From assembly GCA_024734495.1 (NCBI GenBank), contig JALMQS010000085.1:248001-312000 (forward strand): 64,000 nucleotides of DNA, in the 5' to 3' direction. The DNA is from Forficula auricularia. Its lineage: Eukaryota > Arthropoda > Insecta > Dermaptera > Forficulidae. This document shows, one piece after another, positions 1 through 64,000 of the stretch (the first letter of the stretch is position 1; the number at the start of each line of letters is the position of its first letter). Under the pieces are notes generated by a model. The model did no database searches and had not been told where the DNA came from. It worked only from the letters and a program-made list of their open reading frames with translations. Both the position numbers and the translations under genes were made by a program.

Positions 1-1600
1 CATAAGGACCTGACCATCTCAGGCGTAATGCCGTCGAGGCCTGGTGCCTTTCCCATATTTAAATCACTTATTGCGTACGCGATATCATTTGGGTCTAGTT
101 CAGTAATTTCAGCCGGATCGCTATTTTCGATCTCGGCTGCTGGTCCTTCAGGGAAGAACTTGGTCATGAGCAATTCCATTGCTTCGCACCATGTTTTGGT
201 TTCTATACCATCAGTAATTATTGATGTAATACCATGGGAGGAGCTATTAGCCCTCCGGCATATTTTGTATGCCTGGCCCCATGGATCGTTGTTGCCAACT
301 TGCTCAACAAATTTTTGCCAGTTCTTATTTTTGGATTCTTTGATTTTTTGTTTGTAAGTTTTTACAACCTTTTTAAAGTTCGAGCTAGCCGAAGAAGTCT
401 CTCCATTCCGCCTTCTGGCAGACTGAAGAACTCTCCTTCTGGATTGAACAATCCTTCTTAGTCTAGCAAGACCTTGATTCCACCATTTGACCTGTCCTCT
501 TCGGGCAGGTCTGGTTGTGCTGGTCACTTCATCATTGACTTCTGCGATCCATTCCATAATCAGCTCGATCTTGCGATGCGTGGACAGGGTTTCAAAATCT
601 GGAGTAATATATTTTGTTTTCTTCGAAGACAGAGTCTTCTCGTATTTACTCCAGTCTAATCCCCTGGTATTCCAGCGCCTCTTCAAGTCAACGCGATGAT
701 GAGGGTCAGGACTTCTGGAATTTGTTAGGGTAATCACAATAGCATTGTGATCACTTATACCCTATTTCTCTGACCTTCCATGTGGTACTGTAGTGATTCA
801 ACAAAGATTCATTGATGATTGTTACATCAATGTCACTATTCCCATCCCGGAGGAGAAGGTGTACTGGTCCGCAGCCTCATTAATAACAATCAACCCGCTG
901 TTCACTGTATACTCAGATAGCTGGTCTCCTCGCAAGTCCCGAGGCCTACTGGCACCTGCATTTTTGCTGTGCCATAAGGGTGATGTCGCATTTGCATCAG
1001 CCCCTATTAAAAGAGGTAACTCGGAGGTCATTGCTCTTATTTTCTCGATCATTTGTATATACGGCTCGATGCTATCATCAAAGTTGAAATAGACCGATGC
1101 CGCATATAATTCCTCTTTTTCTGTTTTAATGTGGACTAGAACACAATGTGCATTTGTCAATTGACCGATGCAAAGAACCTCCCATGACGTATTTGATACG
1201 ACGATGGCGGCCTTGGTTTTTTGAGGAATCGAGTAAACCCGGAGCTGTGATGGTAAACCAACAACAGCACCGCGGCTAGTGTAGGGTTCCTGGATCAGGC
1301 ATAAGTCAATTCTCTGTTCGAGAATTCTTTGACCGAGGTCCAACATCGAGTTATAGCTTCGGGCACAGTTGATTTGGAGAATACTCAATGAACCCGCATT
1401 ACCCCTCGTCACGGTCTCAGTGTCTCGTGGGGAACACGTGGGACCTGTAATTGTTAAATTATTATTATTAGTATTTTTGTTTTTTGTTGTATTCATGTTT
1501 AGACCCACGAGTGGAGACGAAATAAAGACACACAAACGGGTTACGCTCATTCCATTACACAGTAGAGTAGTAACTAAACGATTATTGACTTAATCAATAT
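1..1600 (-). mobile_element. R1-like non-LTR retrotransposon, 5' part of ORF2, broken
   Basis: This is the apurinic-type endonuclease domain plus the very start of the reverse transcriptase of a non-LTR retrotransposon. It reads leftward and leaves the window at position 1. An open stretch (822-1550) shows the N-terminal endonuclease signature around QINCARSY, then LCLIQEPY and LLIGADANA with the catalytic-type residues. The later endonuclease motifs are in other frames: SDIDVT at about 822-838 and SDHN at about 744-755. At least two small indels therefore break the frame. The left edge reads GKAPGLDGITPEM, the usual entry into the RT domain. The QEPY style and lack of an RNase H in view suggest the R1 group, but I cannot exclude a related clade. 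No zinc-knuckle ORF1 is visible upstream; 1600-1740 may be 5' UTR. A dead copy. Confidence 0.85.
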
Positions 1601-1733
1601 GACCGTTAGTTAAAATTTTCATTTAAGTAATAATGACACGGAAGGATTAAGAGAGCCACCTCCTCGCGATGACACATGGTAACGCACCCTTCAGGGCGGC
1701 TAAGTAGCTCTCACCGCGGTTTTCAAAAAACAT

Positions 1734-1775
1734 GATGATGATGGTTCAATAATATACTATTGAAACATCATCATC
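1734..1775. repeat. 18-bp hairpin of GATGATGATG type
   Basis: Arms 1734-1751 and 1758-1775 are inverted copies with a single mismatch around a 6-base loop. The trinucleotide GATGATGATG on one side is typical of the microsatellite tail of some insect LINEs, so this could mark an insertion boundary next to the LINE at 1-1600. Confidence 0.6.
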
Positions 1776-2015
1776 AAATTCACCTGTCGCAAACAGGTTA
1801 GAAGCAGTAATATGGTTGGTAATGAGTTCTTGCTCGCAGTCCACCATAAACATGCATGTAGTATAGTGTGTGTGTTTGTGTGTGTGTGACTGTTCACACT
1901 GAATCAAGAAAGAGCTCTCAATCAAGACTCCAGCAGCAATCGCCAAGGAAACCGGTAAAATTGTGCAAACAATTACCCAAGTAGGTCCTAGAATATTAAG
2001 AATTAATTTCTGCAT
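1746..2015 (-). CDS. Hypothetical 89-residue ORF with hydrophobic N terminus, doubtful
   Basis: The first 32 residues (MQKLILNILGP... to ...AAGVLI) are strongly hydrophobic and could be a signal peptide or membrane segment. The remainder contains His/Thr residues translated from a GT microsatellite (1866-1889) and a tail translated from the hairpin at 1734-1775. That composition makes a real full-length protein unlikely. The hydrophobic start could be the first exon of an unseen gene, but no splice donor decides it. No family is recognised. Confidence 0.15.
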   Translation of the reverse strand: MQKLILNILGPTWVIVCTILPVSLAIAAGVLIESSFLIQCEQSHTHKHTHYTTCMFMVDCEQELITNHITASNLFATGEFDDDVSIVYY

Positions 2016-2274
2016 CCTTTGATGTACGATTTGTAATTTTTAATAAATTATAAAATTAGATATTTGAAGGAAAAAGAAGTTCACCTCTGAGCTGGCATCC
2101 GTGCCAACTGAGAAATAAGCTAAGTCCTATAAAAACAATTATTTTTCGGAAAACTCTTATTCCATTTTATTCAAAATTTAATTTTAAAAAAATATTGATA
2201 TAGGAATCAATATTTACTTCGCTATACTTTAATTTTAAACTCAAAAAAACGACATCCAAGTAACCTCACGCTTG

Positions 2275-2880
2275 GAAAATTCCAAAACTTGCCGTAAAAA
2301 AGCAAAATATTTAATATTTATTAAATATTTTTGCATTACGAGCAGCAGAAAATTATTCTGCATCTTTATTAAACTCACCTCCGGCTTAAAAACATCGTAT
2401 TATATTTAAATTAATTAATAATTGATTGAAGCACGTGCTTTGTTCAAATTTCCGTTTATAACCACCCACCTTTTCTCCGAAAATTCCAAAACTTGCCGTA
2501 AAAAGCAAAATATTTAATATTTATTAAATATTTTTGCATTACGATGCAGCAGAAAATTATTCTGCATTTTATTCAAACTCACCCCGGTTTAAAAAACGTT
2601 TTACGACACTTAATTTAATTAATAATTAATTGAATCACGTGATCCGTTCCGTTTTATAAACACCCGCCTTTCCGAAAATTCCGTTTATAAACACCCGGCT
2701 TTTCCATTGAAAATTCCAAAACTTGCCGTAAAAAGCAAAATTTATTTTTATAAATTTATTAAATATTTTTGCATTACGAGCAGCAGAAAATTATTCTGCA
2801 ATTTTATTAAATTCACCCCGGTTTAAAAATTATTTAGATTAATTAATAATTGATCTAAACACGCGCTCTGTTAGGCCCCT
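2275..2880. repeat. Three tandem units of about 205-230 bp
   Basis: Units begin at 2275, 2479 and 2709, each with GAAAATTCCAAAACTTGCCG. Each continues with an AT-rich block and a GCAGCAGAAAATTATTCTGC segment that folds on itself. Units differ by small indels. Two of the three contain a CACGTG palindrome (near 2432 and 2637), and the third has CACGCG at the same place. No copy is seen elsewhere in the window. Confidence 0.8.
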
Positions 2881-2932
2881 TTTCGTTTCTTAGAATTCGT
2901 CTTTTCCTGAGGTTCGAGAAACTGTGGGGGTA

Positions 2933-3190
2933 GCATTTTCTAACCATATGCTCAGTCCCTATCTTCCTGGCCTCAACCGAGTTTTCTTTTATAAGTCAAC
3001 AGTGTTGCCAACTCATAAAACGATGGATTAAAAATATGAAAATTCCAATATTAATAGTAATAAATAAATAATCTTATTTATTATAAATAATAAACAACAA
3101 ACCGTAAATGTAATATTAATTTTTTATATAATTTTATTTTTTAATCTAACTTTAACTGTTAGAGTTAATGAACTAAATTCGTGAACTGCC
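2933..3190. repeat. Dispersed copy of segment also at 12.06 kb (+) and 16.54-16.80 kb (-)
   Basis: The stretch starting CTAACCATATGCTCAGTCCC and running through CAACAGTGTTGCCAACTC recurs in direct orientation at about 12061-12300 and inverted at about 16540-16800. This copy lies outside the palindrome and matches the right-arm copy better than the left-arm one. From 3190 to about 3540 I see only AT-rich sequence. Confidence 0.7.
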
Positions 3191-3539
3191 AAGTTTAATG
3201 AAAATAATTTAAATTAAAAATTTAGAATTCATAAATTTAAATTATCGTTTAAAATGGAAAAATGGAATGTATTTTAATTAAAAAAACTATTTTCTCAACT
3301 TAATTATTATTCCTGGCGGATTTAATTTGGTTGCACAGCAGATTTCACTAATTTTAGAACTTGGCCTGTTTTTTCACAGAATGTTTTGCTTGTGATTAAT
3401 ATTACATTTATGGTTTATTATTTATATTAAATAAAAGTATTTATTTATTACTATTTAAATTCAAAATTTCATTTTTTGAATCTGATTATATTTTTTTTTA
3501 GTATGCCTCTTTATGTAGTTGGCTCTACTGTCTTTTAAG

Positions 3540-3745
3540 CGTTATGGGAGGGGGTGGGGGGGGGGCAACAGTGTTAACTTATACGACAAATCTCGGCTAT
3601 AGCGTCATTCAAGTTTTTCCATTTGGATTCCTCATATAAACTTGCATTCGAATCTATTTCTATTCTTATAAAAGTCTCATTCTCTTTTTGATCATATTTT
3701 CTGAATATTTAATAAGGTTAGTAGTAGTTTTTTTTTAATATTTTA
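3540..3745 (+). promoter_or_regulatory. Promoter-like duplicate of the F-box gene 5' region
   Basis: This segment resembles 4560-4750: a GGCAACAGTGTTAACTT or equivalent block, then CATTTGGATT, then TATAAAAGTCTC (TATA-like, 3667-3678), and a potential donor AAG/GTTAGTAG near 3720. It straddles the outer edge of the left palindrome arm (about 3697). From 3745 to 4550 only AT-rich sequence is visible. Promoter function is inferred from TATA plus donor spacing. Confidence 0.4.
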
Positions 3746-4687
3746 TTGTTGTTACTAATTTCTTTTGAAATTAATACTCTCGCAACTTTAATCTAGATTT
3801 ATTTTTTATTTTTATTCTTTTTTATTATCAAATGCACGTAAGTTTTTGAAAATTTCACTTAATGAGTCCTTTTTTTCAACTTCTTCCTTTTTAAGATTTA
3901 TATTCTATTCAATTTAAAAATTGTTGTGAAAAAATAATTTTTTTTCAATCTTTGTAATTTTTATTTATTTGTTTTTTATTTAATTGAAAATTGTTTTTCA
4001 ACAACTCTATAAAAAAATAAAGATTTATTTAAATAAATACTTCTTTATAAATCACAATCATAAAACGTGTATTAAATATTCAAACGTTATTGGAGAACAA
4101 GATGTTATAGTTCTATCCAACTTAGGCTGTGTCGATCCAAATTTAGGAATAAAAAATTCTTAACATGCATTTTTTTTTCAAATTTTTATTCTTTAATTAT
4201 TCAATTTTTTAATAATTTAAAATAAATAATTCTACCAATTTCTGCTACAATCTCTAACATTTTCATTAGAATTAAATTAAATTATTTGAAATTACAGAAT
4301 TTATATTTTAAAGGAAAAAATCTTCATTTTGAAAAATATCAGCTTAGGTTGTTTTGTTTTAATTTTAAAAGATTTTCAGTTCCGTATTTTTTTGGGTAAA
4401 AAATTCCAATGTAGTTTTCGATTTTTCTAGTTTTTGGTCTAGTCAAACATTCATCATTTCTCTTGGATTTAATTTTGTAATAATAGTATTTTTTTAAAGT
4501 ATAATATTTAAAATTTTGAAATTACCGCTATTTTTTCAAAGATTACGAGTTTAACTAGTTGGCACTACTGTTTATTAAGAGGGTGTGTTTGGTAACACTG
4601 TTTACATATAGTACAGGTCATTCTTGCTGATGGGCTAGTCCTACATACTATACCATTTGGATTTTGAGTCGAGTTTCTTTATTTTCT

Positions 4688-4695
4688 TATAAAAG
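4688..4695 (+). promoter_or_regulatory. TATA box candidate for F-box gene
   Basis: TATAAAAG lies about 40 bases before a potential exon-1 donor (GAG/GTTAGT at 4737/4738). A noncoding exon follows at 4968-5059, bounded by TTTCAG and GTAAGT and containing no ATG. The same TATA and donor pair is duplicated at 3667-3720. Confidence 0.45.
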
Positions 4696-4967
4696 TCTCT
4701 TACGATTTTTGATTATATTTGCTGTCTATTTCAGGAGGTTAGTAGTTCGAATCCCGAATAAATCATTTTTTAATTTCTACCTATTTTCCAATCAACTTAA
4801 TATTCCTGCCACTTTTGACTAGATTTATTTTACAAACTATTACAATTATATTTTTTCCTACACATTATTCTTGATGTTTCAAACAAACATTGAATCTATG
4901 TTTTGCCATCTCTGAGCTAAATCACCATTTGTACATGCTTAATTATATCTAATAATTCTTATTTCAG

Positions 4968-5059
4968 GTTTTGGACTGTTTGCTAATAGAATTCTTTCAG
5001 CCTATCAGCTCAAGCAACCATCCCAGAGAAGCATTTGTCGTCATCCCTGATTTTGAACA
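4968..5059 (+). other. Noncoding 5' UTR exon of F-box gene, inferred
   Basis: The exon is bounded by acceptor ATTTCAG (ending 4967) and donor GTAAGT (from 5060). It has no ATG, so it would feed into the coding exon whose acceptor is at 5597-5598. The right palindrome arm keeps a mirror copy near 23940-24030. A similar AGAGCATTTGTC...AAGTAAGT segment at about 9120-9158 may be an older paralogous exon. Confidence 0.45.
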
Positions 5060-5254
5060 GTAAGTTAATTTATTTATTTATTTAAATTTAAATGTATTTA
5101 CATACCTATATATTACATTATACTACATCATTACAATTACGTTCTTCTAACTTAACTTCAACATTTTTCTATTAACACAAATCAATATGTTTTCTTAATT
5201 TTATTTCAAATAATGTTAAATTAGTTGAATTTTTTACATCAGAGGGCAAAGAAT

Positions 5255-5432
5255 TGAATTCCTCATTCCCTCTAAAATACACTTGAAAGCTTGTTCTAGG
5301 TCAACAAACAATAGCGTAGTTTAGTTTCCCCCTTGATATAAATATACTTTTATTTGAAACTTTTTCAATATAATGCACTGTTTGTGAATTATAAGACTGT
5401 CTCAAGATAAAAAAAACTCAACCCGATATACA
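5255..5432 (-). mobile_element. End of CCGGGT-type TIR element, remnant (left arm)
   Basis: Ends with GACTGTCTCAAGATAAAAAA and CAACCCGATAT, matching the right ends of the elements at 34.37-35.41 and 52.51-53.62 kb. Only one terminus is present. The mirror copy in the right arm is at about 23555-23735. Confidence 0.6.
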
Positions 5433-5609
5433 CAAAAAATCAGAACTTTCCTGATAAAAACACAATTTGACTGGACTAGAATTAGAAGTTAAAAACCTAT
5501 CTTTATAGAAACCTATATCATATAGACAGCGTTGAGAACACCTCATAATTTTATTATATATTTATTTATTATTTTAATCTTTTTTTTTTTTTTTACAGAT
5601 TTTGTTGCA

Positions 5610-6101
5610 ATGGAAGCGTCAATTTGCGGACTCCCAATTGAAGACGTTCTTTACCCAAAGATCTTCGAGCATTTGGACGTGTTTGATCTGTTGAGTTTAG
5701 CAGGGACAAATCAACAAATGCACGTTACTGTGAATCATTACTTTTCTTTAAAAGATTTCCAAATAATTGATTTCTCTAAGGACAATAATCGCCCTCTTAC
5801 TCAAGAACAATTTACAATTTTGATTGAAAATTGTAAACATGTTTGTATATTAAATCTTACTGGTTGCCAGTGGATTACAGACTCACACTTACGACCTTTA
5901 CTTGAACAAAATACTCAACACTTGATAAAGGTAATACTAAGAAATTGTAGTCGTATTACAATAAATACTGTCCAAATTTTGCAACGATGTAAAAATATCA
6001 TGCTATTCGATTTAACAAATTGCAACGTGATACACTCGGCTTATATTCCATTACTTAGAATAATGTGTTCCAACATGTGTCGAGAGTTTAACGACTTGTG
6101 A
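5610..6101 (+). CDS. Small F-box / leucine-rich-repeat protein
   Basis: A 163-residue protein begins at ATG 5610, 11 bases after a strong splice acceptor (15-T tract then ACAG at 5595-5598). Residues about 6-50 (LPIEDVLYPKIFEHLDVFDL) form an F-box, the motif that binds Skp1 in SCF ubiquitin ligases. Residues about 75-150 hold two or three LRRs of the cysteine-containing FBXL type (LNLTGCQWITD, VILRNCSRIT, LFDLTNCNVI), which normally bind the substrate. The protein is much shorter than usual FBXL proteins, so it may be truncated or use few repeats. Noncoding exons and a TATA box are likely upstream (4688-5059). The mirrored copy in the right arm (22860-23457) is broken, so this is the only intact one. 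Its substrate cannot be told. Confidence 0.8.
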   Translation: MEASICGLPIEDVLYPKIFEHLDVFDLLSLAGTNQQMHVTVNHYFSLKDFQIIDFSKDNNRPLTQEQFTILIENCKHVCILNLTGCQWITDSHLRPLLEQNTQHLIKVILRNCSRITINTVQILQRCKNIMLFDLTNCNVIHSAYIPLLRIMCSNMCREFNDL

Positions 6102-6689
6102 CTTTGTGCACAATTTTCCATTTTTTTATTATTATTTTTTTATAGCAAAAACACATAAACAGGTCTACTCTCTAAGCAAAAATGTTAACTTTTAACATCC
6201 GATTTCAGAGTTTATTCATTTTAACACCTCCTTGCCTAAAATTGCTATTTTTTTTATTATACAAAATATATTTAAATATGTATTTAAAAATGATAGATAG
6301 AAAAAAACAGAATTATCATCAGATGCGGTCAATTGCTATGTGGGTATTTTTCGTGATTTTTCTTTTTTAGCTGTTCTTTTTTTATTAAAAATAGCTGAGA
6401 TACTAGATTGAGATTAACAAATCAAACTATCGCGCGCTATCGAGGTTTGTAAAGCTTTATTACTTTACTTTTTGTACTCAATTTAAGATGTTAAATTTTA
6501 ACGTCTGTTTTTAGAGAATAGACCTGAATAATAGTAAAAATGCATTGATTTATTATTTGTTTTTTAAAACCTGTTATAAATTAATAAAAAAAATATATAA
6601 TTATGTATACCTACGGATCAAGGATGTAAAGAAATTAGTTAGGGAAAAACATTAATGTGAATGTGACTTATATTTATTTTGTTGATTTG

Positions 6690-6729
6690 NNNNNNNNNNN
6701 NNNNNNNNNNNNNNNNNNNNNNNNNNNNN
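6690..6729. other. Assembly gap of 40 N in left arm
   Basis: The run of N falls exactly where the left arm stops matching the right arm and a mariner fragment begins. The join is therefore not proven by sequence. Confidence 1.
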
Positions 6730-7105
6730 ATTTTTTTTATGTTTTCTGGAATAACAGCTTATAATTTGTGCGTCCACTACGCTCTGCATCATTTGTGCTG
6801 GTACGGCCACGTTTAAATTCAGTAATCCACTTCTCTGTTGTCTCGATGGAGTAGCTCGGATAACGTTTATCAACAGCCATTGTTTGGTTTCCACTGTATT
6901 TTTTCGTCGCTTAATGCTTTATTAAAACTCGAAATTCACTTTTTTCCATTTTTTTAAATAACAAAAGTTACTTCACAAAATGCTGTACGCGAATCAATAG
7001 TCAGATTGCTGTCAAATTTATACACGTATTAAATAAAAATCATATGGAAAAAATTCTAGTAACGCAATCTATTTGTCATCCTACGGACTTTATTGAATGA
7101 CCTAA
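6730..7105 (-). mobile_element. mariner transposon fragment, 5' TIR and transposase N terminus
   Basis: On the minus strand the outer end at 7105 reads TTAGGTCATTCAATAAAGTC, a mariner terminal inverted repeat, directly preceded by a TA target dinucleotide (7106-7107). About 200 bases further in, the transposase N-terminal region is recognisable: VETKQWL in one frame, then DKRYP, EKWITEFKRGRTS and DAERSGRT in another, so there is a frameshift. This part is the helix-turn-helix DNA-binding region. The copy runs into the N gap at 6729, so catalytic domain and other TIR are unseen. The right arm has no mariner here. 7110-7690 holds nothing recognisable. Confidence 0.85.
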
Positions 7106-7699
7106 TATTTTATTTCCTGTACACACACTCGGAGAACATAATTGGAATTTTGTTGCCGGCTATAGAACTTTCTGGTCCAAAAATACGAAAATAACATTTT
7201 CAAATTATTTTCATGAAATTTTAAGACGTTGTTATGATATAGGTATGCTTAATTAAGAAATTTCTAAAAAAATTCTAAAAGAAATTAAAAACCCTATTTG
7301 TTTAATTACTCATATTTCAATATATCATTTCAACGTCTTAGAAAACTATGGAAAGAATATCCTCATTTTAGGCGTTCCCAGAAAGTGCTTCCTCTTTGGA
7401 AATTATTATTCTTAATTCAAAAAATTCATGTCAAGCACAAAATTTCATATACCTAATTACAATTTATTAATTTAAAAAATAACTGATTTTGAATCCATTG
7501 TTATGTGGATAATCCGGTAAAGCTGGCCAGCAGATAGGAAATTGTATTTCAAGAATGTTTTTAATCTTAACATATATAGGTATAATTATATAGAAGAAAG
7601 AAAATCTTAAGTTTAATGATTAAATGGTTTGGCTAGCAGCGCTTGATGCAAGGAAAAATGAATAGAATTGAAAATATTAAGTTAAGTTGGATCTAATTT

Positions 7700-7905
7700 T
7701 TAATGAAGTCTCAAGTCAGGTTTCGGTTGAAGGTGAACATTTTTAAATAATAAGTAGGTAAGTAACAATTCAAACTCGGTTTCATAAAAATAAAAAAAAT
7801 ATATGTTTTGAGTTTTATCTCGATACATATATTTCGAATTTACAAACCCATCAACAGGAGTTAACAGAGAAAACTGAAAACACAAAATTAGAAATATGTG
7901 TACAG
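7700..7905. repeat. Foldback-family remnant (left arm), mirror at 20.88-21.02 kb
   Basis: Contains the GGTGAACATTTTTAAATAATA, TATGTTTTGAGTTTTATC and ATATTTCGAATTT segments also found around the palindrome centre (13.97-14.83 kb). It is a degraded copy. The right-arm counterpart is partly lost in the gap at 20843-20883. Confidence 0.5.
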
Positions 7906-8159
7906 GTATGTCAGATTGTTTTCAGGTTTGTTTAAAATTATAAAAAAATTTTACTAATAGAAAGACTATTATTATTCGTGACAATAGTAAGATATATTAT
8001 ATCCATGAAGCTGCCAGCCCCCTTTCGAAAAAAGATTTTGTTTCCAACAAAAAAATAAAAAAAATATTTCCAATAATACTAGTATATGGTATACGTATAT
8101 TATAATTTACAGAATTTACGGATTTTATCTAAAAATCTGAAGTTAAAATATTAAATAGA

Positions 8160-9160
8160 ATCATATATCAATGAGTTTGAATGAAATAACAGGCACTTTA
8201 CTGGCCAGGCCTACTTTATTCTGATTGGCCTCCGGAGATTTGTATACCTACTAGCGAATGCTCAATCCCTCCCTACCTCGTTACTTGAAACGTTTTCTCA
8301 CAGCATACACCGGCTTACTGGCTGAGTACACATGGATGGCTCGAGCAGTCTGATTAGTCCTTTTCGTATTATATTCATTACATGAGCAGCTAAATTTAAT
8401 TCGAATATACCTCGATATATAGGTTCACAGCCTCTACGTTATGTATATAAAGAATATTGAATTAAGTACTTTCAAATTCTCTCTAAAATTGTAACTTTAT
8501 AATATATATATAGATATATATATATTTATAGAATATTATACTATTTTCTAAAAGTGCTTCTGTCTTTAACTTATTCTTAATCACATTTTCTATTTTTATA
8601 ATTGAGCAAAATTTTACTTTATTCAAATCTTCTGTTTTTTAAAAAATATAAAATACTAAATATTAAAGAGTTATTGATTTTGAAAATACAATAATTTAGT
8701 AATAAAAACGTTGTATTTAAAACTATTTTTTAGAAATCACTTGAAGACCAAGTTGACACAAATAATAATTTAAATTTCAAAATTGTTCCCAATTGAACGT
8801 ATAATTCCTGAATATTAAAATTTTTGATAATTCAATTTTATCTGTCATTTTGCTAGAATGTTATATTAAGAAAATCATAGCAGGGTGTGATTCGGTCGAA
8901 ATAATTATACAAATATTGTTTTCTGATATTCAAATAGCGGCGGATCTAAGATGGCGTCAGTGTCGAATTTCGTAAGTACCGACCAGATGGTCATACTGTG
9001 TGTAAGCTTAGATTTATTACTGTATACGGTCTTACCAGAGATATCTTATTAATGTTTTCAACATCATTCTATCTATACCGTTGTATCTCTATATTTGAGT
9101 CTACCAGAATATTTTCCAATTAGCAGAGCATTTGTCCTACCAGATAAATACAAGTAAGTA
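8160..9160. other. Noncoding region of left arm with conserved splice-like sites
   Basis: No ORF of note. It contains TATATAAAG at about 8446 and a mini reading frame ATGGCGTCAGTGTCGAATTT followed by GTAAGT (8951-8977), kept in the right arm (19895-19910 reversed). An exon-like segment ends at a GTAAGT donor near 9152. It could be the upstream part of a duplicated gene, but no coding exon follows. Confidence 0.3.
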
Positions 9161-9467
9161 CTTTAATATTTCCAACAAAATCGTAATTTTTTAATATATA
9201 CCTATAATTATATTACTTTCTAAAGTGCTTTTTTCTCCTTAAATTAATCATAGTCAATTTTTTTGATAATTTTTATTTTGTATTGAAATTTCTAATAGAA
9301 TACATTTATTTTTCATACGAACAAATGAGCCAAATTTTATCATATATTACAAAAGTTGTTATCTAGCCATCATAATTCATAATTTTGACAATTTTAAAGA
9401 AAGATATAGATTTAGAATATAGAAAGATTAAAGATATTATGATTTTTAAATAGATCTGATGTTTTTT

Positions 9468-11823
9468 ACTTTATCAATGCAAAGCATGGGTAGAAAGTAT
9501 TGTAATCGCTCTCGGGGCAAGCGTGAAGCTAGGGGTCCTCAGGTAAAGACTACGGAACCCATGGATTCAATTAAAGTCACAAATTGCTGCGTGTCCATAT
9601 AGATTGAATTTTAACGTGACGGTTTTGTCAAAAATTACATGGGGTCTCGTCGAGAGGCCAAAAGGGCGATTTTTTCATTTAGTGCGTGCGTATGGATGGA
9701 TGTATGGATGGATGTATGTATGTATATTATCGCTTTTTGGCTTACGATTTTTCACACCGTTGCACCGATTGAAATGAAAGTGAAAACCTACGCAGTTTTA
9801 ACAAAATGAAGCGCTGATTGGTTTGGTACATATCGGCAAACATTAGTACTTAGTTTTTATTTTTTTCTAAATATTTTGAAAATGACTTAACCAATTTTGA
9901 TGAAATTTAATATCCTAATTAAGTACCTTGGGGACCACAAAAAGGTTAAATAAAGTTTTAGTAAAAATTATATTTTTTAAAGTACTTTACTCTAAAATGC
10001 CAGATAGTACTTTTTAAAAAAATTTTAAATTTATTCATTTGATCGTTTTAATATAGCTCATTTAACCTAACTTAAGTAAGAATGGATAGGCTTCTCTCTG
10101 TGAAATGCTAAAAATTTGGGAGGAATTTTTATGAGTAACCATAGCAACTGCGTTGTTTTCTTATCCGTTACCTTTGCTGAAGACATAGAGAAATCGATTT
10201 TAAACCAAAAATGGCGATTGATTCTCATCTAGTTCTTGAGGAATAATCATTCTATATTGGATTTTTGACGTTTCGGTTTTTATTAGTAACCATTGCTGAA
10301 GACAGAGAAATCGATTTTAAACCAAAAATAGCGATTGATTCTCATCTAGTACTTGAGGAATAATCATTCTATATTGGATTTTTGACGTTTCGGTTTTTAT
10401 TAGTAACCATTGCTGAGGACATAGAGAAATCGACTTTAAACCAAAAATAGCGATTGATTCTCATCTAGTACTTGAGGAATAATCATTCTATATTGGATTT
10501 TTGACGTTTCGGTTTTTATTAGTAACCATTGCTGAAGACATAGAGAAATCGACTTTAAACCAAAAATAGCGATTGATTCTCATCTAGTACTTGAGGAATA
10601 ATCATTCTATATTGGATTTTTGACGTTTCGGTTTTTATTAGTAACCATTGTTGAAGACATAGAGAAATCGACTTTAAACCAAAAATAGCGATTGATTCTC
10701 ATCTAGTACTTGAGGAATAATCATTCTATATTGGATTTTTGACGTTTCGGTTTTTATTAGTAACCATTGCTGAAGACATAGAGATATCGACTTTAAACCA
10801 AAAATAGCGATTGATTCTCATCTAGTACTTGAGGAATAATCATTCTATATTGGATTTTTGACGTTTCGGTTTTTATTAGTAACCATTGCTGAAGACATAG
10901 AGAAATCGACTTTAAACCAAAAATAGCGATTGATTCTCATCTAGTACTTGAGGAATAATCATTCTATATTGGATTTTTGACGTTTCGGTTTTTATTAGTA
11001 ACCATTGCTGAAGACATGGAGGAATCGACTTAAAATAAAAAATAGCGATTGATTCTCATCTAATACTTGAGAAATAACCATTCTATATTGGATTTTTCAC
11101 GTTTCGGTTTTTATTAGTAACCATTCCTGAAGACATAGAGAAATCAACTTTAAACCAAAAATAGCGATTGATTCTCATCTAGTACTTGAGGAATAATCAT
11201 TCTATATTGGATTTTTGACGTTTCGGTTTTTATTGGTAACCATTGCTGAAGACATAGAGGAATCGACTTAAAATCAAAAATAGCGATTGATTCTCATCTA
11301 ATACTTGAGGAATAACAATTCTACATTAGGTTTTTGACGTTTCGATTATTATTAGTAACCATTGCTGAAGACATGGAGGAAACGACTTAAAATCAAAAAT
11401 AACGATCGATTCTTATCTAATACTAGAGGAATAACCTTATTGAATTCCATTTTGATGTTTTGACTATTAATGGAAAACCTCTACTGAAAATGTAGAAGAA
11501 TCGACTTAAAATCAAAAAGACTAAATTCTTTTATGGCAAACAACTCAAGATTGTTATTCCTCAAGTATTAGATGAGAATCGATGGCTATTTTTGATTTTA
11601 AGTCGATTCCTCTATGTCTTCAGCAATGGTTACTAATAAAAACCGAAACGTCAAAAATCCAATGTAGAATGGTTATTCCTCGACTCTTAAATGAGAATTA
11701 TTTTTGAATTAATTTCAATATGAACTACAAATTGCAAGTGATATCTGATTAATAATAAAGGAACAAACATATTAATATTTCAAATGAATTTGATAAAGTT
11801 TAGCAACTATCCGTTGCAGTTTA
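9468..11823 (+). mobile_element. Helentron-like non-autonomous element with 119-bp array (left arm copy)
   Basis: The start ACTTTATC...ATGCAAAGCAT is a near-palindromic end. Then come a body of about 600 bp with a short CATC/ATGT microsatellite, a tandem array of 119-bp monomers, a TTGGATAAAG-type subterminal inverted repeat and a terminal hairpin GCAACGATCCGTTGC (here with one change) ending GCAGTTTA. Opposed subterminal repeats (CTTTATCCAA), a terminal hairpin, an internal minisatellite and lack of coding match known Helentron-associated interspersed elements such as DINE-1. That class assignment is inference. Other copies: 17022-19385 (-), 40534-42419 (-), 50980-51652 (+, no array). No protein is encoded. 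Confidence 0.7.
10150..11535 (+). repeat. 119-bp tandem array (left arm)
   Basis: The motif GACGTTTCGG recurs at 10267, 10384, 10503, 10622, 10741, 10860, 10979, 11098 (as CACG), 11217 and 11336, a spacing of 119 bp except the first, which lacks 2 bases. Later monomers diverge. At about 11540 the array switches orientation, and one to two monomers read on the opposite strand up to 11700. Confidence 0.95.
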
Positions 11824-12060
11824 TTTTTCCATTATCATTAAATTATTAGGTAATTCCTCGTCGATGTATACAAACTATATATATGTTATATTTTCTTATA
11901 TTGATTTACAATAACATATTAGTTTTTTTTAATTAGAGATTTTATAATTTTGAAAATCGTAAAATTATATATATTTTATTATAGGAGCATATGGTAATCT
12001 GAATTTGATTTCTACATTGGCGGATCAAAAATAAAGGGCAGATGAGGTAGGCAGGCAATA

Positions 12061-12665
12061 CTTTTCTAACCATATGCTCAGTCCCTATCTTCCTGGCCTC
12101 AACCGAGTTTTCTTTTATAAGTCAACAGTGTTGCCAACTCATAAAACGAATAAAATACGGCGCCCAATATTAATAGTACGCAATAAATAATCTATTATTA
12201 TAAATAATAACAATAAACCAATGTAATATATTTTTATATAATTTATTTTTTAATCTAACTTTAATCATAGTTTAATTGAACTAATTAATTATCTAATTAA
12301 TTTTTTATAAATTGCCGATTTACATTTTGAAATTTTACAGAACAAATTGAAAATGTTCTCAAGTTTGAGTTATTAATAAAATGAATTTAATTTTTGATTT
12401 TAAGTCGATTCTCCATGTTTAAATGAGTACAATGAAGAATACTTGAAATTGCCAAAATCAATATAGAATGTTATTCTCGATTGTTAAGAATGATCACATT
12501 TTTAATGAAGCTAACAGAATTGCAAAATTGCAATGATATATTCGACAATATTAAAGGAATAAATATATGACATTGTTTAGCCTGAGGTTAGCACGATCCG
12601 TTGTGTTTATTTTTTATTATTTTTGCGTCTCTATAATAAAATTTTTGTCCTCACCTCATGAATTT
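12061..12665 (+). repeat. Left-arm copy of 2933-3190 repeat plus a badly diverged Helentron-like end
   Basis: 12061-12300 matches 2933-3190 and, inverted, 16540-16800. From about 12140 to 12660 this arm is peppered with deletions relative to both other copies, while flanking parts of the arm match well. A Helentron-like terminus is still traceable (GATCCGTTGTGTTTATT near 12595). Confidence 0.55.
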
Positions 12666-12667
12666 TT

Positions 12668-13022
12668 GTCCAATTTCCACCAAAATATAATCAGCTCTTA
12701 ATCTCAATGTCCCAAATTTAGGTTTTAAAATTCTTTTTGTTTTTCGCACTAGTTTTTGAGCTAGAGCCTACACAAAATTTGGTAACGAACTCACTTATAG
12801 ACATTTTGACAAAATAATTAATATCTCGTAAAATATAATTTTTATGCTGTTCACTTATTAGGACTTTTTTATAGATTAAAACGCCATGGTTTTGGTCAAT
12901 TTTTTTTATCAAAATATTTTAAGCCGTTTTTAAGATATTTCTAAAAAACCAATAAACAAAAACAAAATACATTTTAAATACACGATTATAATACTTGACC
13001 AAACCCTATATATAGTAATGTA
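12668..13022 (-). repeat. Dispersed repeat ending GGGTTTGGTCAAGTATTATA
   Basis: The segment carries, on the minus strand, GGTTTGGTCAAGTATTATAAT, CCATGGCGTTTTAATCTATA, TTTTGTCAAAATGTCTATAA and AAGAGCTGATTATA. Other copies are at about 15772-16130 (mirror), 37960-38240 and 61622-61975. It codes for nothing and its ends are not clear. Confidence 0.6.
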
Positions 13023-13033
13023 TATATATTGAC

Positions 13034-13388
13034 CGCCTCCGTGGTGTAATGGTCAGAGTAACTGACTGGCAACCCGGAGGTCTCGGGTTCGATTGCCGGC
13101 TATACCCAGACATTTTTTCTCTAAGTATAGGGTCTGGTAATAAAAATTAAGTGGGAGATAAATTTAACCGAATTTATCGCGCGGAGAATTTACCACTGCT
13201 CGAAGCCCCTAAAAACCTTAGTAAATTGGATATTGAATTGTATCAAAGTTTCTGAGATTGGCTCGTGATCCCGGCTTCTTTTCCTTCTACTCTGTTCTTT
13301 TCACTATGGAGGGGCCAGCCCATACAGACCTTTAGGGGATCCACCTTCTAGTGAATCTCCTTCTCACATCAATATCATTAAAAAAAAA
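13034..13388 (+). mobile_element. tRNA-derived SINE (left arm copy)
   Basis: The head has RNA polymerase III boxes: A box around TGGTGTAATGGTCAG (13042-13056) and B box GGGTTCGATTG (13086-13096). The cloverleaf acceptor ends do not pair, so it is not a working tRNA gene. A body of about 250 bp follows and ends in an A run (13380-13388). The 3' part (CCTTTAGGGGATCC, GAATCTCCTTCTC) is related, reversed, to the repeats at 28.69 and 43.99 kb. The mirror copy is at 15402-15747. Confidence 0.8.
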
Positions 13389-13393
13389 TGCGG

Positions 13394-13552
13394 GGGGTAA
13401 ACCGCGATTTGAATTAGGTCTACACTTCTTTGGAATTATATGGATATATTTTGAAATTAATTAAATAATGAACCTTTGTCTATTTTCTTCTACTTGGAAA
13501 TGAAAGTGGAACTGGAAGAATGTGTACACGATATTAGGTCGCGGTTCACCCC
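13394..13552. mobile_element. Small MITE with GGGGTGAACCGCGA ends (left arm)
   Basis: The terminal inverted repeat is GGGGTAAACCGCGA on the left and the reverse complement of GGGGTGAACCGCGA on the right, 159 bp in total. It has no coding capacity. Copies: 15239-15398 (mirror) and 44245-44382. Confidence 0.75.
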
Positions 13553-13965
13553 TCGTGGTTTGGTAAATTTGGCTATTTGGTAAAAGTGCTTCTGTCTCTT
13601 TAACTTATTTTTAATCATATTTTTGATGATTTCTATTTTTATAATTGAGTAAAAATTTTACTTTATTCAAATCTTCTGTTTTTAAAAATATAAAAAATAC
13701 TAAATATTAAAAATAGTTGTTAATTTTGAAAATACAATCATTTAGTGATAAAAACGTATTTAAATATTTTTTTTAGAAATCCACTGAGACCAACATTGAC
13801 ACAAATATCTCAATTTAAATTTCAAAATTGTTCCCAATTGCACGTATAATTCTTGAATATTAAAATTTTTGATAATTCAATTTTATCTGTCATTTTGTTA
13901 GAATGTTATATTAAGAAAATCATAGCATGGTGTGATTCGGTCTAAATAATTATAAAAATATTAAT

Positions 13966-14825
13966 AATCTTTAAAGAATTTGGTGTCGGTTCTAGGTGAA
14001 ACATTTTAATAGATAATAAGTAAAAAATATATTTTTCTTGGTGGGTTTCACAAACAAAACAAATATATGTTTTGAGTTTTTATCTCGATATATTTCGGGT
14101 TATGAGCCCATCATCAGGGGTTACAAAAGAAAACTAATTATAAAATTGGAAACAAATGTATAAGTGAAGTTCAATTGGGAGGAACGTACATGGTGGGGGG
14201 AAAGAATGCAGTATTGGTTATTGTATTAATAACTTTATTCCTATTCATTTTGAAAGAAAAGGCTTAGGTTGCATCTTTGGAGGCCACAGAAATTAAAGCC
14301 CTTTCAAATAATAGTAACACCCTTAATAACCATTTAGAAGTTGATAAAAATACCATTATAGATTATATTTTATAATTTAAATAACCAGATATTAAATATT
14401 ATTTCCCATTCTCAAAATTTCTAATTTAATGTTTTACTATTGTTTCTTTCAAGTTCTTAACCCCTCCTCCCTTACCTTATTCTATTTCTTCCTTCCTCTA
14501 TTTCTAAGCCCAGGGATAATTCTAAGCCCTTAGTTAAACTCCTCTGTTCATTTGTCTATTAATACAATAACCAATACTGCATTCTTTCCCCCCACCATGT
14601 ACGTTCCTCCCAATTGAACTTCACTTATACATTTGTTTCCAATTTTATAATTAGTTTTTTGTAACCCCTGATGATGGGCTCATAACCCGAAATATATATC
14701 GAGATAAAAACTCAAAACATATATTTGTTTTATTTGTGAAAAACCCACCAAGAAAAATATATTTTTACTTATTATCTATTAAAATGTTTCACCTAGAACC
14801 GACACCAAATTCTTTAAAGATTATT
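13966..14825. repeat. Foldback element at the palindrome centre
   Basis: Both sides carry, outside-in, GGTGTCGGTTCTAGGTGAAA, TATGTTTTGAGTTTTTATC, a CTGATGA...GAAA hairpin motif (14084-14125 and 14660-14700, opposite strands) and a GTACATGGTGGGG block. The same order occurs in degraded copies at 7.7 kb and in part at 45.84-46.1 and 60.8 kb. This suggests an independent foldback family that sits at the palindrome axis. Confidence 0.65.
14232..14556. other. Unique loop of giant palindrome
   Basis: 325 bp with no inverted partner. AT-rich on its left and pyrimidine-rich on its right (CCCCTCCTCCCTTACC and similar). No ORF, RNA gene or known repeat recognised. Confidence 0.85.
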
Positions 14826-15238
14826 AATATTTTTATAATTATTTAGACCGAATCACACCATGCTATGATTTTCTTAATATAACATTCTAACAAATGACAG
14901 ATAAAATTGAATTATCAAAAATTCTTAATATTCAGGAATTATACGTGCAATTGGGAACAATTTTGAAATTTAAATTGAGATATTTGTGTCAATGTTGGTC
15001 TCAGTGGATTTCTAAAAAATAGTTTTAAATACGTTTTTATCACTAAATGATTGTATTTTCAAAATTAAATAACTCTTTTTTTAATATTTAGTATTTTATA
15101 TTTTTTAAAAAACAGAAGATTTGAATAAAGTAAAATTTTTACTCAATTATAAAAATAGAAATCATCAAAAATATGATTAAAAATAAGTTAAAGAGACAGA
15201 AGCACTTTTACCAAATAGCCAAATTTACCAAACCACGA

Positions 15239-15398
15239 GGGGTGAACCGCGACCTAATATCGTGTACACATTCTTCCAGTTCCACTTTCATTTCCAAGTA
15301 GAAGAAAATAGACAAAGGTTCATTATTTAATTAATTTCAAAAATATATCCATATAATTTCAAAGAAGTGTAGACCTAATTCAAATCGCGGTTTACCCC
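15239..15398. mobile_element. GGGGTGAACC MITE (right arm)
   Basis: Mirror copy of 13394-13552 with the terminal repeats GGGGTGAACCGCGA and TCGCGGTTTACCCC. Confidence 0.75.
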
Positions 15399-15401
15399 GC
15401 A

Positions 15402-15747
15402 TTTTTAATGATATTGATGTGAAAGGAGATTCACTAGAAGGTGGATCCCCTAAAGGTCTGTATGGGCTGGCCCCTCCATAGTGAAAAGAACGAGTAGAAG
15501 GAAAAAGAAGCCGGGATCTGAGCTAATCTAAAACTTTGATACAATTCAATATCCAATTTACTAAGGTTTAAAGGGCTTCGAGCAGTGGTAAATTCTCTGC
15601 ACGATAAATTCAGTTAAAAATTTATCTCCACTTAATTTAGAATTATAGACCCTACTCACAGAAAAATGTCTGGGTATAGCCGGCAATCGAACCCGAGACC
15701 TCCCTGCGGTTGCCAGTCAGTTACTCTGACCATTACACCACGGAGGC
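15402..15747 (-). mobile_element. tRNA-derived SINE (right arm copy)
   Basis: Mirror of 13034-13388. A and B boxes are still visible on the minus strand. The T-run at 15402-15406 is the remnant of its poly(A) tail. Confidence 0.8.
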
Positions 15748-16169
15748 GTCAATATATGTATTACTATATAGGGTTTGGTCAGTATTATAATCGTGTATTT
15801 AAAATGTATTTTGTTTTGTTTTATTGGTTTTAGAAATCTCTTAAAAACGGCTTTAAAATATTTTGATAAAAAAATTGACCAAAACCATGGCGTTTTAATC
15901 TATAAAAAAGTCTAATAAAGTGTTCAACATAAAATACATTTTACGAGATATTAATTATTTTGTCAAAATGTCTATAAATTGAAGTTCGTTACCAAATTTT
16001 GGCTGCCAGGCTCTAGCTCAAAAAAACTAGTGCGAAAAACAAAAAGAATTTTAAAAGCTAAATTTGGGACATTGAGATTAAGAGCTGATTATATTTTGGT
16101 GGAAATTGGACAAAAAATTATGGGGGTGGGGGTTAAAAAATTTTAATTATGAGATTTTCAAAATAATAA

Positions 16170-16470
16170 AAAATAAACTGCAACGGATCGTTGCTAAACT
16201 TTATCCAAATTCATTTGAAATATTAATATGTTTATTCCTTTAATATTAATCAGATATATCATTTGCAATTTGCAGTTCATGTTGACTTTAATTCAAAAAT
16301 AATGATCGATTCTCATTTAACAGTCGAGGAATAACAATTCTATATTGGATTTTTGACGTTTCGGTAATTATTGGTAACCATTTCTGAAGACATGGAGGAA
16401 TCGACTTAAAATCAAAAAGACTAAATTCATTTTTGGTAAACAACTCAAGCTTGAGAACGTTTTTTCAGTT
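16170..16470 (-). repeat. Helentron-like terminal fragment
   Basis: Starts AAATAAACTGCAACGGATCG, includes AACTTTATCCAAATTC and one 119-bp-type monomer, and ends at CTCAAGCTTGAG. A short B-end-only copy. Its left-arm partner is heavily eroded. Confidence 0.7.
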
Positions 16471-17021
16471 TGGATATAGCGAGACAAAATATTAAATCGG
16501 CTAGCGTTGTAAAAAAGTTAATTAAGTTAAGTTAATTTAGTTCATTAACTCTAACAGTTAAAGTTAGATTAAAAAATAAAATTATATAAAAAATTAATAT
16601 TACATTTACGGTTTGTTGTTTATTATTTATAATAAATAAGATTATTTATTTATTACTATTAATATTGGAATTTTCATATTTTTAATCCATCGTTTTATGA
16701 GTTGGCAACACTGTTGACTTATAAAAGAAAACTCGGTTGAGGCCAGGAAGATAGGGACTGAGCATATGGTTAGAAAAGTATTGCCTGCCTACCTCATCGC
16801 TGACTCACAGTCCGCCATCATGAGGAAATCAAAAAATTCAGATTACCATATGCTCCTATAATAAAATATATATAATTTTACCTTCGATTTTCAAAATTAT
16901 AAAATCTCTAATTAAAAAAACTAATATGTTATTATGTAAATCAATATAGAGAAAATATAACATATATATGGTTTGTATACATCGACGAGGAATTACCTAA
17001 TAATTTAATGATAATGGAAAA

Positions 17022-19385
17022 TAAACTGCAACGGATAGTTGCTAAACTTTATCCAAATTCATTTGAAATATTAATATGTTTGTTCCTTTATTATTAATCA
17101 GATATCACTTGCAATTTGTAGTTCATATTGAAATTAATTCAAAAATAATTCTCATTTAAGAGTCGAGGAATAACCATTCTACATTGGATTTTTGACGTTT
17201 CGGTTTTTATTGGTAACCATTGCTGAAGACATAGAGGAATCGACTTAAAATCAAAAATAGCCATCGATTCTCATCTAATACTTGAGGAATAACAATCTTG
17301 AGTTGTTTGCCATAAAAGAATTTAGTCTTTTTGATTTTAAGTCGATTCTTCTACATTTTCAGTAGAGGTTTCCATTAATAGTCAAAACATCAAAAATGGA
17401 ATTCAATAAGGTTATTCCTCTAGTATTAGATAAGAATCGATCGTTATTTTTGATTTTAAGTCGTTTCCTCCATGTCTTCAGCAATGGTTACCAATAATAA
17501 TCGAAACGTCAAAAACCTAATGTAGAATTGTTATTCCTCAAGTATTAGATGAGAATCAATCGCTATTTTTGATTTTAAGTCGATTCCTCTATGTCTTCAG
17601 CAATGGTTACCAATAAAAACCGAAACGTCAAAAATCCAATATAGAATGATTATTCCTCAAGTACTAGATGAGAATCAATCGCTATTTTTGGTTTAAAGTT
17701 GATTTCTCTATGTCTTCAGGAATGGTTACTAATAAAAACCGAAACGTGAAAAATCCAATATAGAATGGATATTTCTCAAGTATTAGATGAGAATCAATCG
17801 CTATTTTTTATTTTAAGTCGATTCCTCCATGTCTTCAGCAATGGTTACTAATAAAAACCGAAACGTCAAAAATCCAATATAGAATGATTATTCCTCAAGT
17901 ACTAGATGAGAATCAATCGCTATTTTTGGTTTAAAGTCGATTTCTCTATGTCTTCAGCAATGGTTACTAATAAAAACCGAAACGTCAAAAATCCAATATA
18001 GAATGATTATTCCTCAAGTACTAGATGAGAATCAATCGCTATTTTTGGTTTAAAGTCGATATCTCTATGTCTTCAGCAATGGTTACTAATAAAAACCGAA
18101 ACGTCAAAAATCCAATATAGAATGATTATTCCTCAAGTACTAGATGAGAATCAATCGCTATTTTTGGTTTAAAGTCGATTTCTCTATGTCTTCAACAATG
18201 GTTACTAATAAAAACCGAAACGTCAAAAATCCAATATAGAATGATTATTCCTCAAGTACTAGATGAGAATCAATCGCTATTTTTGGTTTAAAGTCGATTT
18301 CTCTATGTCTTCAGCAATGGTTACTAATAAAAACCGAAACGTCAAAAATCCAATATAGAATGATTATTCCTCAAGTACTAGATGAGAATCAATCGCTATT
18401 TTTGGTTTAAAGTCGATTTCTCTATGTCCTCAGCAATGGTTACTAATAAAAACCGAAACGTCAAAAATCCAATATAGAATGATTATTCCTCAAGTACTAG
18501 ATGAGAATCAATCGCTATTTTTGGTTTAAAATCGATTTCTCTGTCTTCAGCAATGGTTACTAATAAAAACCGAAACGTCAAAAATCCAATATAGAATGAT
18601 TATTCCTCAAGAACTAGATGAGAATCAATCGCCATTTTTGGTTTAAAATCGATTTCTCTATGTCTTCAGCAAAGGTAACGGATAAGAAAACAACGCAGTT
18701 GCTATGGTTACTCATAAAAATTCCTCCCAAATTTTTAGCATTTCACAGAGAGAAGCCTATCCATTCTTACTTAAGTTAGGTTAAATGAGCTATATTAAAA
18801 CGATCAAATGAATAAATTTAAAATTTTTTTTAAAAGTACTATCTTACTTTAGAGTAAAGTACTTTAAAATATAATTTTACTAAAAACTTTATTTAACCTT
18901 TTTTGTGGTCCCCAAGGTACTTAATTAGGATATTAAATTTCATCAAAATTGGTTAAGTCATTTTCAAAATATTTAGAAAAAAATAAAAAACTAAGTACTA
19001 ATGTTTGTTTGCCGATATGTACCAAAAACTAATCAGCGCTTCATTTTGTTAAACTAATGGTAGGTTTTCAATTTCATTTCAATCGGTGCAACGGTGTGGA
19101 AAAAATCAAATAAAAAAGCGATAACATACATACATACATCCATCCATACATCCATCCATACGCACGCACTAAATGAAAAAATCGCCCTTTTTGGCTCCTC
19201 GACGAGACCCCATGTAATTTTTGACAAAACCGTCACGTGTTAAAATTCAATCTATATGAATACTACAATTTGTGACTTTAATTAAATCCATGGGTTCCGT
19301 AGTCTTTACCTTGAGGACCCCTTTGAAGCCACGCTTGCCCCGAGAGTGATTACAATACTTTACCCATGCTTTGCATTGATAAAGT
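17022..19385 (-). mobile_element. Helentron-like element with 119-bp array (right arm copy)
   Basis: Mirror of 9468-11823. The 3'-type end TAAACTGC lies at 17022, the array at about 17150-18690, and the near-palindromic 5' end at 19378-19385. Monomer variants occur in the reverse of the left-arm order (for example GAGATATCG at 10781 with 18058, and TTGAAG at 10651 with 18192). The array was therefore copied as a block. Confidence 0.75.
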
Positions 19386-20842
19386 AAAAACATCAGATCT
19401 TATTTAAAAATCTATAATATCTTTAATCTTTCTATATTCTAAATCTATATCTTTCTTTAAAATTGTCAAAATTATGAATTATGATGGCTAGATAACAACT
19501 TTTGTAATATATGAGATAAAATTTGGCTCATTTGTTCGTATGAAAAATAAATGTATTCTATTAGAATTTACTATAAAAATAAAAATTATCAAAAAATTGA
19601 CTATGATTAATTTAAGGAGAAAAAAGCACTTTAGAAAGTAATATAATTATAGGTATATATTAAAAAATTACGATTTTGTTGGAAATATTAAAGTACTTAC
19701 TTGTATTTATCTGGTATATAATAAACGTGCTCTGCTAACTGGAAAATATTCTGGTAGACTCAAATATAGAGATACAACGGTATAGATAGAATGATGTTGA
19801 AAACATTAATAAGATATTCCTGGTAAGACCGTATACAGTAATAAATCTAAGCTTACACACAGTATGACCATCTTGGGGTCGGTACTTACGAAATTCGACA
19901 CTGACGCCATCTAGATCCCAAAGCGCGCTATTTGAATATGAAAACAATATTTGTATAATTATTTCGACCGAATCACACCAAGGCGATTTTCTTAATATAA
20001 CATTTCTAGTAAAATGACAGATAAAATTGAATTATCAAAAAATTTTAATATTCAGGAATTATACGTTCAATTGGGAACAATTTTGAAATTTAAATTGGAG
20101 ATATTTGTGTCAACTTGGTCTCAGTGGATTTCTAAAAAATAGTTTTAAATACAACGTTTTTATTACTAAATTATTGTATTTTCAAAATCAATAACTCTTT
20201 TTAATATTTAGTATTTTATATTTTTTAAAAAACAGAAGATTTGAATAAAGTAAAATTTTTACTCAATTATAAAAATAGAAAATGTGATTAAGAATAAGTT
20301 AAAGAGACAGGAAGCACTTTTAGAAAAATAGTATATTATATTCTATAAATATATATATCTATATATATATTATAAAGTTACAATTTTAGAGAGAATTTGA
20401 AAGTACTTAATTCAATATTCTTTATATACATAACGGTGAGGCTGTGAACCTATATATCGAGGTATATTCGAATTAAATTTAGCTGCTCATGTAATGAATA
20501 TAACATGAAAAACGACCAGACTGCTCGAGCCATCCATGTGTACTCAGCCAGTAAGCCGGTGTATGCTGTGAGAAACGTTTCAAGTAACGAGGTAGGGAGG
20601 ATTGAGCATTCGCTAGTAGGTATACAAATCTCCGGAGGCCAATCAGAATAAAGTAGCCTGGCCAGTAAAGTGCCTGTTATTTCATTCAAACTCATTGATA
20701 TATGATTCTATTTAATATTTTAACTTCAGATTTTTAGATAAAATCCGTAAATTTAAATGTATAATATACGTATACCATATACTAGTATTATTGAAATATT
20801 TTTTATTTTTTGTTGGAAACAAAATCTTTTTTTCCAAAGGGG

Positions 20843-20883
20843 NNNNNNNNNNNNNNNNNNNNNNNNNNNNNNNNNNNNNNNNN
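20843..20883. other. Assembly gap of 41 N in right arm
   Basis: The gap interrupts the foldback-family remnant at 20.8-21.0 kb. Sequence on both sides still matches the left arm near 7830-8050. Confidence 1.
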
Positions 20884-21589
20884 TATATGTATCGAGATAA
20901 AACTCAAAACATATATTTTTTTTATTTTTTAATTTCTGTGAAATGTTACTTACCTACTTATTATTTAAAAATGTTCACCTTCAACTGAAACCTGACTTGA
21001 GATCATTAAAAATTAGATCCAACTTAACTTAATATTTTCAATTCTATTCATTTTTCCCTGTACTAAGCGCTGCTAGCCAAGCCACTTAATCATTGAACTT
21101 AAGATTTTCTTTCTCTTTTATATAATTATACCTATATATGTTAAGATTAAAAACATTCTTGAAATACAATTTCCTATCTGCTGGCCAGCTTTACCGGATT
21201 ATCCTCATAACAATGGATTCAAAATCAGTTATTCTTTAAATTAATAAATTGTAATTAGGTATATGAAATTTTGTGCTTGACATGAATTTTTTGAATTAAG
21301 AATAATAATTTCCAAAGAGGGAAGCACTTTCTGGGAACGCCTAAAATTAGGCAACTGTAATATTGAAGCCTTACAGATAGAATGCTTGCTTCAGGCTTGG
21401 AATAAATCAATTTTTATGTTTTTTCTGAAGGTGTTATTTATAAAGAAAATCGACAATTCTGAAACACTAGCACAAGAAAAAATATTTTCAAATTGATGTT
21501 ATTTATCTCGAAAAAAACATCCTGTAGAGAATAACTGCGAAGAAATTTATTCCAGTATTTGAATCATTTGATTTATTAATATTTATTTA

Positions 21590-21870
21590 AAGAACTTATT
21601 ATTCTCCCCGAAGGCCGAAGATGGGGTGGTGGCAGATCAAATTGTCAACCACAGAATTTCATCCAAATCGAGAAACCGATTCTATTGTATATAGGTACTA
21701 TATACCGGGTGATTTTTTTTTATCTTGAGACAGTCTTATCATTCAAAAACAGTGCATTATATGAAAAAAAGTGTCAAATAAAAGTTTATTTATAATAAGA
21801 GAGTAAACTACGTATTGTTTGTCGACCTAGAACAAGCTTTGAAGGTAGGTATTTCAATCTCCTATTCAAA
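21590..21870 (+). mobile_element. Right-arm-only insertion: LINE-tail-like piece plus one end of CCGGGT TIR element
   Basis: 21600-21710 (CCGAAGGCCGAAGATGGGG, CATCCAAATCGAGAAACCG) resembles 57370-57530. 21709-21870 begins ATACCGGGTGATTTT and GAGACAGTCTTAT, the terminus of the TIR family at 34.4 and 52.5 kb. The left arm has unrelated sequence at this place. Confidence 0.6.
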
Positions 21871-22859
21871 AATAGATGGGGCGTCGCGAACCTTCAGTAA
21901 AAAATAAAAGAAAAAATAAAGTTTAAAAATATATTTTTATTAAGAAAATGTTAATTAAAAGACATTTGTAGGTTAACACAAATCAACAAAATAAATATAA
22001 GTCACATTCACATTAATGTATTTCTCTAACTAATTTCTTACATCCTGGATCCGTATACATAATTATATATTTTTTATGAATTTATAACAGGATTTTAAAA
22101 ACAAATAAAAAATCAATGCATTTTTATCTATTAATCAGGTCTATTCTCTAAAAACAGACGTTAAAATTTAACATCTTGTTAAAAAGTAAATTAATAAAGT
22201 TTTTACAAACCTCGATAGCGCGTGATAGTTTGATTTGTTAATCTCAATCTAGTATGTCAGCTATTTTTAAAAAAAAAAGAACAGCTAAAAAAAAGAAAAA
22301 TCGCAAAAATACCCACATAGCCATTGACCGCATCTGATGATAATTCTGTTTTTTTTCAATCTATCATTTTTAAATATTTAAATTTATTTTGCATAATATA
22401 AAAACTTTTATTTAAGTATGTTATAGGTATATTTTATCCAAACAAATATATTTTTTAAACCATAAATAAAATAAAAATAATATATATATCTATACCTATA
22501 TATATAATAAAAGTTTATTAATCATTGTGGTATTAATATTTCTTTAATAGATATAATGGATCTGAAATGTATTGCTTTTAACACAAAGCTGTCAAAACAT
22601 AACCTTACTTTTTACCTTTTTGTTAAAGTCGCCAAGTTCTTTCATTAAATATGGCGTTAAAAAAATTTTAAATGCGCACCCTCTGACTTGGCTTTATTTT
22701 TAACACTTTTAGCTAAATATTTACGATTTGAAGATAGAGTTTTTTCTTACAAAATAGCAATTTTAGGCAAGGAGGTATTAAAATGAATAAACTCTGAAAT
22801 CGGATGTTAAGTTTGCTTAGAGAGTAGACCTGTTTATGTGTTTTGCTCTAAAAAAATAT

Positions 22860-23457
22860 GGAAAATTGTGCACAAAGTCACCGTCGTTTAAACTCTCGAC
22901 ACATGTTGGAACACGATATTCTAAATGTCAATGGAATATAAGCCGAGTGTATCACGTTGCAATTTGTTAAATCGAATAGCATGATATTTTTACATCGTTG
23001 CAAAATTTGGACAGTATTTATTGTAATACGACTACAATTTCTTAGTATTACCTTTATCAAGTGTTGAGTATTTTGTTCAAGTAAAGGTCGTAAGTGTGAG
23101 TCTGTAATCCACTGGCAACGGTAAGATTTAATATACAAACATGTTTACAATTTTCAATCAAAATTATGTAAATTGTTCTTAATTAAGAGAGAGGCGATTA
23201 TTGTCCTTAGAGAAATCAATTATTTAGAAATCTTTTAAAGAAAAGTAATGATTCACAGTAACGTGCATTTGTTGATTTGTCCCTGCTAAACTCAACAGAT
23301 CAAACACGTCCAAATGCTCGAAAATCTTTGGGTAAAGAACGTCTTCAATTGGGAGTCCGCAAATTGACGCTTCCATTGCAACAAAATCTGTAAAAAAAAA
23401 AAAAAAAAAGATTAAAATAATAAATAAATATATAATAAAATTATGAGGTGTTCTCAA
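22860..23457 (-). pseudogene. Broken mirror copy of the F-box/LRR gene
   Basis: This is the inverted duplicate of the gene at 5610-6101. The F-box part is intact from the ATG (MEASICGLPIEDVLYP...), but at the codon after LKDF a CAA has become TAA. Several indels follow between about 23105 and 23210, and another near the C terminus (around 22915-22925). LRR segments WITDSHLRPLLEQ and NCSRIT remain readable in a second frame. The splice acceptor tract and a noncoding upstream exon (about 23940-24030) are also mirrored. Whether every indel is real or some are consensus errors cannot be told; the C-to-T stop is a clean substitution. Confidence 0.85.
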
Positions 23458-23554
23458 CGCTGTCTATATGATATAGGTTTCTATAAAGATAGGTTTTTAA
23501 CTTCTAATTCCTAATTCAGTCAAATTGTGTTTTTTTATCAGAAGGATTCTGATT

Positions 23555-23735
23555 TTTTGTGTATATCAGGTTGAGTTTTTTTTTGTCTTGAGACAGTCTT
23601 ATAATTCACAAACGGTGCATTATATTGAAAAAGTTTCAAAATAAAAATATATTTATATCAAAAGGGAAACTAAACTACGCTATTGTTTGTTGACCTATGA
23701 AACAAACTTTCAAGTGTATTTTAGAGGGAATGAGG
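23555..23735 (+). mobile_element. CCGGGT-type TIR end, right arm mirror
   Basis: Counterpart of 5255-5432, with CTTGAGACAGTCTTATAATT and the following TIR sequence. Confidence 0.6.
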
Positions 23736-25689
23736 AATTCAATTCTTTGCCCTCTGATGTAAAAAAATTCAACTAATTTAACATTATTTAAAATAAAATT
23801 AAGAAAACATATTGATTTGTGTTAATAGAAAAATGGAAAGTTAAGTTAGAAGAACGTAATTGTAATGATGTAGTATAATGTAATATATATGTATGTAAAT
23901 ACATTTAAATTTAAATAAATAAATAAATTGACTTACTGTTCAAAATCAGGGATGACGACAAAATGCTTCTATAAGGATGGTTGGCGAGCTGATGAGCTGA
24001 AAGAATTCTATTAGCAAACAGTCCAAAACTAAAATAAAGATTATTAGATATAATTTAGCATGTACAAATTGGTGATTTAAATAGATATAGCCAAAACATA
24101 GATTCAATGTTTGTTTTGAAACATCTTGAATAATGTGTAGGAAAAATATAATTGTAATAGTTTGTAAAATAAATCTAGTCAAAAGTGGCAAGAATATTAG
24201 GTGAGTTGGAAAATAGGTAGAAATTAAAAAATGATTTATTCGGGATTCGAACTACTTACTCTAGAAATAGACAGCAAATATAATCAAAAATCGTAAAGAC
24301 TTTTATAAGAAAATAAAGAAACTCGACTCAAAAACCAAATTAGTATAGTATGTGGGATGGCCATTAGCAAGAATGACCTGTACTATATGTAAACGAGTGT
24401 TACCAAACACACCCTCTTAATAAACAGTAGTGCCAACTAGATAAAGCCGTAATCTTTGAAAAAATAACACGTTAGATTCAAAATTTTAAATATTATACTT
24501 TAAAAAAATACTATTATTACAAATTAAATCCAAGAGAAATGATGAATGTTTGACTAGACCAAAACTAGAAAAATCGAAAACTACATTGGAATTTTTTACC
24601 CAAAAAAATAGGGAACTGAAAATCTTTTAAAATTAAAACAAAACAACCTAAGCTGATATTTTTCAAAATAAAGATTTTTCCTTTAAAATATAAATTCTGT
24701 AATTTCAAATAATTTTAATTTAATTCTAGTAGAAAATGTTAGAGATTGTAGCAGAAAATTGGTAGAATTATTTATTTTAAATTGTTAAAAAATTAAATAT
24801 TTAAAGAATAATAATTTGAAAAAAAATTTGGTGTAAATTTGGATCGAAATAGCCTAAGTTGGATAGAACTATAACATCTTGTTCTCCAATAACATTTGAA
24901 TATTTAATACACGTTTTATGATTGTGATTTATAAAGAAGTATTTATTTAAATAAATTCTTTATTTTTATAGAGTTGTGAAAAAACAATTTTCAATTAAAT
25001 AAAAAAAAAAATAAATAAAAATTACAAAGATTGAATAAAAAAATTGTTTTTTCACAACAATTTTTAAATTGAATAGAATATAAATCTTAAAAAGGAAGAA
25101 GTTGAACAAAAAAGGACTCATTAAGTGAAATTTTCAAAAACTTACGTTCATTTGATAATAAAAAAGAATAAAAATAAAAAATAAATGTAGATAAAAGTTG
25201 CGAGAGTATTAATTTCAAAGGAAATTTGTAACAAGAATAAAATATTAAAAAAACTACTACTAACCTTATTAAATATTCAGAAAATTGTTCTCTAAGGCCT
25301 TGAAGAACTATTGTGATTAAACGTTAGAATTATTAACAAACATTTTATTATTGTTTTTATAAAGAACCTTATTTATTTAATAGAATAAAAAATAAATAAG
25401 AATTTATTTAAAAATATCTTTTGCATAACCAGCTCTTAATTTTCAGAAAAAATAACACATTTTGATAGGTTTTGTTATTAACAATTGGATGAATAAAAAT
25501 GAATCATGTGGTTGAATCAAAACAGGTGCAGGAGATGGGGTATTCGGGGGTGAGGTCTTGGAGGGGGGGGGGCGAATACTATATATATTTGTATTTTTAA
25601 TTTGAAAACGGCTCTCAAATAAAAATCGACGTTTTTATCAGAATTTTAAATTAAAAATAATATTAAAATAAAGCTTTTAACTGAAGGAA

Positions 25690-26075
25690 AAAGTTACCGA
25701 GCATTGGAGGCTTTCGAAATGTGGTGCTACAGAAGAATGATGAATATCAAATGGATGGATAAAATTACAAATGAAGAAGTTCTTGGAAGAATCGGAGAAA
25801 GAAGAACCTTGTGGAAGAGTCTGAAGAAGAGAAGAGGTCAGATGATGGGGCACACACTGAGACATGGGGGACTGCTTAGGTATATCTTGGAGGGGGAGGT
25901 GGGAAAGAAAAGGGGAAGGGAAGACCCAGATTAAAATATTTCAACCAAATAATTGGGGATATGGGATGCCAGACATTTAGAGAGGTCAAACAGCTAGCGG
26001 GGGACAGAGTCGAGTGGAGACGGATTGTTGCATCAAACCAGTCTTAGGACTATATACTCAATGATGATGATGATG
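25690..26075 (+). mobile_element. LINE 3' end (C terminus of endonuclease-RT polyprotein) with GATGAT tail
   Basis: Translation shows the C-terminal pattern common in insect LINE polyproteins: EAFEMWCYRRMMNIKW, DKITNEEVLGRIGERR, LRHGGLLRYILEGEV and GKKRGR, open from about 25704 to 25934 and then off frame. The copy ends in the simple repeat GATGATGATGATGATGA at 26064-26080, the usual type of tail for such elements. A related 3' fragment on the other strand is at 43440-43780. Catalytic domains are absent. Confidence 0.8.
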
Positions 26076-26144
26076 ATGAATATAGAATAAATATTCATGA
26101 TTGAACAATTTTCATTTAAATATTAGAGTAACAAACTTACATGC

Positions 26145-26345
26145 CATCAAAGTCCATTTGCATTTCAATTTCAATAGGATTTACTACAGATTCTGAAATA
26201 TTCTCTGTGCATTCTGAAACGCTTGCTCTGGCTATAATTTGGTTAACTTTTTCTGTTCGGTTTTTTTTTGCCGGATCTTGACGAAAGTTGTTCAGGAACA
26301 ATGGGTGATTTTTTTGGAATATTAAATGTTGGTATTTTTTTTTTT
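26145..26345 (-). pseudogene. Possible P-element/THAP9-like exon, inverted relative to 28.1 kb
   Basis: The minus strand reads IPTFNIPKKSP ... NPIEIEMQMDFDGM, followed by a GTAAGT-type donor near 26153. The A/IPTxFNxP pattern is what follows a THAP zinc finger in P-element-type transposases, and the rest of such a transposase lies 1.8 kb away on the plus strand (28128-29465). One or two frame breaks are present. Assignment is tentative because the zinc finger itself is not visible. Confidence 0.35.
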
Positions 26346-26349
26346 AATG

Positions 26350-26755
26350 CAATCGAATGCAAGAAGGGGTACACCAGTAAAGAAGCAGCCCCTATGGATC
26401 TCGAAAGACCCTTGCATTACCAAAGAGAAGGGAAAGTTGATTAAGTGAGAGGGTGTAGACGTAGGTGTCTATGCACTCGGGTTTTGAAGGTTTGAAGATT
26501 ATAGGTGCTGGGAAAGATGGAGGCTGGGAGAGAGTTCCAGATCCTTGAAGTCATGGGGATATACGTATTGGCGAATGAAGTGGTCCGGCACTTTTTCAAT
26601 TTGACCGCGAAAGATTGTTGGGAGTCGGCAAAATGCGTGCTACGTGCAAAGCATGCTTTGGGGGGAATTATTGATTTTATCTCATCAGAACACCTGCCAT
26701 GATAGTATCTATAGAAAAGGGAAAGGGCAGAGACATTTCTTCGATGAGCTCCATA
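26350..26755. repeat. Dispersed repeat related to SINE 3' region
   Basis: Shares order and wording with 28690-29095 (GGTGCTGGGAAAGATGG, GAGAGTTCCAGA, GTCATGGGGATA, GGGAAAGGGCAG), and less closely with 43985-44225 and 46395-46735. It begins after a T-run (26337-26346), as would the reversed poly(A) tail of a minus-strand retroposon. Confidence 0.6.
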
Positions 26756-26759
26756 CTTA

Positions 26760-28065
26760 TGTCTTCAATAGCATCTTCCTGTTTTCTAAGCTGATTGAGG
26801 AAGGGCATAGTAGTTTTTGTTTTGAATTAAACCCCATTTTTGCTTGTACATTTCTTGATTTAATTTCGTTTTCGCTCCTCCCATCCCATGTTATTTTACT
26901 TCCTAGGTAGCGGAATTCCTTAACTCCTTCTAAGTTTTCTTGGTTAATTTTGATGCATTCCTCTCTCGTTTGTTCTTTTTTTGTACATACTAGACCTTGG
27001 TTTTATTCTTGTTTATTTTCATTTTGATTTCTTCTATTAGGATTTGGTTAATTCCATTCAGGGCGTCCTCTAATTCTTTTTAATTGTTTCCTAGAAGGGC
27101 AATGTCATCGGCAAATCTTAACATAGCGATCTTTTGACCTTGGATTTCGATACCTGTATCAATTTTGTCTTTGAATTCTTTAATCGCTTTTTCTATGTAT
27201 AAGTTGAAAATCATGGGTGACAGCACACATCTTTGTCTTACACCTTTTTTTATTTTGGCTTCTCTTTGCTCATCTCCAATATTTATTATTGCCGTCTGGT
27301 TTTGGTAGATTGTAGATTAGTCTTCTCTCTCTGAATTTTATTCCCGCCTGTTTTAATATTTTAAACATAATTTCCCAATTGACTTTATCGAATGCTTTTT
27401 CTAGGTCTATGAATCCGATGTAGACAGATTCTTCCCTGATAAAAGCCCTTTCTATTATTAGTCTAAGAGAGAGAATTGCTTCTCGGGTGCCTCTGTTTCT
27501 TCTAAAGCCGAACTGGTCTTCCCCCAGATTCTTCAACTCTTTGTTCTATTCTTCTTTGGATTATTTTGGTTAGGATTTTGGAGGCATGTGAGGTTAGGCT
27601 AATGGTCCTGAAATTTTCACTTTTATCCGCGCCTGTCTTTTTAGGATGTGTGACTATTTAGTTTTTTTGTAAATCTTTTGGGATGATTCCCAATTTATAG
27701 ATTTTGCTAATTAGTTCAAAGAGTTTGTCACGTGCCTTTTCCCCAGAGTTCTTTAGGATTTCAGCTTGTATATTGTCTATTCCGGGTGCTCTATTATTTT
27801 TTAGTTCCTTCAAAGCTGTCTCGAATTCTGACCTGAGTATGGGGTCTCCTAAATTCTGTTTTCGTCCACAGATTCTTCTTTCTTCTATTGGGTTCATTGT
27901 TTTTTCTTCTCCATAGAGTTCTTCTAGGTGTTCCTTCCATCTATTTGTCTGTTCGTTTAGAATAATGTGGCCTCCTTTATCTCTTATGTTCTTGCTTTTT
28001 GGCTTGTCTTCTTGAAAATTTCTTTTTATTGCCCTATAGGCTATATCAACTTTTCCCTATACTAT
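26760..28065 (-). mobile_element. LINE reverse transcriptase, decayed
   Basis: The RT domain of an insect LINE read leftward. In order: NRAPGIDNIQAEIL (27658-27897 frame), then after a frame change SENFRTISLTSHASKIL, GEDQFGFRRNRGTREAI and FIDLEKAFDKVNW (27270-27536), and after more breaks the catalytic box AMLRFADDIALL near 27095-27130. Motifs follow in the normal order for fingers and palm. Stops and frame changes are frequent, so it is dead. No endonuclease is seen upstream (right side). The clade is not decided. Confidence 0.85.
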
Positions 28066-28127
28066 TCTATATTAGTTTAAATATATTGTATATTATATAT
28101 TATTAATCTTTATATTGTATTTTCAGA

Positions 28128-29465
28128 AATGAAGACATTAAAATTGAAATAGAATGTTTGCAAGAGAGAATTTTTGAGCTGGTAAGTAAACTATCAAAAA
28201 CAAATGTAGAAAAAAATCAAATGCAACAAAGAATTTTGGAATTGGAAAATGAAAATAGAGAACTATTTAAGAGAGAAAAATAACAATTGATTAGTTAGAT
28301 GAAAACTTGTTTGGACATGATTTTTACAAAAGGTTAAATAAAAAAATTATTAAATCCTGAAGTAATAAACATTCGATGGTCACCCCAGGATATCGCCTGA
28401 GCAATATCTTTGCGGAGTGTTAGTCCCAAGGCCTATAGATATTTAAGAGCTAACGGGCATCCTCTAGCAGCTAGCTATGTCAACTCTCAGAACACGGGCT
28501 TCTACCTTTAATTTAAATCAAGGTGTTTTGCATAGTGTTTGTACGTTATTGAAAGGTAAAATTGCCAATATGGATGTACTTGACAGACTGTGTGTCTTAT
28601 CATTTGATGAGATTTATGTTTCTAATCAAATAGATATTGAGAAAAAAAAAGAAGAAAAAATACGGCCCCACAAATCTTTTTTTTTTTTTTTTTTATGATA
28701 ATGAGGAGAGAAGGAGTTACACCAAAAAGGTGCAACCCCTAAAGGCCTGGGTTGGCCCCTCCATCGTGAAAAGAAGAAGAAAGAATTTTATGGGTTGGGC
28801 GGGGGTCGAAGGTATCTGTGGATACGGGTCTTAAATAGCTAGTGTTGGTAAGTCGTGGAAAGATGGTGCAGGGAGCGAGCTCCAGTCTCTGGAGGTCAAA
28901 GGGATAGTGCGAGTTGGCGAAAGCGCTTGTCTGACTTTTATCCAATTTGACATGAAGGTGCTGAGCGTTAGAAAACTGCGTGTTTCGCCTAAAGAGGGCA
29001 TTAGGGGGGATAATTGATTTCATTTCTCGAATGAACAGACACCGTGATAGTATCTAGTAGAAGTACAGGGGAAAGGGCAGCAACGAAGCCAGAGCCAGGA
29101 GTCAGAGTGAGTTGCCAAACTGTTATCGCAATGTATACTAAAAATTGGAAACAACCTATATTTATAAATTTGATCAAACAATGACTCCTGATATTATAAA
29201 TTCCATCATTACTGAATTATACAAAATAGACTTATAGTAGTTATATGGGTCTAGGAATATGAATTTTTGTTCCAAGCTTAAAATTGGACACAACAAAAAT
29301 TGTTATTTTAGCCACCCTGCTGATAACAACTTGAATATTTATATTTTTTCCAGACGTTCCCCATTTAATTAAACTTATGCAGAACCACATTCTTGATGAT
29401 GTCTTTTATATTAACGGAGAGAAAGTTGATAAAACATGCCATGAGAAATTACTAACTTGTTATTA
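28128..29465 (+). pseudogene. P-element-type (THAP9-like) transposase remnant
   Basis: An acceptor TTTTCAG at 28127 opens a coiled-coil segment (NEDIKIEIECLQERIFELV ... LELENENREL), as follows the THAP domain in P transposases. Then come RWSPQDIA and AYRYLRANGHPLAA, a frame change, LRTRASTFNLNQGVLHSV and DRLCVLSFDEIYVSN, the RNase H-like start of the family. A 0.4-kb retroposon (28690-29095) interrupts it. The reading then resumes with KFDQTMTPDIINSIITELY and DVPHLIKLMQNHILDD (29150-29400). An in-frame stop, at least two frame changes and the insertion make it non-functional. The end of the gene is not found. Confidence 0.75.
28685..29095 (-). mobile_element. Retroposon inserted in the P-type transposase
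   Basis: Starts with a 17-T run (reversed poly(A)) and ATGATAATGAGGAGAGAAGG, then GGTTGGCCCCTCCATCGTGA shared with the SINE 3' region at 13300 (reversed). It ends with GGGAAAGGGCAGCAACG. It splits the transposase between SFDEIYVSN and the KFDQTMT segment. Confidence 0.65.
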
Positions 29466-29539
29466 CATAATTTCCTAGCTAAATTTTCAACCGCGACGCC
29501 GCCAAGAGCGAAAAGCATGAAGACTACTTGAGCGCTGAC

Positions 29540-29862
29540 ATAACTGGTCTCTTTATACCATGGATGTACTAATGTATGTTATCGTTTTTATGGCCCACGG
29601 TTTTTTCCACACCTTTGCACTGATTTATCGAAATTGAAAACCTACCATTAGTTTAACAAAATGAAGCGCTGATTGTCTAGTATATCGGCCCACAAACATT
29701 AGTACTTTATTTCGCATTTTTTAGTTTTTCTTAAATATCTTGAAAATGACTTAACCAATTTTGATGAAATTTAATATCCTAATTTTTGCTACCTGTGAAT
29801 TTCAGAAAAGTGTTAAATAAAGTTTTTAAAAATTATGTTTTGAAAGTTCTTTACTCTAGAGC
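29540..29862 (+). repeat. Helentron-like body fragment
   Basis: Matches the part of 9468-11823 running from CGATTTTTCACACCG through TACTTTACTCTA, without the 5' end and without the array. Confidence 0.65.
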
Positions 29863-30250
29863 AGGGTTCCCAACCTTTTTGCACCTGCGTAGCACTTGAC
29901 TTTTTGAGAAATTTTGGCGTACCACCAGACCTAAAAATTTTAATGTCAAATCGGTAATATTTACTTTCTAAAAGTGTTCAAAGGTTTTTTAATTAAATTC
30001 CTGACAAAACTTTATATTTTATGGTTAGATATTTGTTTATTTATACATGCTTATAATAAAGGAGAAATAAAAGATTAAAATGGTATTAATTTATGTTGTA
30101 TTTATTACCTTACAGTCTAAAAACATATAAAAAATCAAAAGCAACCAGCAAAAAACTAATCATCATAGAAAATATACTTTTATAGTCTTTAGTGCGAAAC
30201 TTGTTGTTGTTTGCCTGTGGATGAAGACGGGAATATTAGGAGTAATGGAA
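29863..30250. mobile_element. hAT-like terminus, one end only
   Basis: CAGGGTTCCCAACCTTTTTG is a typical hAT-type end, followed by GTAGCACTTGAC. The second end was not found, so the limit is a guess. Confidence 0.35.
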
Positions 30251-30417
30251 CTTACCTTTCACTTTAAGTCCTTCTTCAAATTAATTTATATTCTGCTTCT
30301 ATGTTTATTTTTAACCGACTTCAAAAAAAGGAGGTTTCATTCGACGGAATTTTTTTTATTTTTGTGCCTATAGGTTGGCTTCCTCATATCTCCTGCCAAT
30401 CGTGAACCGATTTTGAA

Positions 30418-30625
30418 AATTTTTTATTTTTATCCAATGCGAAGCATGGGGAGACAATCGGTCTCGAGTGCGCGTGGTTTGAAGGGTCCTCAGGCAAAGA
30501 CTACGGAATCAATAGTCTCAATTAAATTCCCAAATTGTAGTATTCTAAATTAAGGGAGATAAATTTAACCTAATTTATAGCGCGGAGAATTTACCACTGC
30601 GTGCATGAACTGAACTGACAAGAAG
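30418..30625 (+). repeat. Helentron-like 5' end fragment joined to SINE body fragment
   Basis: 30424-30540 carries TATCCAATGCGAAGCATGGG and GACTACGGAA from the Helentron-like 5' end. 30548-30605 matches the SINE body (GGAGATAAATTTAACC, GCGCGGAGAATTTACCACTG). An AACCGACTTCAAAAA motif at 30313 is shared with 44.84 and 55.47 kb. 30650-31430 holds nothing I recognise. Confidence 0.55.
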
Positions 30626-31439
30626 GTGCTAAAGAGACCCTAATAAAATATGTAAAGGGTTCAAAAAACGGAGAAACAACCAAAGTTGAGAAGAAACGAG
30701 GAAGATAGATACGGGAAGACGAGTAGAGGACCTAGAAGGAGAAGGGGTGAACTGCTAAAACTTTCAAGGATATTTCGAGGTCAAGTTCTGTTTTTAAATG
30801 TAAACCTATATGTTCTATACATATTCTTCATCTAGAAAAAAATCTGCTGGATTCGAGAACAAGTGTTCTCTCTCGAAAGACGTAACTCGGTTACGGCGAG
30901 GCTTCGGGACATATAGTATATTCTAATAGCCTTAAACTCAAGTCTTGATTCTTACGGGAAGATAATTTTTTACATTTTTGTACATTTTTTAATCTGTAGT
31001 TTACTTGATTTTTTGGAGCAAAAAATTAATCTCATAGCATAAATAAGCATGAGATTTTGACTGATTTTTCTAGGAGTAAGGATATTTTCAGGAGGGGGGC
31101 AATGACCACATTGCCTCCTCCAGTATTAATAACGCCCATGCTGAAATGTCAAAATTGTAAAAAGAAACAAAATTACATACTTGAGAAAAAACAATTATTT
31201 TAGTTTTATAATATGGATTTTATTTCATATAAGTGGATTACAAAAGAATGAATAGTGGAAGAACTTACATTGGCATATAGAAATAATTTATAGTAAGCAA
31301 CGGATCTCTCAGTCCTGTGGAGAAAATATCTTTGATACAAGAGATTTTAGTCATCCTATTAGGTGAACATAAATTGATGTATTTAATATTTTATTCACCT
31401 TATTGCTAACAGAAGGTTTCTATTATTAATTACTAATTT

Positions 31440-32400
31440 AATCAATTCGGACATATCTTTTCAAACTGTTTAAGCTAAGTTCAATTTCGTCAAGGCCAGG
31501 GCTTCTAAACTCAAATATTTTATTTTATTTCCGATTTGGTTTAGTAAGCTAATGAGTTCACTTAACACAATCCAGACGATCCACTACTATTACTATTTCC
31601 GTGAGTAATGGAAATTTCCCCAGATTTTCAATGACTTTTGTTTCTGGATACCATAGAGATATCTTTTTTCGCATTTGGACAAAATTTCGAAAACATTCTA
31701 AAGATTGTAATCTTGTAAATTCATCATTAAATTCTGGTTAGGTTAGATATTTTTTTTGCAATTTCATCATCGTCATCCACAATGGGTAACAGCACACTTA
31801 ATTGTTGATTCAACCCTAAACTTTTTAAATTTGTAGAAGTTTCAAGAGTCTGGTACACTGAGATCCACTTAAACCAAATGCATCAATATATTCGATTTTC
31901 GGAGTCCACCTTAACATCCTCATCATGCAGGTTAAAATCCTCTTCAAACAAAAGTCCACCGATTGCACAATTTTTGTAATCACAGTCCACTCGCAGAGAT
32001 TTCAACTGTGTGGTTTGTTTCACAAATGTTTCGAAATTATTTTTGTTCTCAGATTTTATCGATAACCTTCTTAAATCTACCGTTTCGATATTCGGACAGT
32101 ATTTCGGTATTATTTCCAAAATCGATTTGACAGTTTCTTGATTTAATATATTACGTCCAAAGGCAATCACTTTGGTATTATCGTCAAGGAAAATAGGAAG
32201 ACATTTAAAGCAGATGTCATCACTAAGGTCTTCTTTATTCGGAGAGGAACTCACAAGCAATTTGTATTTCTGCACAGGTAGTATAGAATTTACAATTTTC
32301 TTTCTTCATCCAATCGAGCGTTTTCTTCCAGCCCCTGCAGTAGAACTTCGAACAGCCTGTCCAGGTCCCCATCATTTAATCTTTTTGTTGGAAAAGACAT
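31440..32400 (-). pseudogene. Decayed LRR protein gene, relative of 38763-40190
   Basis: The ATG at 32400 follows an acceptor TTTCAG at about 32411 and opens MSFPTKRLNDGDLDRLFEVL..., comparable to the N terminus of the 475-residue LRR protein (LSALSDLFEKSLYEI). The frame changes near 32290. An open part (31883-32275) then contains LRR-like text (ILEIIPKYCPNIETVDLRRL, LKSLRVDCD). After a stop, two more frames carry LETSTNLKSLGLNQQ, LQSLECFRNFVQMRK and LGKFPLLTEIVIVVDRLD. At least three frame breaks are needed, so it does not code for a full protein now. A possible first exon lies at 35959-36021. Confidence 0.7.
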
Positions 32401-32499
32401 TATGAGATTCTGAAACATAGAACAAGGTCCCTCATACAAAGACGAATTATTTATTATGTTCAATTTTTTATATAATAATAAAGTGATGTGGCCACCCAT

Positions 32500-33490
32500 G
32501 TGACTTTAAACATACACCCGGCCTCTCTCTAATATTTAATATTTATCCAATGAATTAATTTATAATCATTTATGACAGACCCCATCCCTTATTATGATAC
32601 AATTCTACTCGAAATATTTGCATTTGAATTAAAATATAAAGTCATATACTAAATTTCAACTTCTATAGATAGTAAATTTTCATTTGTTTTCAAAAAATTA
32701 CAAAATCATTAAAATTAGTAAAAATCCAAGTCAAATTTGAAAAAAAAATTCCTTCAGTATACAGGGGGTGTCCCTAAAACTCAAAGATAAATCCTGATCT
32801 AAATATTGGGATGTTTTGGCTAGAAATTTCCATATTTAATGATTCTAACGTAATCCTGAATAACCCTGCTTATTGGCCATAATTCAACATTAAACCAAGA
32901 GTAGTAGTACTTTTGCAGTGGGTTCAATAAAACTTACAGAATAAGACGTTTAGGTCGAAAATTTATGGGGCCAACCTCAGTTATTGGAAGGCATACACAT
33001 ATTGCAATATAAGTATACACGTGATCGAAACAGGTAAGAATATTTTGCCTCATGTAGTTTATACTTATAGTGCTTGCGCCCATATCTACATCAAGCCAGT
33101 GCAATTTCACCATCAGAGCCACCAGTATTAACAATAATATTAATATTTATTCTCTAGAAAGAAGTAATAACTGATGTTCCATTTTCAAATCTTGACTAAA
33201 TGGGTCACTTTTTTAAAAAAAGGTCCATGCTAGGTTTTAATACCTACTATTTGTTTTTCATAAGAACAGACAAATTTAGCTGGTCAAAATTTTTTAATAC
33301 ATTAATTCAGAGAAAATAATTTTCTTTTTTGTAAAGTATGTACCTATGGTTTAATTTTGAATTGTGGTCCATAGCAAGATTATTCGGGATTACATAACAA
33401 AAATTACTAACAAAAAATATGGAAATTTGTTGACATATCGTAGAATCTGAATATTTAAATTGAAAGTTTCTTTTTTGCCGAGAGTAGCAG
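32500..33490. other. AT-rich stretch, nothing recognised
   Basis: No coding segment with family signature and no repeat shared with other parts of the window were found here. Confidence 0.5.
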
Positions 33491-33497
33491 AATTTAT

Positions 33498-33775
33498 ACC
33501 GGTTGAGTTATTTTTTAACTTGAGACAGTCTTATAACTCAAAAACAATGCATTATATGAAAAATAGTTTATTTATATCGAGGGGGGGGGGGGGGGAGAAT
33601 AAACCACTCTATTGTTTTTCCACTTATAACAAACTTTCAATGGTATTTTGAGGTCAAGTTCTATTTCTTAAATAGAAACATATTTGTTTCTGTACATATT
33701 CTTAATCTAGAAAAAAACTGAACAACTTTCATTAGAAGTATTTTTTATAAATCAAATAAAAAAAAAATATTAAAT
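33498..33775 (+). mobile_element. CCGGGT-type TIR end with poly(G) tract
   Basis: ATACCGGTTGAG, CTTGAGACAGTCTTATAACT and the TIR interior down to GAACAACTTTCATTAGAAG. Contains a run of about 16 G at 33580-33596. A single end only. Confidence 0.65.
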
Positions 33776-33799
33776 CAAACAGATCTTAAATAACCCATC

Positions 33800-34369
33800 T
33801 TAAATCTATTACTTGAGGAATAACAATTCTACATTAGATTTTTGACGCTTCGATTATTATTGGTAACCATTGCTGAAGACATGGATGAATCGACTTAAAA
33901 TCAAAAATAACGATCGATTCTTATCTAATACTAGAGGAATATCCCTATTGCATTCCATTTTTGATGTTTTTCAAGCTTGAGTTGTTTGCCATAAAAGAAT
34001 TTACTCTTTTTGATTTTAAGTCGATTCTTCCACGTTTTCAGTGGAGGTTGCCATTAATAGTCAAAACATCAGAAATGGAATGCAATAAGGTTATTTTTCT
34101 AGTATTAGATAATAATCGATTGCTATTTTTGATTTTAAGTCGATTCCTCCATGTCTTCAGCAATGGTTACCAATAATAACCGAAATGTCAAAAATCGAAT
34201 GTAGAATGGTTATTCCTCGACTTTTAAATAAGAATCGATCATTATTTTTTAATTAAAGTCAACATGAACTGCAAATAGCAAGTGATATCTGATTAATAAT
34301 AAAGGAATAAACATATTAATATTTAAATGAATTTGGATAAAGTTTAGAAACGAGCCGTTGCAGTTTATT
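33800..34369. repeat. Helentron-like fragment with inverted monomers
   Basis: Two monomer-like units read on the plus strand until about 33970, then CAAGCTTGAG and units on the opposite strand. It ends in AAAGTTTAG, a hairpin-like CGAGCCGTTGCAG and TTTA at 34369. The next base starts a CCGGGT-type TIR element. Confidence 0.7.
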
Positions 34370-35408
34370 TATCTTGGGGCAGTCTTATAACTCAAAAACA
34401 GTGCATTTTATCGAAAAAAGTTTCGTATAAAAGTTTATTTGTGCCAAGGGGGAAACTAAACTACGCCATTGTTTGTCGACGTAGAACAAGCTTTCAAGGG
34501 TATTTTGATGTCAACTTCTGTTTTTTAAATAGAATCTTATATTTTTCTAAACATCTACTTAATCTACAAAAAAACTGAACAACTTTCATAAGAACTATTT
34601 ATATATATCAATCAAATCAAATGACATTAAATAAACAAAATACATGAATAAATAAGAGCTCAAAAAAATTCTTAATAATTATTTTTAACAATTAATTAAC
34701 TTAATTATCAAATAATAATGATTAAATAATTAATTAAATAAATATTTATTAAATTGAAAAGTCACAACAATGAAAATAAGTGTTTATAATGATATTAATA
34801 CTTCATTATACTCAGATTTAAGAGAATATTTTCTACTTAATAGAACTAGTTACAAATTCTTGTGTTTAAAAAATTTAGTGTTATGGGTCTGTTATTGAAA
34901 TGAATGCCGAGCGTTTTACTTACAGGGATGCACCCTCAGGAGCTTCATTTTGTAGTGTTGTAAAAAGCAGGAAATGTAAAGGCTACCAAGTAACCGAAAC
35001 AGGCCAAGATAACGAAATTCAAACTGGAATTCATCCAGAAGACTTGCGAAAACACTTTGGAATGTCACAGAACAGTGTCGAAAAATTATTATCTTATAAT
35101 TAAGTTGAATGATTGTTAAAAATAATTATTAGGATTTTTTATTATTTGATGTCGTATAAAAAATATTCTAATAAAAGTTGTTCAAATTTATTTGTAGATT
35201 AAGAATATGTACAGAAACAGGTTTCCATTTAAAAAACAGAACTTGACCTTAAAATACCCAAGAAAGCTTGTTCAAGGTCGAAAATCATTATCGCAGTTTA
35301 GTTTCTCCCTGGATATAAATAAACTTGTATTTGAAACTTTTTTTCATATAATGCATTGTTTTTGAGTTATAAGACTGTCTCAAGATAAAAAAAAATCACC
35401 GGGTAAAA
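34370..35408 (+). mobile_element. CCGGGT-type TIR element of about 1.04 kb with a small ORF
   Basis: Long imperfect terminal inverted repeats (about 34372-34620 and 35150-35405) share GGGCAGTCTTATAACTC / GACTGTCTCAAG, a TTTAGTTT-flanked block and a GAACAACTTTCAT block. The right end reads ATCACCGGGTA. The left tip is lost at the junction with the Helentron-like end. A second near full-length copy is at 52513-53620, and single ends are at 5.4, 21.7, 23.6 and 33.5 kb. The superfamily is not recognised. Confidence 0.75.
34900..35103 (+). CDS. Unknown 67-residue ORF inside TIR element
   Basis: The protein starts MNAERFTYRDAPSGASF, has KSRKCKGYQ and TGIHPEDLRKHFGMSQ, and ends at SYN. I recognise no family. 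It is not a chance ORF of one copy: the element at 52.5-53.6 kb retains a decayed version on the minus strand (HPEDLR and following, about 52915-52990). It could be the last piece of the element's transposase or a captured host exon. No promoter or splice signal decides this. Confidence 0.4.
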   Translation: MNAERFTYRDAPSGASFCSVVKSRKCKGYQVTETGQDNEIQTGIHPEDLRKHFGMSQNSVEKLLSYN

Positions 35409-35958
35409 ATATCATATATTATATGCAAACTCCAATTTACGTTATTTCTTTATTCTTTTTAAAATTTTTAATATTTAAGTAAGTTATTAAAAATGACTTT
35501 TTTTAAGGTAGTTCTTTCACAATTGTAAAAATTTAAAGAAGTTTTTGAAACTTGGAATATAAATCATTACAAGCATAATACACATACTGTTAAAACATAT
35601 ATTTAGAGATTTCGTAGTGTGAGTGGACAGTCACGTTAAAAAAACATAACCTAAAATTTAACTTCCGTTCATATTTATAGAGTGGTTACGAGGCTAAAAC
35701 TTTTCGTGTGGATTGTCGCGAAAGAACCTCCTTAATTCTAATATAGTACAAAAAAAATAATAAATATATAGAATGCTTGTTAATCAATTAATAAGGTATA
35801 GAAAATCTGAAAACAGACACAGAATTCTGTAATGTAAGTTGCCTGTGCAATTCATATTAGGAATATCTATAAACCTACGCATATACACTGAACAAATAAA
35901 TACATCCTCGACTAAAAATTATAATCTATTAAAATAAATAAATTCATAAATCACTTAC

Positions 35959-36021
35959 CAAATGGGATAGAACGATAGAAGCTGCTAGATACACGATTCA
36001 CTACAAATTTGCACGGAAATT
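35959..36021 (-). other. Possible first exon with TATA box
   Basis: On the minus strand a TTTATAAAC box (about 36045-36053) is followed some 30 bases later by a plausible start. An ATG-free segment then ends at a GTAAGT donor (35958-35953). It could serve the LRR pseudogene whose coding acceptor is at 32411. 35410-35950 holds no feature. Confidence 0.3.
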
Positions 36022-36177
36022 GAGAAAATAAAAACAAATCTCAAGTTTATAAAAATATAGTACTAGTCCAAGACGAGATTTTATACTGAGATGTTGGAAA
36101 TAATTTGACAAGAAGTTTCGATACCAGGGTGGGTATTTCGAAAATTACAAATATGTATTTTGGAGGGAAATTACAAA

Positions 36178-37110
36178 TAAACTGCAACGGATCGTTGCTA
36201 AACTTTATCCAAATTCATTTGAAATATTAATATGTTTGTTCCTTTATTATTAATCAGATATCACTTGCAATTTGTAATTCATATTGAAATTAATTCAAAA
36301 ATAATTCTCATTTAAGAGTCGAGGAATAATCATTCTACATTGGATTTTTGACGTTTCGGTTTTTATTGGTAACCATTGCTGAAGACATAGAGGAATCGAC
36401 TTAAAATCAATATGCATCGATTCTCATCTAATACTTGAGGGATAACAATTCTACATTGGGTTTTTGACGTTTCGATTATTATTGGTAACCATTGCTGGGG
36501 ACATGGAGGAATCGACTTAAAATCAAAAATAACGATCAATTCTTATCTAATACTAGAGGAATAACCTTATTGAATTCCATTTTTGATGTTTATAAACTGC
36601 AACGGATCGTTGCTAAACTTTATCCAAATTCATTTGAAATATTAATATGTTTGTTCCTTTATTATTAATCAGATATCACTTGCAATTTGTAATTCATATT
36701 GAAATTAATTCAAAAATAATTCTCATTTAAGAGTCGAGGAATAATCATTCTACATTGGATTTTTGACGTTTCGGTTTTTATTGGTAACCATTGCTGAAGA
36801 CATAGAGGAATCGACTTAAAATCAAAAATAGCCATCGATTCTCATCTAATACTTGAGGAATAACAATTCTACATTAGGTTTTTGACGTTTCGATTATTAT
36901 TGGTAACCATTGCTGGGGACATGGATGAAACGACTTAAAATCAAAAATAACGATCGATTCTTATCTAATACTAGAGGAATAACCTTATTGAATTCCATTT
37001 TTGATGTTTTGACTATTAATGGAAACCTCTACTGAAAATATAGAAGAATCGACTTAAAATCAAAAAGACTAAATTCTTTTATGGCAAACAACTCAAGCTT
37101 GAGTTAAATG
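36178..37110 (-). repeat. Two tandem Helentron-like B ends with monomers
   Basis: TAAACTGCAACGGATCGTTG starts at 36178 and again at 36593, each followed by the same 400-bp sequence of subterminal repeat plus about three 119-bp-type monomers. The second unit ends at ACTCAAGCTTGAGTT (37090-37104). This is a head-to-tail partial dimer. Confidence 0.8.
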
Positions 37111-37690
37111 TCCACTTCCGGCCTTCCGATTTCGACCAAAATCTTGCTATACTCCTTCTAGCCTATATCGAGCTTAAGTTTCGATTTTCGTAGCTCTGAG
37201 ACTTATGGTTGCGAAATTCAGCGGGTTGGGGGGGGGGGTAAATTCTTACGCACGTAAACATCAAATTTCGGTTTTCTATTTTAGCCAAAATCTTGTTATA
37301 CTTCTTGTAGCCTCTAGATAGCTTAAGTTTCAAATTTCAAGGCTCTGCAACTTTCCGAAGACGAGATATGAACGATTAAAATATTTATTTTACGACACTC
37401 TTACTTCCCCCCCCCCTTTCTTTATTTCAATCGGATTAAAAATTTGACACAACTACAATAATAACTCATGACACTTGATAAATACACTAATTTTTTTAAA
37501 AAATGGTAGGCGCCGGTTTTGAGAAAATAAAAAAAAAAACGAAAAAATCTTTCATGTAAATGTCCACTTCCGGACTTCCGATTTCAACCAAAAGCTTGCT
37601 ATACTCCCTCTAGCCTATTTAGAGCTTAGGTGTCGAATTTCGTAGCTATGAGACTTATGGTTGCGAAACGCAGGGGGGTACATACGTATA
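37105..37690. repeat. Direct repeats of about 135 bp, 450 bp apart
   Basis: 37108-37240 and 37556-37690 both read AAATGTCCACTTCCGG, TTCCGATTTC, CTTGCTATACTCC, GAGCTTA and GAGACTTATGGTTGCGAAA. A third, weaker copy is at 37255-37345. G runs occur at 37226 and C runs at 37407. Confidence 0.65.
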
Positions 37691-37959
37691 GGTATATCTA
37701 CTCACTGACAAGTGGATTTTTGTCACCTTTTTGGCCTCTGGGGACCACAATTTCCGGTTTTATGTCCTAAATTCGACTTTCAACTATTAAGGGAATCGAT
37801 TCCTTCCACCTAGAAGTTACAAAATGAAATTAACTTTTTTCATCTCTGAGATACAAGCTCTCAAAGAGACAGGACCCAGGCTGGCCATCGCAATACTTCA
37901 CAATACTATATTCTATAGAAATGTGAAAGTAAAAATCCATATGTGAAATTTCGTTTTGA

Positions 37960-38240
37960 TATTCACACTAGTTTTTGAGCTAGAAACACAAATTTGGAAA
38001 CATATTAAATAGCTAACGTACTAACGTACCAACAGACATTTTGACAAAATAAGTACTATCTCGGAAAATATCATTTTTTTGGTGTTCACTTATACTTATT
38101 AGTAAGAACTTTTTTGTAGACCATGCGTTGGTTTCGTTCAACTTTGTATATCAAAATACTTTCAGTCGTTTTTGAGATATTTCCAAAAAAAGAACTTTTA
38201 TCATGCACGATTACAATACTTGGCCAAACCCTGTATAGTA
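37960..38240 (-). repeat. Copy of the GGGTTTGGTCAAG repeat
   Basis: Contains TTTTTGAGCTAGAAAC, CAGACATTTTGACAAAATAA and GCCAAACCCTGTATAG, matching 12668-13022. 38240-38690 holds nothing else except an A run at 38527. Confidence 0.6.
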
Positions 38241-38762
38241 AAGTAAAATCGAGTAAAATGAGAAAAACCTTTGGAAAAAACTTGCAATTTAAAAGTATTT
38301 TTTCCCTCCTGGTCACCCTGCATCAATATTTAATTTTAAAAAAGTGTTGGCAAAAATTTACGCCTCTAAAATTTTGCCTGTGCCTACTGTGTCTATGCGA
38401 AAATCTGCTAGTTAGTGATGGAGAGTTTATTTGAATTAAGCAAAGGTCACAATCTCAATGATTTCTCCTTAAAAATCTAATTATTGGTATATTTTTTCGA
38501 AAATTCTTTTACCTATGCTTTTAATAAAAAAAAAAAAAAAAAAAGTAAAATAATATCTTTGTTTGTCATTTTTGGGTTTTGAAGAGATCAAAAGGAAAAA
38601 AAATGTATTTCTAAAAATATAGTTATTTATTACATAAAAGAAAAAAATACATTTTTGAAATAGTGAATGAAGTATATTTAGATCAAATTTTATTAAATAA
38701 ATTGAAATAAATTTATACTGATGGTGAAAAGTGAATACAAAGGTAGTGTTTGTGCTATTAAT

Positions 38763-40190
38763 TCATTGATTTAGGCGACAGATGCGACTGCTGGCTTGCA
38801 TTTGCTCGCGGATTCTCTTGAGGTCCGTCTTGCCAACGAGCCAGCTCCCTATTCCTCGAATCTCCTCCAACAGGTCACAGCCATTCACTAAATTTTCGAT
38901 TGACTGCAATGTCAATTTCGTATTCCGTGTTTCGAAATATGTGAGATTTTTCCATACACCACTCAGAATTAATTTGGCGATTTCCTCATCAGTTATATAA
39001 CTCCAGAAGGAGATCTCTATGTGACGAATGGAGGACATCCAGAAGAAGATTTTATAGAATTCATATGATTCGATCAGACAGCGTCCACGAATGATGAATT
39101 TTGTCAGAGAGGGGCAAAAGACTTGCGCCTCCCCGCTCGATGCGATTATCTCCACATTCTTCAGCTCTAAATATTCTAAATTCAGAGTGGACTTCAAAAT
39201 TGCTACGAGGTCCAGGCGGTCGCAATTTTCCAGTATCAACCGTGTGAGCTGGCTGCCAACTCGTCGGAGAACCTTATACAGATCATCTTTCTTAAAATTG
39301 ACAAGTTTTAACACTTTCAAGCGACGGAGATCCGAGAGGCGAAGCAGAATCCCCGACTGTGGGTTGTCGAGGCTGATGCTGCTCAGGTGAGGACAGCACT
39401 CGACCATACAGTCTATGATCTTAGCCGAGGTCCACCGATCTGATATATGAGTCAATGCGAGCTGCTTGCCACCGAGTCTCTCGATCACGTGTCCGGTGTA
39501 AGGGTAGTCGATAGACTTGATGTTCGGGCATATCATCATAATTTTCGTGATAACGTTCACGTTTTCTTCGTATTCGGTGAGGCCCAGTTCTATTTTCTCC
39601 AGCCATTGCAGCCCTTGCAAGTCGGCTAAGGTTTTCGAGTCGTAAATTATATCACCAATCAACTTCAATTCCAACAACAACGGACAACATTTGAAAATCA
39701 GTTTCAGGAAGGAGGAATCAGGGATGATCATCTCGTCCAGTCGTAATACCTGCAAATATTTTAATTGCTCCAGAAGCTCAGCTACCATCTCACGCCAGAT
39801 GCGGTTGGTGTTCGTATCCCTGGACCACATCTGAAATCCCAGAAGGTCTAGGATCTCAAGATCGCGGCAGTGGTTCAAAAGAGTCTTCAAAATAGGAAAA
39901 GTATATGCCTGCGAATAATTCCTCATTACAATGACCCGTGTACTCGGGCTGAGGAACGTTTCGAGGGCGCGCTTGCCGACGCGAAGATGTTCAATGTTGT
40001 TGGACGACAATTCGATAATGCGATTCATTATGTTGTCGACGTCTCTAGTGGGACTCGCTTTGTGGATATATTCTCGGAGAGATTCGTCCACCTTCCTATT
40101 TTGATCGAATTGAGATTTGATCTCATACAAGGATTTCTCAAAAAGATCAGAGAGTGCCGATAACGGTAAAGGAGCGATTTGTTGAGACAT
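38763..40190 (-). CDS. Leucine-rich-repeat protein, 475 residues, intact
   Basis: A single long coding exon starts at ATG 40190, six bases after an acceptor (CTTTTTAG ending at 40197), so a noncoding first exon must lie at higher coordinates. The stop is at 38763-38765. AATAAA-type signals sit near 38690. Residues about 100-460 consist of irregular LRRs of 24-28 residues (LEILDLLGFQ, LQVLRLDEMI, LLELKLIGD, LKVLKLVNF, LTRLILENC, LEYLELKNV, IRHIEISFW), like the C-terminal half of FBXL proteins. I see no clear F-box in the first 60 residues (LSALSDLFEKSLYEIK...). It is richer in G+C than its surroundings. A decayed relative lies at 31440-32400. A role as an adaptor or recognition protein is plausible by fold only. 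Confidence 0.85.
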   Translation of the reverse strand: MSQQIAPLPLSALSDLFEKSLYEIKSQFDQNRKVDESLREYIHKASPTRDVDNIMNRIIELSSNNIEHLRVGKRALETFLSPSTRVIVMRNYSQAYTFPILKTLLNHCRDLEILDLLGFQMWSRDTNTNRIWREMVAELLEQLKYLQVLRLDEMIIPDSSFLKLIFKCCPLLLELKLIGDIIYDSKTLADLQGLQWLEKIELGLTEYEENVNVITKIMMICPNIKSIDYPYTGHVIERLGGKQLALTHISDRWTSAKIIDCMVECCPHLSSISLDNPQSGILLRLSDLRRLKVLKLVNFKKDDLYKVLRRVGSQLTRLILENCDRLDLVAILKSTLNLEYLELKNVEIIASSGEAQVFCPSLTKFIIRGRCLIESYEFYKIFFWMSSIRHIEISFWSYITDEEIAKLILSGVWKNLTYFETRNTKLTLQSIENLVNGCDLLEEIRGIGSWLVGKTDLKRIREQMQASSRICRLNQ

Positions 40191-40199
40191 TTTGACCTA

Positions 40200-40530
40200 A
40201 AAAGAAAAACCAATATTCAGATTAATAGGTGAAAAATTAAAAAAAAAAAAATTATTAAGACAAAACACCCTCGCAATTTCAAATTTCATGCTGTTCTATT
40301 TATTTTAATAAAATTTAGAAAATTAGTAATTATTAAAAAAAAAAAATAAGAAAAATAAGTCATTTAAACAGACCGCTTGACTTTCCTATAAAGAAATTTT
40401 ATATACACCTATTCTCTCTTGTATTCTTATATTATATAATTTTATTATACTACGAATTGAGGTAGTAGGTGTTTTTGCTTAGTTTTTTTGAAACATCTCA
40501 AAAAGGATAAAGATTTTAAGATAAAAGAAA
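40200..40530. other. Upstream region of LRR gene, AT-rich
   Basis: Expected to contain the first intron of the LRR gene. No donor or first exon could be fixed before the Helentron-like element at 40534. Confidence 0.4.
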
Positions 40531-40533
40531 AAT

Positions 40534-42419
40534 AAACTGCAACGGATCGTTGCTAAACTTTATCCAAATTCATTTGAAATATTAATATGTTTGTTCCTTT
40601 ATTATTAATCAGATATCACTTGCAATTTGTAGTTCATATTGACATTAATTCAAAAATAATTCTCATTTAATAGTTGAGGAATAACCATTCTACATTTGAT
40701 TTTTGACATTTCGGTTATTATTGTAACCATTGCTGAAGACATGGAGGAATCGACTTAAAATCAAAAATAGCCATCGATTCTCATCTAATACTCAAGCTTG
40801 AGTTGTTTACCAAAAAAGAATTTAGTCTTTTTGATTTTAAGTCTATTCTTCCACGTTTTCAGTAGAGGTTGCCATTAATAGTCAAAACATCAAAAATGGA
40901 ATGCAATAAGGTTATTCCTCTAGTATTAGATAAGAATCGATCGTTATTTTTGATTTTAAGTCGATTCCTCCATGTCTTCAGCAATGGTTACCAATAATAA
41001 TCGAAACGTCAAAAACCCAATGTAGAATTGTTATTCCTCAAGTATTAGATGAGAATCGATGGCTATTTTTGATTTTAAGTCGATTCCTCCATGTCTTCAG
41101 CAATGGTTACCAATAAAAACCGAAACGTCAAAAATCCAATATAGAATGGTTATTCCTCAAGTACTAGATGAGAATCAATCGCTATTTTTGGTTTAAAGTC
41201 GATACCTCTATGTCTACAGCAATGGTTACCAATAAAAACCGAAACGTCAAAAATCCAATATAGAATGGTTATTCCTCAAGTACTAGATGAGAATCAATCG
41301 CTATTTTTGGTTTAAAGTCGATACCTCTATGTCTACAGCAATGGTTACCAATAAAAACCGAAACGTCAAAAATCCAATATAGAATGGTTATTCCTCAAGT
41401 ATTTGATAAGACTCAATCGCTATTTTTGGTTTAAAGTCGATTCCTCTATGTCTTCAGAAATGGTGACCAATAAAAACCGAAACGTCAAAAATCCAATATA
41501 GAATGGTTATTCCTCAAGTACTAGATGAGAATCAATCGCTATTTTTGGTTTAAAGTCGATTCCTCTATGTCTTCAGCAATGGTTACCAATAAAAACCGAA
41601 ACGTCAAAAATCCAATATAGAATGGTTATTCCTCAAGTATTTGATGAGAATCAATCGCTACTTTTGGTTTAAAGTCGATTCCTCTATGTCTTCTGCAAAG
41701 GTAAGGGATAAGAAAACAACGCAGTTGCTATGGTTACTTATAAAATTTCCTCCCAAATTTTTAGCATTTCACAGAGAGAAGCCTATCCATTCTTACTTAA
41801 GCAAGGCTAAATGAGCTATATTAAAACTTTCAAATGAATAAATTTTAAAGAATTTAAAAAATTAAAAAAGTACTCTCTTACTCTAGAGTAAAGTACTTTA
41901 AAATATAATTTTACTAAAAACTTTATTTATCCTTTTTTGTGGTCCCCAAGGTACTTAATTAGGATATTAAATTTCATCAAAATTGGTTAAGTCATTTTCA
42001 AGATATTTAGAAAAAACTAGAAAAAGTACTGAAATAAAGTACTAATGTTTGTGGGTCGATATGTACCAAAAACTAATCAGCGCTTCATTTTGTTCAAAGA
42101 ATGCTAGGTTTTCAATTACATTTCAATCGGTGCAACGGTGTGGAAAAAATCGTGGGCCAAAAAAACGATAACATACATACATCCATCCATCTATACGCAC
42201 GCACTAAATGAAAAAATCGCACTTTTTGGCCTCTCGACGAGACCCTATGTAATTTTTGGCAAAACCGTCACGTGCTAAAATTCAACCTAATTGAATACTA
42301 CAATTTGTGACTTTAATTGAGTCCATGGGTTCCGTAGTCTTTACCTGAGGACCCTTTGAAGCCACGCTTGCCCCGAGAGCGATTGCAATACTTTACCCAT
42401 GCTTTGCATTGGATAAAGT
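40534..42419 (-). mobile_element. Helentron-like element with monomer array, third large copy
   Basis: TAAACTGC end at 40534, an orientation switch with CTCAAGCTTGAG at 40792-40803, monomers on the minus strand to about 41695, body, CATA/CATC microsatellite at 42170-42190, and the 5' end GGATAAAGT at 42419 abutting the 100-N gap. Independent of the palindrome, so it proves the element family. Confidence 0.8.
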
Positions 42420-42420
42420 A

Positions 42421-42520
42421 NNNNNNNNNNNNNNNNNNNNNNNNNNNNNNNNNNNNNNNNNNNNNNNNNNNNNNNNNNNNNNNNNNNNNNNNNNNNNNNN
42501 NNNNNNNNNNNNNNNNNNNN
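42421..42520. other. Assembly gap of 100 N
   Basis: A round 100-base gap of probably unknown true length. It lies just where later exons of the P450 gene with exon 2 at 44452-44633 could be expected. Confidence 1.
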
Positions 42521-42622
42521 TGTACTACAGTTCAGTTGCAACATTGCTGGACTGAACACAAAAGATTTACATTTACTATTCTACCAAATCTGTCATTATT
42601 CATAAATGTCGTATGCTTTGGA

Positions 42623-42870
42623 ATGGGCCCTTAGTATATGAATCGGATATCATATAACTTAAGTATCATACTCTTCCTTAAAATAGAGAAAAATCGGATG
42701 AAAACTTGGAATGGGCCATGATATATAGTGGATATCATATGACAAAACATCACACTTTCAAGCACGACGAAAAATTAGACAAAACTTGAATGGGCCCATA
42801 TTATATGAACGGATATCATATAACTTAAGTATCATACTCCTTTAGGCGAAAAGAAAAGTGGATCGATCTG
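42623..42870. repeat. Three degenerate tandem units of about 80-88 bp
   Basis: Units start with AATGGGCC at 42623, 42711 and 42790, each followed by GGATATCATAT and TATCATACTC-like text. Located 100 bases from the N gap, so a longer array may be collapsed there. Confidence 0.65.
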
Positions 42871-43439
42871 GTACAAATGCTCCGATTGGCGGCGAGTTAT
42901 AGCTGAGTCCATCAACGTATTGAGACATTCGAACATCCCATAACCGTAGCGTCTTTTCTAAACTTACACTCATAAATGATGTACTCATTTTTGAATATGT
43001 AGATAAGCTAGTAATCTGGGTCTTTATGACCAGAAAAATAGTGAAGAGTATTCGAAGTTATAGATGTAGAAAGTTGTTCTTGTGCCAAAATGTTTATTTT
43101 CTAATATTTAAATTTTGGGATCTCTAATTTAGAACTTGTCAGTTAAATGTGAAAATATATTTAGTGAATTATGTTATTGGTATTGCAATTAAATAATAAA
43201 ATAAATTGTTAGTAGATACTTTTTATTATATGTATATCTGGGTTCTTGAAGAATTATAAATGATTGCTATAAAAATATAGTTTTTATTAAATAACATATT
43301 TAATATAATACAAATTAAATACGCTTTACCTATATAAAAATGTAGATAAATTTATAAGCCTAATTCTAATGGTTTTTATCAACATAAGATATAATTATAA
43401 AATAGGATATTCTATTAAGAGAGAGACATGAACATATCA

Positions 43440-43780
43440 ACATTGAGTATACAGTCCTAGGAACTGGTTTGATGCAACAATCCCAGATCTCCACTCGGCT
43501 CTGTCCCCCGCCAGCTGATACCCGACCTCTCTAAATGTCTGGCATCCCATGTATCCCCCAATTATTTGGTTGATATTCTAATCTGGGTCTTCCCATCCTT
43601 TTGCTTTCCCACCTCCCCCTCCAAGGTCTCCCTAAGCAGTCCCCCATGCTCCTCAGTGCTGTGCCCCATCATCTGACCTCTTCTCTTCTTCAGAACTCTT
43701 CCACAAGGTTCTACTTTCTCCGATTCTTCCAAGAACTTCTTCTTGGAATTTTATGATTTTTATCATCCATTTGATATTCA
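43440..43780 (-). mobile_element. LINE 3' fragment
   Basis: Reverse complement of the 25690-26050 type: GTTTGATGCAACAATCC, CACTCGGCTCTGTCCCCC, TCTAAATGTCTGGCATCCCA and the LRH/GKR coding part. It codes for the C-terminal tail only. Confidence 0.75.
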
Positions 43781-43984
43781 TCCGTTTGTTACCAATATCG
43801 GGTGAAATTTATTTTATTTTATTTTATTTATAATGAATTTTTCTATACAATCCAGTAATCCGAACATTCCAATAATCCGACACCCCCTAGTTTTTAATAG
43901 TGCAAGATTAGTGAGATTCTACTGTAATGGGAAACTAATGTGAAAGCCATGTAGGTGGCTACACCAGATTGATTTACAATGATA

Positions 43985-44230
43985 TTAATGGGACAATGAG
44001 TTACACCAAGAAAGTGTAGACCCTAAAGGTCCCTCCATCGTGAAAAGAAGAAGAAGAGATTTTATTGGCTGGTTAGGAGTCAAAGATATCTGTGGATGCG
44101 TATTATAAACAGCTAAAGGTTATAGGTCACAGGGAAGACGGTGAAAGGAAGCAAATTTTAGTCTCTAGAGGTCATAGGGATAGACGTTATGGCGAAAGCT
44201 TTGATTCGATTCTTATCTAACTTGACACCT
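43985..44230. repeat. Copy of the SINE-3'-related dispersed repeat
   Basis: GAGTTACACCAAGAAAGTG, CCTCCATCGTGAAAAGAAG and GTCATAGGGATAGACG match 28690-28930. Confidence 0.6.
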
Positions 44231-44244
44231 AAGGGTGGAGGCGA

Positions 44245-44382
44245 GGGGTGAACCGGGATTGGAATTATGTGGAATTATTTTGAAATTCATAGACCCTTCA
44301 TCTATTTCTCCATCTTTTTCTTCTTGGAAATGAAAGTAGAAGTGGAATTAGTTGTACACGATATTAGGTCGCGGGTCACCTC
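44245..44382. mobile_element. GGGGTGAACC MITE, third copy
   Basis: Ends GGGGTGAACCGGGA and TCGCGGGTCACCTC; the interior matches 13394-13552 (GGAAATGAAAGT, TGTACACGATATTAGG). Shows the MITE moves independently of the palindrome. Confidence 0.7.
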
Positions 44383-44451
44383 TCGGCTGGAGGGCTTTGA
44401 ACCTACCTAATTACTGCCAAATACTTATTTGTATATTTCGTATATATTTAC

Positions 44452-44633
44452 CTTTCATCAGGAAGAGAGTTTTTGAGAATAAGTCATTGGTACCAAATTC
44501 AATATGATTAATAAAATGATCGAAGTCTTTGATAGTGATGTTCTTAATTATTTCCGGGTCAGCAATAACATAACCAGGTCGCAACATTTGGAAAATGCCA
44601 CCGATTCCAGTCTTTTTCGCTATTTGGTAGTAT
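44452..44633 (-). CDS. Cytochrome P450, exon 2 (same gene as 53939-54117)
   Basis: The exon is bounded by acceptor TTTTTGTAG (ending 44634) and donor GTAAAT (from 44451). It encodes YYQIAKKTGIGGIFQM, PGYVIADPEIIKNI, KDFDHFINH and FGTNDLFSKTLFLMKG, the N-terminal beta-sheet and B-helix region of CYP3-clan P450s such as insect CYP9. The exon completes the arginine codon left open by exon 1 at 53939 (AG/A), so phases agree. It ends one base into the next codon. The next exon (usually starting with a KWRDMR-like motif) is not found to the left; it may be in the gap at 42421-42520, beyond, or lost. The gene is therefore incomplete here. Confidence 0.8.
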
Positions 44634-44884
44634 CTACAAAAAATCAAATAATTTAATTTAAAGAAAGAAAATCAACCAATAACCATTATATAAAGATAGT
44701 AGAGGCAACAAATATTTATATTCAAATTGGTATAGAGTGAAGCTAGCTAGCACTTGTACAGCACTAGATTTATACCTCGAAATCAATTCCATTAAATACT
44801 ATTGGAAGTGTCTTGAAAAAATTCAGTCGAATTGACAACCTCCTCCTTTTTTGAAGTCGGTTAAAAAGCACAAGTATTAAAAGA

Positions 44885-45665
44885 TACATAAGTGGTGGAA
44901 AGACAGCCCAAGAATACTGAAAAAAATTCTCTCTAATAAATTAGATTTATTGGATATTCACTCTTTTGATCACTCAAAAACCAACTTTATACATACAATA
45001 CATTCTTTAAAAATTCTATTGATGAAAGGGACAAATTTCGACACTGTTAGAGGAGAGAAAGAAGAAATATCTTGTAATTTTTCTTTCAATGACCCCTTTA
45101 AAATGAAAAGTTTTTGTTTTGTCGAGAGTAGCAGAGTTGTTCGATTCACAAAGAGAAACAAAGAGGTTGTCCCTGCTTGATGCAAATAAACATACACACA
45201 AATTTATATATTATTTATTTGTTTGAGACTATAGTTCTGAAGACTTGGTCTTCATCATCAGTCCTTTTTAATTATTAGAACTTAGAACCTTCTTGGCTGA
45301 CTTCACCAGTGAAGAAGGAACACCAAATTTTCAATATCCATACGATATTGACTCCATGAAAAACAAACATTTATAATTAAAAGACTGATGATGAAGACCA
45401 AGTCTTCGAAACTATAGTCTCAAACAAATAAATAATATAATATACAGATATATCATCTAGATATATTTGTGTGTATGTTTATTTGCATCGACAGAGACAA
45501 CCTCTTTGTTTCTTTTGTGGACCCCTTTTAAACCCTGAAGAAAGAAGGAAATGCTCCGAAACGTTGGTTTTTGAGTGATGAAAAGAGTGAATATCCAATA
45601 AATCTACTTTATTAGAGAGAATTTTTTCACTATTCTTGGGCTGCTTTTCCATCGCTTATCAATTA
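44885..45665. repeat. Foldback element of about 0.78 kb in P450 intron 1
   Basis: The arms share CAGCCCAAGAATA, TTCTCTCTAATAAA, CTCAAAAACCAAC, AACAAAGAGGTTGTC, ATGCAAATAAACATACACAC and a GAAGACCAAGTCTTC hairpin next to CTGATGATG (45230-45265 and 45378-45412). The centre is near 45290. A one-armed degraded relative is at 52190-52430. Confidence 0.8.
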
Positions 45666-45841
45666 TAATTTCTACGAGTCCGTCTCTCTTCGAAGAACAA
45701 AATTTCTTCATAGTACTAAAATATTCCCTTAAAAATAGAATATATTTTGGTAAAATTTTCATTTGTCAATAGATTTTTCCATATTAATTTTCGTACAAAA
45801 TTGTAATTCTAAAAGATGTTCATTCAATCAAGAGAAAAGTT

Positions 45842-46065
45842 AATAAAGTAAGGGTGTGTAGTTTCACAGTGAATGAAATAAAACTCAAAGAGGTTTATAC
45901 AAACTCAATATATTTCGGATTATTAGTCCATCATCAGGGGTTTACAGGTTAAAACTAATTCATTAGTTTCCGTTAGTAATCAGAAATAAATTGAGTTTGT
46001 ATAAACCTCTTTGAGTTTTATTTCATTCACTGTGAAACTACACACCCTTTACTTTATTAATTAAT
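45842..46065. repeat. Hairpin element with about 64-bp arms
   Basis: AGTAAGGGTGTGTAGTTTCA ... ACTCAAT and its inverse flank a centre holding CTGATGATGG...CCGAAATA (minus strand, about 45905-45945). The flank at 46066-46105 (TGTTTCACCTAAAACCTACA) recurs beside the copy at 58263-58375. Confidence 0.8.
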
Positions 46066-46389
46066 ATCATGTTTCACCTAAAACCTACACCACTTTCTCT
46101 AACTAAAACAAGAGAAAAAAGTTCAAGATTATTGAGTAATTGGACCCTAGATTGTATTATAGAAAAATAAAAATTGATATTTTGTCGCATTGTTGAATTG
46201 TTTTTTGACAAATGATTGATAAAATGGGCCACTGAGCAAGTCGAAATAAATCGACTAAACGTCGACCCATTTAATAAAAACTTAGTATTTTTAATTTTTA
46301 GTCTAATTCCCTACTATTACTTTATTAATTTGACTAAAATATTTTAGCATGTTATACGGATTGCTTTTGGAGACTTTTTTATAATGATA

Positions 46390-46735
46390 CTGATACAAGA
46401 AGAAGTTGCACCGAAAAGGTTCAACCTCTGAAGATCCACGGTGGACTCTCATGTATTGGAAATAAGAAGAGTTTTAGAGATTGGTTCGGAGTTGTAGGTG
46501 TTCGTGGATGCGTGTCTTGAAATATTGAAGGGTGTATGTTGGTGGAAAGACCGTCGGGGGAAGAGAGTTCCAGTCTCTAGATGTCATAGGGATAAACGAA
46601 TTGGCGAATGCGTTTGTTCGGTTAGTATCTAATTTAAGAGCATAGGGGTGTTGAGTCCTAGAAAATCGTGTATTCCGCGAAAATGAATCCTTTGGACAGG
46701 AGTGAATACAACCCTTCTAACGCATGCAACAAATC
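46390..46735. repeat. Copy of the SINE-3'-related dispersed repeat
   Basis: GTTGCACCGAAAAGGTTCAA, GGAAAGACCGTCGGGG, GAGAGTTCCAGTCTCTAG and GTCATAGGGATA match 28690-29000. Confidence 0.6.
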
Positions 46736-47368
46736 TTATCGCTATCATCTGAGATTCAGTACAGAACACTAATAAAATGATATTCTACAACTATCTGCAA
46801 ATTAATTTTTTAAAATAAATGATATTAATAAGAATTTTAAAAGGCTTGGTGCGTACTGAATATGTTTATTTTTTAAAGGAGGATGAATGAAATTCAATTG
46901 CTTCTTTCCACAATTTTTATTTTTACAAGTGGTTTATTCACATATTTCGAGAGCACTGCGGCATCTCTTTCCTCAGTGGAAGATGGAAGGCCAGAATAAC
47001 AGCAGTTAGTGGGTACTAGGGCATTAATTGTCTAATGATTACAGATGTTAAATTGTAAGATAATATCCCATCCACTCACCAATAAACCGTCCCCATCAGA
47101 TTGCACAAATCAACGAAAAAAACTTGATAAAACACTATATGTGTTGCAGTAAAAACCAGTTTTAAGTAAGAACGGGTTCTTAGTAGTTAAAACGCGTTTC
47201 ACTGAATACCTTTGTGGCAACTAGAATTTACTAATGTTGGTTGAGTTTGCTCCAAAGGTCTAGAATCTTCAATTTTGACATCCCGCCTCATTTTGGGTGT
47301 TTATTTTCAAAAAAAATTTAAACGAAAATGTCAAAAATTACATCTTTATTAGAAGCAAAGTTGTAGAG

Positions 47369-48218
47369 CAGTGTTCCACAAACTTTTTGTGTTCAAGGCA
47401 CACCTACCAAAACAAGAAATTTTAGAGGTACACCAAAGAAATAAAACCAATGTTTATTTAATAAAGGGTGTTTTTTTAGAGGTTCACAACTTTAAATTAA
47501 AATAAAACAAAGAAAAATATTTTTAATATCAATGAAATTGGCTTTATTGGAAAGATAATTTTATGCCATTAAGGTTTGAATATGATTTCAGCCACGATGA
47601 TCGCCGTAGCTGGCGCCTAGATGGCGCAATCTGGATTTCCAATTTTCGAACACTTTTCGCAGCAATTGCGACCGTATTTCGCCGAATGTTGTATTCCAAG
47701 TGTTCAATCGTCTCTGGTTTATCGGTGTACACAAGTGACTTGACATATCCCAAAAGACGTTTGAACAATTAGAATACAACATTTGGCGAATTATTGGCGA
47801 AATACGCCCGCAATTGCTGCGAAAAATGTGTGAAAATTGGAAATCCAGATTGCGCCAGCCGCAGGAGCCACATAGCCGAAATCATATTCAAACATTAATG
47901 ACATAAAATTAATATTCCAATAGAGCCAGTTTCATTGATATTAAAAATATTTTTCTTTGTTTTATTTTAATTTAAAGTTGTGAACCTTTAAAAAAACATT
48001 CTTTATTTATTTATTATTAAAATCAATATAATATGAAAAGATGTTTAATGAGAAATGTGAGCCTGCTTAACTGAGCACAGGCGAGAGACAAAATTTGGAG
48101 CAATCGTTATTAAGGCTGCTCTCATTTCTTGCTACTCGCATAACTCTCAACTATGGGTAGGTGCATTATCTTCACAAAGCTTGATATTTTTCCGCGGCAC
48201 ACACTTTGCGGAACACTG
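47369..48218. mobile_element. Non-autonomous hAT element with perfect 8-bp target duplication
   Basis: Ends CAGTGTTCCACAAAC and the inverse of CAGTGTTCCGCAAAG, flanked on both sides by TTGTAGAG (47361-47368 and 48219-48226). It has no transposase of its own. It carries a Tc1/mariner-derived foldback inside and sits in the loop of the foldback at 46860-48905. Confidence 0.85.
47466..48004. mobile_element. Foldback made from the C terminus of a Tc1/mariner-type transposase
   Basis: The outer arms AGAGGTTCACAACTTTAAAT and inverse enclose two opposed copies of the same coding piece. On the minus strand it reads GYVKSLVYTDKPETIEHLEY and LLRKVFENWKSRLRH; on the plus half, IIGEIRPQLLRK. This is the C-terminal end that follows the catalytic domain in this transposase group. 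The catalytic triad is absent. Confidence 0.7.
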
Positions 48219-48904
48219 TTGTAGAGGATGTAATTTTTGACATTTTCGTTTAAAAATTTTTGAAAATAAACACCCAAAATGAGGGTGAAGTTCAAAAATG
48301 AAGATACTAGAGCTTTGGACAAAACTCAACAAACATTAGTAAATTCTAGTTGCAACAAAGGTATTCAATGAAACGCTTTTTAACTAGTAAGAACCCGTTC
48401 ATACTAAAAACGGGCTTTTACTGCAGCGTATACATTATATACAATTTCACAGAACAAGATGACAACCATATTTGTTAATATTAAAGTCCGAACTCATCGA
48501 AATATTACTGATATATTTAATAAGTAGACTGTTCCACAAATCAATGCCGGATCCTACAAATGAATGCAAACCTAAATATTAATATCTGAATTAACTAGCT
48601 TGTAGGAATCAGACGAATTTAAATTAATACCATTCTTCCCTAAATCCTTATAATCTAAATAACCATCTGAATCATCCTCATAACAAAAACAACCACTGGT
48701 TTCAACACCTATACTTCTAGTCCCAACCCTGGATTAGCTCCCCTTTCAACCATATTATCTAAAAAAAAACTCGCTGTTATTCTGGCCTTACAGTTTCCAC
48801 TGAGGAAGAGATGCCGCAGTGCTCTCGAAATATTTGGATAAACCACTTGTAAAAATAAAAATTATAGGAAAGAAGCAATTGAATTTCATTCATCCTCCTT
48901 TAAA

Positions 48905-49540
48905 AATTAAATGATATTGTTTCTTGTTTTTCTCAATTTCTCTGTTTTGTTTATTTGTTTGGTAGATCTACCATATGATCTATCTACGTACTCTTTAGAG
49001 CTAATTAAATAAGATGTCGTAAACTATGAACTTAAATAAGTTTATTTTTTTAGTTAGATGATTATATTTTCAAGGCGAGCAGCAATCATCATGACTTTGC
49101 TAAAATGAATTTAAATTATCAAAAAGAAACTAAGAAACGATACAAAGTGGTTGAAGAAGATGAAAGATATATTTTTAATGTTTGATATAATTATAATATG
49201 TATAATAAGAATAAAAGAGAGACACAAACTGGTTTTAAAATGATTGGCAGAATAATTGGAAGGTCATTCATTCAGAGACAGTGAGAAATAGAAGGACAGC
49301 CTTCAAGAATTTAGGTCTTTTGAATTCACCCGTTTCTGAGTGTTTATCAATCGAAACAAAGATAACGGTTTCGAGTTGAACTCGGGATCTTAAGATATAC
49401 ATACATACACACCTTGTAATAAAAAAATATTTTTAATTTCGAGCTCACAACCTCCCCCCTCCAATGATTTTCATTTTGATTACAGTGAAAATAAATACAC
49501 ATTTAACCCGTAAATGTCTAGTTTTGATTCGATGTGTTTA
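48905..49540. other. AT-rich stretch, nothing recognised
   Basis: Part of the large P450 intron if exons 1 and 2 belong together. No coding or repeat signature seen. Confidence 0.5.
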
Positions 49541-49735
49541 CAGTGGCGAATTTAGGACTTGAAAGGCCCCAGGAGCAATTCAATTTTGAGACCCCCTTCT
49601 GAATACTTTCACTATCCCCACACCCTAAGTTCATTTGTTAATTTAGGGGATACCTACTGCTAAATAAAAATATATCTATAGTTATAGTTAAATTTGGAGG
49701 AATTAATATTTGACTTCAACTTTCATTATTTAAGT

Positions 49736-50935
49736 CAGGTCTGTCCAAACTGTGCCCCGTGGGCCGCATGCGGCCCAGCGCTGTAATGAGTGTGGCCCAA
49801 CAAAAATCATAAGCTTCCTTAAAACATTGAGATTTATATGTAGATATATATTTATTCCCTTTTAGAAATATTAATGTACATTTGTACAATATGTGAAGCC
49901 TTTTTCAAGAATCAAATTCACTAAAATCAAAATTATAAGATCAACCATATAAGATAAAAAAAAAATAATGAAGTTTCAAATATTTAAAAATTTTCTTCTT
50001 CTCATATCTTCATTTTCTAAAATATTTATTATTTCAGTAATTTATATGCTACGACACTAACCAAGTCTATAGTTATATCATTCTAGTACAAGGAGACAAG
50101 GAATTGGGATTTTCTAGAACAATCACAATTAAGTGATAATCTCTCTCCTGGACTTGTCTTTTAGATCTTTGCACGTTCTTACATGTTAATAGATAATGGA
50201 TTATTATATCCGTGACCCTTTTAAAAATAAATTATCTTTCCTCATATCCTTGTTTAATCCCATTCGATTTAAACCAGGGCTGTACAACCCATGGGCCAAT
50301 ATAAAGTAATAAAATTCCTTAAAACATTGAGATTTATATGTAGATACTGGAAAACAAACAACAATTTGACCTGATTATTTTTTTCTCTAAAATAAGAAAT
50401 CTGAAAATCTACTGTGAAGTTTTCGAAAAATAAAAGTACTAATTTTAAATTTTGAATCTGGAACTAGAATTCAAGATTTCCGAAATAATAATCATCATTT
50501 TGGTCTATTTTTCGACTCCATTTTCATTAGAAATAAATTTTCTACTTTCAAACTTTCTGATTGAATGTTCTAGAACAACTATTAGATACCGATTTGAAAG
50601 AAAAATTGAATATTGTCTCTCTATTAGAATTTTATATTAATTATCTAGCCAGGAAAAAATATAAACAAATACTAATACATGATACATGATATCACTTTTT
50701 GTAAGTTTGTAGGTATGTATTTACAAATACGAGAAGCTATTTTCAGGTATACAATTTACGAAAAGTAAAATTAGAAGCTAACTATGAGCTAAAAGATAAT
50801 AAAGTTCTTATTTCTACATTATTAACTATCTTTTTGAATAACAAATCTCAAAAGAATTATAATATTTTATTCGCGGTCTGAGACAATTTTTTCTTCAAAT
50901 GTGGCCCATGTAAGCAAAAAGGTTGGACACCCCTG
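49736..50935. mobile_element. hAT element(s) with near-matching target duplication
   Basis: Left end CAGGTCTGTCCAAACTG, right end inverse of CAGGGGTGTCCAACC. Flanks are ATTTAAGT and ATTTAAAG. A second left-type end CAGGGCTGTACAACCC starts at about 50273 after ATTTAAAC and repeats the first (CCTTAAAACATTGAGATTTA), so two copies may be stacked. A truncated relative is at 57046-57220. A 62-codon ORF at 50452-50640 has no signature. Confidence 0.65.
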
Positions 50936-50979
50936 ATTTAAAGTGAAAGTAAATAAAACATTGTGTTTTTATTATTTTT

Positions 50980-51652
50980 ACTTTATCCAATGCGAAGCAT
51001 GGGTAAAGTATTGTAATTGGTCTCGCGGCAAGCGCGACTTCAAAGGCTCCTCAGGTAAAGACTACGGAACCCATGGTCTAAATTAAAGTCACAAATTGTA
51101 GTATTCAATTAGGTTGAATTTAAGCACGTGACAGTTTTGCCAAAAATTACATGGGGTCTCGTCGAGAAGCCAAAAAGTGCGGTTTTTTCAGGAAGTGCGT
51201 GCGGATGGATGGATGGATGTTATCGTTTTTGTCGTCCACGATTTTTTCCACATCGTTGAACCGATTGAAATTAAATTGAAAACCTACCATTATTTTAACA
51301 AAATGAAGCGCTGATTAGTTTTTGGTACATATCGGCCCGCAAACATTAGTACTTTATTTCAGTACTTTTTTAGTTTTTTCTAAATATCTTGAAAATGACT
51401 TAACCAATCTTGATGAAATTTAATCTGCTAATTTAGGACCTTGGGGACCACACAAAAGGTTAAATAAAGTTTTTAGTAAAATTATATTTTAAAGTACTTT
51501 ACTCTAGAGTAAGATAGTACTTTTTAAAATTCTTTATTATTTTATTTTAAACATGGACCGCAAATAGGCTATGATATATGATTAATAAAGGAAAAAATAT
51601 TGATATTTTAAATGAGTTTGGATAAAGTTTAGCAACGATCCGTTGCAGTTTA
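50980..51652 (+). mobile_element. Helentron-like element without tandem array (673 bp)
   Basis: ACTTTATCCAATGCGAAGCA at the start, the body as in 9468-10150, then directly TTTGGATAAAG, hairpin GCAACGATCCGTTGC and GCAGTTTA at the end. It shows the minimal element, with the 119-bp array as optional cargo. Flanks are T-rich on both sides and no target duplication is seen, as expected for the Helentron group. Confidence 0.8.
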
Positions 51653-52512
51653 TTTCTTTAAATATTTAATTTAATATTGGAGACGGAGAAGATATTAAAA
51701 TTTGCCTATAATTATTATTTTCAAATTCTCATATTAACAGAAAATAAAAATTTAATTTTGGTTCTTGAGGTTGAGGCACTCAACGATTCTGAGGCTTGAG
51801 GCGCGCGCCTCATGAGCCTAGTGGGTAATCCGCCACTGCATGTCTAAAATAATTATGAAGTATTTTTAAAGTCTTATTCAATCATAACCCAATAGATGAG
51901 GGATCGTTATTTTGCCATACAATAAAACATATAATATAATAAGATGTCTGATAATTTTTTTAAATGAATTTTAATCTGAGGCGATTACTTGACCACTAAG
52001 AAGGTTAAAATTAAAAAAATTCTTAGAATTAAAAAAAAATAAATAAATTGGTTTTATATATATATTTAAATATTTAAATAAAATCTAGAAGGAATTACGA
52101 AATTTTAAGAATTGTCACTGTTAACGACTTTGGGACGTTAAAATAATAATTATAATAGATTTAACATTATAACATAAATTGAAAAGATTTTGTTTGCCGA
52201 GAGTAGTAGAGTTGTTCATTCATCACAAGAAATCAATGAGGTTGTTCTCTGCTTTATGCAATTTGTTGAGTTTACTATTACAAAACGAATTTATCTACAT
52301 TTAATCAGATATTGAACCCATGAGATAACAGATAGAATATTTATAATTAAAAAGTGTGATGATGAAGGTCAAATCTTCAAAACCAAAGTCTAACAAATAA
52401 ATTATATTTACCAAACACATGTTTATTCTTCCATTCAAACCATATAATTAAAAAAGTAATGATAAATGTTTAATTCTTTTCTCTTGTTTTTCGAGTTTTC
52501 AAAAATAAATTA

Positions 52513-53620
52513 TACCGGGTGAGTTTTTGAGACAGTCTTATAACTCAAAAACAGTGGATTATATAAAAAAACTTTCAAATAAAAGTTTATTTATATCAAG
52601 AGGAAAACTAAACTACGCTATTATTTGTCGACATAGAACAAGCTTTCAAGGGTATTTCAAGGTCACGTTGTGTTTTTTAAATAGAAACCTATATTTCTCT
52701 TTTTATAGACTAAATCTACAAAAAATACTGAACTACTTTCATAAGAACTATTTTTTTATACTACATCAAATAAACAAAATATTAAATCAAATATATCTAC
52801 AAAAAAATCTTAATAATTATTTTTAACAATTATTCAACTTAATTATCAAATAATAATGAACAAATATTTAATTATTAAATAATTAATTTAATAGTAATTA
52901 ATAATTTAATAATTTTCCGACAATGTTCTGTAACAATCCAGGTATATCGCAAGTCTTCTGGATGAAACATCTTTCTTCAACAAAAAAATGCTCTATTTTT
53001 ATTATGGTAATACAATATAACTATCTACTGGTTTGAAACGAGAAGAAGCTCAAGAATTTTAAATAAATCTATTAAGTAGAAAATATTTTCTTAAATCTGT
53101 GTAAATGAACTTTTAAGATCATTATAAACACTTATTTTCATTGTTGTGACTCTTCAATTGAATACTTATTTATTTATTAATTATTATTTGATAATTAAGT
53201 TGAATAATTGTTAAAAATAATTATTAAGATTTTTTTGTAGATATATTTGATTTAATATTTTGTTTATTTGATGTCGTATAAAAAATAGTTCTTATGAAAG
53301 TTGTTCAGTATTTTTAGTAGATTTAGTCTATTAAAAAGAAAAATATAGGTTTACATTTAAAAAACAGAACTTGACCTTGAAATACCTTTGAAAGCTTATC
53401 ACTGCTTCTTAAACTTTTTGAAGTCGCGGCCCCCTTGGAATCCAAGTAAATATCTCACGGCCCCCTTATTTTTTATAAATTAAGATTCTAGGTCGACAAA
53501 CAATAGCGTAGTTTAGTTTCCCCTTGATATAAATAAACTTTTATTTGAAAGTTTTTTATATAATCCACTGTTTTTGAGTTATAAGACTGTCTCAAGATAA
53601 AAAACTCACCCAATATACCA
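52513..53620. mobile_element. CCGGGT-type TIR element, second copy
   Basis: ATACCGGGTGAGTTTTTGAG at the left and CTGTCTCAAGATAAAAAACT plus CACCCAATAT at the right. Interior arms of about 300 bp are inverted. A decayed piece of the ORF seen at 34900-35103 lies on the minus strand (about 52915-52990). The right arm is interrupted at about 53402-53490 by a short hAT-like end (GAAGTCGCGGCCCCCTTGG). Confidence 0.75.
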
Positions 53621-53938
53621 GCTTCGAAGCCCGCCTTGGGCAAGCATCTTGCGGGCCAGCAGGCTACTAAATGTTATTTATCATTAAGTATTTAGTGGGT
53701 TTTAAAATAATAATTAAAATATTTTAATTTTAATAAATTTTATTTGTCTTGAACTTTATTAGTGGGTTTTAAAATTAAAAAAATCACGACAGCGTCGTCG
53801 CGCAAGCTTACTTGCATCAAGCAGAGGACAACCTCACTGATTTCTCTTTATAATATAACATGTTTAATAGAATTTTAAACAATCTCTCCAACAGTACCAC
53901 TCGATGGTGTCTGTAAAATTAGCTTCAGTTTTGCTTAC

Positions 53939-54117
53939 CTGTCGAAATAGAGATAGGCACTTTTGCTATTAAACAACCGCCACTGGTTACCCAAAATAGG
54001 CCACGGTCTTTCATACGGAATACCTTTCTTCCTAAACAAATCAAAGTCTTTGGTTATATAGACCAAGAGCAAGAACACATTTAGAGCGAGGAGGATTCCC
54101 ACTACGAGGAACAACAT
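53939..54117 (-). CDS. Cytochrome P450, exon 1
   Basis: ATG at 54117 opens MLFLVVGILLALNVFLLLVY, the membrane anchor of a microsomal P450, followed by the basic FRKKGIPYERP and the proline hinge PWPILGN, ending ...SAYLYFD at donor GTAAGC (from 53938). Upstream reading continues open but has no ATG, and a TATA box plus initiator (54170-54179 and about 54141-54146) place the start of transcription just 27 bases before this ATG. The style is that of insect CYP9-type enzymes. Exon 2 with matching phase is at 44452-44633, which makes intron 1 about 9.3 kb, filled with foldbacks, hAT, Helentron-like and TIR elements. The other P450 on the same strand ends at 59418, about 5.3 kb upstream. Confidence 0.8.
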
Positions 54118-54140
54118 TCTGATTGAGATTACAGACAGCA

Positions 54141-54179
54141 ACTGAATAAGAATCACGACTGTCCACTGTGCTTATATCA
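54141..54179 (-). promoter_or_regulatory. TATA box and initiator of P450 gene
   Basis: On the minus strand TGATATAAGC (54179-54170) is followed about 31 bases later by TCAGTT (54146-54141), the arthropod initiator pattern. A CACGTG lies further upstream (about 54198-54203). Confidence 0.55.
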
Positions 54180-54768
54180 AGAGCCATATCAAGCCCACGT
54201 GACCAGTCCTCTCGAGTTATTATATCTTTTCAATTATTTCTTCCGGCTAAAACTCGGCTCCCTCCCTAACACTACTAACACTTAACTGATGTGTGATCTA
54301 AATGGGTTTTGTTCCCGATGACAATAAATAAATAATAATCTTTTCAATTAGAAATTGAAATAATAATTTCATAAGGCTTTACTCTTTATAACTTATGTCA
54401 ACTAAGATTTGATGTTTATTCACAGAATGATTATTATAAATAGTATACACAATAAAATACATCTTTGCAAGGTCAAGTTTTTGATTTTTCTTCTCCGGTG
54501 TTTGTCAATATTTTATTATTAGTAAGTATGCCCGGCAGAAAGGCAAAGTCTGCCTGCCGGGTGACTCTAGTGTCCTTAGCAGGGATGTTGCGAATATTCG
54601 CATCCGCATCTGCAAATGCGGAGCTTCCGCAAAGATATGGACATCTGCATCCGCATCCGTAATAATCAATGCGGATTTTCATGGGGATGCGAATGTAATA
54701 CAAGTTGAGAAAAAGAAATTGGGCGGGTTTTCGGTTCTCTTAATGCCAATTCAGAAGGGGCTAAAAAA

Positions 54769-55209
54769 ATGAGAATGACTGATTCCACGGAAAAGGATAT
54801 GGAACAACTAGGACCGGGGACATCAAGTGTCTTCAGAAAGCTATGCTTAAAAAACGACCTTGCTATGATGTTAGATTCGTCAAGTGAAGATGAGAGTCAA
54901 GAAATACCAGAAAATCGTAGCACTGAAGCTGCACTCAAAAAGGAATTACTTTCTTACTACACTAAAAAAAGAGTCAATGTAGATGAAAATCCTCTTAAAT
55001 GGTGGAGTGTTCATCGAGAGGAATTTAAGATATTATCACCGATAGCACGAAGATTTTTATCCACTCCACCAGTCAGTGTTCCTAGCGAACAATTATTTAG
55101 TAGCGCGGGTTTAATTTACGAACCTCTGCGTAGCCGTCTTGAATCAGAAAAGGCGGCAATATTACTCTTTATTAAGTATAACGCTCCTATTTTTAACTTC
55201 ACTTACTAA
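54769..55209 (+). CDS. Partial hAT transposase: C-terminal dimerisation domain, open
   Basis: 146 residues. After an acidic N-terminal third (SSSEDESQEIPEN), residues about 76-140 form the hAT C-terminal dimerisation region: NPLKWWSVHREEF, LSPIARRFLSTPP, VSVPSEQLFSSAG and LRSRLESEKAAILLFIKYN. The BED finger and most of the RNase H-like catalytic core are missing, so it cannot transpose alone. The frame is still clean. It could act only as a dimerising or inhibitory fragment, if expressed; that is inference. The last codons lie in a 40-bp-arm hairpin. Confidence 0.8.
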   Translation: MRMTDSTEKDMEQLGPGTSSVFRKLCLKNDLAMMLDSSSEDESQEIPENRSTEAALKKELLSYYTKKRVNVDENPLKWWSVHREEFKILSPIARRFLSTPPVSVPSEQLFSSAGLIYEPLRSRLESEKAAILLFIKYNAPIFNFTY

Positions 55210-55259
55210 TATGAAAATTAGTAAGTGAAGTTAAAAAAAATAGGAGCATTATACTTAAT
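55171..55259. repeat. Hairpin with about 40-bp arms at the end of the hAT ORF
   Basis: Arms 55171-55210 and 55217-55259 are inverted copies (ACTTCACTTACTAAT / ATTAGTAAGTGAAGT and beyond) with a 6-base loop ATGAAA. The arm duplicates the final coding bases, so the 3' end of the ORF seems to have been copied in reverse. Confidence 0.85.
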
Positions 55260-55466
55260 ACTAATTTTCATTAACAAAAATGTTAATAATTACTTTATCA
55301 TTGTTTTAATTCTTCATTGATATACTATATTTATATAAGATCTTAAACATCCGCATCCGCATCCGCGGATGTGAGCCTTCAAAAATCCGCATCCGCATTC
55401 ACATCCACGAATGTGAAAAAATCGGTATCCGCAACATCCCTGGTCCTTAGTAGTGAATATAAGGAA

Positions 55467-55868
55467 TAAAAACCGACTTCAAAAATTAAATGCAACAAAT
55501 AAAATAATAAGAACACAAAAATCAAATAAAATGCACTAAAAGGTATAAAATAATCAACTTACTTAATTACAACTAAACGATGAAATTATTACATGAAATT
55601 ACTTTTTGAAGTCGGTGGCAAACATATACATTTTATAAATCGCACTCGACGGATCTTAGTACGTTTGACGGGTAATGAAGACAACATCGCATAGGCCCGC
55701 TTATATAATTTGTTTGGCACCGACTTAAAAAAGTAATTTTATGTAGTAATAATTTCATCGTTTAGTTGTAACTAAGTAAGTTAATTATTTTATACATTTT
55801 AGTGCATTTTATTTGATTTTTGAGTTCTTTTTATTTTATTTGTTACATTTAATTTTTTTGAAGTCGTT
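55467..55868. repeat. Foldback element of about 0.4 kb
   Basis: Ends AACCGACTTCAAAAA and TTTTTTTGAAGTCG. Arms of about 150 bp share TGCACTAAAAGGTATAAAAT / its inverse and CAACTAAACGATGAAATTAT. The CCGACTTCAAAAA end also occurs at 30.31 and 44.85 kb. Confidence 0.8.
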
Positions 55869-56129
55869 TTTTTTCTAAAAATTATTTTTATTTTTCTCTT
55901 TTTTGTGATGTTATTAATAGTGACTTAAGATAATACCTTGCATGAATCTCGTAAGAGAAAGATTCGAACGAAGGAATCAGAAATTGAAAATAAAATTCAA
56001 TTCATTAATAGAGAAATTATCTTGAAACGTTAGCAGGTTTTAAATGAACGTTTTAAGTTTTTTTTTAATAAAAGATTTTATTTATTATAATTTCGATTAT
56101 TTGCTCATAAGAATTGGAGATTTCCGTTA

Positions 56130-56320
56130 TTTTGTCATTGATCATATCATGCGAGCCCCCTGCTAGCAAGAGGGCCGCCGAAGGCGGGCCTTGCAGCTAC
56201 TATATATATATATATAAGAATTGCTCATTTAATAATATTAGATATATCCAAAATTATAATCCGCCTAAAAATAATCTTGATAAATCAATAATAAGGCGAT
56301 TGAATCAGTAAATATTAAAA
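56130..56320. repeat. LINE/SINE-tail-like fragment with TA microsatellite
   Basis: GCTAGCAAGAGGGCCGCCG and GAAGGCGGGCCTTGCAG, then a (TA)n run and ATTGCTCATTTAATAATATT, resembling 57480-57535. 56320-57040 shows only a short direct repeat (AGAATATTACAATCGA near 56388 and 56455). Confidence 0.4.
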
Positions 56321-57045
56321 TTTCAAAAAATTCCATTCCTTTTCAAAAATATAAAAAAATAATTAAATTAAAAAAAAGCCCCTAACAGAATATTACAATC
56401 GAGTTTTCTATAATTTAAGGGGTTCTACACTGAAAATTATTCACTAGCAGAATATTACAATCGAATTTTCTATAATTTAAGGGTATCAAAAGAATTTTCA
56501 CCCTTCATCAATTAGAACAGTTTAAAATTTTTCAAGACATAATTTGTGTATTAGTGAAGGGCAAATTTGCGTAATAATTTCTATTTCTGGTCCATCCATA
56601 ATTCAGCCTATTCTTTGTTTAAACTTATAATGAGGAAAAGTACAGGAAATGCATTCATATTTCTATTAAAAATTAAAAAAAAACACACACACAAATAGAA
56701 TTTATGCAACCAGTTGATAGGATATTTCAGAGAATGATCTCTGATGACACTTTGAGGTCATTATAAACAAAACCAAAAAGAAAAAAAGAAATAAATAGGA
56801 CAAATCAAATTGTACATTTGATATTATTACATAGAAACGATGATTGAATAATGAATAGAATTAAGTAAAAATCAAAAAATAAATTTATTATGTAATTAAA
56901 TTAATGAGTTTTACTCTTTGATGCTTAATCTATTTTTGGTGGGGAAGACAAAAGAGACTATTTTAAATTAAATTTTCAATTTTAAAGAGTCCGTCATGAT
57001 ATTTTTACTATTCTCACTAGCCGACTTTTCAATTCTTCACTTTAA

Positions 57046-57220
57046 AGCAGAGCTGTCCAATCCGCGGCCCAACACTCCAAAAATTCAGTCCAAGATAAAA
57101 TAATAAACTTAAAATATTGAGTTTTATAATTTGATACAATTTGCCCTGATAATTTATTTTTCTTTAAAATAAGAAATCTGAAATTTTTCGTAAAATAAAA
57201 GTACTAATTTTTAGTGGGTT
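57046..57220. mobile_element. Truncated copy of the 49736-50935 hAT family
   Basis: CAGAGCTGTCCAATCCGCGG, then AATAAGAAATCTGAAA and AAATAAAAGTACTAATTTT as at 50390-50450. Only one end. Confidence 0.6.
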
Positions 57221-57224
57221 GAAA

Positions 57225-57540
57225 GAGTTTTTCAGTCAAAGCAAGGATATACCGGATCTAATAAAATTCCCAGAATAAAGACGTTTCGGCCTGAATTTAT
57301 CGGGCCATCTTCAGCAGGACCTAGCCGACTATGTGGCTAATAATTATTTCAATTAATAAAAAACCCAGCAAAAACAACTTAGCCGAAGATGAGACCGTGA
57401 TAGATCGAAATTTCAACCCCAAAACCCCCTAACCCGTGAATTTCATCCAAATCGATAGAGCCGTTTTCGAGAAACCGATTCTATATTTATATATATACAA
57501 TTTTTGCTCGTTTAATAAGAGTAGATAATATATATACAGT
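57225..57540. repeat. Repeat fragments with GAAACGTC hairpin and AT tail
   Basis: 57285-57330 reads, on the minus strand, CTGCTGAAGATGGCC ... GGCCGAAACGTC, a short hairpin motif. 57400-57535 resembles the right-arm insertion at 21600-21710. Confidence 0.45.
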
Positions 57541-57959
57541 TACTACGCAGGTGCGAGAAACAATGGCACCCACCTAGGGCCCAGCATGTAGGGGTCCTAA
57601 AAAATCTCCAAAATAAAAAACAAACTCATATTAAAGATGGCAAAAATTAAATTGCTAACTAACTAACTAACGATTAATAGCGATTGATTTTCATCTATTA
57701 CTTGAGGAATAATCCTATAATAATAAAATTAAGTTCTCACAAAAAACACATTATACTACCTGTTTTATTAATTTTTAATAAAAAATATAGGGGTCCGAAT
57801 TAACACCTAGCATAGGGCCCCTACAAAGGCTAGTTATAGGTATAGGTATAGTATATAAATATTGTTAGAGACTATATTTGCGAACGTTTGGCCTTTATCA
57901 CCAGTATTTTTAATTATAAATATTTTATCCGTAAAATCTCATAGGCTCAATTTGGGAGG

Positions 57960-58262
57960 AAATTTTACAAGTAGGTAACCATAGCAACTGCGTTGTTTTC
58001 TTTTCCGTTACCTTTGCTGAAGACATAGAGGAATCGACTTAAAATCAAAAATAGCGATTGATTCTCATCTATTACTTGAGGAATAACCATTCTACATTGG
58101 ATTTGTGACGTTTCGGTTTTTATTGGTAACCATTGCTGAATACATGGAGGATTTGAGTTAAAAATAAAAAATAGTCATTTAATACTTGAAGAATAATCAT
58201 TCTACATTGGATTTTTGACGTTTCGATTATTATTGGTAACCATTGCTAAAGACATGATGTAA
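57960..58262 (+). repeat. Helentron-like fragment (array start, two to three monomers)
   Basis: CCATAGCAACTGCGTTGTTT and monomers with GACGTTTCGG near 58107 and 58215. Cut at about 58263 by the hairpin element. Confidence 0.75.
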
Positions 58263-58375
58263 TCGAATTAATAAAGTAACGTGTGTGTAGTTTCACAGTG
58301 AAACTACACACCCTTTACTTTAGTAATTAATATCATATTTCACCTAAAACATACACCACTTTCTCTAAGTAAAAA
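58263..58375. repeat. Hairpin element related to 45842-46105
   Basis: GTGTGTAGTTTCACAGTG directly followed by its inverse CACTGTGAAACTACACAC with almost no loop, then the shared flank CATATTTCACCTAAAACATA. An internal deletion version of the 45.8-kb copy. Confidence 0.75.
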
Positions 58376-58379
58376 AAGC

Positions 58380-59410
58380 TATAACTTGTCTAGAGCACTC
58401 TTAATTATTTCCGATCTTATATATTGAGAGTTCATAGAAATGGATTAGTCCAAAGATTCTCGAATCATCTTTATTTATTCTTTTTGGATTAATACTATTT
58501 AAATAGCACTGATTACACATTTTAAGCTTTTTTAGATTTAGAACTTCAGGTTGAAAAATGCAGAAAAACAAAAAATATCGAATCGTTATTTTATTACTTG
58601 AGGAATTATATAATGTATTTATTTTCTTAAAATAATATAATTAAGAAAATTACATTACAATTTTCATAATATAATAACACGATTGCTTAAGCATATCGTT
58701 TTTATTGATTAATATAAAAATATATTTTAAATTGATTTTATTTTACAAAAATGAAAAATATTTTGATCAGTGATTATTATTAATATTAATAATAAAAATA
58801 AATCATTTCGCATTGTATATACAGAGTGAATTATATATCTTTAGTCATGGATGTTTATACCTAATAGTCGATATCTCTTTCGCTTATTTATTTATTTATT
58901 TTAATGACAATGATGCGAGATGGAGTGACACCAAAAAGGTGCAACTCTTATAAACATTAATTTAACACTTTTATCATTAAAAGAGGTCCTCACCTTAAAA
59001 ATTTTAGAAATCAAAAAAAATTCCCATTTATTATTTTTTAAATTAACAGTATATTTATCCCAATGTTCAGAAAAGGAATTCTGGCTTAAAATTTGGCTTC
59101 GTAATTCAGTTCAGAGTTGTTAGTTATCAAAATATTTTTAATCGGCTAGTTTATAAACAAAAATTACTTTTTTTAAAGCCCTCTATAGCTCATCTTGGTT
59201 TCTGTATATATTTTTAGTACACTATATTATATGCATCCATGATAAAAATTTAATTCTTTTTAAATGATTTGTAATTATAAAAGTCTCATAATACATATAG
59301 TATATGAAAAAAGAAAAAAAATTTATGAATTCATTTCATAGGATTTTTTTTAAGTATTTAGGAAAAAGAAGTAAAATGAAAAAAAATGAAGAAAACTTAA
59401 AACAAAAGTG
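58380..59410. other. AT-rich stretch with one short repeat piece
   Basis: 58905-58955 (GATGCGAGATGGAGTGACAC, CAAAAAGGTGCAAC) is a fragment of the SINE-3'-related repeat. Nothing else recognised. Confidence 0.5.
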
Positions 59411-59609
59411 GAATGAATTAGTCCGCATTCACTGGTCTTCTTGGTTTGAGCCCAAGCCAGAATCCGTTAGGAGCAGCGACGCCGGTTCCAAATGGCGAGA
59501 ATTTAATCGGATGTTCCGTCTCTTTAATAAATTCTACTTCAAAACTTTTCAATATATGAACCAACACTAGTTTTACCTCCATTTTCGCAAAACGATTTGC
59601 TGAAAGAAA

Positions 59610-61050
59610 GAAAAGATTTATTAGAAGAAACTACAACGTTGATTTAGCTTCTTTACATTGAGGGAGTGTCCCATCCGAGTAATTTGCTACAATTTGGCCT
59701 CAACAGTATAGTTACGCCACTGATTCCGGATATGTTAAAAGAATTCGACCCCAAAAGGGGTGACCAATGACCATAGGTGCCATAATAAAGAAATTGCCCA
59801 TTTTTTGAGGCTAGTTGAAAATGTCCCAATTGTATTGCACGGAATGAGACTTTTGTTCCCTTTTCCTTTAATAAACTTCATGCTTTTAAAATGTTATTTA
59901 TTTATCATCTATTTTGACTTAGTTAAGTTCAAAACCACCAAATAATACTGGTAATAAGCGAGTTGTAAGAAAGCAATAATTGTTAAGCCAGTATCTTTGC
60001 CCTAGCTGCTCAAAACGCTAATCTTGAGTGTGTATTTAACCAGATGGTAGTGAAGTGGTCAGATTGAATAGATATGATTAAGTGTTTAAATTCTTTCTCT
60101 TTTAAGGAGGTCCTTTACGGCAAATGGTAAATAAAAAATATTAGATTATAACTATAATTTAATTTTTTATAATAGTTTAACTCTTTATCGATGCTTTGGT
60201 GAAATTTCAATCACACATTAGCAAGCAAATTTTTTGAAAATGTAAACATTTTCTTAGAGTCTTATGGAAAATTAAGATCTTGACACTTTCTCTTGAATTA
60301 TACTACTATTAGTTGAATTGATGAAGCTAAAAAAACTAAAAATTAGCTTTTTGAAACATGCAGGTATCTTTTTTTGCAATAAAATATATCATTGACAGAG
60401 GAATTTACTGAGTAATTTACTTTAAAACATCACATAAATACTATGTTTGGATATAAACATAAACAGTATTAATACAATGCATTGCCAAATCATACAAGAG
60501 ATATTATCAGCTGATTTGAATAAATCAAGCTAACATTTATATTCAATTATTTCTTATAATTGTTTTTATTTCAAACATTTACGCCTTAAATACTATTTAT
60601 TTTTTAATTCTATTATTTTTCATTTGTATTTTAACTTATTTTATTAAATATTAGATACTAGACTACTTTTGATTGACTCAACTGGAGCGAAAGGACCTCC
60701 TTAAAAGAAGAAAGCTATAACTATATATAATACACGATCTTGGTTTGATGAAAGTATCATATCTCATTATTTTTGCAACTAAGCATGTGTACTATGAAGT
60801 GATTAATTTTTGGTAAAAAGTTAGTAAAATTTCAAGTTAGGTTTCACAAAATAATTTGTTTGTTGTGAAACCTAACATGAAATTTTACTTACATTTTATT
60901 AAAAATGTTTCACCTTGAATTGACACTTCACTCTTTTAAAATTATTAATTTTTGAGTATGTGTGCTGTTGGTTTAATAAAATCTATACCAACTTTAGTCG
61001 TGATAAAATGATTAGCTAAGTAGGTATATGGTATAAAAATTTGAACTTAA
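59610..61050. other. P450 intron between heme exon and last exon
   Basis: About 1.46 kb, AT-rich. Contains a hairpin at 60824-60888 and no other recognisable feature. Confidence 0.6.
60824..60888. repeat. Hairpin with about 25-bp arms in P450 intron
   Basis: GTAAAATTTCAAGTTAGG and inverse around a short loop. Flank AAATGTTTCACCTTGAATTG resembles the foldback family at 13.97-14.83 kb. Confidence 0.7.
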
Positions 61051-61621
61051 TTTTTACCAATGCACACACGTGGACCAATTCCAAAAGGCATATAGGCGTA
61101 TGGATTCATATTTGATTTATTTTCGTCGCTGAATCTTTCTGGAATGAATTTTTCCGGTTCTGGGAAAAATTCTGGATCATGATGGAAACTCCAAGGGAAC
61201 ATCATCACCATCTCTCCGGGCTCAATAGTCACCTCAGGCCTTTTATCTTTCGCCGGGATCGTGTACCTTTTATTGCATTCTCTTTGCAGGAAAGTGGCAA
61301 CAGATCAACAATCGCTGGGATTCTGCAAAATCAAAATTAATCTTAGAGAAGAAAAAAGATAGTACCACCATGGAACCATTTTTATATCAAATTGGACTTT
61401 TGAGCGATTTATAAAATTTTTTAAATATTAAAAAATAAATAATAAATAAAAATAAAAAAATGATAATAGTCTTCAATATTCTCGATTGTCAGAACTTTTT
61501 ATGTACACACTGATTTCTTGTTTTTGGAATTTTTAAAGATTATATTTAATGAGGGCAAATGGAAAAATGATTTTAAAACTGAAGATTGGCTGAATATGAA
61601 TAAACAAAATTATTATTATTA

Positions 61622-61975
61622 TTATTTTACTTTATCGTACAGGGTATGGTCAAGTATTGAAATCGTGCATGAAAGAAGTGTTTTTTTGATTCTTTTTTTC
61701 GAAATATCTCAAAAATGGATGAAAATATTTTGATTAAAAAATTTGGGCAAAATTATGGCATTTCGGTCTACAAAAAAGCTCAAATATGTGAACACCGAAA
61801 AAATTATACTTTTCGAGATAATAACTGTTTTGTCAAAATGTCTGTTAGTCTGTGCGTTACCAAATTTTTGTGGACGAGCTATTAATTAAAATTAGTGTGA
61901 ATATCAAAACCAAATTCCACATGTATTTTGGTGCATTGAGGTTAAGAGCTGATTGGAGGGGGGGGGTTAAAGCTT
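61622..61975 (+). repeat. Copy of the GGGTTTGGTCAAG repeat in P450 intron
   Basis: CAGGGTATGGTCAAGTATTG, GTCTACAAAAAAGCTC, TTTTGTCAAAATGTCTGTTA and GAGGTTAAGAGCTGATTGG match the reverse of 12668-13022. Ends with a G run (61957-61966). 62000-62500 holds nothing recognised. Confidence 0.65.
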
Positions 61976-62509
61976 AAAATTAAATTTAAGCAAACTCATC
62001 CAGAAGTGTATGGAAAATTCAAGTGGATATTCATATTAAAAGATGTCAATTTATTTATTTTTACTTTATTTTTATGTTTTTCAAAATACAAGCTTTTTAA
62101 TTAATAGAGTGAATAAAAGAATAGAAAAATCATTGTGTACAAAAAAATGTATTTAAATAATTTAGATTTTAGCATACTTTAAAAATGAGGATCTTATAAC
62201 ATGCTAGACTTAAATGCGGGAAAAACACAAAATTGTCTAATATCGAAGTTCGTAGATAGAGACCTTCCTGATTTGATTCGAACTTATTGAAATTTTGTGA
62301 CAAAATATCAATGTTGGGTGACACCCTGGGGTCTGACTTTTCTTGGAACGACCAAATGACCATATTACTATTACAGTAGCAAAAGCTGCTGCATGTAACT
62401 TTGGGGTTCTATTCCGGACCAGACGCTTTTTCCCGTCCATTCAGGTTCTAAACATATATAAGACTCAAATTTCCCCCTTCTTGTATATAGTTCTCATCTG
62501 TGGAGACTA

Positions 62510-63133
62510 GGGTGGTCCTTTTTTGGGTATTTTCGAATTTATACACTGACGCTCATATGGTTCGGAATAAATAAAAAATCTACCCCAATCTCTATCTCAC
62601 TTTTAACTTGTGCCACACAGCGATGTAAGTTTTCTATCCTAAATAACATGGGGTTTTTGGCATTGAACGATCAATTTTTTATTCCAGCCCAAGTAATCGT
62701 TCAAAAAATTTGAAACTCTGTAGATTTTATCCTTATAATGGTAGTTATTCCTTAGAAATTTTACTGATTTTTAGCTATTATAATTTTGGAATCTATAACT
62801 TAGTAACACTAAGATATAGCAGTATTTTATCTAGCTGTAGCTCCAAAATTAAAATAGATAAACATCTGTAAAAATTCTGAACGGTAGCTACTATTCTAAG
62901 GATAAAGTCTACAGAGTTTCAATTTTTGTAAATCATTAATTTGGTTGGAATAGAAAATTGATATTTCAATGCCAAAAACCCCATGTTATTTAGATGGGAA
63001 ACTTGCATTGCTGTGCGGCACAGGTTAAAATTGAGATATAGATTTGAAATTTGGGATAGATTTTTTTTTATTTATTTTGAACCATATGAGCCTCCGTCAG
63101 CGTAAATTCGAAAAACCCAAAAAAGAACCACGC
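62510..63133. mobile_element. Foldback MITE of 624 bp with TA target site
   Basis: GGGTGGTCCTTTTTTGGG at the left and the inverse of GCGTGGTTCTTTTTTGGG at the right, with TA at 62508-62509 and 63134-63135. Arms of about 270 bp are imperfectly inverted (CATATGGTTC, AACATGGGGTTTTTGGCATT). It sits in the P450 intron between exons 63427-63648 and 61058-61322. Confidence 0.8.
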
Positions 63134-64000
63134 TAGTGGAGAGGAACCCACAAGTATTCTCTTGCCACCCTCGATGCAATTTAGAGGCGAGTTATCAAAC
63201 TAATAGGAGATCCAGCATTAAAAAGCGCTTGGGGATTAAAATTTTAATACGATATTTGATTTGTGGAAAAAATTAATTTATATTTTATCTAAATTTCAAG
63301 ATTTTATCATATTTAGTTTACAAGTTGCAATGACCTGGCAGACCGTTATACAGATAGGACACTACTAAATAGATCCCCTTTTATATTTTTAACAGAACCC
63401 TCAAAAGAATTTGAATATCTACCAACCATCAAATGTCATATCTAGATATTTCATCGACTTCAATTGCTCGTAATTCACTCTTCCATTTGTTTCTTTCAAG
63501 GTTTCACTAATTTCTTGATATAATTTCTCTTGGACATCCGGATGTTCAGCCAAATGATGCATAAGAAAGGTTGTAGCTGTTGCGACAGTATCCAGGCCTC
63601 CCAAAAGGAAGACAAGCGTTTGCGCCAGCATCTCTTCATCGTCCATCACTGGAAAAGCAAAATAATACATATTTGTCGTGAGAAACAGTTAATAAAATAT
63701 ATTCTACCTTCTTTGTCGCGTTTCTCACTTTCTTCTTTGGTAGCTTCTAACATCAAATGCATCATATCTGGTCGGAAAATATTCTTCTCTCGTCTAGCTT
63801 TAATAGTTTCCGTAAAAAGTTTACGGAAATAATTCACTGGCCTTGTAGAAAAGAGGCCTTCTTTCCAAAAGAACTAGAACAAAAATGTTATAAAGTTTTT
63901 TAGGGCAATGATTTTTGAGTAAAAAAAAAAATAATTGACTTCTATAAAGAACTTATATTAATTTTTTTTAATATCTAGCTATATTTAATGTTACTTTTAT

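What the first reader, a model, noticed from the sequence alone, without database searches (positions are those of the whole stretch)
3697..25284. 21.6-kb giant palindrome with mirror order preserved to single satellite monomers
Arms of about 10.5 and 10.7 kb are inverted around a 325-bp loop. Mirror identity extends to individual variant 119-bp monomers: a 2-base-short monomer near 10290 with 18541, TTGAAG at 10651 with 18192, GAGATATCG at 10781 with 18058, CACG at 11098 with 17747. The array was thus duplicated as a block, with no unequal exchange since. Gene-carrying palindromes of this size are unusual on insect autosomes; on sex chromosomes they are maintained by gene conversion, but here the arms clearly diverge.
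Basis: partly seen in the sequence, partly recalled or inferred. Interest (0 to 1): 0.85.

Follow-up and report, generated by a model that had tools for sequence, protein, structure and literature searches.

The report
Fold-back palindrome inside a transposon
A stretch of insect DNA was copied in reverse next to itself, with the turn lying inside a mobile element; the inner 14 kb looks real, the outer left 3 kb may be an assembly misplacement, and a repeat block in the arms was copied from one arm to the other long after the duplication.

Summary
The mirror arms are in the sequence as given (3696-14231, 14557-25285, 325-bp loop), and the 119-bp satellite is mirrored monomer by monomer. Two inferences fail. 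(1) The array was not simply "duplicated as a block": 10016-11875 has 3 substitutions in 1,858 sites, against 5.1% in most of the arms, so one arm was probably copied onto the other later (ectopic gene conversion; assembler collapse could explain part). (2) Only 6730-20842 is gap-free. The outer left arm (3696-6689), which holds the F-box gene, joins across a 40-N gap, on a contig nearly identical (sampled pieces 99.5-100%) to scaffold C209; both copies start at the same base after 100 N: probably a misplaced haplotig, or a recent segmental duplication. The safe palindrome is the core 7361-21351. Its centre lies inside a dispersed foldback-like transposon. Relatives, including one at the same site of the same F-box unit (C35), run on unturned where the window turns, at an 8-bp TATTAATA present at both loop edges: the signature of fold-back inverted duplication. 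So the centre is not a head-to-head join of alleles. New member of a known kind.

The parts
7361..14231 (+). Core left arm, in the same gap-free stretch as the loop
   Evidence: Arm alignment: 359 substitutions in 6,616 sites (5.4%), with the satellite tract, the 12041-12700 dip and 7831-8019 (no partner) included
14557..21351 (-). Core right arm (41-N gap 20843-20883 inside; C35 has about 206 bp there)
14232..14556 (.). Loop: single-copy spacer, native internal sequence of transposon TE1
14224..14231 (.). Turned junction: 8-bp self-complementary TATTAATA, also at 14557-14564
   Evidence: 39 of 116 matches start exactly at 14224; alignment with C631, C663, C35; chance of at least 8 bp 5e-4
14224..14828 (+). 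TE1 right arm, dispersed foldback-like transposon
13960..14231 (-). Left copy of the outer part of the TE1 arm (1 substitution in 268 sites against R, 8 gap columns)
13573..13962 (+). Partial second copy of F-box unit segment 8541-8917, next to TE1
10158..11518 (+). 119-bp satellite array, left arm
17328..18688 (-). 119-bp satellite array, right arm, mirror copy
10016..11875 (+). Low-divergence tract (partner 16971-18830): 3 substitutions in 1,858 sites
3696..6689 (+). Outer left arm: F-box/LRR unit at the end of the contig that duplicates C209; attached across N gap 6690-6729
21979..25285 (-). Outer right arm, homologous F-box/LRR unit; homology ends at 25285
5610..6098 (+). F-box/LRR (FBXL2-like) reading frame, 163 aa from Met to stop, outer left arm
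   Evidence: FBXL2 chain 6o60_C, E 3e-13; no Pfam hit at E 0.01 for the surrounding ORF
22881..23463 (-). Disrupted right-arm copy of the same frame (two stop changes, frameshifting indels)
6730..7360 (.). Left-arm-only segment next to the gap, no match in R or in other loci fetched by then

Best explanation
A segment of an F-box/LRR gene cluster that carried a foldback-like transposon (TE1) suffered a break or stalled fork inside TE1. The free end folded back, paired at two inverted TATTAATA octamers 325 nt apart and copied the neighbouring DNA in reverse, giving a palindrome whose loop is unduplicated TE1 sequence. The arms then diverged by about 5%. Later, gene conversion between arms rewrote the satellite array with about 0.5 kb of flank (and probably the stretch beside the loop), so that its monomers mirror each other almost perfectly. 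The outermost left 3 kb is probably not part of the duplication but a second assembled copy of the C209 locus, placed here because it ends in the same gene unit. Shown: arm homology, TE1 nature and native sequence of the centre, octamers, the low-divergence tract, the C209 duplicate. Inferred: fold-back order of events, gene conversion as agent, misplacement of the left contig.
For: Loop plus inner right arm is a dispersed element: 39 of 116 listed matches start exactly at window 14224, and besides the window only C631 is covered across the junction, at 89% and with the native sequence there (40 of 1,698 candidates scored). C35 has TE1 at the same unit position with the same right flank, and is the closest listed copy (97%), with the native left side. 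8-bp inverted microhomology: chance 5e-4. In human fold-back duplications all 21 sequenced junctions have an unduplicated spacer and 13 have 2-8 bp inverted microhomology (PMC3907307, passages read). Tract statistics. The C209 duplicate begins at the same base after 100 N in both scaffolds.
Against: TATTAATA is self-complementary, so a deletion between direct copies inside a palindromic TE1 would leave the same junction; one such copy with the octamers in place exists (C560). The 325-bp loop is shorter than the 766-bp minimum in the human set, and 5 of those 21 junctions have insertions instead of microhomology. TE1 parts of the arms differ by only 1 in 268 sites while the arms differ by 5%, which needs another conversion. 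Third copies side with L in some segments and R in others, so 5% is not a clean age. No reads: part of the satellite identity could be assembler collapse, and a real segmental duplication is not excluded. The dedicated junction search did not complete.
Confidence: 0.6

Rival explanations
1. The palindrome started at the centre of an already palindromic TE1 copy (its long inverted arms extruded or recombined between sister chromatids). The unstable centre was later trimmed by a deletion between two direct TATTAATA copies, leaving the 325-bp loop.
For: Two TE1 copies are nearly palindromic (1.1 kb at 92.6%, 1.6 kb at 96.4%); the second, C560, has TATTAATA at the needed places in both arms, the first only in its right arm.
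Against: C35, which shares the insertion site, carries the native non-palindromic left side, though with a deletion of its own; needs two events.
Confidence: 0.25
2. One reading: one block duplication preserved the array order, without later exchange.
For: Monomer order, length variants and point variants mirror each other.
Against: 3 in 1,858 substitutions inside the tract against 5.1% outside, with sharp borders at 10015 and 11876. A block inherited from the duplication should be as diverged as its flanks.
Confidence: 0.05
3. The arms' identical satellite is an assembly product: the two arrays were collapsed in the graph and written out twice.
For: 1,061-bp exact run; a gap with a wrong size (41 N where C35 has about 206 bp); retained duplicate sequence in this assembly (C209/C760, and C365/C73 99.9% over 1 kb).
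Against: Seven differences lie at 11077-11824, where collapse would give none and 5% would give about 40.
Confidence: 0.25
4. Two alleles joined head to head by the assembler.
For: The left contig is a near-duplicate of C209.
Against: No gap at the centre; turned junction at 8 bp inside a transposon; the left flank (60 kb) and the sequence right of 25285 (to 124000) share only scattered repeats, no collinear continuation, among the 60 longest matches of 600 bp or more (this uses the doubtful left contig); no second copy of the centre above 97%.
Confidence: 0.05
5. The left contig is correctly placed and C209 is a real, very recent segmental duplication of about 51 kb, so the palindrome is the full 21.6 kb.
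For: Unit order on both sides of the 40-N gap agrees with C35; short gaps may rest on read pairs (inference).
Against: Shared block starts at the same base after a gap in both scaffolds; C209 runs gap-free past the unit into other sequence, while C760's copy ends at a gap.
Confidence: 0.3

Closest known systems
Fold-back inverted duplications with disomic spacer (human; PMC3907307, passages read)
   Same: Unduplicated spacer between inverted copies; short inverted microhomology at the spacer edge; 3 of 21 human junctions lie in LINE/SINE repeats
   Different: Spacer 325 bp against 766-70,466 bp; arms 7-10 kb, interstitial and about 5% diverged; centre in a foldback-like transposon
Palindromic gene pairs of Drosophila, Hsp70 and Amy (PMC3924832, passages read)
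   Same: Mirror-oriented insect duplicates with ectopic gene conversion
   Different: Here the converted part is a satellite, the F-box copies are not homogenised, and one copy is broken
Y-chromosome palindromes (PMC3723533, title and abstract start in a search listing only)
   Same: Large inverted arms, conversion tracts of kilobase scale
   Different: Arms 95%, not above 99.9%; sex linkage untested
Foldback (FB) transposons (recalled, not tested against a library)
   Same: TE1 copies have inverted arms of very different length; two of those fetched are nearly palindromic
   Different: No further copy of the turned centre was found, so the 21.6-kb palindrome itself does not look like a repeated mobile unit

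Membership tests
Fold-back inverted duplication | Unduplicated spacer between the inverted arms | tested here: met
   325-bp loop, no second copy in the window at E 1e-2
Fold-back inverted duplication | Inverted microhomology of 2-8 bp at the spacer edge, judged on an unrearranged relative | tested here: met
   TATTAATA at both edges in C663, C631 and C35
Fold-back inverted duplication | Terminal deletion or dicentric history | not testable with these tools
   No cytogenetics or reads
Ectopic gene-conversion tract | Identity tract longer than chance between diverged paralogues | tested here: met
Ectopic gene-conversion tract | Shared polymorphism between paralogues | not testable with these tools
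   One assembly only
Conversion-maintained sex-chromosome palindrome | Arm identity above 99% overall | tested here: not met
   About 95% outside the tract
Conversion-maintained sex-chromosome palindrome | Sex linkage | not testable with these tools
   No sex-specific data
Mobile giant foldback element | Further copies of the whole palindrome | tested here: inconclusive
   No other place has the turned centre among the 40 scored of 1,698 candidates; the search with the arms' interior did not complete
Assembler join of alleles | Arms continue as allelic, collinear sequence beyond both edges | tested here: not met
   Only scattered repeats shared between the flanks, with the doubtful left contig as one flank
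F-box/LRR protein family (gene in the outer arms) | Sequence match to FBXL proteins | tested here: met
   FBXL2 chain E 3e-13; Pfam scan of the ORF gave 0 families at E 0.01

The most novel reading that the evidence does not exclude
TE1 is a recurrent palindrome seed: its inverted arms of varying length provoke fold-back duplications of neighbouring genes, spreading mirror copies of the F-box unit. The embedded 119-bp satellite acts as an initiator of arm-to-arm conversion, so a tandem array, not a gene, is what the palindrome homogenises.
Probability: 0.12. Interest if true: 0.6.

Novelty: new member of a known kind. Interest (0 to 1): 0.35.

Why it matters
It is a readable case of how a palindrome starts: the turned junction can be set beside an unturned relative with the same transposon at the same site. 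It also warns that perfect mirror order in a satellite is not a clock for the duplication, and that scaffold-level palindromes in repeat-rich insect genomes can be lengthened by misplaced haplotigs.

Tried and rejected
Rejected: the centre as a head-to-head join of alleles. Rejected: array identity as a relic of the first duplication. Considered: whole palindrome as mobile element; no second turned centre among scored candidates. Protein searches of the 191-aa F-box frame and the 477-aa frame at 38766-40196 gave no hit at E 0.001; the 477-aa frame gave no PDB hit up to E 0.1. A 20-base satellite pattern found nothing in viral contigs. No Rfam match at gathering score and no tRNA by ARAGORN in the window. 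Of the paper searches I saw listings only, save passages of PMC3907307 and PMC3924832; in the listing (15 of 21 papers) no title or abstract start pointed to this locus. The organism was not identified.

Unanswered: the genome-search machine was busy for most requests, so three planned controls are missing: the 91-base junction query, window 6730-7360, and window 11880-12680. A fourth, on the 244-bp identical repeat, was planned but not sent.
Full report
What is there. The window is C760:248001-312000 of a 1.06-Gb, 845-contig assembly. Self-comparison gives inverted arms 3696-14231 and 14557-25285 with a 325-bp loop. Substitution divergence is 4.8% at 3697-6640, 4.4% at 7361-7824, 5.5% at 8021-10015, 0.16% at 10016-11875, 7.5% at 11876-12040, 21% at 12041-12700, 8.9% at 12701-13447 and 1.4% at 13448-14231. 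Homology is interrupted: L 6730-7360 finds no partner, R has 349 bp more at about 22405-22750, and N gaps lie at 6690-6729 and 20843-20883.

The satellite. Arrays of 10.6 copies of 119 bp sit at 10170-11434 and 17412-18676. Landmark variants occur once per array, at mirror positions. The tract 10016-11875 holds 3 substitutions and 4 single-base indels, with sharp borders. Against the 5.07% background (353 of 6,957 sites, leaving out 12041-12700) the binomial P is 1.6e-37. A block of duplication age would carry about 94 substitutions. One arm was therefore copied onto the other later, or the assembler wrote one array twice. The seven differences lie at 11077-11824, where 5% would give about 40, so collapse can explain at most the 1,061-bp exact run. 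The satellite is not particular to this locus: a 231-bp query gave 130 matches (40 of 624 candidates scored, so a lower bound); of the full-length ones only the two arms match at 100%, the next at 98%.

The centre. A query of 14000-14790 gave 116 matches (40 of 1,698 candidates scored). Of these, 39 start exactly at query base 225, which is window 14224, and run on into the right arm; besides the window only C631 (89%) is covered from 13 to 791. Loop plus inner right arm (14224-14828) is thus a transposon, here called TE1, and the left arm begins where TE1 continues differently elsewhere. In C663, C631 and C35 the sequence left of the loop is CTCATTCGGCCTC-TATTAATA; in the window it is GGTTATTG-TATTAATA, the reverse complement of the right side. 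TATTAATA stands at both loop edges; 8 or more matching bases at random turned junctions in this window occur with frequency 5e-4. C631 covers the centre because it has terminal inverted repeats of about 170 bp, not the turned junction. Two other copies are nearly palindromic, 1.1 kb at 92.6% and 1.6 kb at 96.4%, while the copy at C663:9676688 has a single arm: TE1 is foldback-like.

The unturned relative. C35 (127-kb contig) carries the F-box unit in the order 5275-6251, 6249-6689, 7361-8461, 8460-8917, TE1, 8906-9180, 3282-5281. TE1 sits at the unit position seen at the window's centre, shares its right flank and is the closest listed TE1 copy (97%). On its other side the unit goes on, where the window turns back. 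C845 shows 7630-9180 followed directly by 3281-5281, so the unit occurs in tandem. The F-box segment has 57 listed matches (40 of 479 candidates scored).

The outer left arm. C209 matches C760 from -5921 to 6453 (window coordinates) at 98.8%. Per 500 bp the difference is 0-1.0%, except 2% and 4% at 0-1000 and 7% after 6000; summed to 6000 it is about 0.5%. Pieces further left are 100% and 99.65%, collinear, and one at about -56 kb is not; four probes to the right of C209's unit find no collinear match in C760 up to window coordinate 124000. The block starts at the same base after 100 N in both scaffolds, at 99.87% over 5.5 kb. About 21 of the 51 kb were compared. C209 shows no gap in the fetched 2193501-2217100, which runs through the unit; the C760 copy ends at 6689. 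After about 6160 that copy follows a C137-like unit (2.3% from C137 at 6250-6680). Another pair, C365 and C73, is 99.9% identical over the 1 kb compared. I read the left contig as a duplicate haplotig, with a real segmental duplication as rival. If it is misplaced, the palindrome as such carries no identified gene.

Mosaic relations. Up to 6100, C209 (0-0.2%) and C845 (0-1.8%) lie near L, while third copies are 1.4-7.4% from R; C35 is an exception at 3700-4700 (5.7% and 4.7% from L). At 8910-9175 C35 and C845 lie near R (1.8%) and away from L (6.1%); at 13035-13385 C845 lies near L (3.7%) and away from R (12.9%). This is exchange among copies or assembler mixing; the 5% is no clean age.

The gene. 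5610-6098 is an F-box/LRR frame matching FBXL2 (E 3e-13), though it has no Pfam hit. The right copy has two stop changes and frameshifting indels; of 10 differing codons without gaps 8 are non-synonymous, the stops included. The mirror arms do not keep two intact copies.

Mechanism and standing. Fold-back duplication fits best: unduplicated spacer, inverted microhomology, a known unturned relative. Human cases have spacers of 766-70,466 bp, and 13 of 21 junctions have 2-8 bp microhomology (PMC3907307, passages). The alternative, trimming of a palindromic TE1 centre, predicts the same junction and is rated 0.25. Mirror gene pairs with conversion are known in Drosophila (PMC3924832, passages). 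Hence: a known kind, with unusually readable origins and a caution on assembly.

Noticed in passing
window 2936-3179 and 16534-16777: 244 bp outside the palindrome are 100% identical, inverted, to the right arm, while the left arm copy (12062-12284) is 85%; C209 has it at 100% too. Recent insertion, conversion or collapse.
   Followed up: partly
G000 C209:2154520-2205600 and C760 left of window 6160: About 51 kb present twice, the sampled pieces 99.5-100% identical, both copies starting right after a 100-N gap.
   Followed up: yes
C365:1640001-1641000 and C73:959136-960135: Another pair at 99.9% on different scaffolds, suggesting retained haplotigs.
   Followed up: partly
C845:85424015, C137:23990744, C35:30219: These copies of the F-box unit share an insertion at unit position 5275 (about 2.5 kb in C845) that both arms and C209 lack.
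   Followed up: partly
window 20843-20883: The 41-N gap stands for about 206 bp in C35: this gap size is not reliable.
   Followed up: partly
window 6730-7050: Reverse-strand frame recalls a mariner transposase start (recalled; no tool match); contig edge lies in it.
   Followed up: no
window 825-1589 (-), 54709-55206 (+), 61053-61304 and 63425-63688 (-): Retrotransposon endonuclease, hAT dimerisation domain and cytochrome P450 exons.
   Followed up: no
window 38766-40196 (-): 477-codon open frame, leucine-rich by eye, without Pfam, PDB or protein-collection match at the thresholds used.
   Followed up: partly
window 40513-42420 and 50979-51534: Further copies of the satellite-bearing element, the first cut by the 100-N gap.
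   Followed up: no
C760 window coordinates -9510..-8731 and 108659-109436: A 784-bp inverted repeat pair at 97.3%, among scattered repeats shared by the two flanks.
   Followed up: no
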